Shown one piece after another: positions 1 through 64,000 of a DNA stretch of 64,000 nt. Both the position numbers and the translations under genes were made by a program. The notes under the pieces were generated by a model, which was not told the origin of the DNA, ran no database searches, and was given only the letters and a program-made list of their open reading frames with translations. Position 1 is the first letter of the stretch. Every line of letters starts with the position of its first letter. This DNA comes from Ornithodoros turicata (taxonomy: Eukaryota > Arthropoda > Arachnida > Ixodida > Argasidae), in NCBI RefSeq assembly GCF_037126465.1, contig NC_088201.1, positions 189,684,031 to 189,748,030 of the forward strand, read 5' to 3'.

Positions 1-1
1 A

Positions 2-1103
2 GTCAGGGCTTTTCTTCCCCTCCCGTCCGACGCATCCTCTCTAGTCATCAGGGTAAAGGATACCTTCCTCAGCGATGAGGAACTAACAGAAATCATCCGT
101 TCAACGGTGCCAGTGTCAAGTGTACACAGACTTGGCAAACAGGGAGTGATGGTTAAAATCCTTTTTACTCGAGGCCCTCTACCCCCTTTCGTGCACGTCG
201 GCAAAGTAAAATTTTCTTTCAGTGCTTACAAGGGTCGCCCCGTCCAGTGCCTGAAATGGGGACGTTTTGGTCACACCAGTACGTCTTACAGTGACACTGA
301 GGTCTGCCTCAACTGCGCTGACAGCGATAGCACACAAACCTGCACGGAATCCACCGAATTGAAGTGCTCGAACTGCAGACAAAGGCATACAGCAAAAGAC
401 CACGGCTGTCGTGTGAAGCAAGAAGCTACGGCGTTGTTTAGGTACAGCCAGAAGCACAAAGTACATGCTAAGGAGGCGAAGAAAGCTATCCGAGCACAGT
501 ACTCCAAGCGCCATCACAACACAAGGATCTACTAGCCATGGACAATGATACCGCCCAATTCGGGCAAAACCCAGCCAGGAACAACAGCCAGGAGCAAACA
601 CGTGGGCGTAACCTTGCATACAGTGATGTATGTCACTCGTGGCTCTACGCCGACACATGCGACACAGACCATGCCACACAGACCATGGAACCGCCGACTG
701 CCCCGGTCGGGAAACAAACAACTCCCCCACGACAGCATGAAGCCGCTCACCGACCAAACAGCTGTACCACGAGCCACGAGGGACAGCCCACACACTCGGG
801 TTCGGCGTCGACACTGGGTACGTTCATCAGCCTCGCCTTCCTGACACTAAGGACTCTTGTCAGTTGCAGCGGATGCCTGACGGACTACATAACTTCATAT
901 CCCTCGTACTCCCGTTGGAAAATACTCTCCTGGCCATGTTCCCAGCTTGAGGTTCGGCGTCGACATTGGGTACGTTCATCAGCCTCGCCTTCCTGACACT
1001 AAGGACTCTTGTCAGCTGCACCTGGATGCCTGAGGGACTACGTAATTTCCTATCCCTCGTACTCCCGTTGGAAAATACTCTCCTGGCCATGTTCCCAGCT
1101 TGA
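2..1103 (+). pseudogene. E1 ORF1 (gag-like nucleic-acid-binding protein), C-terminal part, frameshifted
   Basis: The frame open at the window edge continues to 535 and matches the same region of ORF1 in elements F and H (motifs IRVKD and HVGKVKFS). It then carries three knuckle-like clusters: CLKWGRFGH, in which the second Cys of CxxC is replaced by Trp; CLNCADSDSTQTC; and CSNCRQRHTAKDHGC. These would bind the element RNA. Downstream of 535 the frame is broken, but a hydrophobic tail (FISLAFLTLRTL, then LVLPLENTLLAMF) is visible and appears twice because of a 152-bp tandem duplication. The homologous tail in F is FIRLAFSALRALL. The normal start is not in the window. Confidence 0.75.
799..1103 (+). 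repeat. 152-bp tandem duplication in E1 ORF1 tail
   Basis: Two head-to-tail copies start at 799 and 951, each beginning ggttcggcgtcgaca and ending ttcccagcttgag. They differ by a few substitutions and a short indel, so the duplication is not brand new. Each copy encodes the hydrophobic C-terminal ORF1 segment. Confidence 0.9.
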
Positions 1104-1139
1104 GCCAAAACAGCATCCCATTGAGCCCTAGAACCGCCA

Positions 1140-4100
1140 TGGGCAGCACAAAACCAGCACAACGTCCCCCCAGCTTGCAGCAGTGGAACTGTAACAGCGC
1201 CCGCGGCAAGTTGCCTGAACTACAGCTGAGGCTGAAACGCCATCCTTTTAATTTCGTCGCCCTCTGTAAATGTGGAATAGGTGCAAGCGGAGGCGTCACC
1301 GGATACACGAAGCTCACATGCCCATTCATTCGCACCTTCCCTACTGGGAACGCAGCTCTCTTGGTATGCAGGACTTCATGCACGACTAACTAAACCTAAC
1401 CACAGCTTCCGGCCCTCACAGGGAATTCGTCGGATCACGTATCTTCCACAATAATCAAGCTATTGATATCGTATCCGGCTACATATAGCCGGCCTCACTT
1501 GTGGACGTTGCCGCATGCCTGCGCCACATTCGCAGCATCTGTAACGGCCGACTCGTCATCTGCGGGGACTTTAACAACCACAACACGGCATGGGGCAGTC
1601 ACCGCACCGATAGGCGCGAGAAAGAACTGCTGCAAGTGATCGAAGACCTTAACCTTCGTATCGCAAACGACGGTTCTCCGACGTTTTTCCGGCCACCGGA
1701 CACCTACAGCATTGTAGATCTATGTCTCCGTTCACAAGACACGCAAATATCGTGGCGCGCCGAACCAGACACATGGGGCAGCGACCACTTTCCCGTTCTC
1801 ATCGCCGTCCATGGATGGGGAAGCCTGCCAACAAACAGCCGCAAGACTCAGCATCGAGTGGTGTTCTGGGACATGTACGGAAAGCTCCTAGAAACCACTG
1901 CCACCCCTATAGAGGAGGCCATCACACAATGCATCGCATCAGCAACGAAAGCGGTCAATACCAGGCGCAGCGACCCGGCCCCGGACCAAATGCTCCTCAA
2001 TCTGCTGGCAGCACGACGGCGAGCACAAAGGCGGTATCGCAATTCCCAATGCCATACACACCTGACGGCGTTTCGAAGGATCACTGCGGTTGCCCGCTGA
2101 CACACGATCAGCCTCCAGAGACGCCATTGGGCCTCTTTCTGCGAATCTCTGGACCCCCGCACACTAAAATCACTGGTCTGGCGGACAATCGATGGCCTTA
2201 CCGGAAAGACTAAGAAATGCCGCCTATTCGAGAAACTAGCAGCCCAGAAGTCGCTCTCGATGGGGAGCCTTGCAGAAGCTTTCGCAGATGTCCTCATCAA
2301 GCCACCACAACGATCTATGGACGCCCTCACAGCTGCTGAAACGGAATACGAGATAGATGCCCCTTTCACCGGCACGGAACTCAACCATGCCCTCAAACGC
2401 TGCCGGCAGAAAAACTCACCTGGCATAGACAAGGTTACCTATCAGGCCCTCAAAAACGTAGGGGGCCTACCAAGTCTCGTCTATTAGATCATATCAACGA
2501 CGTATGCAAGTTGGGGGCCATTCCGACACCCTTTAAGCATGCAGTGATCTTACCTGTACTGAAGCCCAGCAAACCCAATGAACAGATATCGTCATACCGG
2601 CCTGTCTCACTCACGTACTGCATGGCTAAACTAATGGAACGCCTGGTGCAGGCTAGGCTACACTGGTACCTGGACACCAACAGCGCCCTGCCATCCTGTA
2701 TGATTGGGTTCAGGAGAGGCCTGAGCTCAGCGGACAACATTGTCGAATTCTGCTCTGTCATCGACGACGCCAAAAACAGAAGGCTGTCCACCATGGCCTT
2801 GTTCCTGGATACACGGCAGGCATTCGACAACGTGTCTCCCAAGGTAGCAGTCACGAGCCTTCAAACCATTGAAGTGACAGGACGAACCCACCGGTTTGTG
2901 GCCAATCTACTGATTGATCGTACGGCTCAAGTGAGACTTGGCTCCACCCTAAGCAAACAGCGGCACATAGGAGGCCTACCACAGGGCAGCGTCCTTAGCC
3001 GTGTACTGTTTAACATAACCCTGGCATCCCTCCCGGCCCACATACCACCAGCAAGCCAGCCATCTCTTTATCCATCTACGCGGATGACCTAGCCCTCTGG
3101 TGCGTTGGCTGTAGAATGGGGTTAATGAAAAAGAAGATGGAAGCAGCGCTAGAAGCAACTACCAGCTTTCTCGAGACCATGGGGCTAACAATCTCTGCGG
3201 AAAAATCCTGCTGTATGACCTTCAATAGAGGCCGGCGAAGAGCAGTCACTGTTGAGATAGACGACACCACCATCCCGTCAGTCAGGAAGCATAGGTTCCT
3301 GGGAGTGACAATGGGCGACAAACTGAGTTGGACTCCACAGGCTAATGTCATAAAGGAGTCAACTGCAACTCCACAGGGAACCTTGAAACGTCTTCAGGGC
3401 ACTGACTGGGGCTGCTCGCCGAAGGCACTCCTCGCCCTTGACAGAGCCTTGGTGGTATCGCGGATGCTCTATTCGCTACGATACGCCTTCCCACCGCCGT
3501 CAAAGCAGTTACAACTGGAGGCGGCCCACAGAACGGGACTGAGAACAGCTCTTGGACTACCACAACGAGCTCCAAGCGGACTTGCATGCGGAGAGGCGGG
3601 TTCTATGCCCCTTCGGTTAACGGCCACGGAACGGCTCCTGAGGCAGTTCGATAGGCTGCGGAAAACCGAAACTGAAAGAGAAATCGTCAGCCGGATCCAC
3701 TCCCAGAAAAAATCCCGTATCAAGATAATGGACACAGGGACTTACTAGCTCCTAGCGGTGCCAAGACCCTGCCATCAACCCACGCCAGCTCCTTTCCACA
3801 TAGACGGTACAAAAATCACCTGCACACTCAGAGGACTGAGACGGAAACTCAACATCTCGGATCATGAAGCCAAACAGATTGCGTCAGATGCCAAACACGG
3901 CAGCGCTCTGCACATATACACAGGTGGATGAATCAACCCAGAGACTGGAAGCAGCACTGCGGCTTTCTGGATTCCGGCCTCTAATCATGGCTGGAGTGGC
4001 ACACTGGACAAGACACCGTCATCCACCCAGGCAGAACTCCTGGCCATATACAAGGCCGTCAATCACCTGGTCACCCAACCAGCTAAAGAAACAGCCATTT

Positions 4101-4740
4101 TCACTGTTTCCAGGTGCGCACTTCAACGCATTGAAAGACAACAACCCGAGGAACTTCTCTCGGAGCAGTCCAGTCCACACTAAAGGACCTCCACAACAGA
4201 GTTTTTCAGATTTCCCTGCAGTGGATCCCGTCACACGTTGGAATCGACGGAAACCAAAAAGCAGATGCCCTCGCCAAAGAAGCCCACAGCTTAGCCCCTG
4301 AAGTGGTAAATCCACCACATTCGGAGTCCAACAGATCACGCCTTGCAAGCTATATCAACGGGATACGGCTTTGCGCCTTCCCTGAAACACAATCGATTGA
4401 TCAGGCGCCCCCAGCAAAGGGCCTCAAAAGGAAACACGCCGCGACAATCCACCGTCTCAAGACGCACTCAGTCCTAACGCAGGTATTCAGTCACAAGCAG
4501 GGATTAGCCCCATCCCCCCGTTGCGACACTTGCTTCGAAGAGGGCAATTTGAACCATGTATTGCTACATTACCCGGACCACCAGGCGCCAAGGGATGACC
4601 TCCTCAAGAAGTACAAAGAGCTCAACCGGCCATACGCCTCGCTCAACGAAATACTATACTATACGGGAGGGTCAATCCAAACCCGAAGATCTGCCAGGGA
4701 TGCCCTGCTACTCTTCGCCGTCACCATTGGCCTACAGTAG
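1140..4740 (+). pseudogene. E1 ORF2 polyprotein: APE endonuclease, reverse transcriptase, RNase H; frameshifted
   Basis: The APE domain starts with LQQWNCNSARGK (about 1185) and shows the metal/catalytic blocks GDFNNH (about 1565) and GSDHFP (about 1780). The reverse transcriptase follows at about 2260-3700: KNSPGIDKVTYQALK, SYRPVSLT, GGLPQGSVLS, and the active-site box YADDLALW at about 3078, which is out of frame with its upstream half. RNase H remnants are IYTGG (DGS box mutated, followed by a stop), STQAELLAIYKAV and WIPSHVGIDGNQKADALAKEA at about 3925-4290. A C-terminal CDTC...H cluster ends at 4740. In the family this enzyme nicks DNA and copies element RNA at the nick. At least five frame changes show it is inactive. 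Confidence 0.85.
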
Positions 4741-4954
4741 CGCCACATTACTGTTGGTGTGGGTCAATGATGGGACCATCAATCTAAACTTTTTTACTTC
4801 TCTCTCTTTCTGTCCTTTTCCCCCACTTACCCGCCCCTTTCCCGTAGGAGTGAACTTTGCCGCCATTCTTGAGCAGGCAGACCTCACTCCATTTCTCTAT
4901 GACGTCACTCCCCCCCCCCCCCCCCCCACCGTCCCGGCTACTGCACAAGCTAGA

Positions 4955-4996
4955 ATGGCACGTACCAAGCAGACGGCTCGGAAGAGTACCGCTTAA
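4955..4996 (+). pseudogene. H3: Histone H3 N-terminal fragment, interrupted after codon 10 (Lys9 of the mature protein)
   Basis: The codons from the ATG read MARTKQTARK, identical to the H3 tail through K9. From 4985 the sequence is the 5' end of a Tx1-like element (AGTACCGC...), which by chance keeps S-T-A before a TAA at 4994. The rest of H3 (normally 136 codons) was not found on either strand, so the gene is destroyed. The leader is very short, because element E1 and a C-run end about 27 bp upstream of the ATG. AGT ACC is also a plausible S10-T11 codon pair, so the breakpoint is ambiguous by a few bases. Ten consecutive identical residues plus the start codon make a chance match unlikely. 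Confidence 0.85.
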
Positions 4997-5303
4997 ACCA
5001 ATGGTAAGTCACTGCTGTTTTTGCTGTGCGCGTGTGCATCGAGTTATTTTACCGTGTGCCCCTCTTCGAGGGAGTCCCAGTAAGGAACCATTAAGGGATA
5101 GCAGTTGCTAGTAATAAACAAGTAGCGTAGAGTTATTCACCCTTAAGGTTAATTTCTTTCCAAATCAGTGTAACTTTGAGGCGCTCTTTAGCGGCACTAT
5201 CCGCTAACTTTGAGCGTTTAGTGGTGTGCTTTCCTGTGCGCCTAAAGTTCCTGTATATAATTAACATCTGAGCAAGTCAGCCTGAAGATGTAACCGTGTT
5301 GAA
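4985..5303 (+). mobile_element. Element X: 5' end of a Tx1-like non-LTR retrotransposon inside H3
   Basis: About 315 bp match, in inverted orientation and at roughly 85% identity by eye, the segment 12437-12747, which is the first part of the leader of Tx1-like element B. Shared blocks include AGTACCGCTTAAAC at the start, the CTTCGAGGGAGT block, CCAAATCAGTG, and TATATAATT followed by CCTGAAGATGTAACCG at the end. The match starts exactly at the H3 breakpoint, so this is the intact 5' terminus of a second copy on the opposite strand. It is cut off at about 5303, where minus-strand element C begins. No ORF is present. Confidence 0.75.
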
Positions 5304-7504
5304 CTTGCTTGTGCCAAGTGAGCCCTTTGTTTAGGTGGATTCCCAGCAATTTGTGGTGCGTCACTACTTGCAGTGGCTGGTTATCTACGTGGTTGGGGTA
5401 GTGGTCGAATGGCCGTTTGGTGAAAGGAAGAAAGACTGTCTTGGAGGGAGACACTTTCAGTCCATAGTCGCCCAGGTAGCTGCCACTGCGTCCATGGCTG
5501 ACTGTAGACGCATCGTTAGCAGCCTGCGGTCAGTGTGAGAAGTCCACAGGCACAGATCATCTGCGTACATTGATAGTTCGGTTTTTCCGGGCAGCATCGA
5601 AGGGAGGCACATCATTGTAACGTTGAAAAGGGTGCGACTCAGTATCCCTCCTTGTGGCACTCCTCTTGTCACTGGGTAATGGTCGCTTTGTCCGTCCGGG
5701 GTGTCGACGTAGATGTATCGGTCCGTCAGGTAGCTGTAGATGAAGTGGAGCAGCTTTCCACTGATCACGATACGTTTCAGCGCCGTCAGGATTTTCGAGT
5801 GATGTACGTTGTCAAACGCACCGCTAACGTCCAGGAATATGGCCGCAGATATCAGGCCCGCTTCGTTGTTGTGTTCCACGCTGCTGACGAGGTCTGCCAC
5901 AGTGTCGATGGTGCTTCTGTTGTTCCCGAAGCCCGCCATGCATTTCGGGTAGAGGCCGTTGCGTTCCAGGTACCACTGTAGCCTGCTGTGTACAATCTTC
6001 TCCAGCAGCTTCCCTATCCAGCTGCTGAGCGCTATGGGACGGAAGGAATCTAGGGTTGTGGGTTGTTTTCCGGGTTTCAGGAGAGGCTTTATCCTAGATA
6101 GCTTCCATGACTGTGGTATTTCTCCTGTGTCCCAGATTTCGTTGAAGAGACGAAGGAGCCGGGACAGCGCCTTGCAGCCAAGGTTCTTCATTGTTTGGTA
6201 TGTCACGCCGTCCGGACCAGGGGCTGAGTGCGGTGGGCAGCAATCCAGGACTTGTTGGAGCTCCAGCATGGTGAATTCTTCGTCAAGGGGATCCCCGGGT
6301 CGGTATTTCACGGTGATGGAGGCTGCTTGTGCAGATGAGTCGTCATTTTTTGCCAGCTTTTCACTGTACTCGTCCGCCAGCTCCTGGATTGGACGGTTGG
6401 TGGCGAGTGCCAGGGCTGTGAAGGGATGCTGTTGAGTTGCCGGTGTCGTTTCTTCCCGGATGCGGTCGAAGAGCTTCTTTGCTGCTGAGTGCTGTTGCAA
6501 GCTGTTGCAGAAGGATTGCCCATTTTTTTGCGCAGTTTCTCGAAGAGGCGTTGGATTTATCTTTGTATCCGCCTGGCTTCCCCGATGTCGGCTGGTAATT
6601 TGGTTCTTCTTGCTTTTCTTTCAGCGCGCCCCCGCATAGCACGGAGGCGCTCGTAGTCCCCTTTTACGTGCGGCACATTGACGGGAACAGTGAACACATC
6701 TGTGGCCGCCGTCATTCCTTCCTGGATGGCTGTTGTAAGGTCGTTGACGTCTGTGTTGGCTAGGTCGATATCCTCCAGCCATTTGGTGAGCCGTCCCCAG
6801 TTTGTCTTGTGCACTTTGTGTTTGCGTCTTTTGTCTGGTTGGTCACACAAAGTTAACAGCACAGGCACATGGTCACTTCCGTGAGTTTCTATGTCTGTCA
6901 CACAGGTAAAGGCAGTGATGAGGTTGCGGGATAAAAGGGCTAGGCCCAGTATTGTCCCTGATCGCGGATATGTCGGTTGTCCATCGTTAGCAGCAAATAG
7001 ATCCAGTTCGTCCATTAGGGTTTCGATGTCGGCACCCCGCCTATCCGTGGTTGCGGAGCCCCACATCGCGTTGTGCGCGTTAAAGTCACCAATCACAGTG
7101 TAGGGGCCAGGTAGTCTCTTTTGTTCACCAGTTAAAGGTCGCAAATTGTTGGCTGTGCAAGGTTGCAGATACGCACTCACTATGGCGATGTCCAGGCTGT
7201 GTATCCTTAGTCTGGCGGCACAGGTTTCCCATGTATATCGGTGCAGGTGGTAGAAGTCGTGCTGTGTGGGACTGAAGAGTTTATTTGTAGCGCGGCTCGT
7301 GGGTCCTGTCGGCTTTGCTGACTCGTACGTGAGGTAACCAGGTAAGCTGAAGTTTGCTGGAAGTATTCCTTCACTGAGACTCATCACAGGGAACTGATAG
7401 CGCGACACAAATTCACTGTAGTCCGCGATCTTGTTTCTCAGCGAACGGCAATTCCCGTGGAAGACCGTCGTCAGTCCGTATCGTCATATCAGGTTACAGG
7501 CCAT
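5304..7504 (-). pseudogene. C ORF2: APE endonuclease and reverse transcriptase, 3'-truncated
   Basis: The start ATG at 7504 overlaps the ORF1 stop (ATGGCCTGTAA), but the first frame stops after six codons, so the copy is broken. The APE core at 7408-6557 shows VIGDFNAHNAMWGS and HGSDHVPVLL. The RT lies at 6500-5457, with HSAPGPDGVTYQTMK, SFRPIALSS, GVPQGGILS and the intact catalytic box MYADDLCLW, followed by a thumb segment LGIHLNKGLTWHKQ just before truncation. RNase H and the C-terminal cluster are missing. Confidence 0.85.
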
Positions 7505-7965
7505 GATGGAGTTGGGCAAGAGCACTGGTTAGCTGTCTTTCTTGGGCCTGCATCGCAGGAACTTCAGGAATGTCCCATGAGCCAGGTATAGCGGCGATGA
7601 GGGCCTTCAGTGTACTAAACAGGAGGGGCACCATCGATACCACGAACATGGCAGAGCTTACAGACGCAGGCGGGGTTGCTTGAATGCTTGGCGTGTTCTT
7701 TGCTTCCGTGTTGCCTGATTTCCTTTGTGGGACTGCTTGTGGGTGGGTGGTGGCGGCTGGGGCTTCTGGGGGGACATCCCAGACACTTTTTGGTGGTGCT
7801 GCTGGGGCTGCCTGGGCGCTGTTCCGTGGGTCCCTCTTTCCTTCACGGCGTTGCGTTGGTTTCCGCTGAGGAAGAGCAGGGAAGTCCGTTCTTGTGAGCT
7901 CCGGGGCTTTTGCGGCAGGTTGAGACGGCTTTTTTTGGCTTTTGCACCATGTTCCGTCACTCGGT
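7494..7965 (-). pseudogene. C ORF1 C-terminal tail (FPxLP / VWD / hydrophobic segment)
   Basis: The frame carries TDFPALPQRKP, a proline/glutamine-rich linker, SVWDVPPEAP and then a hydrophobic stretch (SMVPLLFSTLKALIAAIP) before a polar end and stop at 7494. The same order (FPPLP, VWD, hydrophobic LKA segment) occurs in ORF1 of J, with weaker matches in I and K, so these are conserved ORF1 features of this lineage. No zinc knuckles remain in this truncated copy. The function of the tail is unknown; it could mediate oligomerisation or membrane contact. Confidence 0.7.
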
Positions 7966-8365
7966 AGGTGTTGAATCCGCGGCGCCTCGCAGCACACAGA
8001 CGGAAGTACTTCAGGTCGGGTTTCGGGCCGGTTGCTGGCGTTGTCCCGGACTTGATTGCGGCGGCCAGGGCTGTCCTGATGTCTTCGCAGATGTCCTGGG
8101 AGGCTGAAGTTCCGTCCAGGGAGGCTCCGAAGGAGTCCCACACGATGATGGTGGTCCGGCGCTTCGGGGCCCAGTGCTTGTAGGCCAGGGTCACGTCGAT
8201 CGGGAAGTGGTCGCTTCCCCAGCTGTCCATTCCTTCCTGCAGTGTGCAGGAACGTCCGGGGTGTGCAGGGTGACGTCAATAGCACTGGATACTGGTGGCC
8301 TGTAAAAGTTAATCTCACCTGTGTTGGCGACGAGCAGACTACAATCCTCCAGGGACTGCACTAGG
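7966..8365 (-). mobile_element. Element D: APE-domain fragment of an I-type retrotransposon
   Basis: About 400 bp encode only the second half of an APE domain: LLVANTGEINFYRPP, SAIDVTLHTPDV and DSWGSDHFPIDV, then the linker DLKYFRLCAARRRG. It is wedged between the reverse transcriptase of Tx1-like element B and ORF1 of element C, all on the minus strand. Both ends are truncated. The closest wording in this window is in the APE regions of E1 and F. Confidence 0.7.
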
Positions 8366-10915
8366 TGGACTTTTGCACTTTTGTTTAGGACAGCATCGAA
8401 GGCCACTACATACAGCAGAGGCGACAGCGGGCAACCCTGTCTGACTCCAGTTTGAACATCAAAGCGTTCACTTACTGAGTACAATTCTATGGGGTAGATT
8501 GGGTTTATGATCCCTCAATAAAAATTTTGAAGAGAAAGTGCAAGAAGCAGTTCACTTACTGCCCCGCTGATGAGCACCCTACTGCATGGCGCCTGATATA
8601 ATGCTCTGATGCCGTTCACTAAAGCAGCATCAATACCGATCTTTTGCAATAAGAAATCGTGCCTAATTTTGTCGAAAGCTTTTTCTTGGTCGATAGTAAG
8701 CGCCACGCCTCCTATCTTCCTATCAGCAGCCCATGTTAAAGTGTCTCTAACTGCTATTTTCCTGTGAAGATTTCTACCGGTAACCCCTGCTCCCTGGGAT
8801 GAGGTGGTTGTATCTGCTGTTTCTTCAGCAAATTTGTTTGTCAATAATTTAGAAATAATTTTGTGGTCCGAATTTAATAGAGTAATAGGTCTCCAGGCAT
8901 CGAGATGCTCATTTCTTTCTTCGTTTTTACAAATCGAAACAATATACCCTTCTAAGAAATGTTGACCTAAGTCCCCCTTTTCTACGCCCTCATTAAAGCT
9001 CGCAACTGTCGGCCCCACAAGTTCAGCGTATTTGCTATAAAAGCCGTAGCCTAACCCATCAGGTCCAGGCGCACTCCCTTTACGCATGCTCTTTATTGCA
9101 ACAACCACATCCTTCGTTCTAAAGTGCAGGCTCTGGCCATCGAATGGGACGTCGCAGCCAACTGTTTGCTGGAACTGCATTGCGAAGAAACGACCATTGG
9201 CCATGTCTGTGGCTGCTTCCAGCCTGTGTCCCTAAGATGATATGAGGGAGCTCATTGTCCCTGTCGCCCGCCCCGCCGCTTTAGCAAGCCGCTGTCGAGA
9301 GCACCACGCCTTGCGTTCAAAGTCGTCGCGCGCAAGGCGGTACGAAGCCCATCCCAGCGCTACTCCCAGAGCCGCCGGAGGCGCTCATTCGCCTGCACTT
9401 TATTCACCCCGGCCAGTGTTGACTCTCCTCTTTCGAGGGCATGCAGATGCCTTTGCAGGCGCTCCGTTTCCTGCCTTTGAAGTGCTGCTTTTTCCCTGAC
9501 CCATTTCTGGAGGCACCTTTTAATGCGGTTCTTTGTTTTTGCCCACCAGGAAATCCAGGACTGACTCCCGTGGGGCAGTCCTCGGAGAATGTCGCGCACG
9601 TCCTTGTCTATCTCCACGTGCTCTAGCAATGCCATATTAATCCTCCAAGGGGCAACCCGGGAGCCATGGATTCCTATTCCACCTAGATTCGCCAGAACAG
9701 CCTTGTGGTCCGTAATACCAATTGTGTCAATAACTGCATTGTTGTTTTTCTTTTTGCTTAGTGATCCCGTGAAGTAGATTCGGTCTAATCGGTTAGCTGC
9801 TGTTTTTCTGGAGCAGCTGTAGCCCCTGTCGCTGTTTGCAGTATGCACCCAGAGGTCCTTCATCTTTTTACATTTTAATAGGAAATCTAATTCTTTAGCT
9901 GCAGCGGCGTTGCTGTGTCTGCGCTGCGAGCGGTTATTTGCTGTGTCAATGACACAATTAAAGTCGCCGGCCATTATAGTACTTTGGTTATTTATTAAAA
10001 AATTCGGGAGTTCGTGTTTGTAGAAGCTAAAAGGTGCTTTTGAGTTATTATGACCATAAACACTTAAAGCTACTAATTCCTCTCCATTTACCTTCATAAC
10101 TACCTTGAGGATTCTCCCCTCAGTATCTCGTTCCCATATTACCACTTTGATGTTATTACTATTCAGGATAATGATGACTACCCCTCTGGAGTTGTGAGTT
10201 CCAAAACTCCAGTACGATTTATTTATTTATTTATACTTCTAGCGTCATAGACGCCAAAGAAGGAGTGGGATTACATACACACGGAGAAACATCTTGCTCC
10301 GTAGCAGCCGCGGATATACAGAAAATTTAGAGAACCTCGAACACATGTATATACCATATATCAAAAACCATCTACACACGCATACAACCTTCACATAAGA
10401 TTACAACAAACGTAGCAGCACACTCTACCTATAAATTTGCGATCGCCAGCATAAAACTCGACAAGGTGTCACACCGTACCATTCCTTCCGTCAGTTCGTT
10501 CCATGCCTGAATGGACAGCGGAAACAAAGAGTACATAAGGCAGTTAGTCCTAGAAAATAATTGTTTAATGGATTTGCTATGTTTCGTTCGGTGGCTACCA
10601 GTTGTGTTAAATGTAATATAATCAGATGGCCTAATACAGGTATGGTTATTTATTATGAGCCATAGTAGCTTAAGTCGCTGAATTCGAGTCCTTTGATACA
10701 ATGGTGTCAGTCCTTTAATTTAACTCTGTGATTTTTTCCAAATTGACGATTTCTGCGCGTTCGAAAAGGTGGCTTTCTTGTATGAATAGGATTGAGACTC
10801 CTAAGAAACGGGCCAAATCAATAATTTCGTTTTGTTTCACTCTATCGCGCATGCCTCTTACGTTAATGGTCAATATTTTAAGGTCCGTGAATGGGTTAAT
10901 TTGGAGTTAATTTTG
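8366..10915 (-). pseudogene. B ORF2: APE and reverse transcriptase, interrupted by a CR1-like tail
   Basis: The APE N-terminus (ILTINVRGMRDRVKQNEI, about 10880) is separated from the rest of APE by the insertion at 10205-10725. APE resumes with NSRGVVIIL, MAGDFNCVID, NRLDRIYFT and ITDHKAVL down to 9360. The RT N-terminal half follows at 9204-8385 with APGPDGLGYGFYSK, AWRPITLLNSDHK, IDQEKAFDKI and TGVRQGCPLSPLLY. The YxDD box is lost beyond the truncation at about 8366. GDFNC and NxDRIY wording is typical of the L1/Tx1 side. Confidence 0.8.
10205..10725 (-). mobile_element. 5'-truncated CR1-like tail with (TTTA)n end, inserted in element B
   Basis: The coding remnant 10701-10429 resembles the C-terminus of CR1/Jockey-type RTs (SDYITF, RTNCLMYSLFPLSIQAWNEL), comparable to the end of G ORF2 (DDYISQ, RTQSFKHSYFPKTVDEWNAL). 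It is followed by about 220 bp of 3' untranslated DNA and an (AAAT)n tail, seen as tttatttatttattta at 10206-10221 on the + strand. It splits the APE domain of B, so it arrived after B. Confidence 0.75.
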
Positions 10916-10971
10916 TGTTCTTTACATTAAATTTACCTTGTTTTCTAAATCGCAACCCACCCAAAAGAGTT

Positions 10972-12117
10972 TTACTGTTTGCTCCTTGTATTTTTTGCCT
11001 TCCGCTTTTTCCTTTCACTCCGTCTGGGAGTGCTAGGCACGACAACCTCCTTGTCTGATTCCTCTTCCTCTACCAGCGTTTTGTTTCCTTCGTTTTCGGA
11101 CTCTGTCCAGGTGATCGCCGACTCTGGGGTGGTCTCAATCGTTGTAATGGACTCACTGTCCGACTCTTCCGTTGTTGACCCCAGAGCCTCAACGGTCTCT
11201 GGAACAACATTCGTTTTCTCATCTTGTGGAAAATCTGTTTCGTGCTCTTTACTTTCTACCGGATGTTGTACGACATCCGCTACTTCCAAATCATTTCCCT
11301 GCTGCGCTCAATTTTCGTTTCGCTCGCTTGCAGCCTCCTCCACGTCCCCGCTTGTTTCTCCCGTCTTTTCAGACTCTTTCCTTTCATCCATTCCGAAGCC
11401 AAGTTTGGGGAAACCATTTTTATCTAACCAAAAGCTTCTTGTAGGGTCATCCTCAACTTCCCTGGTCACCTGTGCCGCCTTTACACCCCATGCGGCTGGT
11501 CCCTTACGCCCAACAACCTTGTTTGCTTGCTTTTGTTCACACTCGCAGTCCCCTTCAGTCATCTTACCACAACCTCTGCATTTGCTTGCTTGGCAGTCCC
11601 TTGCCACATGGGATGCCGCTTCGCCCCTCACACATCGTTTTTCTACCCCACTGTAGAAACATTCGGCCCGCACTTTTCTTACGGTCATGAAATTCGGCAC
11701 GGCCGTGCTCATTTCCATGAGCACCAACCGACTGCCGCTTTCACAGTCTGAATGTTCTCCAGACAACATCTCCCGCTTAGTTTTTATTACTTTCCGATAC
11801 TCGCTCAGCGCAGCCTCTAGCTCAGTATCGGGAAAGTCAATTGGGTATCTGTAAACAGTCACCCTTTTCACCTTGGAATCCAGCGGCCACAATTCAACCT
11901 CTTTTCCGCCGATCTTCAGTTTCCCTTGTTCCTTTAACAACCTAGCTCCATCGAGATTGTGCAACACCACCTCATAGAAACCTTCGCCAAGTGCTTGGCC
12001 TCCTCGTATGAGGCCGGGTGCCACTACTTTAGCTGCCGCTAAGACCTCTTTCAAGAAGCACCCAATTGGGGCCTTCACCTTGAAAGCGAAGGGCCGTTCA
12101 ACGGCCACCTCGTCCAT
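10972..12117 (-). pseudogene. B ORF1 (Tx1-like nucleic-acid-binding protein), one frameshift
   Basis: The ATG at 12117 opens 269 codons. The N-terminal half (about residues 1-150) aligns by eye with M ORF1 (GQALGEGFYEVVL against VQALGRGRHEVEV; AVPNFMTVRKVRAECFYSGV against PVPNFLRIAQWTVQAEYTGV). A Cys-rich region follows at about residues 155-195 (C-V-R-G-E..HVARDC, CRGCGKMTEGDCEC). After a break near 11300, 105 more codons are acidic (EEEESDKEVV) and end with the basic stretch RRSERKKRKAKNTRSK, which could act as a nuclear signal. It lies downstream of the long B leader and upstream of ORF2. Confidence 0.7.
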
Positions 12118-12747
12118 GACTCGTTATTTCAACTCTTTCTTTCTTCAAGCTTATAACGCACACACTTATATGAGCTAAAATTACACCTCAAGTAACCCAA
12201 GGGAGCGAAATATTTACATTGGAAAAGTTAACAGTACATGTTTATTACAGCCAATCAGTGAGCGCGTCCGTTGGCGGACCTGTGAGAAGCCAACCGATCG
12301 GCGGCGGCCCGATGAGAAACCCTCTCGGTCGCCCGAATGCTAAAGGTTGGAATCACCCGTGCGAGCAATGCTAACACCCGCTGAATGCTGCCTAAGCAAC
12401 AAGAGAAATAACTAAGTAACTGAGAGGAACATTAAATGCAAACGGTTACATCTTCAGGCAGACTTGTTCTGAATGTTAAATTATATACAGGAACTTAAGG
12501 CATGCAGGAGAGCACGCCACCGAACGTTGGAAGTTAGCGGATAGTGCGCTAAAGAGCGCCTAAAAATTGCACTGATTTGGAATGAAATCTTGAGGCTCAA
12601 TAACTCGACACTACTTGTTAGTAGCAAATGCTATCCCCTAATGGTTTCTTACCGGAACTCCCTCGAAGAGGAGCACACGGTAAAAAGACTCAATGCACAC
12701 GCGCACAGCAAAACAGCAGCGATTTCCCAACATGTTTAAGCGGTACT
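12118..12747 (-). promoter_or_regulatory. 5' leader of Tx1-like element B
   Basis: About 630 bp without an ORF, from the terminal AGTACCGC to the ORF1 ATG. The first 310 bp recur as element X. They contain a TATATAA-like motif (about 12473) followed 20-30 bp later by the end of the shared block. An internal promoter is expected for such leaders, but its function here is inference. The second half is GC-richer, with TTGGCGG- and CGATCGG-type motifs. Confidence 0.45.
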
Positions 12748-14195
12748 CATGTATCGCAAACTGATACTGATGGAACACCTATTAGAGAGGTGTCCATCTC
12801 CTAAAATTTGGCAGAGCCCTACTAATAAAACCTATAACCCAAATATTCCCTCAATGTTTGCGACCGGGTCTCCGGAGATTCCCGTTGCTGTTCTCGCACC
12901 TGGAGGGCAACTAAATGCCAAAGTTCCTAGTATTCCGCCATGCCTCCTGTGCCCACAGGCTCCCCAGTCGCGCCGTAAAGGCGGACCGATGGGGGAGCCG
13001 CGTGGTAATGATAAGACCAATTGCCCTACAATTCCCCTTTTCCCATTTATTAGCCTTACGCATTACTCGATTAATGAAGTTTGAATTTGATGATGCCATG
13101 TTCGGCTTTGAAACCGGGACTGCCAGTCTCTTTTATAAGCTTCTTCCCCCAACCTCACATATTCCCTGCTTAGCCATAATCTAACGTAAAAACGTAAGTG
13201 AGCCCTTTTAGATTGAAGTATTTTTTTACCTCCCCCCAGATCCTTGCAGCGGTCATGCATTCGAAAATCGCATTCCTTACCGTCTCTGGGGACCGACAGG
13301 CAATGCAAGTTCCATCTGATGATTTTTTTCCAGTTCCCTAACCGGGATGACTTCATGAGCGATTTTCCACATCAAACTCTTTCTTGAATCCTCAACCCAA
13401 AAACGTGAAATTCTGCGCCACGCTTGAGGCACGAGTTTACTTTCCGCTGAGTCTTCCTCTTTAGTCCTTAGAACCCCGTAAATTTCGTTAGCCTTCAGGT
13501 TTGGGTAATCCAACTCCTTGTTTATTTCTTTCAATTCCCTGACCGTATATTTGCTAATTTTATACGTCCATGGGAGATAGGCGAACTTGGCTCCTGAAAT
13601 TTCCACTCTCCCAGGTATGAACCACCCTATTGCGTAGCCCATCAAAAATTTAGTTATCTCTTCTGCCAAACACTCTCATTCCAAACAATTATAAATTCCC
13701 CTTAGCAAGTGAGCTCTGTTCAGTGTTTCTAGGTCCGGTATTTCTACCCAGCCTTTATCTCTGCTGAGCATCATTTTTTTTCTGACTTATCCACTGAGTC
13801 CGCCCCTTCCTACAAAAATTGGAAGATTAACTGTCTCATTTTGGTGAGAACCTCTTTTTTGACTGCATGTACCCCAAATAAATAAGCCCATTTTGGAATG
13901 ATGAATGTGCTTATTATTCTTGCTGGCGTGAGGAGTGGGACACTTGCCCCTCCAACTTTATCTAGTTTTTCTTTACATTCTTTTAATTTCAATTTCCCAT
14001 TACTCTCTGCTACTCCCATTTTGTTGTAATATATTCCCAGAATTTTTTATTTCTTCTTGTATTTTGACCCCGATATCCCTTCTTGGCTGTAATCCTCCTA
14101 CGTACATGCAGGAGGATTTTGTTCTGTTTATTTCCGCTCCACCAACTTTCCCCCAGTTTTCAACCGTTTTTAGTGCTTCCTCGGCCGAAGCCCAG
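12748..14195 (-). mobile_element. Element A: 3' part of a Tx1-like retrotransposon, head-to-tail with B
   Basis: It begins in the RT palm/thumb (VGGAEINRTKSSCMYVGG at about 14150-14100) and runs through the C-terminal region to a 3' untranslated segment (about 13062-12748). Its last base is directly followed by AGTACCGC, the start of element B, in the same orientation. It is 5'-truncated at about 14195, next to a short tagtgcg-type repeat and element F. Confidence 0.65.
13063..14195 (-). pseudogene. A ORF2 C-terminal region (RT thumb and Cys/His end)
   Basis: Broken frames contain RT-connected motifs (INRTKSSCMYVGG; PARIISTFIIPKWAYLFGVHAVKKEVL at 13960-13810) typical of L1/Tx1 ORF2 after the YADD box. 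A tail follows with tryptophan-rich WRRISRFWVEDSRKSLMWKIAHEVIPV and the cluster LHCLSVPRDGKECDF..HDRC, resembling the CCHC-like end of L1/Tx1 ORF2. Frame changes occur near 14010, 13800 and 13340. No catalytic box is present in the retained part. Confidence 0.6.
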
Positions 14196-17065
14196 AAGTA
14201 GTGCGTGTAGTAGTGTAGTGCGTGTAGTAACATGTAGTGCGTGCTGATACACGGTGTGTACATGGTCAATGGCTTTGGCCTTCATAACGTCAGTTGAGTA
14301 GGCTTTCTTGCTTCTGAGGCCAGGAATGTCAAGCCGGACATGTGGGAAAAGTTCCCTCCAGAAAGGGGAGTGCTGTGGCAGGCAGTGAGCCTTGTTGGGA
14401 AGCTGGTTAAGTAGTTTGAGAGCAAGAGTGCCAGGAGCTGTATGAGAGCATTTCTTTAGTGAGGTGAGAATGGAGGATGCAGTGCCGGCTTCATGTAGCC
14501 TAATTAGAGCACGGAGTGAATAGACAACAGCTTGATGTTCAAGAGGTAGAGCGGAGGCTTCGATGAGGGTGTCATTCACGTTGGAGAAGGATGGTATTCC
14601 TAGGGCTACTCTTAGGTCAGCTCTCTGAAAGCGATTAAGTTGTCGCCAGCCAGTCGGTGAAGGGTCAATGTATGGAAGAGCATAGGCGAGGCGACTGTGG
14701 ATTAGAGCCTTGTATAGAAGGAGGAGGCTGCGTGGATGATTTCCCCAGGAACGGCCACCCATTCGCTTCAAGATGTTGAGGAGAGGGCGACAGGTGCTGA
14801 CCAGATGGTTGACTTGATGGTTACAGAGAAGCCGTGAGTCGAAGTGGACTCCAAGGTATTTAGTGTGGCGAACTGATGGCACAGGAATGTTCCCAAGAGT
14901 TAGGCTGGGGTACCCGTTAGGAAGATGACGGCCAGGTGGAGTGACGGAGAGGGCAGCACTTTTAGACGGAGACAGTTCAAGTCCTTTTAGTGCAAGCTTG
15001 TTAGCAAGGTGGTCAAGAATAGCTTGCGCTGAAGACTGGAGTCTTGTTCTGAAGTGACCAGTGAAGGTTACACAGATGTCATCAGCGTAGATGAGGAAGA
15101 TGGATGTGACTGATGTGTCAGGAAGATCAGAGTGAATGTCGGCGAGTGCGAGGTTGAAGAGGATGGGGGAGAGAACCCCTCCCCGCGGTACTCCTTTGGT
15201 AATGAGTCGGGTAGTGCTAAGTTGACCAGAGACTGCGACGTTGAAGGTGCGGTTGGTGAGATAGGCAGTGAGGTAGGCCAGGAGCCTGCCATTGACTTGA
15301 TGCCTTGCAAGGGCGTCGTAGATGGGCTGATGACTAAGGTTATCAAACGCTTGCTTAGCGTCCAGAAAAAGGACAAGGGAGAGGTTGCGGTCAGCGAAGG
15401 CTTGTTGTAGCTTGGCGGAGAGAGCGAGGAGGGCTGCGGCAGTAGTGCGTCGTTCCCTGTATGCACACAGGTGATCGGGTAGCGCTGATGTACTTTCGAG
15501 AAGCCAGACGAGTCTACGTTGGACCATACGTTCCAGTACCTTGCCAACAGCAGAGGTAAGGGCAATGGTGCGGAAATTGTTGAGGGTGGAAGGGGTCTTT
15601 CTGTGCTTGGGAATGGGAATGATGTGAGCATGTTTCCAGCTCGGAGGTATGCAGGAAGTGGCCCACATGTCATTGTAGTAGTCTAGCAGCTGCAGAAGGG
15701 CAGGACCCTCTAAGTTCTTTAGCATTTGGTAATTGATTCCATCAGCTCCAGGGGCGGATTTCCGCTTGCAGCGGGATAAGGCATGCTTCAGTTCACGTAG
15801 AGAGAAGGGGTCATCAGTGGGCTGCGTAGGATGTGAGCCTGTGGGGGTGAAGGGGTCAAGAGGGTGTGGTGGCAGAGTGGAGGTGGAGAGAGTGTCGGCA
15901 AAGTCACTTGCAAGCTGTTGTGAAGTCTGTCCCACAGCCAAAGCGAGTGAAGGCAGAGTCTTGGACGGAGTGGGGAGACCATCAAGGGACTTGATGACTT
16001 TCCAGATGGAGGCAGTCGTAGAGTGTGGCGTGAGAGATTGGGTGAACTGGTGCCATTCGTGTCGACGGAGACGAAGAGCATAACGTCTGAAGGCAGCTGA
16101 GACCTTGTTGTATGCAGTGCGATGGCCAGGTGAGCCAGTACCGAGTAGCAGCCTCTGAGCCCTTCTTCTGGCTGCTCGTAGAGACAGGAATTTCAAGTTT
16201 GGTCGTGGCTGCTTGGCTGAGAGGAGGACTGTCTTAGTCGCGCGTCGAACAGCTGTAGTGATGGCTTCGAGAATGTGGTCTGAAGAGGATAGCTCGTTGG
16301 TGATGGTTCTGAAGAGGTCCCAGTTGGTGACATGATATTGACGTTCAGAGGGAGAGGCTGAGCAGGAGGGAAATATCCTGATGGGGTAGTGATCAGAGCC
16401 CCAGGCGTCAGGGTCAGTCTTCCAGTGTAGGGACATGTTAGGGGAGCTGCGAGTGACATCAATGGCACTGGTGTAGTTAGGAGGGCAGAAGTAGGTGGGA
16501 GAGCCGTCATTGAGGAGTGCAAGTTGAGAGGAGTCGAGCCATTGAGCCATCCTGTTTCCGTTGCGACAGCTGCGGCGGCTGCCCCATAGGCTGTGTTTTG
16601 CGTTGATGTTCCCCCCTATTATAAGAGGACCGGGACAGAGTTGGAGGATCTTGTCAAAAGGTCGTGTGTCAAGGGTGGTGTCGTCGAAACAGTAGAAGGG
16701 GACAAGGAAGGTAACTGTCTGTTTGTCTTTGTTTGTCTGTTTGTCTGTCTGTCTTGTATTTTACAAGCGGCAAATTCGGCGGCGTTACTGCACAGATGGG
16801 ATACGTCGACCGGGGACTGAATAAGGTCTTTGCGGACAAAGACTGATGCTGGAGAGCGGCCATCCGGTTGCTTGGATAATGAGTGATACCCAATGTAAGG
16901 GGCAAGACGAAAGTGTTTATTGATCATAGCTTCTTGTATGAGTAGAGCTTCAAAATTGTTCTTGGAAAGTTCACTTTTAAGATCACTGCATTTGTTGCTG
17001 AGGCCACGAGCATTCCACTGGAGCACCCGCGGCAGAAGGGGCAGGAGTGTGTTGTGTGACGCCAT
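14160..17065 (-). pseudogene. F ORF2: APE and reverse transcriptase; 796-codon open frame after one frameshift
   Basis: The ATG at 17065 gives VLQWNARGLSNK and IQEAMINK, then a frameshift at a (GTCT/GTTT)n microsatellite (16715-16756). The second frame (about 16610-14160) has GGNINAKHSLWGS, where the usual GDFN Asp is read as Asn, then DAWGSDHYPIRI. The RT shows SAPGADGINYQMLK, NFRTIALTS, KGVPRGGVLSPILFN and the intact box IYADDICVTF (about 15085). The thumb (HTKYLGVHFDSRLL) and a connector follow, ending in repeat-derived codons. No RNase H. The changed APE residue and the frameshift argue against activity. Confidence 0.85.
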
Positions 17066-18850
17066 GATGGTCAGTAGGAAGTCGGCAGTGAAGCGATGGG
17101 AGGAAGGTCAAAGTTCAGGAGAGGAAGCTGAGGATGGAGCCCTCAAGTGGGATGACGAGGGTGATGGTATCCCACCATGCTTGGGGAATACCAGGCCACT
17201 GGAGGAGGGCACGGAGGGCAGAGAAGGCAAGTCTTATGAATGTCACAGACAAAGAGGGGGACAGCAGGGGCGGAGGTTTCATAGCAAGTGGCTGTGATAG
17301 CAGGAGTGTCAAGATGAGCAGCAGGTTGCAAGGAGTCTGTAGTGGCATGGTGACTGCTGTTGTGACTGGTAGTCGAAGGGGCAGGCGAGTGAGCAGCTTG
17401 CATAGCGGAGCTGGAGGTGGTCCGAGAACCAGAGGCAGAAGAGGCTGAGGGGCTCTGTCTCGCAGAGCCCTGGTTGACGTTGGAGGAGGCGGAGGTGTTG
17501 TGGTTAACAGTGTTCGAGCTGGTTTTCCTTTCGTCACGAGTGGCTTTCCGAGCCTCCTGAGTACTGTCATTATGCTTGGCACTGTAATGGTAAGCAGCAG
17601 TCTCTGATTGCTTGACAGGGCAGGATGGATCGGAGGCTGAGTGGGGTTCACCACAGTTGATGCATTTAAGGGATGCTGGGTTAGGACAAGTGGTGGTGGC
17701 GTACTCACCAGAGCATTTGAAGCACGAGTTTTTTCGCTGGCAGTTCACACCAACGTGGGCTAACGGCCACACCGCTGACACTGTGTTGGTCGATCACGAA
17801 ATTCAAAAACTGAAAACTTCACTTTCCCAAGATGCACTGCTTTACGTAGTGGTCCCCTTTCAAAGCACAAACACACTAGGATGCTGTTTTTGCCGTGGCG
17901 GCGGGCACTGAGCACAGGAATGTCGGATTGAACGCACTGAAGGATATCCTCATCGGCGAAAGAGGTATCTTTGACACGAATGAGACGTTTTGTGACTTTG
18001 CGTGACTGTGGCACGAAGGCAAAAACTGAAACGCTGCACAGGTGGGTAAGCTGAAGAAGCTTGTTGACACCGCCGATGGTTTTTACATCAACACCGACGA
18101 TGTTTCGAGTACTATTAACACGCACTTCACTCACTTCATTAGGCGCCTCAGAGTCAAGGAACATTTCCAATTTACGTACAGGAAAAGAGACAGAGGTGTC
18201 TCGGTGAGTGGGGCGGAATAATACGATGCGAGAACTCACACGCTGAGACCCAGAAGAGAATGCACTAGTGACTGTGGAGCCACTATCACTACCACTGCTG
18301 CTGTGGCGACCTCGGTGTCGTAGTCGTTTACGCTGACGAGCTGGAAGCTCGAAGTCTTCATTGTTTATCTCACTCATAGAATAGTCGTCTTCAGAAAACG
18401 ACCGGAAATCCGTGTCAGTAGTCAGATCTGGGCTGGAACGGACGGGGGAGGCTGTTGATGAAGTGACAAGAGGCTGTGAACCAGCTGGCGATGTTGACAA
18501 GTTGGCTCGTACGACTAGGGCTGCCGCTTGTAGCGTGTGAAGACGGGACGACACCTGTTCTTCCAGGTGAGCAGGCAGTTTAGAGGTCTCAGGACTAAAA
18601 TTCGAGTCGAGAGGCGCAGGATAGTAGCGGAGCGAAGGCCAGACAAACGGTCCAGACGCGCCGCGAAGCGGTTTGCGCACAGCAGAGACGCAGGCCGAGG
18701 AGGAGCGCTACGAAAGCACGTCCGCTCCCAGGAGAAGAATGACCCGTTGGCAGAAAAGGAAGTGCGAAAAGCCGTCCTTCCACTCTGAAGGTTGGAGGAG
18801 GACCTTAGACCAGGCCCCTCCAGCTCTAACTTCCACAAGGAAGATGCGCT
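14196..18850 (-). mobile_element. Element F: I-type non-LTR retrotransposon with a long open ORF2 frame
   Basis: It contains ORF1 (18680-17115) and ORF2 (17065-14160) on the minus strand. The 3' side ends in a tagtgcg-type repeat (14196-14262) against element A without RNase H, so the copy is probably 3'-truncated. The 5' limit is uncertain; GC-rich leader-like DNA extends to at least 18850. Despite two frameshifts it keeps a 796-codon uninterrupted frame, which suggests a younger insertion than E1 or H. Confidence 0.8.
17115..18680 (-). pseudogene. F ORF1 (gag-like, three zinc knuckles), frameshifted
   Basis: The N-terminal 110 residues are Ser/Pro-rich. Then come RQRKRLRHRGR and a conserved core (PVRKLEMFLDSEAPNEVSEVRVN, VGVDVKTIGGVNKLLQL, RLIRVKDTSF, VHLGKVKFSVFEF). 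The first knuckle CQRCGR is split by a frameshift near 17770. The next frame supplies CQRKNSCFKC and CINCGEPHSASDPSC, followed by VKQSETAAYHYSAKHNDSTQEARKA, which matches the E1 and H counterparts. A hydrophobic tail (FIRLAFSALRALL...LVIPLEGSILSFL) is read in yet another frame near 17230-17115. This is the family member that defines the ORF1 order in E1, F and H. Confidence 0.75.
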
Positions 18851-19100
18851 CTAGTGCGAGGATGTTGTAAGAGGAGGAGTGCGGATGGGGTAGTTGGTTC
18901 GCTACGCCCTCGCGATAGATGGCACTGAAGGGAGCAGCCACGTGACGCCTCACCTCATTCCCTCCCTCGTCTGCCCCTCCTCTCCCGTCCTCCTCCTGCC
19001 GTCTTTCCCCTGCTGTCCCTACGCCGGGCGCGCCGGCTGTCCGCGCGCCTATTGGTGCTTTGAAATATGATACAGGCCATGGGGTATGCTTTACACATTT

Positions 19101-19424
19101 ATTCACATTGAGATTATTCTTTCAAACATAGAACATCATTATCATCCATCTCGAAAATAACAGTGGTATTAACAAATTAAAACTCAAGCCAGACATCAAG
19201 GAATGGGACAGAGAAGGTAGACACATTAGAAAAAATGTGCGCGTACGATCCACAAGCAACAAAACACGCAAACAGCGTCGCGCGAGAGTTACAAAATGCA
19301 ATCTTGAGAGGGTGTGTATGCTACCATGTGCAAGGAAGAAGAGATTGGTAGCTACAATATAGCTAAGCACTTCTAATGATACTGTATGGATCACACATGA
19401 TCGAAGTGAACTGTGGTGAGCACG
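19101..19424. other. AT-rich stretch between element F and the P-like transposase
   Basis: No convincing gene is seen. It probably includes 3' flanking or untranslated DNA of the P-like transposase on the minus strand. A TTTATTCACATTGAG segment near 19097 and short A/T runs are the only features noted. Confidence 0.3.
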
Positions 19425-21900
19425 TTACAGTTTTGTAGCCTTTCTGGCTGAAGCTGTGCGCTTGGCAGAACGTGCTTTCTGTAGGCCACGGTTCTGTACA
19501 CGAAGGTGCCACAACAGTCTAAGGCGGCAGAACATCAAAACGAAGTGTTCTTTGAACGTTTCGCTGCAGAATGCAGTGCTGAAAGTGCCATCATTTATGT
19601 GCCGAAAAAGATAATTTAGCACGGCTTTACTGTTTATCGATGTGGTGATGTTTTGTAAAAATAACGTGTTCGTGCTCACTACAATTTCAAGACAGGTTTC
19701 TGAGGGTAATGTCACCCCTCCAAACAATTCTCCAGGAACATCCTCAGCGCTGAAGAGAGACAAAAACTGTCTCTGCGACTCTAAGCTCTGATCTCCTGAA
19801 CAGAGGGTATGGGAGCAGGTGGCACATGGTGGCTTCATGAGAAATATGTGAACAATACGTCCAGACAAATATTAATAGACATTTTCTTCGATTACCCTCT
19901 TGTCACCTGTAAGGACCTCGGCAGTCCCAGAGTCAACATCACCTAGCAAGTCCTGACTTAGTTGTTGAGGTTCATCATCCCCAAGAGAAGAAATTGGAGC
20001 TCGCCTCAGCTCTGCGAGCAGCACTGACCTGTCATCCTCGCAGCTTCTCTGACCACTGTGTGTAAACAATTTTCCGATCAGGATGTGCTTGAGCCCTTTT
20101 ACAAACAGAAACACATTCGGTGTTTCATTGCAGCCGTGATGCTGCCTGCACATACCAAATAGGTTCTCAAGCGCATCCTGATTGAGTCTACGAGTCAACA
20201 AGTACTGAAACCCCTAGCTCTGGTGAAGTTCTGACCACAGAAGGATCACTGCAGATATGGTAATTTGCCATCATCTTATAGTATGAGGCTGTCGGGGGGT
20301 GTCGAACTTCCATTTTTTAATTGATTCAAGCTGGGACTTTAGCAGGTCTAGCTGGCCCCTCCGTCTGCTTTGCTTTTGGGGAGAGGGATCTGCAGATAGA
20401 GCAAACATGTATTTTGTGCTTTCTGGCAGTGGGAGCGACACAGCTGAACTGCTCAAAATATCAAAAAGCCGATCCATTGCCTGGCAAAAATCTGCAGTGT
20501 GACTAGCTTCGGCTGGCAAGATGCCAAGTGCTACGAAAGCAAGCAGGGCATTTGCGACAGAGTTGCTCAGAACCTGGGTTGCGTACCGAACTTTCATATT
20601 GCCAAACGGTGTCGGATAAATAGTCGATCCGCCAACTTAGGCACAAACTCTTCTTTGAGAAAGTTGGTGGTCTCGTATAATTGTTTGATGTAGTCCCACC
20701 TGACGGTCTTGTCACCAATTTTAAGGCAGCCTTGTCTAAGGTTATTCCTCGTGCATTTGATCAGGTGAGAAGTGTCGAAAATGAAATAAACTCTTTCGTC
20801 TGCTACAACAAGAAATGGACGTTCAGGCGTTACACCTAATCTCTTTGACAAAGTGACAGTACTCCCACCTTGGTCGCATACCACCCCCTTCACGATTATT
20901 TCAATGGACTTCAATTCCTCGATGAGCTGAAGGACGAGGCGCTCAAGAGGATCTACATCCAACTTGGTTTCCGCAAGCATGAAGGCAATTGGTTGTATCC
21001 ATAATCTCGACAAGCTAGCGAGGACTACTCAAATGCAGTGGAGTACGATCAGACGATCTCTCTGTTCCAGTGTCCGCAAAGTTGCAGTGTCGTGTCATAG
21101 TACAAATGTCTTTTCAAAGATATTTCGTCGAAGAGCAGAACGCACGTACGGTCTTTCACTGCCCACCCTGCCACCTTCTTCTCCAACGCTTGTAGGACTG
21201 TGGTCATTATGCCTGGTTCTATTGCGATATCACCTAGCCACGTACGGAGAGAGGAGACTGACGGTAGTGCTATCAGCCTAGAAAGGTGCCTGTAGGCCCT
21301 GGGACTGTGAAAGTAAAGATTAAGCGCAAAAGGCTTGAAGCTCTCCGGCCACCTTCTCCCATACTTATTTAGAGGTTGTAAGTATAGCTGAACACGAAAA
21401 ATGTCTAAGGCATGCTTGGTAAGGAAGTGAGATGCGTGTGTTACTAGCTCTGCCCTCGAAATATCCTTGACCCGGTCCTGGTGTTGCCTTGCCCTAAACA
21501 GACACGACCTTAGCAGGGAATTCGACGTGCACAGCCTTTTGAGAACACGTGATGTCCGCGATGTGTATTCACGGCGCACCTTGCTCCTAAACAGACGTGG
21601 CGTGTGGCTCACTCCTGCAGAAGAAAAAGCCGGGAGTTATTTTTCATGTGACTTCATTATTTTCCATTCCACTAGCAAAATGATACAAAGATAACTGTAT
21701 GCATCTCTTTAACTTATATTGTAATTTCTTAAATACATGCTGAGGCAGTAGCGCTCACCACGAGTCCCAGGTGTTCTCTGAGGCGATTCTGACTGGGGAG
21801 CAGAGGAATCCAGTGCAGTCACACGTGATGATGTGATAACATCTGAAGTAGACAGCAGAACAGTATTTAAAAAGATGGGGTTATTATTACGAGAAAACAC
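19425..21900 (-). pseudogene. P-element/THAP9-like transposase remnant with a spliceable intron
   Basis: Consecutive minus-strand blocks follow the order of P-element-type transposases: an N-terminal helical region (21612-21250), VLLFDEISLKRHLYYDTTLQ (about 21130), LWIQPIAFMLAETKLD and VKGVVCDQGGSTV (about 21010-20870), DTSHLIKCTRNNLRQG, and finally LTRRLNQDALENLFGMCRQH (about 20200-20140). An upstream exon-like frame (21900 to about 21764) joins in phase across a donor (CGTG/GTGAGC) and an acceptor (TTTTTCTTCTGCAG) at about 21617. Frameshifts near 21040 and 20595 and a break at 20270-20202 suggest a dead copy. The usual N-terminal THAP zinc finger was not found. In active relatives this enzyme cuts and pastes the element. 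Confidence 0.75.
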
Positions 21901-22147
21901 AGAATTCCAAGTTCCCGAAAATCCTAATCCCGAGGAAGAACTTTAACTTTCATTCTTAACAGTGATTTCAGTGAGGAACGGTTTAAAAGCATTTATTCAA
22001 TTGAGGATGATTAAGATAAGTTGTACACACTTAGAGCGGAATGAGAGGGAACAGTTTCCAGCTATTTTTCACAGATTGAACCGGTGTCCTTGAGATCAGA
22101 AAATACGTAAGCTAACGGCCAGGCTACCGAGTTACAGAGACGAACTA
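21901..22147. other. Non-coding stretch right of the P-like transposase
   Basis: AT-rich, with no ORF or recognisable motif. It may be the 5' end of the P-like element or its missing first exon after decay. Confidence 0.25.
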
Positions 22148-23075
22148 CTCATCGTGCCTTATGATCAATAGCGGAAAAATGAATCATTTTTGCCGAGTAG
22201 CTTTCGTGCAAGAAAAAAAAAGAAATCTGGCGAGAAAATCTGGCCCTGAATTCGGCCGTGTTTGTACGCGTATATCTCCCGGGTATTAAAAGATATTGTT
22301 GTAATTTTTTGATGCTTTATTATGGCTACAGGCCAGCTGTCAGAGAGCAAACTTTAGCGCTCAGGTGCAACGCTGTGTGCTATAAATAATGGCGAATATG
22401 CCCTCTCGCGCAGTTTGGTCGCAATTTCGACGCGTGATATCTCTGGCTATAGATGCCCCTGATTGCCATACTTGGTATCAGCTCACTCAGCTTTTAATGC
22501 TCTTTCATCTGATACATCTATCCTGCATATACTTCCTAGTGGCATGTGCTGAAATAAGCAAATGTTTAGGCGTATTTCGAAAAAAAACAACATGGATTTT
22601 GCGTGTGTATTTCTCAAACGTGTCCCACTTGATTTTGTAAATATCTTGCCAGGACATGGCCCGATGTTAGGCCTTTCATCTAACGCAAAAACAAAAATCT
22701 TCTCTAAAGGCGTATACTGATGATTAGCGCTTTAAAACGCGGCCCTACTGCGTACGAACCTGTCGGAGATATCTACAGCCGAGCAAGAAGCGTCGAAGCT
22801 GGAACGAAACTGCGCGACAGGGCATGTTCGCCGCTTTTTATACAGCACAGTGTTGCACCTGTGCGCCAAAATTCGCGCTCGTACTGCTGCTACGTAGGCA
22901 TACTAAAGCATAAAAATACTTCACTACGATATCTTTTAAAAGGCAGGATGTATACACGTGCAAAAAAGACAAAATTGCAACAATCGAATTCAGGGCCTGA
23001 TTTCTCGATTTTTTGCACGGAACGTATTCGGTAGGAATGATTAATTTTATCAATGTTGATCATCATCTACGATGA
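22148..23075. mobile_element. Foldback MITE with long terminal inverted repeats
   Basis: The two ends are imperfect inverted copies over roughly 180-200 bp. The left end reads CTCATCGT...ATGATCAA...AATCATT...CCGAGTAG..TTTCGTGCAA, then GAAATC, GGCCCTGAATTCG and AAAAGATATTGTTG. The reverse complement of the right end reads CTCATCGT...ATGATCAA...AATCATT...CCGAATAC..TTCCGTGCAA, GAAATC, GGCCCTGAATTCG and AAAAGATATCGTAG. The interior has no meaningful ORF. A non-autonomous DNA transposon is the simplest reading. Outer limits and target duplication could not be fixed. Confidence 0.65.
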
Positions 23076-23645
23076 GCTAAATATATATAAAAAAATGATG
23101 AAAATCCTGCCTGAGCTAACGTGGAACCGGCCTACAAGTATGTCCTGGCTAACCGTTTCAGTGACTTCTACCTTTCATTAGTCTAACTTAACTGGCAACG
23201 AGTTCCTGTGGCGGCTTTGCCATCGGCATCGCGGCGCCGCTGTTGTTGAGGCGCGAGCAAAATAAACGTTCGTACACTTGCTCCCTTGCGAGCTATCAGG
23301 AAGGTTGTCTCTTACTTGTATCGCTACATTCCAACTTCTATCTCTGTTCCATAAAACCTCTTCTAAGTGAATATTTGTGAAATAAATTGTACATATGCGG
23401 CACTGGTCATTGTATACTTTCAATGTAACACTCATTTTTTTCATTGTTGGTGAAGTGATGCCATAAAGAACCCATATATTCTGTGACTATGATGCAATAA
23501 AGAATTTTCTACAGTGACATATTGATTTTGTTTTTAAAAATCGCTGAAATTAAGTTTTGTTTGGGGGTAGAAGGTACCCGTAAGTGTGCATTGGCTGCAC
23601 CTCGGGAAATCGTTGGTTACGATACAGGCTGCCGATAATGGACCA
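23076..23645. other. Gene-free AT-rich stretch
   Basis: No gene, repeat boundary or RNA gene recognised. It contains AATAAA-like motifs (about 23264, 23381, 23497) of unknown meaning and precedes the truncated 3' side of element H. Confidence 0.3.
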
Positions 23646-26021
23646 TTAACATCTCCGTGTTGCAAACCTTATGCCGGACCATGGTCGGGAGCCGACTGCG
23701 CCGGCGCACGGACGTTGGGTCATCCCGCTGTGGTGCCTGGGTGTGGCCTTGGGAACACCGAGGGCGGTTTTGATTCCCGCCCGATGAATACGCTCGAGTT
23801 GCTCCATTCTGCAGTTCCTCGGTAAGGTGTATGGGAGTCCATAGAGGAGTCTGGAGACAGTGAGTGCGTTGTGCACTACGAGGAGGGCGCGAGGAGATGA
23901 GCCCCAAGTTGTGGAGCATAGACGTCTCTGGGCGTTACGGTAGTGGGCTGCGAAAGAGGCGATGGCCTTAGCGTGGGGTACCCAATTTAGTCTCTCGTCT
24001 AGCATAAGGCCGAGAAGTTTCTGCTGCTTCACCCGTGGGATGGGGGTTCCATCGATGTTAAGCTTGGCGGGGTCTTTTCTGCCTCTCTTCTTGATGAGCA
24101 TGTGAGCAGATTTTTCAGCAGAGAAAGCAAGGACGCGTGGTTGGAGGTAGCAGTTGGCTGCTTTGATAGCTTTCTGGATGTTATTGCTCAAGGTGGGGAC
24201 TCTGCTGCCTGAAAACCAGATGGTGATCTCGCCTGCATAGATGCTTATTTGAATCGCAGGGGTGCAGAAGGGGAGGGACAAGGGGAGTCCGGCCATGACG
24301 ACGTTGAAGAGAGCAGGGCTGAGGATGCATCCTTGAGGGGGTCCTGAGGGAGTGTTTTTGACTCGGCTGAGTGTTGAGCCAAGCCTGACTTGCATAGTCC
24401 TTCCCTGGAGGAAGGCAGAGATGAAGCGGAGGGCGCAGCCACCGACTTTGATGTGTTGGAGGCTGTCAACGACAACTTGGGCGGTGACATTGTCGAAGGC
24501 GTTGTGCACATCCAGGAAGGCTGCCAAAAGGGAGTGCTTGCGTTTCTTCGCGGAGTCAGCCGCGGAGGTGCAGTGAGACAGGGCGGTAGGAGTTGGTGCT
24601 GAGCGGGGGCTTTCGTTGCTTCGAAATGGGTACTACAATGGAGTGTTTCCATGTGTCCTGGATCTTCCATGTTGCCCAGACGTGATTGTAGAGGGCTGGG
24701 AGGCGTCCTTGGGCTCGTGGGGGAAGGTTCTTTAGAGCCTGGTAGGAGATATCGTCTTTGCCTGGGCTCGAGCGGCGGGTGCAGCTGTGGAGGGCGCTGA
24801 GGAGCTCATGTTGGGCGAAAGGAGAGTTCATGGGATGGGCTGTGTTGTCCTGAGTAAGATCTGAAGTAAGTAACTGTTGATGTGGTGCGCAGAGGGTGAG
24901 TGAATCAGCTGCATCACTGAGGGAAAGGGTGCTTTCCGTTTGCTCTGCCCGAGAGTTTGCTGACTATCCTCCAGATCTTGGAGCCAGGGGTGTAAGGGGA
25001 GAGAGCTGAGCAGAAAGCTCTCCACTGGAAGCGACTGAGTGCCGCAGTGTATCGTCTGAGTACCGCTGTGATGCGATTGTATTGGGTGCGGTTCTCTGCG
25101 GTAGGGTGCTTCCGCAATCTCCTTTGTGCCCACTTCTGGCGGCGGAGAGGTTGAGGTATTTCAGGTCTGGCACCGGGCCAGAGGCCCGGGTGGCTATTGT
25201 CTTGGAGGCTCCCTTGAGCGCAGTCTTCATGTCGGCAGTGAGGTCTGGGGCTCCTTTGACGAGGAGGGTACGGAAGTGATCCAAGTGGACTAGGATATGG
25301 CTTGATTTGATTGGCCCAGATGTCTTCTGGGAGATGCCAGGGAGGGAGATGAAGGCGGGGAAGTGATCGCTGCCTATAGTGTCTTCTCCAGTTTCCCAGA
25401 TGACTGGTAGTCCTGGTGAGTGGAGGGTGATGTCGATTGCGGACTATGTGCTGGGAGGCCTGAAGAAAGTGGGAGCTCCTGAGCTGGCCAGGGCCAAATC
25501 AGAGTCGTCCATCGCCTGCACAATCTCTACTCCTCTGAGAGAACACGTGGAACTGCCCCAGAGGTGATGATGTGCGTTTACATAATCACAGATGATGAGG
25601 TTGTCTGGGCACGTGGCACAGATAAAATTGATGCATTCTGCAAGAAGGCCCTGAGGGAGGCGACGGTGGACATATTCTGAGACAACTGAGAGAACTGTGT
25701 TGTTGAGGGAGACTTTTGCAGCGAAGAAGTCGCCGGCGTCACAGCAAATGGAGGAAAGATCGATGCGTGTTTGTGGGATATTGTTCCTGACGAAGAGGGC
25801 AGCACAGCCAGTGGGGAAGGAGGGGATGGTGGGGTTGGCATATTTCCTGTAACCCTGGATGGTGCTGTCATCTTTGAGTCCGCATTCACTGAATGCGAGG
25901 ATGGGTGCGGGGCACTTTTTCGTGAAGAGGTTATTTCCTGTAACTTTGTTCTTAGGTTCCTGCAGTCCCATTGGATAACTGCAGGAGGGGAGGGTTGCTT
26001 CGATTGGTGTGAACTATTCAT
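23646..26021 (-). pseudogene. H ORF2: APE and reverse transcriptase with destroyed active site
   Basis: The ATG at 26021 begins a frame with VIQWDCRNLRTKLQE (APE start). APE continues in another frame with IICDYVNAHHHLWGS, where GDFNAH has become CDYVNAH, and SGAPTFFRPP. The RT at 24831-23740 has RSSPGKDDISYQALK, SYRPVSL, FLDVHNAFDNV, GPPQGCILSPALFN and, in place of YADD, YAGEITIW, so both catalytic aspartates are gone. The thumb LLGLMLDERLNWVPHAK and ALGVPKA follow, then the match fades near 23740. Several stops separate the blocks. Confidence 0.85.
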
Positions 26022-27459
26022 GATGGTGTCTGAGGGCTCAGTGCGCAGAGAGAGCGCGGGGTTCTGTATCCAGGCTATGGAGAGTCTAGGCCGAGAAGTA
26101 GCTGGTGATAGCATTTTTGTGAGGGATGATGTGGGAGAGGATTGTCCTGAGCGCCGCTGGGAGCCTGGGACACTCAGTAAGGGTATTGATTAGTGTGAAA
26201 TCGAGTCCAATGAAGGTCACGAGCGTTGGTTGCGTTGACGCGGTGGCGCGGGGCTCAGTGGGGACCTGTTGGGAATGTGGAGCAGACTGATGGGGTTCTT
26301 TGTGGTGCTTGGTTGAAGCAGGCGTTGTAGCGGTCTTTCCTGGGTGTGAGGGGGCTGGTGAGTGACCTTGTTGACGACCCTGGACGATGCGACTGTAGGA
26401 GGCGAAGGCTTATTTATGCGTGTTGCGTGGGGAGGGGACAGCCTTCTGTTGCTTCTGGTCTTTCGATTTGCTTTGAGTTCCAGCGTTGTTTGCTAGTGGG
26501 TTCGAGTGCTGAGCGCCCGTTAAGGAGGTCGCGGGAGCGTGCTTTTTCCGTTTTTGTTGTCGTTGAGCTTCCTAGCCTGGCTAGTGTGAATTTCCTGCTT
26601 GAGGCTTAGACGATGAGCAGCCGTTTCGAGCTGCTTCACAGGGCACTCTTTATCTAGGACTGAGTGAGGGTTCCAGCAGTTAGCACACTTATGCTGCGGT
26701 TTAGTATCACAGCCACCTACATCATGATCGCCCGCACAGGTGAGGACTTTCCTGGGAAGCGAATATGTAGCACCAACGTGGCCGAATCTCCCACACTTGT
26801 TACACTGGAGCGGCCGGGGCCGGAAGGGGGGAACAGGGAATTTCGTTGAACCGATATGCACAAACTTCCGCGCAGGGCCGACAGCAAAGACCAACTTCAC
26901 AGAATCAGTGACACCAAGGCGCTTCACACTTGTGACGGAGACACCCGAGTGAAGACACTGAGCTAGCACAGAATCAGTGACAGTCCCGTCAGAGACACTG
27001 ATAACACCAACAGCTGTCTGCTTAGAGGCAGCAAGAAAAACACTGACTGGCGTGGAGCACAGACGGGAGAGCCCCATAAGCTTGTGGACACCACCCGCAC
27101 TTTTCACATCGACGGCAACGATGTTTTTTGCCTTGTTGATACGGATTTCCGAGAGCTCGTTGGGAGCCTCTGAGGCGATGAAATCCTCAAGCTTGAGGAG
27201 TTGGAGACTTGACACCCTGTGTTGATTACCCGAGGGGCGAAAAAAAAGCGGTTAGACCCACATTGCAAGTGCGGGGAGGCGCCGACATCACGGTGTCACT
27301 GCTGGAGGCACTAGACCGTCCTTGAGCCTGACGGCGACGCTTTCTTTCCCGCGAGGAGAGCACAAAGCCGTCCTCGTCGTCCGCCGAGGACCTGTCGGTG
27401 AAGTCTGTAGTTAGGCTGTCTTCGAGTGTCGCCGAAGAGGCGTCCGAGTTGGCGTCCAT
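26014..27459 (-). pseudogene. H ORF1 (gag-like, knuckle region), frameshifted
   Basis: The first 77 codons are acidic then basic (SSRERKRRRQAQGR). A second frame from about 27215 gives LKLEDFIASEAPNELSEIRI, IVAVDVKSAGGVHKLMGL and VHIGSTKFPVPPF, homologous to F ORF1. The knuckles are CNKCGRFGHVGATY (the last Cys is lost), CAGDHDVGGC and CANCWNPHSVLDKEC, followed by VKQLETAAHRLSLKQE. After 26520 the frame breaks again. The ORF1 stop falls inside ATGAATAG at 26021-26014. Confidence 0.75.
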
Positions 27460-27464
27460 ATCCG

Positions 27465-28879
27465 ATGGGTCCAGCTACGCCTACCTGGAACCATCAGCCA
27501 CCAGTGGTTATACCACCAACGCCAAAGAAGCGTAAAATGAACGACGACGGCAACGCTTCTCCGCCGTCATCACGTCAATCGAGTCCTGAATGATTCATGG
27601 ACAATGACGACACCACACCCTTTGTGACTGTCGTCTACAAGAAATCCAGAAGAGCCGCACCCCGGTTATCTTCAGCCCGGTGGACCCCAGAGCTTCCCTT
27701 GTAGATATAAACCCCAATATGATCGCCACTGAGGTACTCCAGGCAACCCAAGAGCGTGTCAAAGGCCACCACTTCTCAAGAAAGGATGGCATCCTGACAA
27801 TCACCGTTGCCACCCTACCCGCAGCACAGTCACTACCCTCCCTAACTTGCCTTGGAAACATCGTCATCACCACCAGAATCCCTGACTCCTATGCAAGAAA
27901 CATAGGAAAGATTACCGGCCTTAGGACACCCTACTCTGACGAGCAACTCCTGGACTTCTTGCTGGCCTGTGGAGCAGTGGAAGCACGAAGACAGAAGCGC
28001 TTCCACAAACAGGCAAATGGAGAAACCACCTGCCGTAACACCGACAGCATCATCCTGACCTTTAAGAGTGAAATAACCATGCGCGACGAAGTCAGCCTGG
28101 GGTTCAACAGGTACAAAGTCACGGAGTACTTTACCCCACCCAGTGCTACCGTTGCCAACGCTTCGGACATCTCGTAAAAAACTGCCGAGGTCCAGAGAGA
28201 TGCCGAGCGTGTGCAGGGCCCCATCCCTACAGAGACTGCACCACCAAGAAGGAGTTGCGATGCGCCAACTGCAATGGCCCTCACCCAGCGAACTATCGCG
28301 GCTGCCTGAAACGGCGAACAGCAATCGCTGCAGCAAAGCGCGGGACCTGCGAAGAAAAACCCACTCGAGACGGACCTGCAAACCCAGAACTTGTACAGAG
28401 CAGGCACAACGCCAGAAAGCAGCCGATTCCTGAACGAAGCGCCAGATCCTTCCCACCCCTGCAAAAGCAAACAACTCACCAACCCCAGAATCCCGCGGCG
28501 GAGAAACCCAAGCCTGTGACCGAAAATCAACCAGCAAGCACAGTAACAAGCATATGGGACTTAAAGGCCGCCGAGCGTGAAAAGCCCAGCCACAACAACC
28601 ACCTAAAGCCGCCAGCATTCCCAAAACCCGAGCACGAAGTAAAAGTGAGTTGGTTCCACCACCACCACAGAATGCTCCTCAACCAGTACTCACGCATGCA
28701 CCTCGGACAGCGCTCTCAGGAGCAACACGGTTTGTGATCACGTTTGTGCTGCTGCTCGTCACTGCGCTCCGTACCCTCATCGCCGCCATACCAAATTCTA
28801 CGAACATTCCCAAGTTAACCAAGTCATGGTCCTCGAAACGCAACTTGCAAGCATCCTCACAGCACTCTAGCATGGATAA
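27465..28879 (+). pseudogene. I ORF1 (gag-like, three CCHC knuckles), frameshifted
   Basis: The ATG at 27465 gives a basic N-terminus (TPKKRKMN), interrupted by a stop at 27591. The core follows: TPFVTVVYKKSRR, NPNMIATEVLQATQERVK, DSYARNIGKITGL, LGFNRYKVTEYF. It aligns by eye with J ORF1. After a 1-nt shift at about 28140 the knuckles are CYRCQRFGHLVKNC, CRACAGPHPYRDC and CANCNGPHPANYRGC. SFPPLQKQ, SIWDLKAAE and the hydrophobic FVLLLVTALRTLIAAIP follow. A premature TAG (28868) sits two codons before the shared stop in ATGGATAA. Confidence 0.75.
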
Positions 28880-31278
28880 TCGACAAACAAGATACGAGCA
28901 AACAACAGTCTTCCAATGGCACTGCCACTGGATGCAAGCGAAAATCCCCGACTTTACGGAGTTTGTGTCACGGTACAACTAACCTATTATGTGGATATCG
29001 GAAGGACGCTTTCTGCCATGCTTCATCCTCCCTGGATACATGACATACGAATCTGAAAGACCATCTGGACCTAGTAGAGCAGCCTTCAAATCAACTGTTC
29101 AGAGCCCCACAGCAAAATCCAGACAACAAGCACCAATGCAACAGAACTATGTGCCTCCCGTGTTCGCATCGCCCAAATGGACTTCACTGTTGTCAGCCTG
29201 AACATCGAGCCCAAAACCCGGATCAACATTCGTGACTTGGTGAGTGAACTCCAAAAACTACCCGCCCCGTATGTGATCTGCGGTGACTTTAACGCCCACA
29301 ACGTCATCTCGAGCTCCTCAACCACGGATAAACGATAGAAGACAATGAAGTGCTGCTAGACGACCTAAACGTGTTCTTGGCTAACGACGGTCAGCCGACG
29401 TTTGCCCCCGCCGACACCGTCATCCACCTTGTGCTCGTGCCCCGCACCATGCTATCCAGAATCACAAGCGTGACTGACATCGAAACCCATGGCAGCGACC
29501 ACTTCCCTGTGCTCACATCGCTACAAGATCCGTCCCACATCTCGACAAAACACGCTGTCAAGAAGACAAACTGCGGCAGGTTAAAAAAAGCACTTAAAGA
29601 GGCTGCCTGCACTGGAATGGATATCGCCGATTTCCAGCAAGAAGTGCAACACCGACTGAAGGAAGCAACTGTATCATTCAACGTACCCGCGATTGTCCCA
29701 TACGTCAACGGAGAATACGAACGTCTACGTGCCATCCGACGGCGAGCTGAACGCAAAGCGAGAAAGACGAAATCCCCGGACGATATCCGCAAAGCCAGGA
29801 GAACACACCGGGAAATACGGCGACTATTTCACAAGCTGCGCACCAAACATTGGCGAGATCTATGCAACAAGATACAAAAGAACTCCTCCATTGGCAGGCT
29901 GTACGACCACATCAGGAAACAGACAACACACCCGGTCAAGACCATGCCTTCACGGCCCTTGCTCTAGCCCTGGACGTTCCTGTCGAGCAACTGGCTGAAC
30001 TGTATTGCGCAAAGCAGACAGAAAACGACAACAACAACACAAACACGGACCAAACACCCCGTGGAGCACACTACATACAAGACATCCCCTGGAGGACGAA
30101 TTTTCCATAGATAAATTGACAGCCGCACTGGGTTCCTGCCCTGCTAAATCCGTACCTGGCCCGGACGGAATCACTTATCAAGCGATAAGAAACATCGGAG
30201 AAAAGACACTACATCAACTGCTGTACTACTACATCAACATCTGGAAAACTGGCAACATACCCCAAGAATAGAAGATTTCAGCCATCAAGCCCTTACTCAA
30301 GCCAGGCAAACACACCACCTCACTTGAAGACTTCAGACCCATCGCCTTAAGCAGTTGTGTTGGAAAGCTGCTGGAGAAAATGACCTGCGCCCACCTTGAG
30401 TGGTACCTGGAAAGCCACAAGCTCTTCCCCGAGTGCATGGCCGGATTTCGCAGTAACCGCAACACCATGGACGCCATCATTGCCCTGACAACAGACATCG
30501 AACAGGACAAACTCATTGGATTACTACCCGCGGCAATATTCCTGGACATCAGCAGAGCTTTCGACAACATCTCCCACCAAGCCATCATCACGTCACTCAT
30601 CGACATAGGAATCCGAGGACGCCTCCTCCAGTACATCAGGAACAACCTGCAATTACGCTACGTCTACATGGAAACACCACAGGATCCAACCAGTCAACAC
30701 GAAGTTACCAAAGGAGTGCCCCAAGGAGGCATCCTGAGCCCCATTCTTTTCAACATTGCCCTGCTGAGCCTTCCAGAGCAGCTACCTCCGAAAGTCAGCA
30801 CCTCCATGTTCGCTGATGACATCTGCATCTGGAGCTCCCACGTCAACCGAGCGTACATCGCCCGGCGCTTACAGGCGGCCGTCGACACAACAGTGACATA
30901 CCTCCGCGAGCGGGGGATGTTCGTCTCTTCGAAGAAAACTGTGATTATGCCATTCACAAACCGTTCCTTCGGCAAGTACCCATTAATGATAAAAACAACC
31001 AGGACATTACCATCGCCAAAAGCAACACATTCCTTGGAGTGGTACTCGACAGCCAGCTTACACGGGGCAAGCAAGTGGAAGCCATGAAGACGAAAACAAG
31101 CACACTACTCAATGCCATGCGCTCCGCTGCCGGCATCACGTGGGGCCCACAAAAGCCAGTTCTGCAGCAGCTGTGCGACTCCATCGTCCTGCCACAGATA
31201 ACCTACAGCCTGCCTTTACTCCACAACCTGAGCAAGACATCCACCTACAAGCTCGAATGCATGCAAAAGCAATGCTCG
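28872..31278 (+). pseudogene. I ORF2: APE and reverse transcriptase, 3'-truncated
   Basis: It starts MDNRQTRYEQTTVFQWHCHW (APE start). Later APE blocks are YVICGDFNAHNVISSS (about 29275) and HGSDHFPVLTSL (about 29490), then YVNGEYERLRAIRRRAERKA. The RT shows SVPGPDGITYQAIR, DFRPIALSS, FLDISRAFDNI, KGVPQGGILSPILFN and the intact catalytic box MFADDICIWSS (about 30808-30840). The thumb has FLGVVLDSQLT. A stop at 30271, frame changes in APE and loss of everything after about 31278 make it inactive. Confidence 0.85.
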
Positions 31279-31454
31279 AGCATTTTGCGGCGCCGGCATT
31301 CTGAAGACGCGCGGTCACGTGGCGGAGAAAGCGCACAAATGGCGCGCCGAGCACGGCATGACTGAGCCCGGCGGGAAGCAGCGAATCGCGTTCCGGCGTG
31401 CCGTTCCATAGAAAGCAAGGCTTGCAACGAGCGACAGGAAACGGACATTCCACT
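31279..31454 (+). promoter_or_regulatory. Probable H2B upstream (promoter) segment, separated from its gene by element J
   Basis: This GC-rich stretch lies between the truncated element I and the 5' end of J. It ends in GACATTCCACT (31444-31454), which recurs as GACATTCCACT at 35534-35544 immediately before the H2B leader. If that 11-bp repeat is the target duplication of J, this segment was contiguous with the H2B leader before insertion. CCATAGAAAGC near 31406 is a poor TATA candidate. A codon-like stretch (GHVAEKAHKWRAEHG) can be translated here but matches nothing I recognise. Confidence 0.5.
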
Positions 31455-31616
31455 CTCACATTCCCCTCTTCGATCTGGTTGAGTGAAGACGTGTTTTGCT
31501 ACTTCCCTGCCTTGGAGGCCCGCTTGCACGCAAGCGGTCCCCATACCCAGTAAACAGCCCTTCTCAGGGCTTCATTTATCGTGTTTCCTGTGCTACTAGC
31601 AAACCAGCTGAAAAGC

Positions 31617-33014
31617 ATGGCTAGCGACATGGTTCCCGAGCACGCCCGAAGGCGAGGGACCCCTACTCGAGTATTGGTACAAGGAGGCGACACTCCGCCG
31701 ACTCCCCAGAAGAAGACGCGCAACGTGAGGAGTGAAAGTTCTTCATCGGAAGCCTCGTCACGCTCTGTTAGTCAGAACCGCGACAAGGAGAGCCAGCACG
31801 AGAACATGGAAGATGACGACGGCTTCGTCACTGTTATTCACAAGAAAAACCGAAAAGCCGGGATGCCCGTCATACTCCGCCCGGTGAATCCGGGTGAATC
31901 CTTCCTGCACGCGAACCCCAACGTCATAGCAAAAGAGGTCCTCCAAGCCACACAGGAGACGATCAAAAGCCACCGCATCGCCAAGGACGGAAGCCTCATC
32001 GTATCCGTTGCCTCCTTGCCTGCTGCAAAAGCTCACCTAGCACTCACAAGCCTAGCTGCCATTGCCGTGACTAGCCGTGTTGCCGATTCCTACGCCAGGA
32101 ATGTTGGCAAGGTGATGGGCCTACGTGCCCGCTATACAGACGAGAAACTCCTCGAGCTCCTGCGTCCCATCGGAGTGATTGACGTGCGGCGCCAGAAAGC
32201 CTCCCGTGAACGTGACAGTGGTGAAATGCAAGTGAAAAACTCAGCTAGCATAATCCTCAATTTCAAGTCTGACATCAAGATGCCCGAAACCATCACCCTT
32301 GGGTTTGACACCTACAGGGTTCACGAGTATTTTTCGCCGACACAATGCCACAACTGTATGCGATTCGGCCACCTTGAGAGGAACTGCAGAGGTTCAACCC
32401 GATGCAAAATCTGCGCCGGACCCCACAACCACCGTGAGTGCACCTCACGACGGGAAAAGAAGTGCGCCAACTGCCATGGACCTCACACTGCCACGTACGG
32501 CGGCTGTCTGCGCCGTAAAGCTGCCCTCGCAGCAGTGAAAGCTGAAGCCTATGGCGAGCCTACACCCAAGCAGCAGACGGGACGTGAAAAGGCCACAACA
32601 ACGGCACAATCCAAAGCCATCGCAAACAAGCAACAAGCAATGCATCTGCCATCATCTTCCCAGAACTCACAGGAACAATTTCCTCCGCTCCCGCAAAGAC
32701 CGCCGAAGGTGAATCGTCAAAGAAAGGCCTCTGGGAAAAGCTCCTCATCCCAACCAGCACCACAGCCTCCGAGAAGTGTGTGGGATGCTCCACAGCCTGC
32801 AGAACAGCAACAGCCCCCCGCAACAACAAGAAGACGCGGCACACGCCCCAGCCATGAGTCTTCCCTGGTGCTGCAAATCATCCCCTTCTTGTTAGCAGCC
32901 CTCAAAGCAGTGGTTGCAAGTCTGTCCAACGCCAAAGAACTTCCCGACGTGAAACAAGTCCTAGCTTTCGAGGCAGACCTTCTACCAATCATCACTCAAA
33001 CCAGTCATGGATAA
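31617..33014 (+). CDS. J ORF1: gag-like protein with three CCHC knuckles and hydrophobic tail (intact)
   Basis: The ATG at 31617 is preferred to the upstream GTG, giving 465 codons without interruption. Residues 1-70 are Ser/Arg-rich and acidic. A conserved core follows (FVTVIHKKNRKAGMPVILRP, NPNVIAKEVLQATQE, DSYARNVGKVMGL, TLGFDTYRVHEYF). Three knuckles come next: CHNCMRFGHLERNC, CKICAGPHNHREC and CANCHGPHTATYGGC (about residues 243-302). The tail has QEQFPPLPQRP, PPRSVWDAPQP and the hydrophobic VLQIIPFLLAALKAVVASL, ending TSHG. In the family ORF1p coats element RNA. It overlaps ORF2 by ATGGATAA. It is the best reference ORF1 in the window. Confidence 0.85.
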   Translation: MASDMVPEHARRRGTPTRVLVQGGDTPPTPQKKTRNVRSESSSSEASSRSVSQNRDKESQHENMEDDDGFVTVIHKKNRKAGMPVILRPVNPGESFLHANPNVIAKEVLQATQETIKSHRIAKDGSLIVSVASLPAAKAHLALTSLAAIAVTSRVADSYARNVGKVMGLRARYTDEKLLELLRPIGVIDVRRQKASRERDSGEMQVKNSASIILNFKSDIKMPETITLGFDTYRVHEYFSPTQCHNCMRFGHLERNCRGSTRCKICAGPHNHRECTSRREKKCANCHGPHTATYGGCLRRKAALAAVKAEAYGEPTPKQQTGREKATTTAQSKAIANKQQAMHLPSSSQNSQEQFPPLPQRPPKVNRQRKASGKSSSSQPAPQPPRSVWDAPQPAEQQQPPATTRRRGTRPSHESSLVLQIIPFLLAALKAVVASLSNAKELPDVKQVLAFEADLLPIITQTSHG

Positions 33015-35343
33015 AGTGTACAAGCGTGCTACCATTATGCAGTGGAACCGCAACAGCTTACAGGCCCGAGCAAGTGACGTGCGCAATTTCCTACATCGCA
33101 ATCCAATGCCTGTGCTTGCGTTTGTGGAAGCCAACGTTCCTGCCTCCCACAGGATAGCCAATTATGTGATATGTGTGTGTCCAGGTGCTAAAAGCCGTGT
33201 GTTAGTTGCCGTGCGAAAGGATATCCCATGCGTGCTCCTCCAGGCAGCGACAAGCACCACGATTGACTACGTCGCCGTCAAAGTGCGCACCTCTTCGAGA
33301 AGCTTCACAGTGCTTGCAGTGTATATGCCTCCAGGACAAGCTACTGACCTTAATGCGATAAGGACAGTGACATCCTCCCTCTGTGCACCCGCCATCATCT
33401 GTGGTGACATCAATGCTCACTCACCTTTATGGGGCAGTAGAAAAACGGACCACAGAGGCCGTCAACTGGAAAAGCTTTTCGTGAAATGTGATTTAGCGGT
33501 GCTGAATGACGGCTCACCTACGTTCCTGAGAGGTCCTCAGTACTCCAGCTGCATTGATGTGACGTTCTGCACACAGGACATAGCGCACCAGCTCTCCTGG
33601 ACAGTAGACTGTGACTCCAAGGGCAGCGATCACCTTCCTATCTACATTTGTGACGACCTATCTACATCAACACAGATGAAGAAGAGCGTCACGCTCTACA
33701 ACTGAATGCATTTCCGTCACCTCAACACTGCAAGCCTGCGATCCTCCATGACTGCAGCTACTTTCACAGCTGGGACTACTGCAAACCTAAAGAAAGCTAG
33801 CAAGACTGTGCCGCTACCTATAGCGTACTCACGCATCGATGCGGAGTACGAACGCCTTTGAGCACAACGCCGCAGAGCCGAGCGCCGCCAGCCTTGGACC
33901 CCAGAGTTAAAAAAGCTGAAAAACAACAACAAGACGTACACCAACATCATGAGGATAATCGCAGGCCACAGGTGGGGCAGCACCAAGGCCCTTTTCAACG
34001 TCCACCAAGCACTCATCCGACAGAGCCTGGCTCCTAGCATCCTCCACCTCAACAGCATCACCCCTACGCAGGAAAATAAGCTCAACAGCATCCTAGCAGC
34101 AAGCCTGAGAGTGTGCCTCGGTGTTCCCAGGACAACAAGAGCCACCCTGGTCATCGCTGAAGCCCGTGAACCCCCTGCAACTGTCCTGAGAAGCCAAGAG
34201 AAAGAAAGACAGCTGATCTGCTTATTGACAAGGCACACCGGCCACAGCCTCATCAAGAAAATTGAAAGCCGGTACAAATCTAGTGCAGCCGGTACGCTCA
34301 AACGCCTCCAAAGACAGCTTCCTAAAAGAAGACTCCACACCCTGAAGCAAGACAGGCCGCCCTGGCTCCTGCACAGGCCCAAAGTCCACGACACAATCCC
34401 AGGCATCACCAAAAAATCTGAAATCGATATATCTATACTGCAGACCCTCACGATGACATATATGGAGGAACGCCATGCGAGTAAAAACGTCATCTACACC
34501 GACGGATCAACGAAAGAAGGACGATCGGCCACTGGTGTAGTGGTTGGTAACACCAGGAAAGGATATAGGCTGTCCCATGGGACGTCGTCAACTGCCGCAG
34601 AACTGCACGGTATGCTTAAGGCCGTACGCTATATAAAGACGTGCAACCCAGCAGACTGGCTGATCTGCACTGACTCTAAGCCATCACTGCAGTCAATCAT
34701 CAGAGGAGACACCGAAAATTTCCTGCTCTACAGAATATTGACCGCCACAGACGACGCTACCCAAGCAGGCCATAGTGTGACATTCCAGTGGATCCCCTCA
34801 CACTGCGGCATCCCCGGCAATGAGGAAGCGGACATCTTAGCGAAGGGAGCACTCGAAAAGACGAGGCGAAGTGCCATACCTTTCACGAAGGTTGACGCCA
34901 AACGCCACCTGAAACTGAGGACGCAGCAACGATCGATTTTGTGGTGGCGCAACAACCTCCGGCCAGGCGACTACCTCAGCCACATCGACCCTGACCTGGC
35001 CACAACCTTTCCACGAGGGCTCGACAGACGACTTCAAACCTCCCTCCACAGAATCCGGCTTGGTGCGCTCTACAGCAAAACGACCCTCTACCAGATGCGC
35101 AGTTCACCGACCCCGCTCTGCACAGCTTGCAACACTCCAGAGGATACTCTTCATGTCATCATGCACTGCCCTGTTTTCCAGCGACAAAGGGATAAACTCC
35201 AAGCAATCATCAACAAAATGGATCGGCGACCATTCAGTTTTGTCAAGCTGCTTGGCGCATGGCCCAGTCAACAACAACACGACAAGGCAACTAAAGCCCT
35301 CTGCACCTTTCTTAAGGACACCGGAATATCTACCACCTTCTAA
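33007..35343 (+). pseudogene. J ORF2: APE domain and RNase H, RT catalytic core deleted
   Basis: The ATG at 33007 opens an APE domain of 232 codons with IMQWNRNSLQARASDV, AIICGDINAHSPLWGS and SKGSDHLPIYI, stopping at 33705. After a broken linker (AQRRRAERRQPW, about 33870) a second frame of 464 codons begins at 33949 in the RT thumb (GHRWGSTKALFNVHQALI). RNase H is complete at about 34495-34860 with its acidic residues in YTDGS, AAELHG, CTDSK and NEEADILA. The final Cys/His cluster is CTACNTPEDTLHVIMHC. The whole fingers-palm region including YxDD is missing, so it cannot reverse transcribe. Confidence 0.85.
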
Positions 35344-35544
35344 CCCCATACCGCACCGAATGAAGAAGACCAGGACAAAACTGTGAAAGACAAGAGTGAT
35401 GCCCAGAACAGAGCATCACAAGTGACAGCAGTGAAGTCATATACATCACTCAACATCCCAGAAGTGGAGCTGCAGGTGCCACCAATGACTACCAAATAGC
35501 TCCAGCCCCCTCTCAGTTTTAGATAGATAGATAGACATTCCACT

Positions 35545-35668
35545 TCGAGTACGTTGCTGGAAGCACTGTCATCATGCCACCTTAACCTTCGGGTAAAACC
35601 GTGAGTACGTTGCTGGAAGCACTGCCATCATGCCACCCCAACCTTCGGGCAAAGCGGTGAAGAAGGCC
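35545..35668 (+). pseudogene. H2B: Histone H2B leader and first 13 codons, with a 56-bp tandem duplication
   Basis: The sequence AGTACGTTGCTGGAAGCACTG plus a start region occurs twice, beginning at 35548 and 35604. The second ATG (35630) reads MPPQPSGKAVKKA, matching the arthropod H2B N-terminus. The first ATG (35574) reads MPP then stop, then PSGK. Element K begins immediately after codon 13 (GCC, 35666-35668). The frame continues at 48026 beyond K. The leader joins the upstream segment 31279-31454 if element J is removed. The duplicated leader may have arisen by replication slippage or repair at an insertion. Confidence 0.85.
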
Positions 35669-35845
35669 TGAACCAGCGTCTTTGAAGTGTTCCCAGCCCT
35701 TCAGGGGCCCTGCTTCGTTGAACACCACTTTTCAGTGCTACCATCCATCTTGCGTGTGCAGCCCCAGCTGTCTACTGGGGCGAGTGTGTGTGTGTGCAGT
35801 GTAACCTGTGCGCCCGTGTGGATTTAGGCTATCATACAGCCGAAG

Positions 35846-37553
35846 ATGTCCACAGCCATGGAACTTTCCAAGGAAGGCGGCGACCCGACCTCTTCAAATG
35901 TAGCAGGTGGGACAGCCTCCACTCCTAAGAGATCTCGCTTTGAATCAGAGAACTCCTCTGTAGATTCCTCCATTGAGTCGTTAATCGCTAACGAGGATCC
36001 ACAAAAAATGAATGAGGGTAAGGATGAGACTCCCTTCATAACGGTTGTCCATAAAAAGACCAGGAAAGGCGGAATTCCCGTCATTCTAACTCCTGTTAAG
36101 AAAGATGGTTCTTTCCTAACCGTAAACCAAACACCCTAGCTAGCGAAGTGCTCTTAGCAACACAAGAGCGGATAAAGAGCCAGCGCATCTGTAAAGATGG
36201 CAGCCTTGTGATCACTGTTGGCTCTTTGTCCGCCGCTAGAGCATTACTGAGCCTCACATGCCTAGGCAATCTGGCTCTGACTACTCGCATACCAGATTCC
36301 TATGCCGGATGGGGCCCAACTGGTCCTCCTGATAATCCCTTTCATTTTCACGGCACTCAAGGCTATCATACACTGTAAACTGAAAAACACCCTGATGAGT
36401 GTAAATGGCTTGTCCTATAACTCACACCACTTTTTACACTGTATGGTCTGGAACACCCTTTTTAGAGGGTGTATTCTGTGTAAAACACCCTTTGAAGGGG
36501 TGCTCTTCCTTGAAAATGCCTTGTTTTGCACCCTTTAAACACCCTTTTAGGAGGGTGTTTAACACTCTTACACCCTTTCGAAAGGATGTAAGCTCCCGCA
36601 GCAGCATGCCGAGCCATGCAGTCCGACGTTTTTGCTTGTATGGGAACAACCACCCTATAGAGACGGTACAGTTCTAGCCGTGGTTCCCCCGCAGAACCTA
36701 AACTGGAGCGCAGCGCGTCGCTGGCAACCCTCATCGTCCTAGCAACACTGGGTGAGCAAAAAATACAATTGAAATAAAATGAAAGCAAAACAGTTGGACA
36801 TGCGTAAGGGAAGAGGTGAAGATCGCAACATCGTAACGCCGTCCGTGCTCGTGAAATGAGCGGCGTTACGATGCTGCCATCTTCAGACGATGCCAGTAAT
36901 GAGCCCGGGCATCCCCGGTAGCATAAATTGGCATACCAGATTGATCATATACTCAAAATACAGTTCGTTGGAGTACGTTCGCTAAGCTTAGTGCGACAAA
37001 ACTCGTCTGTAACGGTGATGAAAATGTGTATTTGCAATTAACACGTACGCCTGTAACGAGTCAAAGATATCAGCGAGCTTCCTGACATCCCTCCCTGTCA
37101 AATATTGTGTTTTCAACTCAAGCTATCGTCTATGATGTGATTACCTAATGAGCGGAGCTGTCAAGCCAATGTAATTTTTTCTCTCACGAATGAAAACACC
37201 ATTTTCAACACCAGTGTAGATAGGGTGTATATAACGTAAACACCTTTTTCGACACCAGTGTTACTTGAAGGTGTAAACGCATAAAAACACCCTTTTTGAT
37301 ACAGCACTTGGTGTAATAAAGAGTGTATTTTCTCACACCTTTTTAGCACCCTTTTTGCGGCGTTTGGTTAACTTTGTGGAATTAAAAAAGGTGTATTTGC
37401 TTAAAAACACCTTTTTTTACCCAGAAAGGGTGTTTTTGAATTTACTGTGTAGCTGCAATGCCAAACGCCCGTTCTGTCTCTTAGGTACAGCAGGCCTTAG
37501 CGTTTGAGACGCAACTCCTGGACATCCTCTCTTCCAAACAACATGGGCAGTAA
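35846..37553 (+). pseudogene. K ORF1: gag-like, internally deleted and split by a MITE
   Basis: The ATG at 35846 gives TPKRSRFESENSS, TPFITVVHKKTRKGGIPVIL, a stop, then LASEVLLATQERIK and TRIPDSYA, as in J. At about 36305 the sequence jumps directly to the C-terminal hydrophobic tail (LVLLIIPFIFTALKAIIH), so the zinc knuckles and FPPLP region (about 700-900 bp in J and I) are deleted. The MITE then interrupts the tail. The last piece, VQQALAFETQLLDILSSKQHGQ, ends at TAA 37553. The stop overlaps the ORF2 start (ATGGGCAGTAA, 37543-37553). Confidence 0.75.
36371..37449. mobile_element. 1.08-kb MITE with TA flanks, inserted in K ORF1
   Basis: The ends are inverted: CACTGTAAACTGAAAAACACCC at the left and, on the other strand, CACAGTAAATTCAAAAACACCC at the right. 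The flank is TA on both sides (36369-36370, 37450-37451), the duplication expected for Tc1/mariner-type elements. Both subterminal regions are packed with ACACCCTTT / AGGGTGT palindromes forming many small hairpins. The centre (about 36600-37150) is unrelated DNA without a gene. Confidence 0.75.
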
Positions 37554-38833
37554 AAGCCTGACTCCCACACACAACCCTCTCACTAGAAACAGGTACTCCA
37601 GCACATCCATCTTTCAATGGAACTCGCACTGGATTAGTGGCAAAATCGGAGATTTCACGGAGTTCGTGAATCGCCATAAGTTCCCAATACTGTGCATCTC
37701 TGAAGCCAGGTTCCCCAAGCCTTTCTCCGTTCCTGAATATCTTCTTTATGAATCAGCCAAAGCAAATCCTCCGAGCCGGTGCGCCATACTCATTAGAAAT
37801 AACATACCTCACACTGTCCTTTCTGTTGTTTCTTTTGACACTGTGGAACTTTGTGCTCTTCGAATCCGCCTTGGTAAACTTGAGCTAACCCTCATAAGTG
37901 TGTACATTCAACCTAGATGTCCCATAGATATATCCTCCTTAATAGCTGCTGTCAACTCTTTGCCTCCTCCACACATACTATGTGGAGACTTTAATGCACA
38001 TAACAAAACTAGGGTTCTAAGAAAACTGACAACAGGGGCATTCATATAGAAAAGCTCATGTGTAAAACAAACCTCTGCATCAATAACGACCGCGCCATAA
38101 CCTTTCCCAGAACTGAAGCAGTTCTCGACGGGACCCTGGTCTCTCAATCCATAGTCCAAAATATCCAATGTGTCATTGACATTGAAACCCATGGCCGAGA
38201 CCATATCCCTCTCCTGCTCACAATTACGAACCAATCACTAAAAGCGCGCAAACGCAAAGTCACAAAAATATAATAAACAAATAAAGAGAACATCACTGAG
38301 GGGAGCACAGATCCTCAGGAATTCATAAATCTGCTCCAGGACTGTCTCACCAAGAACACTAAATCCTTTGTTGTCCTTGAACATGTGGGTTACATTAAAG
38401 GTCAGATATGCCGATTTTGAAGTGCCGCAGAACTGAGCGATACTCGCACTGTGTGTTCATTACCGAGCACTGAATATGTGTGCGAAATATCTTGCTCCAA
38501 CTGTTCGTAGTTTTTAGAAAAGAAGTTTTTTTTTAGTTCCCACGCCCGGCCGTCAGACCGTCGGCAAACCCTGCGCACGGGCGCACCGACGTCACTGCTC
38601 TCGGTTTATCTCGGTCTTTGGCTTGGCATGGACTCTTGGCTTGGCTGCTTGGCTTCTTTCGTTTCCTCCTCTGTGCATCGTACATAAGAGAACAGCTGTT
38701 ATGTTGTTGCTAAGCCAGAAACAAAGCATGTGAATGTTTTTTTTTTTTTTTGGCACAGCGTCGTTTGGAAAGTGCACTTCCTTGTTCTGACCTTGCTTTT
38801 TATGGGCTGGAGCGATATGATTCGTGAATATGC

Positions 38834-40083
38834 CACGGCGAAGTTGTCGAAGATGCGACAGTGCTACGCTGTTAGAACATTTCATCGGAGCATTCACGTG
38901 TTACCTATTATAAGCTGCCAAAAGACCAAGCAGAGCGAAGCTCTTGGCTGACAGTGGTGCCTGCTAATTTCCACTGCAAGGATTTCGTCCACGAATGTTA
39001 TCATAGGTTACGCGCGACTCCAGAGGCAACTTGGTATCTCGGCACGAAATCGTCTGATGAAAATCTGATGTGCCCGACGCATAACATTTTGAACGTGCCA
39101 CGGAGGATCAAGGCAAAAAACGAGAGCAAAAAACGGTAAGTCGAGGTTCAGATATAAAAATAGCAAGCTTAATGAATCGATTGTGCAGCTGTCCTACTGC
39201 GCTTACTCTGATATAACCACGATTAACAACACAATAGTACTATTGATAATCTAACTTCTGAATTATCACAGGTGCACGCTGAAGGCTGAAATGAAGCATG
39301 ATCTGGCTTGCATCTGGCTGAAATTGCTGACACGTTAGTTGCAGTCCACCGGCCTCGGTGGCTCAGTCGGTAGCGTGTTCGCCTTCTGATCCCGAGATCG
39401 CGGGTTCGAACCCGGCCGAGGACGCCAGCAGCTTGGTGGCAGGGTGCAAGTTGCTTAGACTCGCCGTCTTCCGCGAGGAACGTTAAATACGGGGTGCCAT
39501 GTGATGAACTTTCATCGCACGTTAAAGAACCCTCAGGTGGGCAAAAGCAATCCACAGACCGACCGCTGTGGCGTCGCTCATGATCTCAGTTGTCTCGCGA
39601 TGTAAACACCCAATTATTATTATTATTAGTTGCAGTCCACCTCCACCAACAGGTATGACAATGTGATTTTATAATTTGAGTATTCATCTATGTTCAACTT
39701 TTCATGTGCACTCGCATGCATCTTGACACCACTTTTAAATCTGCGCTCAAAGTTACAACCTGTGCTTTCAGGGTGGAAAACAAAGGTCGCCATTCCGATT
39801 AGCCGCTGTCTCTCAGTTCAAGCACTTTTGCTGTCTGGACACTGGTTCCTGTGGATGGGGTGTTACAAGCTTCACTGTCTGATATAGAAGGTACTTTACA
39901 TTAGTTCAGTTAATTTGTCTTTTGCACATTTTTGTTACTGTTAGCTGGATTACTGTTGGACATACAATCCTTTGACACACCGAAGCTGATGTCGCCTCTG
40001 ATAACGTTTTAGAATTTTCAGTGTCATCAACGTCCATTGAGGAAGGTGCCTTCACTATCTGTGAATCTTCAACTGAAGAATAG
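38834..40083 (+). pseudogene. THAP-domain-like protein remnant with exon-like blocks
   Basis: The ATG at 38834 reads MPRRSCRRCDS, resembling a THAP start (Cys pair). In other frames, FHRSIHVLP and then YKLPKDQAERSSWLTVV...FHCKDFVHECYHR look like the rest of a THAP zinc finger, so there are one or two frameshifts. A donor-like AACGGTAAGT lies at about 39132. Downstream, acceptor-like tracts precede Ser-rich coding blocks (LSLSSSTFAVW..LSDIE, about 39815-39888, donor GAAGGTACT; and SSTSIEEGAFTICESSTEE, stop at 40083). The SINE lies in the first putative intron. A THAP domain would bind transposon ends; this copy looks decayed. Confidence 0.4.
39351..39625 (+). mobile_element. tRNA-derived SINE with 16-bp target duplication
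   Basis: The head GGCCTCGGTGGCTCAGTCGG (A box) and GGTTCGAACCC (B box) form a tRNA-like Pol III promoter. A unique body of about 190 bp and an ATTATTATTATTA tail follow. The target duplication TTAGTTGCAGTCCACC flanks it at 39335-39350 and 39626-39641. It was presumably mobilised by a partner LINE. The tRNA-like fold continues into a non-tRNA body, so it is not a tRNA gene. Confidence 0.9.
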
Positions 40084-40465
40084 CCCAGAATTCATGTTAA
40101 CATTGTCTACTCTTATTAATTCACTGTCTGTTTTCTGAGAGCTAAGAAAAATGGAAACTATTTATTTGTCACAACTTCACACTGGATACTGGTGTGGTAC
40201 TGGCTTGACATAAATAGCTAAATAGCTAAAATACCTGGATTCTACAAAAATTGTGTTCAACTTGGTGCATTACCGTGGGCGATGCCACATTCACTACATT
40301 TTTAGTGGGTCCGGTGCACAAATACTGTGTGCATACTGCATACATACATACTGTCCGATAGCAAAAATACCTGAGCAGTGCTGTGTAGTCTTTTTCCCAA
40401 AGTCCATACTCTTACTGCAAAGTCACAGTACGTAGAACAGCAATGTGCAGGTATGCTGCGATAGA

Positions 40466-40815
40466 GATTCACAACAGAAAGAGCATCTAAATTTTAATGA
40501 GACGAGACTTTCGTGCACAAGGCTGCTCTTGTTAATGTCTAACATGAAGTTACAAAATCTCAGAATATATAAAACATGTTGTAATGTAGAGAGCGAGGGG
40601 TGGTACAGACATAAAGATAAATATATAATCATATATAATAAAATAAAAAGGGGGTACAAATCCCCCCTCAACTCAACTCGACTCGACAACTCAATAACTC
40701 TACTTATTCTCTACCTTACAACATGTCATATATTCTGGAATTTTGTAACTTGATGTTAGACGTCAAGAAGTACAGCCTTCTGTGCAAAAGTATTCTTTCT
40801 GTTGTGCACAATCAT
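40466..40815. repeat. Foldback (inverted-repeat) element inside the TTAA transposon
   Basis: The left arm (ACAACAGAAAGA ... GTGCACAAGGCTG ... TCTAACATGAAGTTACAAAAT ... CATGTTGTAATGTAGAG) recurs as the reverse complement at the right (ACAACAGAAAGA ... GCACAGAAGGCTG ... TCTAACATCAAGTTACAAAAT ... CATGTTGTAAGGTAGAG). The arms are about 100-120 bp around an AT-rich loop of about 110 bp. No coding capacity; MITE-like. Confidence 0.7.
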
Positions 40816-41085
40816 TATACAGTAAATGCGACTATCCATTTCTTGTCATTAAATGCTTTTCCTTTCTTTCTTTCTTTTTTTCTGCAGTGATGAGCATCCA
40901 TAAGGACACATGCCAGAAAGGGAGTCTCTTTGGGATGACCAACCCTCATCACCTCATGAGGATACAATGGTTGACGAATGGTTCTCAAGCACATCGAAAC
41001 TTCCAACAAATAATTCATGAAAAAGCCAGTCAGTGCTAGCACCAGGAAATGAACGTGGACCGTCCTGCTACCAGTCAGAGATGTT

Positions 41086-41490
41086 CAGTGGCGTAGCCAC
41101 GGGGGGGCTAGGGGGGGGACCCCCCCCCCTACGTGCCACGGACCGACCCACACAAATCGTGCAAATCCGTGAACATAATATATGGGGGGGGACCAGTGTG
41201 ACTATCGCGAAAGTTCTTGCAGTTCATGGCGTCTATCTAAGAAGCACTCTTGAATGGTTTTCAATGTATGAGCTTTGCAAAATACTTCCTATCTCGTGAC
41301 ACCACTTCATTGGTCATGACAGCCTATACATGTAAGCGTACTGTGAACGTCTAAATCAACTATTTTCGTTCCCTTTTTTAATCCTCAGTTTGCAGTGTGC
41401 ACAAGTACGCGTGTGTTGTCGACACAGGATCACGGGGGGGGGGGGTTTGTATTGAGCGCCCCCTACCTTTGAGGTCTGGCTACGCCACTG
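41086..41490. mobile_element. 405-bp hAT-type MITE with 8-bp target duplication
   Basis: The terminal inverted repeats are CAGTGGCGTAGCCA at the left and TGGCTACGCCACTG at the right. The flank GAGATGTT occurs on both sides (41078-41085 and 41491-41498), an 8-bp duplication as made by hAT transposases. G-runs and C-runs follow the left TIR and precede the right TIR. No coding capacity. Confidence 0.9.
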
Positions 41491-41498
41491 GAGATGTT

Positions 41499-44400
41499 AC
41501 ATTTCAGGCGCTCATTGACTTTTGGTGAATTACTTGTTGACTTTGTCCCAAGGTGGAGCTCGCTACAGCCCATTTGCTATCTGTTAATGTTGTGGCGTGT
41601 GTTGCGTTTTTCTCTTTGTGTGTTCCAGACTCAGAACGGTTAATTTGGAGCAGGTCAGGTACGTTTCATTTAGACATGGCAAACATAAAGTGGTGTTTCT
41701 CAACACAACTTAGCGGTGGTCTTCATGCATTACTGCTACGGCCATTAAGCGTGAATAGAAACCTGCACATTATCCATGATGTAAAACCCAAGACTAGGGA
41801 ACACGAAGGGACAGACACAAACATGTCCCTTTGTGTTCCTTAGTCTCGGGGTTTTACATATGCATCATCTTCACCAGCTCGCTTGCTGCATTATGTTCAC
41901 TCTACTTTTATCGTGTGCTATATAATCTTGTTCAAGTTCTGTCAAACAACCTGTAATGCTATAAAAAATTCAGTACACTGTTTGTGTGGGTTGAATGGTA
42001 GCGCATGAATGCAGGAAGGAAACTGTCATGTTATGGCAAGTGTTTACGTATTGTACATTTAACTACTAATTTTATTGGTTAGCTTTCGCTGGCGTATCAT
42101 GTCAAGCCATGTTATATGAATTTAGAACATGTTCTTCTTAGTAGCCAGAGCAGCTGATACACAGAGAGAACATAGCCCTGTGTGTTTGTCTTTTCCACCG
42201 CAGCCCTTGGGTTTCCTCCCTGATGGCTACACATGTCAGGAATAGGTTTCGGAACCGGTAGTTCCCGCCAAGTGTGAATTGCTTTTCAGGGGATCATCAC
42301 GCTGGCAGATGAAACATATGGTTTAAATTATTTGCACGACAGGAATTACGCAGCTTCACACAAATACTACTACTACGACGTAAGAGTGGTTTCAAATCTA
42401 GCTTTTTTGTGTTGCTGACATTATCGCACAAGATGTAGTATCCACTATGATCCTTTATGTGGGGGGTATGTACAGTGCAATCAACAGATGCTATTTACAA
42501 ATCTGTGTTTTCTGTGTTGAAATGGGGTAGTTTGTATCTGAGAGCCATAGTGAAACACAGGCCCTCGAGAAACATGGCAACACATTGCAGGGACTCTGGA
42601 TGCTGCCTAAATTTCCAGAACACACAGCTCAAGGCAGCGGTTAAATAACAAGTGGTTAGAGAAAACCAAGAAAGTTGCATCCGTAAGCAGTCCGCTGTTG
42701 GATTTGCTTCTGTCAGAGATACGTTATCTCAAAGGGAACGCACGGACACACTCAGAATGATACTAGGGCTGCCTGTGAAATAGAATGAGGAGAGGGGAAG
42801 ATATATAACCCTCTTTCTTGTCTATTATTCTACTGGTTAAATTCTCATTTTCTTAGCAGCATATGTGTGTATATTCCAGAATCTGCTAATAAATATATCA
42901 GTTTAGAGCTAGCAGTCGCATTGTAGACGTCTCATCATGTCCTTGGTTGCTTGTGATTCGCTATGGCCATACTTGCTATTGCAAAAACAGAAAACAAAAA
43001 AAGACAATAGAAAAACACCGAAAGAGCGACCTAAAAAGCTGCCTGTTCTAGTGCTCACATGGAGGCAATGCAATGAGGTAACATGTTCCATTCATGAACT
43101 GTGCATAGTAGTACATATCACAACGGCAACCGATTATTCAGATTTTTCTTGAAGTACTTTGTTTTTTTTTTAGCTTTGTTTGCACAGTCTATTATTGGAG
43201 CTTTATGTGATTCCTCTCTTCAGATACTTTAAGATTGCTGATGCTGTGCAGTTTGTTAATTTTGAAACTGTACTGTGCTGAGGTACAAAAACAGAATTGT
43301 CATATCTGCATTTGAGCACATAGGAATAATTTGTAAGTACTTTACTTGTTGACATTAATATTTGCACCAGGTCACAACATTGTTGATTTATGGAAAATGT
43401 AAATAAATATATTTATTTGCTTGCCAAACAATGCACAAATGTCTTCTTTTCTAGTGAGATATTCCCTGTTCACCAGACATAAATGTGGAAAAGTTAAAGG
43501 GGCATAATGATGGTAGAGTCTAGCGTTGCTTTTTGCCACTTCACATATATGCACTGTTATTCGTGTGCACATGTAGGAATAGGAAGATAGAGGATGCGCA
43601 TAAAAAATTTCGTATGCAGCCACACATATGGTTCAGAAGATTAATGAGATGATGTCCAAGCATATATAATTGTGCTTCATGTGCAATGGGTATGCTAACG
43701 GATTGCTTCAATGAAGCCTTTTTATTTATTTTTAGAAATTCTTTTTATAAATGTTATTTTTGATTTTATATAAATTTCATATTACATATTGTATACTTAT
43801 ATTTTTATAAATTTTATAAACTAAAAACTCAAGTTACACGGCCCCTGTAAGAGTGCCCTTTGCAAATGGTTTGGTAACATGTCTCGAACTGTAAAGGTAA
43901 GAGGCAATCGAGAATGCTGCAGACAAGGTTGCAACTTACATATTGCTTATCACGTCATACATACAAAGTGATTTGTACAATAATTCCTGAGCACGGAATT
44001 AATCCTGAGGCTGGCCAGTGATGTCACCAAGGACGACAAGTCACATAATTGCCTTAAACACTTTTACACCCCATGGGCTGAGTTGTGAATTGAAAGAGCA
44101 CTCTACAGAAGGATAAGGTGCACCTGATTTCTAGGATCTATGCTATGCTCTAACTCTTCAGACACCACATTTCTAAGTGGCAATATGGGCTCTGGTACTT
44201 CTTTTGCGTCTGCATAGTGTGCAACCACATGGCTACTGGAGCTTTCGTGTGCATGTTTTTGTGCGACGGTGTTCATTACAAACAATATCCAGATGTTAGA
44301 CATAAAATGCAGTAGTTTGTAGCGTACCACACAACGCAGCGTGACATGGGAGTGTGTGATTCAAAGAAAGCTTCTGGAAAATGCACAGAATCCCACAAAA

Positions 44401-45052
44401 AGTTTAAAATGTGATTTGTATTTCGTTTTACGTCTTTCGTCGTTACATACCATCGTCGACGCTGTTGCACATTGATAAATCGTACGTAAAACTTGTTCCA
44501 TAGCAGTACGCGGTTTCTCAAATACATAGCACAATTTTCCTGCAGTAATAAAACGCTGTCGGCATTTTCTTGCTGACACTGCTGTCGAAACGTCAGCCTC
44601 TACAATGGGCAAGTGCTGTAAAGGGGCTACGCAGACGCGACTTGATACAAATTGTACGTGCTCACAAAACACAAACGACGAATTCCAGTCACAACATCGC
44701 ACAGAGGTTGGTTCGCGAATGAGTTCGCAGCTGCTGCACTGTTTACTTATCGCGGAACGGTGGAACCCGGCTGTCCGCCATCTTCAAGCACAGATATGTG
44801 AACCGCGAGAAGCCGTAGCTGAAATCCACTGAGAAGTACGAAGACGCGTACACGTCACAATGCCCGTTCGGGTGCATCTACGTAATAAAAATGGCTGCGC
44901 CCATGTGTGTTTCGGAATGAATTACCTATTTTTTTTTTACATGGTACTGTACCGAACTGAGACAATGAAGGTGTATTTTGGGGAGAGCTGGATGTGGGCT
45001 TTCAGAATATCACAACCGTTTCGACTATTTGCGATATCGGCATAGCTGACCT
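41499..45052. other. Interior of the TTAA transposon without a recognisable gene
   Basis: About 3.5 kb of AT-rich DNA with only short, unrelated ORFs. A strong hairpin lies at 41778-41869 (GATGTAAAACCC ... TGTCCC/GGGACA ... GGTTTTACAT). A TTTTTATAAATTTTATAAA region lies near 43740-43830. A spliced transposase with tiny exons could be hidden here, but I could not identify one. Confidence 0.35.
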
Positions 45053-48025
45053 TTAATGGAGAATACGAGCGCCTTCGGGTCGCCAGGAGGAGGGCTGAAC
45101 GACGTGCTAGGAAAACAAAAAATCCTGTACACATACCCGAAGCTAATCAAATTCAAGCAAAAATCCGCCGCCTCTTGCAAAAACTGTCACAGAACACATG
45201 GAAGCATTTCTGTGAGGGTCTTTGCAAAAAATGAACTCTGACAGAACTTTACCAACACGCAAAACGGAAACGAGACTTGCCACAACAGGAACAGCCATTT
45301 ACTGCACTTTCCCTTTCCACCGGCACTCCCATTCTTCAGCTCGCAGATCAATACTGCCACAAACTCACGGCAGGCTGCACGCCTTCTCCCTCTGAGTACC
45401 CAGAGCTGCCTGCAACCAAAACAAAGAAACACAACGAACTGGATGATGATTTTTCACTCAGTGAGCTTAGGAGAGCATTAGAGACCTGTCCAAACCACTC
45501 CTCCGCCGGACCTGACGGCATTACATATGAAGCATTAAGAAATCTAGGTGAAGAAGCCCTGTGGCACCTCCTGGGCATTATTAACAACATATGGGAAACG
45601 GGAAACATACCAGACGAATGGAAAATTTCCAACATCAGACCAATACAAAAACCAGGCAAACTGCCAACCAGTCTGGACGCTTTCAGGCCAATTGCACTTA
45701 ATAGCTGTATTGGCAAGATCTTGGAAAAATGGTCAAAATCCGTCTCGAATGGTTCCTGGAAAATAACTACATATATCCAGAATGTATGACGGGTTTCAGG
45801 AAACACCGTGGCACAATAGACTCTTTAAAAAGATATTATCTCATCAGTCCAACACCAGAAATCCGTACGGAACTTTTCTGCTGCAGTTTTCCTAGATATT
45901 CGAAAGGCGTTCGATTCCATAGCACACTCTGCCATTATGAAGGACATATTGCGAATTGGAATCAGAAGCCGACTGTACCAATACATAAACAGCTACCTAA
46001 CAAACCGACAAATATACATGGGAACTACAGATGGCGACAGCTCCTTACACAAGGTAAACACAGGAGTCACTCAAGGAGGCATCTTATGTCCAATACTGTT
46101 CAACATAGCCATGTTATATCTATGCTGATGATATATGCATATGGGCTGCTCACCACAACGCCTCAGTCTCGTGGCCCGGCTACAAGCGGCGGTGAGCACA
46201 ACTGCGCATTATCTCAGCGTACGTGGAATGAGCATCTCAATAGACAGAGCGGTCATGCTACCGTTCACACAACGTCCATTCCACAAGTACCCTATCAAAA
46301 TAAACAGCACTCCAATAGCAATCAAAACAAAGCACAAATTCCTCGGGGTTACAATAGACCGACTCCTCAGCTGGGCACCGGAAATACGCTCCATCCAACG
46401 AAAAACAGCTGGATACATGAACATCCCTAGAAGTATGGCAGGACATACGTGGGGACCCCAAGGAACATCCTAATGCAGATTTATCGCACTCTAATACTCT
46501 CCAACTTGAGATACAGTCTATCTTTGTTATAGCGGGTGGCTAAAACAAATCTTAAGAAACTCAGCCAAACTCAGGCCTCAGGGCTGAGACTTGTTCTTGG
46601 AGTCGAACGACATTCCCTCACACGACAAGACATTCAGCACTCCTAGAAGAAGCACGAGAAATACCCTTCTCCTTGCTTATCACACACTGAAGGTACATCT
46701 ACGTCATAAAACCGCGCACGTTCGTTAAGCATCCTCTAGCCAATCCTGGCACCCAGCGAATGGGCTCAGAAGCGAGCAAAACAATGCTTCAGTTCCATCC
46801 ATACCTGCCGACGGATTTCCGACCTGCAAAAAGGGTTACCATGCCACCATGGAGGCTCACAACACCTGAAGTCCAGTCACGAATCCCAGGGATGCCAAAA
46901 AAAGTCAGAAACAGCAACATCTGTAGTCACACAACTAGGACTTCAAAGGATAGCTGAGCTCCAGGATAGGCTAACGCTCATCTACACAGACGACTCCACT
47001 ATAGATCTGGGTTCAACCTCTGCAGTATATTTCCCACACAAGGAGGCTATCCTGTCCCACAAGCTAAGCCACAGAACTTCATCAACAGCAGCTGAGCTGC
47101 ACGCCATCCTCACCGCCCTCAAACTTATCCAAATAGAAGAACACCCCACAGAATGGGCTATACTCACTGACTCCCAATCTGCAATAGCAGCTGTTTCCTC
47201 TCCCAAAGAGTCAGAATGTTCCTCCCTGGTGAAGGAAATGCGCACATTCCACACAAGCTCAATCTATGCTGGCCACTCAGTCCTTCTACAGTGGATCCCA
47301 GGGCACACCAACATACCTGGAAACGAAATAGCTGATAAAGCAGCTGGCGACGCACGCGCGTTAGATAAAACAACAGCAATACCTCTTTCAAAGTCAGACA
47401 ACAGAGCAATAATCCGGGAAATTACAAAGGCTCAGATCGATCAACTATATCAGGATCCTGAATGGAGAAACAGAAGATTGGCCCATCTCGACAGATCTTA
47501 CCAGTACCACTTTACAAAACACATGCCAAGGCAACAAGAAGCACTGATTCATAGACTCAGAATGGGTGTTGCAAACACAGAAGCTTACAAACACAAACTA
47601 AAAATTGTACCCTCACCTATGTGTCACACCTGTGAAGAATTAGAAGATGAGACACACATACTTCTGTACTGTAAAAAATTCTCCACACAAAGGAAAGTCT
47701 TAGAGAAAGGACTGCTGCACCTTCATAACGGACCCCTGACCATGCACAAAATCTTAGGCGCCTGACCCTCCAAAGCCTCCTGCTTCACAGCAGCAGGACT
47801 CCTGCTCTCCTTCATCAGGGAGTGCGACCTGCAACTATAAATCTATAACTATAAACACACCCACATAAATAGTTCCTCTTCCTTTCTCCTGCGCCCTTTC
47901 CATAACTAAGCCTCCCACCTACCCTCTCCCCTCCCCCACCTTTTTACCCCAATTACCTAACCCCCTTTTCCGGTAGAGCAGCAAGTCAGCCCTAGCTTGG
48001 TTAACATCTCTATAAACCCATAATG

Positions 48026-48082
48026 AAGAAGAAGAACAAGGCCGGCAAGGCGCAGAAGAACGTCCTTGACACGGACAAGAAG
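48026..48082 (+). pseudogene. H2B: Histone H2B middle fragment (19 codons) between elements K and L
   Basis: In frame with the 13-codon piece left of K, these codons read KKKNKAGKAQKNV then LDTDKK, corresponding to the conserved GKAQKN...TDKK part of the arthropod H2B tail. A Lys-Lys-Lys-Asn-Lys stretch replaces the expected short spacer, probably target duplication plus slippage of AAG repeats. Element L begins at 48083, right after an AAG codon. The coding continues at 57481 beyond L. Confidence 0.85.
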
Positions 48083-48282
48083 GTGTGCCGAAAAGCGCAC
48101 GTGGGTCCACCGTGGTTCTTCGAAGGCTGCTTCTCCGATAGCTCCTGCGGGAAACGGTCTGTTAGCGAAAGCGACTAAGTGACTTTGCTCTTGGCCTCTG
48201 GGTCTACCACCTGCCCATATCTTGTTGGTGACCGGCGGTGTCGAGGTAAGGGGGCTTGGCCGGAGCTCCCCGCGGTCGTAAG

Positions 48283-49348
48283 ATGCCGGTCAGCGGCGGG
48301 GCGGACCTGTACTGGTCCGCGTCCAGCGACATTGGCTCCTTCCCTTTGGACCACTTCTTAGAGAACGGGCTCTCTGCCATTCCTGTTGTTCTACTGCCTA
48401 CGAATGGGTCTACCATACGCTCAAAAAACCCTAAGATACTTATTCAGTGCCTAGAGGGCGTAACTCACGATTTTAAGGATATTAATGAGGTACGTCAGTA
48501 CGGAAAAGACGACATCGTTTGTCAGTCATAGTAACCTTCGCGGGGCACAACTGTCCTTGGGAAATAAAATCGTGGCCGCTGATATTTCGCGTGGATTTGT
48601 TCAGACGTAGACCGCTGCAGTGTAAGCGCTGCTACCGCTTTGGCCACGTCACTAAGCACTGTAAGTCCGAGATGCGCTGCCGGCGCTGCGGTGGTTCCCA
48701 TGACGAGTCTGCTTGTTCCCCTGATTCCTCTTTGAAGTGCTGTCTATGTGGAGGCGATCACAACGCTGATTTCCCGGCTTGTCCCTCTCGCGATCTGGAA
48801 ATAGCTCTCTTAGATCTTATGGATTCACGTCACTGCTCTGGTGTCGAAGCTGCTTCTGTGCTTAAGGGTCGTGGTGATTCGTTTGCCGCTAGGACTCAGG
48901 CTTCCGGGCTTGCCCCGGAGAGACTTGAGAAAATGATTACTGATGCTGTGGAGTCCGCTGTCGCCAAGCTAAAAGAGGACATTTGCTCTCTCAACTCCCT
49001 GCTTGCTTCTCTAACTGCTGCCCTCCAGGACACTGTGTCCTCAGGGGCGCGGGTTGCTTCTGCGGCTCGTGGTCCTGGCGGCTCGGTGTCTGCCGAGGCA
49101 ACTCCGCCTCTAGGTTGTACGCCCATTCTTGCTCGCCCCCCGGGTGACTGCCAGGATTCCGAAATGCATTCCGACATAGATTCCGTACGTTCCGTAGATT
49201 AGTACATTCCGTACGTTCCTTGCCCAAGCGCGGTGCTTCAGGATCGGGCTCCCTTCAAGGCAAGCGCAATAAGAAAGGTCGTAAACAGCAAGTGAGTAGT
49301 GGCGTCCTTGCCACCGCCGTTGCTGAATCCATGCTCGCTGATGGATAG
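48283..49348 (+). pseudogene. L ORF1 (gag-like, three CCHC knuckles), frameshifted
   Basis: The ATG at 48283 gives an N-terminal domain (GSFPLDHFLENGLSAIPVVLL, ILIQCLEGVTHDFKDINEV). A frameshift at about 48525 leads to LFRRRPLQCKRCYRFGH and the knuckles CKRCYRFGHVTKHC, CRRCGGSHDESAC and CCLCGGDHNADFPAC (about 48615-48780). A helical region (APERLEKMITDAVESAVAKL) and a Ser/Gly/Pro-rich tail follow. The frame ending at 49202 shifts once more to a basic C-terminus (KRNKKGRKQQ...ESMLADG) whose stop lies in the ATGGATAG overlap with ORF2. Confidence 0.75.
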
Positions 49349-52257
49349 CCTTCGCATACTCCAGTGGAACTGCTACTCTGTACTCAACGGCCTTCCAGAC
49401 CTTAACACACTAGTTTCCTCTTGTTCTCCGGATGTTATTTTACTTCAAGAGACTTAGCTTTCTGCTTTTCGGTCCTTTTCTCTTCCCGGTTTTCATGCGT
49501 ACCGCTTAGACCGACTAGCTGGCTGCGGTGGTGGCCTGCTGACACTTGTTTCCACATCCCTCATTCACTCTTCCTCTGTTTTCTATGAGCAATCATCTCT
49601 GGTCTGGGAAGTGATCGGCGTTCGCCTCGCCTCGCCGTCCCCAAATATATCTGTCATGAACGTCTATTGTCCTGGTGGCTTTCTCTCCGCCGGGCCCGTG
49701 GATGCTGCCGTGGCCAGGGCTTCTGGTGACGTTTTAGTAGCCGGGGATTTCAACTCCCACCATGTCCAGCGGGGCCATAAGACCGACTCGCGAGGCCGGG
49801 ACTTGTGGGCTTGGATTTGCCAGCGAAACCTTCTGTGGCTAATGATGGATCGTCTACGTTTCTCCGAGGGACTGCGCGCTCTGCGATCGACCTGACCTTG
49901 TGCTCTCCCCGGATCAAACTGTCTTCGTGGAGGGCCAGCGATTCGTCCACCAACAGCGATCACCTACCCATTTATTTCGAGCTCCTGTCCTCCGCACTGT
50001 CTCTGTGCGGTCCCACTGTAACCGCTCCCTGCAAGAGAAGAAACTTGCTTCATTGTTGGCTGGAAGCGATGATCTCCCTCCTCTGGACAGGGCAATCTCG
50101 TCTCTTTCCTCTCTCTCTCAATCTCTGCAGCAGTCCACTTTTAGGGTGGAGAAACGTACTTCCTCAAGCTGTGCTCCTTGGTGGACCGGTGACTGCACGA
50201 GAACCTACAGACGCCGCAAGGCAGCCTGGAAACAAGTGCTTGCTAACACATGCTACGCGAACTGGACACATTTCAGCGTCTCAGGGCTCTTTATAAACGC
50301 ACTATCGCTGCCGCCAAGCGTAACTTTTATTCGGGTCGCAACTCATTCCTCTCAGCTCCGAACTGCAGGAAAGCGCTACACAGACACATTGCTTTTATCC
50401 GCAGATCCTTCTCCACTGCACCCCCGCTCTAACCGTCCTTTCTGATGCCGACTCAAGCTCGCGCCTCGAAGGAGTCGCGAGGGGGCTTGCTCTGCGGTTC
50501 TCGAATGCGGTAGCCGTCGTATTACCTGCCCTTCCAGCTCCATCCTCTGGGTTTCATGCTGTCTCCCCCGCGGAGCTGGAATGTGCTGTGGGGGCTCTTC
50601 CTAACAGTGCTCCCGGTCCTGACGGGGTTAGTGCAGCGGTGGTTAAGCACCTTTGGGCGAACCACCGATCTGTATTGCTGAATATTGTGAATTCGTCCTT
50701 GGAGCACGCATGGATCCCCCAGGTCTGGAGGCGGTCTCGAATTGTCGTCGTTCAGAAGGTGCCCTCCCGGGGCATCTCTCTCGACAATATTAGGCAAATC
50801 GCACTGACGTCAGTCCTTTGTAAGACTGTCGAGCGTATCATTCACTGCCGGCTATCGCCGTTTGTAGAGTCCTCTCGTGTTCTCAACAAAACACAAATAG
50901 GTTTTCGCGAGCATTGCTCCATTTGGTTGGCCCACACCAGCCTCGAGTGCCAGATCCGCCTCGCCCGCGAGAGGGGATTTCTCTCTGGGCTGGTGGCTCT
51001 AGATGTTGCTAAAGCCTATGACAGCGTAGAACATTCGGTGCTCCTCCAGGAGTTAGTGAACGCTAACTCTCCCCCTTACCTGATTGCTTGGGTCATGGCC
51101 TTCCTCTGTGATCGCTCATTCTTCTGTTCTGCTGGTTCCTTAGTTTCTTCATCTTACCCCCAGAGTAGGGGCGTCCCCCAAGGATCGGTGCTCTCTCCCA
51201 TATTATTCAATGTTTTGGTGAGCTCCCTCCCATGTGACCCGAGCATTACAACTTTTACGTATGCGGACGACATTGCTTTCTTTGCTTCGGCGCCCTCATT
51301 GTCTGAGTTGTACGCTAAGCTTCAAGCCTACCTGGACACCCTGGCAGCCTGGATAAGCTCTATGCACCTTTCTCTGAATGTGCACAAGTCGGCCATGCTC
51401 GTGTTCCCGCTGAACACTACAGTCACCATCGACATGCTAAGTTGGCCTGCAATCGGTCCGTCAAGTTAAGCAGCTCAAGTACTTGGGGATGTGGTACGAC
51501 GAGAGCTGGCGTCACCACATAGATCACTTGTGTCTAAAGGCAACGAAGGCAATCGGCGTCTTCCACCGGTGCTCTAGCCCCCGTGTCGGCATGCGTAGAG
51601 ATGCCCTGCTCTACGTGTACCGTTCTTACGTGCGACCCATTTTGGAGTTTGGAGCAGTCCTTTTTTCCTCCCTGCCTGACTGGCGACTAACCAAACTGTA
51701 CATTTTGGAGCGGCGGGCCCTCCGCCTCTGCTTGGGCCTTCCCCGGTATTCGGCCAATGATGCACTTCTCCTTGAGGCACGGTTGCCTTCTCTCAAGGCT
51801 CGGTTCCGGCTACTTACAGTGAGCATCTTCCTGTCTCAGTGCCAGAACTCCCTTGCGCTGTCAAATAATGCGGCTCTCATGGATGCTCGGCTGTGGTTAA
51901 CTTGGCAGTGGCACCGTAGAAATACTCCACAATTAGTTTTCGCCGAGCAACTCCTTCTGCCATTAAAGGTTTCGCTCTTCGATGTACTCCCCCTCAACTT
52001 CTATCTCCACCGAGCCGGCCGCTTTTCATCCCCCGCGTGTCCCCACTGTGGCCAGTACGAGACGTTCACACTTCCTCATGCAATGCAGCTTTTACGCTAG
52101 GCTTCGAGAGGCCTATATATGTCATCCACTCCGTCTGCTGGGGGTTCCCGTGTCCCTAGCAGCCCTCCTTTCGTTTGGAGCCTCCAGCACTTCCAGCTGG
52201 GATATGTCGGTAGCGGTTGGGCTTGCATATTTCCTTTCTCGCTCGCGCCGCTTCTAG
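49341..52257 (+). pseudogene. L ORF2: APE endonuclease and reverse transcriptase, frameshifted
   Basis: It starts MDSLRILQWNCYSVLNGLPDL. APE shows ILLQET followed by a stop, LVAGDFNSHHVQRGHKTDSRG (about 49740), VANDGSSTFLRG, SAIDLTLCSP and TNSDHLPIYF. The RT has SAPGPDGVSAAVVK, DNIRQIALTS, RGVPQGSVLSPILFN and the intact box YADDIAFFA (about 51260). The thumb (YLGMWYDESWRHHIDHL) is in another frame from 51483. The C-terminal CPHCGQYETFT...HAMQLL cluster ends near 52100, with a short tail to 52257. No RNase H. Main breaks are at about 49455, 49840, 50440, 51470 and 52070. Confidence 0.8.
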
Positions 52258-52710
52258 CCCACCTTTGCATCCACCCATTCACCCACCTACCCACAATCAC
52301 CCATTGAGTGTTACCACGCCGTGTGTTACGTGCACGCCGAAGGAGCCCATTAGGTCTGAGAAATTCTGGTGGCTCTCCCGCACGAGGCGAGTCAAAGCAA
52401 CATAAGTCTGCAGAGGGTGGCCGAAGGTAAACAATGGCATCTGATTGCTTTGGTTTACCCCAAGTATAACTCCGTGCCACACTTTCAGTGTGAGTATCCA
52501 ACTCCGCGGGCTCTTACTTACCTGGAATAGACAGCCACGGTCAAACACACAGCCAGGCATCTACACTGACTACTACACAATCACTCTACTACAATGGCTT
52601 CTGCTAATGAATACTACAATTAGAGTCACTAAATAAGCTACGCTTCAGAGTATCGACACTGAGGCAAAAAGAGCCGCCATGTTGTTTCGGATGACCTCCA
52701 GCCCCACCTC
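52258..52710. other. L 3' region and inserted foldback arm left of element G
   Basis: No gene is supported. The outer part up to about 52310 is probably L 3' untranslated DNA. The segment 52621-52701 is an inverted copy of 57170-57237 on the other side of element G (shared GAGGTCATCCGAAACAACAT, CAGTGTCGATACTCTGAAGC and AGTGACTCTAA on the opposite strand). Confidence 0.5.
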
Positions 52711-52928
52711 TATTTTATTTATTTTTATTTATTTATTTATTTATGAATACTCCAGGCTCCTGGCCCAAGCAGGAGTGGAAAAACTAAAGAAAAATACATT
52801 GCATTTGTAATAATCATATGTCGAGACAGCACAGATATTAAACAATCAATACTGAGTCCGTATAATATATGCAGAGCAAGCAGAGCAGCCATAGCCATAG
52901 GATACCAGCCACACACGATAACCACCAA

Positions 52929-55630
52929 CTACGTTAAGAAGTACTCTCTTGGCAAGGCGTTCCATTCGTCAACAGTTTTAGGAAAATATGAATGCTTGAA
53001 GGATTGAGTTCTGCAGAAAAATGGTTCAAGTTTATGAATACGTGTAGATCGCAGTGGTCGGCTTTGACTTTGTGAAATGTAATCATCAGGATTTAAAAGA
53101 AGTTTGCGGTTACAGAGCATGTGCAAGAATCTCAGCCTATGTTCTTTCCTTCTTTCCGCTAACGTCGAAAGCCCCGATCTAGCAAGAAGTTCAGAAACCG
53201 AGCGTCTCCGATCATAAGAACTGTGCACGAAGCGAATGGCAAGGCGTTGAACCCTTTCGAGCTTTGCAATATCAACTTTAGTATATGGATCCCAAACTAT
53301 TGACGCATATTCTAGTTTTGGCCTGATTAGTGTTTTGTATGCATTTAGCTTTACATCAGTCGGTGCTTCCTTAAGTTTCCGGCGCATAAAGTACAGCTTT
53401 CTTAATGCCTTTGAACATATCTTTTCAATATGGCTCGTCCACTTTAACGTACTAGTCAGAGTTACTCCCAAGTACTCATACTCAGAAACCTCAGTAATCG
53501 GCACACCCCCCAATGTGTACACAAACCTTTGTGGAGTCCTTTTACGAGTTATAGGCATACATACAGTTTTCTCAGAGTTCAACGTCATGCCCCACTCGGT
53601 ACACCACAGCAAGATTTGGTCCAATCCCTTATTTAGTCTTTCCTGATCTCTTCTATCGTTCACAGTTGTAAACATGACACAGTCATCCGCGAAGAGCTTA
53701 ATACTCACGCCGGGTTCGACACTCTCAACAATATCATTAATGTACACTAAAAAAAGTAGTGGTCCCAGGACAGAGCCTTGGGGTACACCGGAGCTTACTT
53801 CTAAATTATCTGACACTGATCCTCTTACATCTACGAACTGCTTCCTGTCTGTTAGATATGCCCTAACCCATGCCACCAAATATGACGGGATACCCAAGCT
53901 TGTTAACTTCCGCAGTAGTTTAGAATGGACCACCTTGTCAAAGGCCTTCGTAAAGTCGAGAAACACCATGTCAACCTGGCCGCCGTTATCTAGCACTTCC
54001 AAACAATTATGAACTGTGGTCACAAGTTGTGTTACTGTTGAAACTCCTTTCCGAAAGCCATGTTGCTCTTGTGAAAGTAAGTCATTCGTTTCTAAGAATT
54101 CACGGATAACACTTGCAATTATATGTTCAATGAGTTTACAACTACAGCAGGTCAAAGAAATTGGCCTATAGTTTGAGACATATTGAGGGTCACCTTTTTT
54201 GTGCACAGGGATTACGCGTGCCATTACCCAGTCCTGGGGCACGGATGATGTGAACAAAGACGCCTCAAAAATTACTTGCAAGTACTTTGCAATGACATCC
54301 GCATACCTTTTAAGGAAAAAATTGGCTATGCCATCCGGCCCCACTGCCTTTTTTTCCTTTAGTCGCAACAACATATTAAGCACACCCTGGTAAGATACAA
54401 TGTTATCACTTGGTGGAATAACATTAACATGCTCAAATACTTGATCCTGTACATCGAAATTGAAAACAGACTGAAAGTACTTGTTACAATGTTCCGCTAT
54501 TTCCTTGCTATCAGTAACTACACGGGAATCAACCCTCAAGGCTTCAATACCATGTTTTTTGTCAGACAAGAAGCGCCAAAACCTGGATGGCTCATTCGTC
54601 ATGAAATCCCGAAGCACATGCGTGTAATACTCCACCCTGGACTCATTTATTTTTACACGGAGCACCGCTTGTAGTCTGTTTATTTCCTCTCTTTCAGCTC
54701 CACGGTTCCTTCGCAGTCGTCTTATTCTTCTCTTCAAATGTATTATAGAGCGAGTGATCCATGGATTAGGGTTGTTAAGTCGCTTATTCTTATTCGGGAC
54801 GTATTGATCAATGCAAAATCGGCATATTCGTTTGAACTCCTGCCAAAGCGCCTCAACATTACTTCCTCTAAAATTATCGAGATGAGAATTTAAATACGCT
54901 ACTATGCTCGTACTGTCCGCTTTCGCGTAATCCTTCACCAATACAAACTTCTTTTGTCCTTCTTTCAGCTTACGAACATTGCAGGTAAAGTACACAAGCA
55001 TGTGATCGGAGATTCCATCACCTACTGTAGTGTCACAATCCGAAAAAAAGTCACTAACAAGTATTACATCCAATATTGAGCTAGATGACTTGTCATAGCG
55101 TGTGCTACTCTTCACAACCTGAGTTAGGTCAAATGCAAACATGGTATTAAATAAAGCAATACAGCTCTTCATATTCGAAGTACCACATGTTAGATATTCC
55201 CAGTTTATCGAAGGCAAATTAAAGTCTCCTGCAACAATTATTTTTGATCCAGATTTGTGTAATTTGCACAAGTGGTCATTGACACGTTCTAAAAACTCGT
55301 CTTTTTCATCTGGAGCACGGTAGATGGCACCCAAAATAACATCATTACCCCACAGATTTAACGTACACCAGACACTTTCATGATGTTCAATTTGTTCAAG
55401 CTGGGCACATTCAATATTTGCCTTAATTACCACAGCTACTCCTCCCCCTCTCTGGGGGCGATCCCTGCGTATTATTTTGTGTGTCCTGGGTATTATTTCG
55501 TCATCGCTTATGTTATCATTTAACCATGTTTCGGTAATGACTGTTACAAGAGGGTCATATTCTAGCAATAATTCCTCAAGCTGGCAAACTTTATTCACAA
55601 TGCTTCTTGCATTTACATTTATTATTCGTA
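52929..55630 (-). CDS. G ORF2: CR1-type APE endonuclease and reverse transcriptase (intact)
   Basis: The open frame includes LRIINVNARSIVNKVCQLEE, the normal APE start, directly after the ORF1 stop. It has no ATG there; the first in-frame start-like codon is a GTG at 55598, so initiation may use -1 frameshifting or reinitiation. APE blocks are TVITETWLND, RGGGVAVVI, IIVAGDFNLPSINW and GISDHMLVYF. The RT has AVGPDGIANFFLK, NYRPISLTCCSCKL, FLDFTKAFDKV, SSGVPQGSVLGPLLF and the intact box FADDCVMFT (about 53665). The thumb is YLGVTLTSTLKWTSH. The C-terminus ends TVDEWNALPREYF. No RNase H, as expected for CR1. About 890 codons without a stop. Confidence 0.85.
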
Positions 55631-56506
55631 ACTGCTGGCAGCTGGGTTGTCATTGGGCCCTTGGTTCAGAAGAACGTAATCTGATTCTTTGGTTTTTGCA
55701 ATCGTTCCATACGTAGACATCATTATTGATCCACAGTTTATCGTTACTGAGAGTAACTTAGCTCCGTTTTGCTTGTCACCTCTAGCACTCTCCCAAAGTA
55801 GTTTACGTTTACGTAGCGTGTCCTTTGAGTAATCATTCTGTATAGATATATCGGTACCTTTCAGCTTCCTGGTACTACTGAGGATGCACTGTTTCTCGTT
55901 GTAATCTTGCAAGTACAAAATAATCGGTCTGTTTGGACGCTGTTTGCCCAGACGATGTAGACGTGCAATTGACGACACGGGCACTTGCATCTTGTCTAAA
56001 AACAGCTCTTGTACAATTTTCGTCTTAAGTTCTTGTGGTGTTTCAGCTACACTCTCCGGAATCCCGAAGATTACGAGATTGTTCCTTCTGCTCCTGTCCT
56101 CTAAATTTACAATGGTCTGCTTCTGGCTTACAGTAAGCGCTTCCAACTTCCGTATTTGTTCTTCAAGATCCGGTATTTTATCCGTCATTTCCTTCAGTGA
56201 CACAACTGTAGCTTCAATGCTGGTGATTTTTGCATTTAGCCCTTCAATGTTCTCATTAATCTTCTGTATATCGTTTTTAATTTCCCTCTGACCCTCAAGA
56301 AGCCTCTGGAACATCTCATCTATCCCAGGGCCCGGGTTAACCTCGACATCGCCACATAGCAACAGTTTACAAGTCAAAAAGCAATCTCTTGCAATCAAAC
56401 AATAGTACGTAGGGGACGGCAGCACGACCAGAAACCTATCGTCGCTACGAACAGAATATGGATAACTAACCTGTATCAAAATGAAGATATTTCTGGTTAG
56501 GCACAT
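55622..56506 (-). CDS. G ORF1: 2A motif followed by coiled-coil RNA-binding protein (intact)
   Basis: The ATG at 56506 (MCLTRNIFILIQ) is chosen because the same start occurs in each monomer. The frame is also open further upstream to 56740. The first 59 residues are hydrophobic and Cys-rich and end in LLLCGDVEVNPGP (56365-56327), matching the 2A ribosome-skipping consensus D(V/I)ExNPGP. Skipping before the last Pro would release the leader. Downstream come a coiled coil (about residues 62-140, ending LEDRSRRNNLVIFGIPE) and an RRM-like region (ARLHRLGKQRPNRPIILYL). The stop TAA is at 55622. ORF2 follows in the -1 frame. Confidence 0.85.
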   Translation of the reverse strand: MCLTRNIFILIQVSYPYSVRSDDRFLVVLPSPTYYCLIARDCFLTCKLLLCGDVEVNPGPGIDEMFQRLLEGQREIKNDIQKINENIEGLNAKITSIEATVVSLKEMTDKIPDLEEQIRKLEALTVSQKQTIVNLEDRSRRNNLVIFGIPESVAETPQELKTKIVQELFLDKMQVPVSSIARLHRLGKQRPNRPIILYLQDYNEKQCILSSTRKLKGTDISIQNDYSKDTLRKRKLLWESARGDKQNGAKLLSVTINCGSIMMSTYGTIAKTKESDYVLLNQGPNDNPAASSYE

Positions 56507-57092
56507 CCTTCTGTGGCTGCCGTCCCCACTGAAGTGATCTCGCTGTGGTGGCGTCTTTATATACTTTTCGGTCGTTGTACAGGATAAGATAAGCTTAGTA
56601 TCGTCGAGTACGTGCGTAGTAACATCCTGCCTAGAACACGTGTCAGCATTGCGAATTCCAGATTCCGAGCTGTTGTTCCGAATGTATGTGTAGCTCCATT
56701 TTGCGGCTGGTAGCACAAAATTGCAGGTTGCTATGCCCAAGCGCGGCTGCGATTTGTATCAAAATGAAGATATTTCTGGTTAGGCACATCCTTCTGTGGC
56801 TGCCGTCCCCACTGAAGTGATCTCGCTGTGGTGGCGTCTTTATATACTTTTCGGTCGTTGTACAGGATAAGATAAGCTTAGTATCGTCGAGTACGTGCGT
56901 AGTAACATCCTGCCTAGAACACGTGTCAGCATTGCAAATTCCAGATTCCGAGCTGTTGTTCCGAATGTGTAGCTCCATGTTGCGGCTGGTAGCACAAAAT
57001 TCCAGGTTGCTATGCCCAAGCGCGGCTGCGATCTGTATCAAAATGAAGATATTTCTGGTTAGGCACATCCTTCTGTGGCTGCCGTCCCCACT
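56472..57092 (-). repeat. Tandem 5' monomers (about 280 bp x 2.2) of element G
   Basis: TGTATCAAAATGAAGATATT starts at 56472, 56755 and 57034, giving periods of 283 and 279 bp and a third partial unit of about 58 bp. Each full unit contains TTTATATACTTTTCGG (a TATA-like motif on the + strand reading) and AAGATAAGCTTAGTATCG. Tandem promoter monomers are known from the 5' ends of some LINEs. Each monomer includes the MCLTRNIFILIQ start region of ORF1, so alternative starts are possible. Confidence 0.85.
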
Positions 57093-57480
57093 TTTGGCAG
57101 TAGAAATAGATTAAGGTGAAGTTCAGCAGTGGAAGAAGACAACACTTCGAAGAGCGCTAAATGGATGGCGCTGGAGGTCATCCGAAACAACATGGCGGCT
57201 CAGTGTCGATACTCTGAAGCTTATTTAGTGACTCTAACTACAATGCGTCTACATGTCAATTATGCAAATAACCACGACATGCACGATGCTTGCCCTTGTG
57301 CCATGGATCCAAAACAAGCGAACTTCAGCACCTCCACCACTTCAACCATTACATTCTGCACCCAACCATCTTCCACCCATTTCCCCACCCAAATTGTCAC
57401 CGTCAAGTCATAGTACAGTTGGACATCCTCATAGCCCTGGCCGATCTCCCTTGGGGCTAATGGCCATTCTCCGTGGGACG
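57093..57480. other. Foldback arm right of G and 3' end of element L
   Basis: 57170-57237 is the inverted partner of 52621-52701. From about 57260 a C/A-rich stretch (ACCACTTCAACC, CCACCCATTTCCCCACCC) and GGCCATTCTCCGTGGG lead to the H2B lysine codons, and is taken as the 3' end of L. No gene. Confidence 0.5.
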
Positions 57481-57786
57481 AAGAAGAAGAAGAAGAAGCG
57501 CAGGAGGAAGGAGAGCTTCAGCATCTACATCTACAAAGTCCTGAAGCAGGTACATCCGGACGCGCGCGTTTCCAGCAAGGCCATGTCCATCATGAACAGG
57601 TTCGTGAACGACATCTTCGAGCGCATCGCTGCCGAGTCCTCGCGCCTGGCGCACTACAACGTGCGGTCGACCATCACCAGTCGGGGGATACAGACCGCCG
57701 TGCGCCTGCTGCTGCCCGGCGAGCTGGCCAAGCACGCCGTGTCCGAAGGTACCAAGGCCGTCACCAAGTACACGAGCTTCAAGTAA
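57481..57786 (+). pseudogene. H2B: Histone H2B, C-terminal three quarters (globular domain to stop)
   Basis: It starts in the Lys run ([12 protein letters not shown]) and covers the whole histone fold: [70 protein letters not shown] and [11 protein letters not shown], stop 57784-57786. Differences from the near-invariant metazoan sequence include N-R-F for N-S-F, N-V-R for N-K-R, R-G-I-Q for R-E-I-Q and D-A-R-V for D-T-G-I. These suggest relaxed constraint after the gene was broken. With the pieces at 35630-35668 and 48026-48082 it completes one H2B gene. An ATG at 57460 in element L could prime an artificial frame, but that is probably coincidental. Confidence 0.95.
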
Positions 57787-57819
57787 GCTGCGGTTCGACC
57801 ACCACCCAGAACAACCAAA

Positions 57820-57835
57820 GGCCCTTTTCAGGGCC
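57820..57835 (+). terminator. Histone mRNA 3' stem-loop of H2B
   Basis: GGCCCT-TTTC-AGGGCC, preceded by ACCAAA and followed by ACCCC, is the canonical 6-bp stem and 4-nt loop bound by SLBP in replication-dependent histone mRNAs. It starts 33 nt after the H2B stop. A purine-rich AAAACAAAAAAGCTCTT at 57876-57893 is a candidate downstream element for U7 snRNA. Confidence 0.95.
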
Positions 57836-57893
57836 ACCCCAAATGCTTTCCGCAGGGGCAGAGCGTTCTTGCGTGACATGTAGAAAACAAAAA

Positions 57894-58155
57894 AGCTCTT
57901 CTGTGTGTGTGTGTGTCTGTCTGTCTGTCTGTGCGCGCCTGACTCTTTGCTTTTCTTTATTTATATATGTATTTATTTACTGGTGTGCTCTCTTTTCTTT
58001 CCTGGGCGCCGTTTTGTGTGGTGCGACGCCACGGCAGAGTAATAGTAATACTAAAAAGAGAGAGAGCGACATAAATAAATTAGCAGACAAGCGGGAGTGA
58101 TGGAGGAAAAACAAATCAATCAATCAATCAATGACTAGGAAAAAATGAAAAGGAT
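57894..58155. other. Spacer between H2B and 5S with simple repeats
   Basis: Contains a (TG)n/(TC)n run at about 57901-57935, TTTATTTATATATGTATTTATTTA near 57956, and (AATC)n at 58108-58130. No gene seen. Confidence 0.6.
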
Positions 58156-58273
58156 GTCATCAGCACTCGGTGTTCCCAGGTGGGAACCCTCCCAAGTACT
58201 GACCGACCCCAATGCTGCTTAGCTTCGTTGATCGGACGAGAACCGGTGTATTCAGCATGGTATGGCCGATGAC
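58156..58273 (-). rRNA. 5S rRNA: 5S ribosomal RNA gene
   Basis: The minus strand gives a 118-nt 5S sequence. The 5' end GTCATCGGCCATACCATGCT pairs with the 3' end GTGCTGATGAC. The conserved blocks GAATACACCGGTTCTCGTCC, GATCAACGAAGCTAAGCAGC (box A region) and CAGTACTTGGGAGGG...CCTGGGAACACC (box C region) are present. TTTT and TTTTTT runs follow within 20 nt, a Pol III terminator. GGGTTCCCACC differs slightly from the usual GGGWGACCGCC in the C box, so function is likely but not certain. It lies between H2B (+) and the H2A/H4 fragment (+), in the opposite orientation. Confidence 0.95.
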
Positions 58274-59560
58274 GAGAGGGCATGCTTAACTGCACTAGTT
58301 GTATCGTGCGCACGCGGACGAGCGCAGTTGAACGCGCTTTTGTTGAACAAAGAAGGATGCCAGTGAAAAGGTTAGCCAGCCTTGCGCTTAACACCTTGCG
58401 CATTTCCATCGCGCTTTGGTTGTCCCTGCGCGTGGTTACTTTGGTATTTCGGCGGAGAGATAAACGGAGCAGCTCGCGCCTCGTTTGTGAGGCTACTGCA
58501 TGGTTACGTGGAATGATAACCGCTGTCATGATAGTGACGATAATACTAACAACGACAATAACAAGAAAGAGAGAAGCGGCTGTCCTACCTTGCGGTTTTC
58601 GGAGGGAATGGGACGGACGGAAAAATAAATATATAAATGAATAAACAAACTAACTAACTAACTAATAAATAAATAAACAGACAGACAGACAGACAGAACA
58701 GTAAAGCGAGTACATGCCGCAGACGACACGGGCATTCCGCCGATGCCGGCTGGCGCAGCCAGGCCTCCGCAGCTCTCCGCATTTGCGGCAGTAGAAAAGT
58801 AAAATCGTGTCATAGTCACTTGGTATTACGTCGTTAGGCATCATGACCGATGCCCATTGGCCGAAGGAGGATGCGCGCTCTGGGATTGGTTGATAAAGTT
58901 TCGAAATATCGGACAGCTCACTTTTCGCGGGCAGTCTGGGCAGTCGGCCAGGCGGGCAGCTCCAAGCAAGGTCGCTGCGTCTCCGCGGCTCGCCGATGTC
59001 GGTTGATCACAACGACCAAAGAGGAAGTGTATGCTCGGGTTTGTTCGTGAGTTATAGTGACTCTGGCCATGTATTGATCTCCGATAAAGTGTCAACCTAC
59101 GGACATTCTTGCCGGGTCGGAACTGTAATGCTTGGTGAGCTGACGCCTGAGGAACACTTTCGAGCGCTGTCGCATTTTCAAATACAGTGAGTAAGAGGAG
59201 AGTGTTCGTAACGACAAAAGTATTTCCTGTGACTGTGTGACCTACGGTGCATTGCCAGAATGAGAAGAAGATGCTCATCTGTGAAACACACGCACTCGCG
59301 GACTTCGCTCGCCTCCAGAAGTAGACTGTTTGTGTTCTTTGCAAGCTCGAACTTGGTTTGGTTGCTGTCTATTCAAGGAACGAAACGTCCTGTACGCACG
59401 GTGAATATATCAGTCAAACATTTAAGTTTATACGTTGCATCAATATATATGTATTTAGACTATAAAAACGTCCTAGTTACTTTGGAATCACGTGCGCCAG
59501 CTATGAAAACCAGTAGAAGTCAATGGCAGCCAGGGCCGGCCGAAAGCCGAGCCAAACTGA
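58274..59560. other. Spacer between 5S and the H2A/H4 promoter
   Basis: No supported gene. Contains (TAAC)n, (AAAT)n and (CAGA)n simple repeats at about 58640-58697. CCAAT-type boxes lie near 58856 (CCCATTGGCC) and 58883 (GGGATTGGTTG). ORFs here are short and unconvincing. Confidence 0.5.
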
Positions 59561-59806
59561 GAGGTTGCTGATTGGTTGGCTGCTAGGCATCACGACGCAT
59601 TTTCGTTGGTCGTATGTCCAGTGTTGCCTGAATTATCTCAAACTATGGGCTGTATGGGGAGCTGTGAGCGCGGGGCGCAGCATTTTGCGGGACGCGCGAG
59701 CTGTCTCCCCATTGGCCAGAGAGGCGTCTCCGTCGTGGCCGGCGCGCGAGCGCCGTATGCAAGCATCAGTCAGTCGCTCGCTCACATTCCAGCAGAGGTA
59801 GCAGAT
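59561..59806 (+). promoter_or_regulatory. Probable H2A/H4 promoter and leader
   Basis: The 245 bp upstream of the histone ATG contain repeated CCAAT-type motifs (TGATTGGTTGG at 59569, CGTTGGTCG near 59604, CCCATTGGCCAG at 59708), a GC-rich segment (GCGGGGCGCAGC) and TATGCAAGCAT (59756), close to the octamer ATGCAAAT used in histone promoters. The leader ACATTCCAGCAGAGGTAGCAG precedes the ATG at 59807. No strong TATA box was found. This is inference from motif content. Confidence 0.5.
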
Positions 59807-59836
59807 ATGTCAGGCAGAGGAAAAGGCTTAGCTTAG
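59807..59836 (+). pseudogene. Histone H2A or H4 N-terminal fragment, interrupted after seven codons
   Basis: ATG TCA GGC AGA GGA AAA GGC reads MSGRGKG, the shared start of arthropod H2A (MSGRGKGG) and many H4 proteins. The sequence then departs: TTAGCTT and AGTACCGC (59835), the 5' terminus of Tx1-like element M, giving L-A-stop. H2A is slightly favoured because many arthropod H4 genes begin MTGRGKGG, but this is not decisive. The rest of the gene would lie beyond element M, outside the window. The CCAAT-rich upstream DNA supports a genuine histone start. Confidence 0.75.
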
Positions 59837-60040
59837 TACCGCGCCTGGTTTTGACGAGTGTTGTGTAGCGCTTCGGCGCCTCCTGTGTCCCCCCCTGTGT
59901 TTGTGTGTTTGTGTCAGTGCAGTGTATCATCTCCTATCGGATAGCATTGCTGTAAGGTAAGCGAGTACCTCTTCGGAGGGTACTGGCCTTGAACTAGCTG
60001 CGCGCGCGGGCGGGTTTTTTCCGCTCGGGCGAAGGACAGC

Positions 60041-61378
60041 ATGGCGGCGCCAAGGACGCCGGCGCGTTTCACGAACCGCGAACGTGTGTTCGCGGCGTAC
60101 CTTCCGCGCGGCTTGGAGACGGACGATTTAGGTTTGGCGCTCTCCACGCGTTTTGTAACGGGGGCAATCAGCGGGGTGCAAGCCCTCGGTCGGGGCCGTC
60201 ATGAAGTGGAAGTCACCTCCGCTGAAATGGTGACCAAAATCCTGGAGGCCCCCCTAGTTTCAATAAAGGGCAAGGAGGTAAAGCTCCATTTCATTGGGTC
60301 ACGGATGAAGGAAGTCCTCATCATGTACTTCCCACTTGATGCGCCTCGAGGACATGCGCGCAACTCCCGCGCGGGATTTGGCACTGTTCACGAGGTGACC
60401 GAGGTCATGCACAAGAAGTTCAAATGGCGCACGGGCCATCTCCGTGTTGTCATGGATATGGCCAAGCCTGTGCCGAACTTCTTGCGCATCGCGCAATGGA
60501 CCGTACAGGCCGAGTACACGGGCGTGCGACGCTTTTGCAGGCGCTGCTCGTTGGAGGGTCACATCGCGGTCCAGTGTACGACCGTGAAATGCGTTCGTTG
60601 CGGAGTATTTGGGAACGGGGAGTGTTCCGCCGCCTGCCCACGCTGCGGGGCAGACCACGCAGTTAGTCAGTGCCGTCGGTGCACGTTTGCGTCGCTAGCC
60701 GGCTACACGCGTGCGGCTGTTCCTGATCTGCCCGTGGAGGAGGAGGAGCAATCCCCTAACCCTGTGTCCCCCCCTGAGTCGGATGACTTGTCCGCTACCA
60801 TGGATCGTACCCGTGAGGAGACGCCAGAGGAGACCCCAAGCGCCGAGGAGCCCGCCGCCCTGCCAGCCGGTACCAGCGCCGAGGACTTCCCCGTGCTTCC
60901 CTCCCCCGATGCGTCAGCTGTCGTGTCCGCCGAGGAGAATGCGGTGGAGCCACCTGCTCCCGCCCCCGTGATCGCCGAGACAGCTACGGTGGAGCCGCCT
61001 GCTCCCGCAGCTGAGGAACCCGTCGTCGCCAAGGAGACAGAGGACGTTGCACCCGCCGTGGTCGAGCCCCCCGCTCCCGCCCAGGAAGATGCGCAGTCAC
61101 CCACCACGAAGTCGTCGCGCAGGCGCGTCAGAACCAAGCGCCGTCGCTCCCCTCCCGCCGTGGATGATTCACCGGCCTCGCCAGCTGAGTCGTCTGCTAC
61201 GGACAGCGCGGGGCTACCCCAGAAATTGCGCGCGGTGCGGACGTGCGGACCGCCGCGGGCGATAACTGTGATGCTTGCGAAGGCGTCTGTATATACGCTA
61301 GCACGTACGAAGAGACGGAAAGCAGCTCAGAGTCGAGTTCCGACACTGAAACCTGCTCTTCGCACGAATAAAATCTAG
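60041..61378 (+). CDS. M ORF1: Tx1-like gag with Cys-rich knuckles (intact)
   Basis: An uninterrupted frame of 445 codons from ATG 60041. Residues 1-160 form the Tx1-type N-terminal domain (RVFAAYLPRGLETDDLGLAL, GVQALGRGRHEVEV, VLIMYFPLDAP, KPVPNFLRIAQW). Cys-rich clusters follow at about residues 165-215: CRRCSLEGHIAVQC, CVRCGVFGNGEC and CPRCGADHAVSQC. The C-terminal half is Pro/Ala/Glu-rich (repeated VEPPAPA) and ends with basic runs (SSRRRVRTKRRRS, RTKRRKAAQ) that may be nuclear signals. GC content is higher than in neighbouring elements. Confidence 0.85.
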   Translation: MAAPRTPARFTNRERVFAAYLPRGLETDDLGLALSTRFVTGAISGVQALGRGRHEVEVTSAEMVTKILEAPLVSIKGKEVKLHFIGSRMKEVLIMYFPLDAPRGHARNSRAGFGTVHEVTEVMHKKFKWRTGHLRVVMDMAKPVPNFLRIAQWTVQAEYTGVRRFCRRCSLEGHIAVQCTTVKCVRCGVFGNGECSAACPRCGADHAVSQCRRCTFASLAGYTRAAVPDLPVEEEEQSPNPVSPPESDDLSATMDRTREETPEETPSAEEPAALPAGTSAEDFPVLPSPDASAVVSAEENAVEPPAPAPVIAETATVEPPAPAAEEPVVAKETEDVAPAVVEPPAPAQEDAQSPTTKSSRRRVRTKRRRSPPAVDDSPASPAESSATDSAGLPQKLRAVRTCGPPRAITVMLAKASVYTLARTKRRKAAQSRVPTLKPALRTNKI

Positions 61379-61427
61379 CCCCTGCTGTACTCCTGTACTT
61401 ACTGTCCCGCTGTTATTTTTTCTTTTT

Positions 61428-63054
61428 ATGGCCGGTAGTTTAAATATTGTTACTTTTAACGTAAGGGGTCTCACCCGTCCGGCCAAACAGCTCGAAATTT
61501 TAAATGAGGCGTGCGTCTTACATACTCACATCATCTGTGTTCAGGAAACCTTTTTTTAGCTCTCGACGCCAAATGCGGCTACTGGATAAACGTCACGGTA
61601 CTAAGTCATATAGGACTCTCGGCTTTGCCGGGAGGCAGGGGTATTATTCTTATGCCCCACTGTGGGGTTAAAGTGATTCGGCACGCTCGCGATTCCGACG
61701 GGCGTGTCGTCTGGATTGACACTTCAAGCGGCCTGCGGATTGTTTGTATATACGCCCCGAACCGCGGACCGCAACAACGCGAATTTTTTGCCAGCTTGGA
61801 TAACTATTTTGTTGGGGCCTCACGTCTCATTTTGGCGGGAGACTTCAACTGTGTTACCGAGCGCGGCCTAGACATTTCTCGTTCTCGTCATCGCTTCTGG
61901 CGTGCTGGCAGCCGCCCTCTCACTACCCTGATAGAGAGCCTGGATCTGGTGGACGTGTGGTGGACACTGCACTCCGCTTCGCCAGGTTTTACGTGGAGTG
62001 GCAGGGGTGCGGCTACGCGCATCGACCGCTTTTACATCTCACGCAACATCCCAGTGAATCAGGCACGCATTGACGCCCAACAGTCAGCACACAGTGACCA
62101 CGCCATGTTGTTGGTATCTTCGGGTGGTGCACTTCGCAGACCACGGGGCATGGGATGTTGGAGGCTCAATCCGAAGCTGTTGGACGAGAAATACGTACGC
62201 GCGAACATTGAACAGGCCATGTGGCCCTTTTTACAGGAACCGCTCACCCCATCATCATGGGACGCACTAAAACTGGCCGTGAAATCAGCCGTTACCACTG
62301 CAGGCCGGGAACTAGCGCGGCGCGCAAGGAAGGACATCATCGCCGTCGGTGACGCGATTGTGCTCCTCTACAAGCCTAGGTCTGGTGGCCCGGGCATGCC
62401 CGAAGCCATCCAGAGGCTCCGCACCAAGCTACGTCCTCTCCTACACCAGCAATGGGACCGCTTTGAAGCATCGCAACGCACGGAACAGTGGGAGCGCGAA
62501 GCCTTTTTGGTCGCGCACGTTACTCCGCCGCCGCCTCGGCCAAGAGGCTACCCCTCTCACCAGTGTCATTGACCGCGCCGGCCACATCGCCGACGAGCCG
62601 TCAGCTGTGGTCGACGCATGCGCAGACTTTTACCGACGCCTCTACACCGCCGGCGCAGCCAGCCCTGGGGGATTCCCCTTTCTCCCTCCGCGCGAGGAGC
62701 CGAATGTTGCCGATGGTGACGTCACGCTCGGGGAGTTGCGAGCAGCGGCCGTGCGCTTGGCTCGGACGGTCTCCCGCCGGAATTTGACCTTCGGTTCTGG
62801 AGCGTCCTCGGAACGGCTTTCACCACGCTTGTGAACGCCTGCCTTCGGGCGGGAGCCCTCCCGCCGTCGATGTCTGAGGGACTTATTACCCTCCTCTGCA
62901 AGGACCAGTCAAAGCGCATAGATTTGCGAGCGTGGAGGCCTATTACTCTGCTCAACGCAGATTATAAGGCCATCGCCAAATGTTTTGCGTGGCGCCTCCA
63001 GCCAGAACTCCCCGTCATCCTCGGCAACAGCCAAGCTGCCTGCATGGAAGGACG
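61428..63054 (+). pseudogene. M ORF2: APE and start of reverse transcriptase, frameshifted and truncated
   Basis: The ATG at 61428 gives LNIVTFNVRGLTRPAKQLEIL and IICVQETFF, then a stop at a T-run (about 61552). APE continues one frame over: PGGRGIILMPH, IYAPNRGPQQREFF, LILAGDFNCVTE, ATRIDRFYIS and SHSDHAMLLV-type wording (HSDHAMLL). The linker ends at 62572. The RT N-terminal part is in other frames: LTSVIDRAGHIADEPSAVVD, ADFYRRLY, MSEGLITLLCKD and LRAWRPITLLNADYKAIAK, then QAACMEGR at 63053. YxDD is not reached before the LTR element. GDFNC and ITLLNADYK are L1/Tx1-type. Confidence 0.8.
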
Positions 63055-64000
63055 TGTAGCGGCCGGTGGACAACGACGAGGATGGACACGCGCCTGGAGC
63101 ACCGGCTTCAGTTCCACCGGCGCGGCCATGGAGATAGGCCACCGTCATTGCCTCTCCGTGGCATACCATCATCGCCGGTCGGGGCTCATGTAGAGGAACA
63201 CCATCGTCCTCTACATTTGGTGACCCGAACTCCGAACACCTCGGTTCAGTAAACAATTCGACCTTTTCAACCATCCCAAATTTTGCAACAGTTTCAGTGG
63301 CATGGTTCTGAGCACCCCATCCTGGAAGCCTCTCAACACAACGCGCCCTGCGTTCACGCAACGACCGGACCATTCAGCTGCGACTCGACCCCTTCGAACC
63401 GTCTCATCCACACGCCACGAACTGGCCATATTTCCAAAGGCATCTTCTGCTCGGCAAGACCACAGCTGTACTGCAGACGCCGTATTGCGAAGCACATCCC
63501 TCCGGCACACACGCGCCTCACAGATTGAGCCGCCTTCACTCCTGCCGCATCCGGGCACTCTTCACCGCACCCAACGCTTCTCACTGCCGGCCGCGACACT
63601 CGAGCCTTGCGCTCACCTGCCGGTCGCGGCAGCCGACGCCACGGCACGCTTCAGCCCGTCTCGGCATCTCACCACGGCTCGCGTAGCCTCGCCTCACTCA
63701 TTTCACCTGGGACTCTCGGCTCCTGTGCCGGTCGCGGCACCCCAGGACCACGACACCTAGCGCCTCACTCTCTCTCGCTCGTCTCTACCTGACGGATCGT
63801 TGTTCCCGTCCTCACCATCTGTGACATGCCGCCAACGTGTGCCGCGCCATGCACCTGTTCAACCATGCACGTCAACCACGGTCGCCCTCGCTGCCCTCCT
63901 CTAGTGACGTCGTGAACATCATCCGCTTTATCGCTGCTCCGCGTCTGAGGGGGGGAGTGATGTAGCGGCCGGTGGACAACGACGAGGATGGACACGCGCC
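63055..64000 (+). mobile_element. Short-LTR (TRIM-like) retrotransposon inserted in M ORF2, right LTR cut by window end
   Basis: TGTAGCGGCCGGTGGACAAC begins at 63055 and again at 63961, and the 40 bases to the window end are identical. The left LTR ends CTCTACA at 63215 (161 bp), followed by a primer-site-like TTTGGTGACCCGAACTCC. The right LTR is preceded by a polypurine tract (GAGGGGGGGAGTGA). The internal 745 bp (63216-63960) have no gag or pol coding, only C-rich DNA, so it is non-autonomous. Confidence 0.85.

What the first reader, a model, noticed from the sequence alone, without database searches (positions are those of the whole stretch)
4955..59836. Core histone genes repeatedly cut by non-LTR retrotransposons
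All recognisable histone segments end at a retroelement boundary: H3 at codon 10 (element X), H3 leader (E1), H2B leader (J), H2B codon 13 (K), H2B lysine run (L), H2A/H4 codon 7 (M). That is six boundaries within a few hundred base pairs of histone coding or leader DNA, from at least two unrelated lineages (I-type and Tx1-like). Site-specific non-LTR elements are well known for rDNA, snRNA, 5S and telomeric targets; I know of no described histone-targeted group. The alternative is random accumulation in a decaying cluster copy.
Basis: partly seen in the sequence, partly recalled or inferred. Interest (0 to 1): 0.88.

Follow-up and report, generated by a model that had tools for sequence, protein, structure and literature searches.

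The report
Retrotransposons that target histone genes
In this arthropod-like genome several kinds of jumping gene repeatedly cut into the same few bases at the start of the core histone genes, much as other known elements do in ribosomal RNA genes, which would be a new, protein-coding kind of target.

Summary
The window (C1:189684031-189748030 of a 1.07 Gb genome) holds one H3, one H2B (cut twice) and one H4 gene, each broken near its 5' end. Genome-wide, 6 H3 pieces start at codon 9, 10 H2B pieces at codons 7-12 and 14 H4 pieces at codons 6-15. The 6 H3 junctions agree to the base, yet their element ends form four groups only 51-66% alike, against 90-100% alike H3 flanks: at least four separate insertions. 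One whole X is 5,486 bp, with open ORFs and an exact 11-bp duplication AAGAGTACCGG. X is L1/Tx1 group; some others are I-type. Specificity is not absolute: 7 of 12 hits of one X 3' end are off H3. Copies elsewhere of three other families carry the H2B leader, suggesting use of the histone promoter. The target lists I read name RNA genes and repeats; protein-coding histone genes would be a new target class. Not tested: long reads, RNA, other species.

The parts
4955..4991 (+). 5' piece of an H3 gene (ATG to AAGAGTACCG); 4982-4991 is the target copy
4992..5487 (+). 5' part of an X element joined to H3 (right end approximate)
8350..12740 (-). second X copy on the minus strand: ORF1 (12144-11047) and ORF2 pieces (10903-8350)
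12741..14188 (-). 3' part of a further X (12751-14188) and a target copy (12741-12750), directly upstream of the X that starts at 12740: X-TSD-X tandem
30086..35535 (+). J, I-type element with RNase H, ending in (TAGA)n; left edge approximate
35536..35629 (+). H2B leader from CATTCC on, present twice in tandem (first to 35602, second from 35603)
35630..35668 (+). H2B codons 1-13
35669..36301 (+). 5' part of K (I-type ORF1-like)
45053..48037 (+). I-type RT and RNase H region whose 3' end (AAG-rich) abuts H2B; may or may not be the same element as the K 5' part
48038..48082 (+). middle piece of the same H2B gene (codons 12-26)
48083..52620 (+). L: ORF1 with CCHC motifs (by eye), EN-like and RT fragments; interrupted by a nested minus-strand element (52929-56740)
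57238..57486 (+). 3' end of L
57487..57783 (+). H2B codons 25-123
59807..59826 (+). H4 first 20 nt (MSGRGK + GG)
59827..64000 (+). M, related to X (ORF1 60041-61375; EN 61508-62569); continues beyond the window

Best explanation
The core histone genes of this genome are the insertion niche of several families of site-preferring non-LTR retrotransposons. X (L1/Tx1 group, APE-type endonuclease) cuts H3 at the bases of codons 9-12 and inserts by target-primed reverse transcription, leaving an 11-bp duplication AAGAGTACCGG. That duplication recreates the target, so a second X can land beside the first. Other families use sites in the first ~27 codons of H2B and H4. Shown: precise recurrent junctions, an exact target duplication for X, independence of insertions for X and A, an X with open ORFs. 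Inferred: that the endonuclease sets the specificity, that elements are transcribed from the histone promoter (hence in S phase), and that the multicopy arrays buffer the damage.
For: H3: 6 of 6 pieces that start at codon 9 read '..CAATAC or CGATAC|AAGAGTACCGGTGGC', with strongly diverged element ends. X at C1:170.198-170.204M: 5,486 bp between two exact AAGAGTACCGG copies, ORF2 frame of 1,119 codons without stops, EN+RT; L1 ORF2p 243 bits against R2 79 bits in the PDB. 5' side: 9 of 11 X hits include the 5' end and 9 of those 9 are at H3 or at X-TSD-X. H2B: 10 of 10 junctions read are of three recurring non-H2B types; A in three groups 72-84% alike with 96-100% alike H2B flanks of 47-57 bp; target duplications of ~16 bp (A) and AAGAAG (C) if the paired pieces are one gene each. 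H4: 14 pieces start at codons 6-15, from several element types. Promoter use: copies outside the clusters begin with the H2B leader (D: 3 read of 9 listed; F: 2; K: 1). Control: 4 of the 150 scored RT matches lie in the histone stretches as I drew them (C1:168.0-170.3M, 188.2-190.1M, 235.55-235.60M, counted by eye).
Against: One X 3' sublineage: 7 of 12 hits not at H3, four of them sharing one flank (at least four off-target events). Some histone breaks lie elsewhere: H3 at codons 23 and 30, H2B at codon 75. I-type ends at H4 and H2B have A/G-rich tails that could simply favour lysine codons. Many copies within 168-170M and 189M are duplicates. K, D and F have copies outside histone clusters. 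No family-first counts for L, M, N, A, B, C or D. Gene conversion from intact arrays could keep flanks alike, though not alongside open ORFs in strongly diverged elements.
Confidence: 0.86

Rival explanations
1. One or few old insertions in a histone cluster were multiplied by duplication of the cluster; gene conversion from intact genes keeps the flanks alike.
For: The window and a downstream segment are 91-98% identical in blocks; X copies L011-L015 are 84-96% alike with 87-94% alike leaders; A copies L056, L057, L060, L062 and the three B copies are 91-98% alike.
Against: Four X groups with 51-66% alike ends share one base-exact junction with 90-100% alike H3 flanks; one X has open ORFs and an exact TSD close to intact histone genes; different families share the H2B region.
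Confidence: 0.08
2. The histone 5' pieces are captured promoters that form the 5' end of the elements, not traces of insertion into histone genes.
For: K, D and F copies outside clusters carry the H2B leader.
Against: At C1:170.2M the H3 gene resumes after X with a duplicated target; the A pieces at 170.22M fit the same. Starts near the leader's CATTCC motif fit read-through transcripts.
Confidence: 0.04
3. I-type elements only prefer A/G-rich runs, and histone tails, rich in lysine codons, are incidental hits; only X-like elements are truly specific.
For: Tails (CAAA)n, (AAGG)n and AAG-rich merge with AAAGG, AAGGG and AAGGCC in the targets.
Against: Many copies at the same codons of H4 and H2B, though several are duplicates. 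Not decided here.
Confidence: 0.3

Closest known systems
Target-specific APE-type elements of the Tx1 clade; zebrafish examples of target-specific elements: Mutsu (5S rRNA), Keno (U2), Dewa (tRNA-Leu spacer) (PMC4640811, PMC3706591, passages; that these three are Tx1 clade is recalled)
   Same: APE-type endonuclease, L1 group, insertion at one site of a multicopy gene
   Different: Target is a protein-coding histone gene; clade not placed by a tree here
R1 and R2 in 28S rDNA (PMC3706591, passages; [quoted passage not shown]
   Same: Multicopy gene array as niche, more than one family; dependence on the host gene's transcription (only suggested here)
   Different: R2 is RLE-type and scores far below L1 for X; target is not an RNA gene
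Utopia in U2 snRNA genes (PMC4640811, passages)
   Same: Target specificity for a multicopy gene of low copy number, with weakly specific families
   Different: RLE-type; RNA gene target

Membership tests
Non-LTR (LINE) retrotransposon | RT plus endonuclease ORF2 | tested here: met
   X ORF2: PF00078, PF03372, PF13966; PDB L1 ORF2p 243 bits
Non-LTR (LINE) retrotransposon | Target-site duplication | tested here: met
   X 11 bp exact; A ~16 bp and C ~6 bp from pieces paired by position
Site-specific non-LTR element | Independent copies at the same base of the same target | tested here: met
   X, four groups; A, three groups
Site-specific non-LTR element | Most copies at the target | tested here: inconclusive
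   X 5' end: 9 of the 9 hits that include it (of 11 hits); one X 3' sublineage 5 of 12
L1/Tx1 group | RT closest to L1 group | tested here: met
   Scores against PDB chains only
Tx1 clade | RT tree placement within Tx1 | not tested
   No named reference set in hand; motif resemblance is recalled
I group (J, K, N, B) | RNase H after RT | tested here: inconclusive
   J: RNase_H; homologous pieces before the K and N 3' ends; B known from its 3' end only

The most novel reading that the evidence does not exclude
The histone loci are a shared niche, comparable to rDNA, in which about ten element families of at least two lineages have each settled on sites in the 5' ~27 codons of H3, H4 and H2B, are transcribed from histone promoters in S phase, and replicate there: the first retrotransposon guild specific for protein-coding genes.
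Probability: 0.6. Interest if true: 0.92.

Novelty: new variant of a known kind. Interest (0 to 1): 0.86.

Why it matters
In the passages I read, site-specific retroelements target RNA genes, spliced leaders, telomeres, microsatellites or transposons. Histone genes are multicopy and highly conserved, which fits the stated rule for good targets, but they encode proteins and are expressed in S phase (general knowledge). A histone-targeted guild would give a new natural test of how target choice evolves and how hosts keep enough intact histone genes, and new endonucleases with defined sites.

Tried and rejected
Histone retrocopies as an explanation: RetroSeeker (PMC11727581, passages) treats histone mRNAs as sources, not targets; not this. 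'H2A or H4' settled as H4 by its leader. Six paper searches aimed at histone targets or site-specific elements listed no histone-targeted element in titles or abstract starts (of the listed papers only PMC11727581 was opened); two more served to find target lists. The M 5' end search did not complete. No genome-wide H2A or H1 search was made. Structure prediction was not used. One translation was off by one base and redone; one family scan was rejected for a frame error and rerun without that protein. On that check I lowered the main confidence from 0.88 to 0.86 because breaks at other codons and off-cluster K, D and F copies had been left out of the evidence against, and raised two rivals by 0.01.

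Full report
What is in the window. A second copy of the segment, 91-98% identical in aligned blocks, lies downstream, so I looked elsewhere for independent evidence.

H3 and X. A search with H3 gave 23 matches: 8 full length, 6 that begin at codon 9, and 9 others (pieces at codons 1-30, 1-54, 1-100, 23-88, 23-136, 39-136, 47-136, 81-136, and a 46% relative). So a few breaks lie at other codons. I read the junctions of all 6 codon-9 pieces. Each ends in CAATAC or CGATAC and goes straight to AAGAGTACCGGTGGC, which is H3 from the codon for K9. On the other side, 6 of 11 hits of the X 5' end follow the first codons of H3 up to AAGAGTACCG (L015 is two bases short, L011 has one changed base in it); 3 of 11 follow the 3' end of another X plus a similar target copy, and 2 of 11 lack the 5' end. 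One complete X (C1:170198496-170203981) has AAGAGTACCGG on both sides, exact, with 5,486 bp between, an ORF1 frame of 392 codons with CCHC motifs (seen by eye) and an ORF2 frame of 1,119 codons without stops. Pfam finds an APE-type endonuclease, RT and zf-RVT in ORF2 and nothing in ORF1 (374 of its 392 residues scanned).

Independence. The last ~250 bp of the elements fall into four groups that are 51-66% alike, while the first ~100 bp of H3 after the junction are 90-100% alike. Duplication of one insertion would let both diverge together. Gene conversion could keep flanks alike but would not keep ORFs open in strongly diverged copies; only one X was read in full, so openness is shown for that one. 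The five 5' copies L011-L015 may be duplicates of one event, and may belong to the same insertions as some of the 3' ends.

Off-target copies. A search with the 3' end of one X sublineage gave 12 hits: 1 at H3, 4 at X-TSD-X, and 7 elsewhere, of which four share one flank (three of the tandem copies were read earlier). The specificity is strong, not absolute.

H2B. Of 27 matches, 7 are full length, 1 covers 4-123, 10 begin at codons 7-12, and 9 are other pieces, including the window's and one that ends at codon 75. I read all 10 junctions: type A 6, B 3, C 1. A copies form three groups 72-84% alike with 96-100% alike H2B flanks. Two pieces at 170.221M and 170.228M, paired by position, give a ~16-bp duplication for A with one base changed; two at 168.186M and 168.197M give AAGAAG for C; the DNA between was not read. 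A native H2B leader query gave 40 hits; I read 12 of them. D follows ATGCCACC (once GTGCCACC) in two H2B leaders. In the array beside intact H2B genes at 235.58M, a leader is followed by a second leader and element E (L071). A tRNA-like SINE (by eye) sits at about the A site in one gene (L068).

Promoter use. Copies outside the clusters begin with H2B leader: D at 3 sites read of 9 listed with the same end point, F at 2, K at 1. D starts at or within a few bases of CATTCC, which I recall as a histone cap-site motif; F, K and E start about 6-15 bases later. The window itself has the leader twice. The simplest reading is that transcripts start at the H2B promoter, read into the element and are reverse transcribed with the leader. 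No RNA data support this yet.

H4. Of 31 matches, 12 cover 1-103 (one with an internal stop), 14 begin at codons 6-15, and 5 are others. I read 12 of the 14 (and the one in the fetched segment); in three of these the stretch ends inside the tail, so the junction base is not seen. Alignment starts can include a few residues read from the tail. Ends are (CAAA)n, (AAGG)n or A-rich, on similar 3' ends, plus one A-like end. (AAGG)n ends are found at two different positions of H4 (L087 and L092), hence separate insertions; the six (CAAA)n ends look like duplicates.

Control. Of the 150 scored RT matches genome-wide (of 36,680 candidates), 4 lie in the histone stretches as I drew them, against 11 of 11 for the X 5' end. 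This control is coarse: it pools all RT families.

Literature. Passages of PMC4640811 and PMC3706591 list targets as rRNA, tRNA, snRNA, spliced leader, transposon, microsatellite and telomere; neither main text contains the word histone. Subscription papers and Repbase were not searchable, so prior description cannot be excluded.

Noticed in passing
window 52929-56740 (-): A nested minus-strand non-LTR element with an open 889-aa EN-RT frame inside L
   Followed up: partly
window 56472-57092: Tandem repeats of ~280 bp at the 5' side of the nested element
   Followed up: no
L068 (C1:168144172-168144272): A tRNA-like SINE begins at about the family A site in H2B, suggesting SINEs may use the same machinery
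   Followed up: no
C1:157.2-162.7M: Seven H2B leader pieces ending at the D site, mostly in pairs about 7 kb apart; the two that were read are D copies and share an upstream flank
   Followed up: partly
C1:119.2-119.5M: X 3' ends and H2B leader pieces close together; possibly another decayed histone cluster
   Followed up: no
3' ends of X, A and C elements: Short predicted hairpins near the 3' ends, seen in the four ends folded
   Followed up: partly
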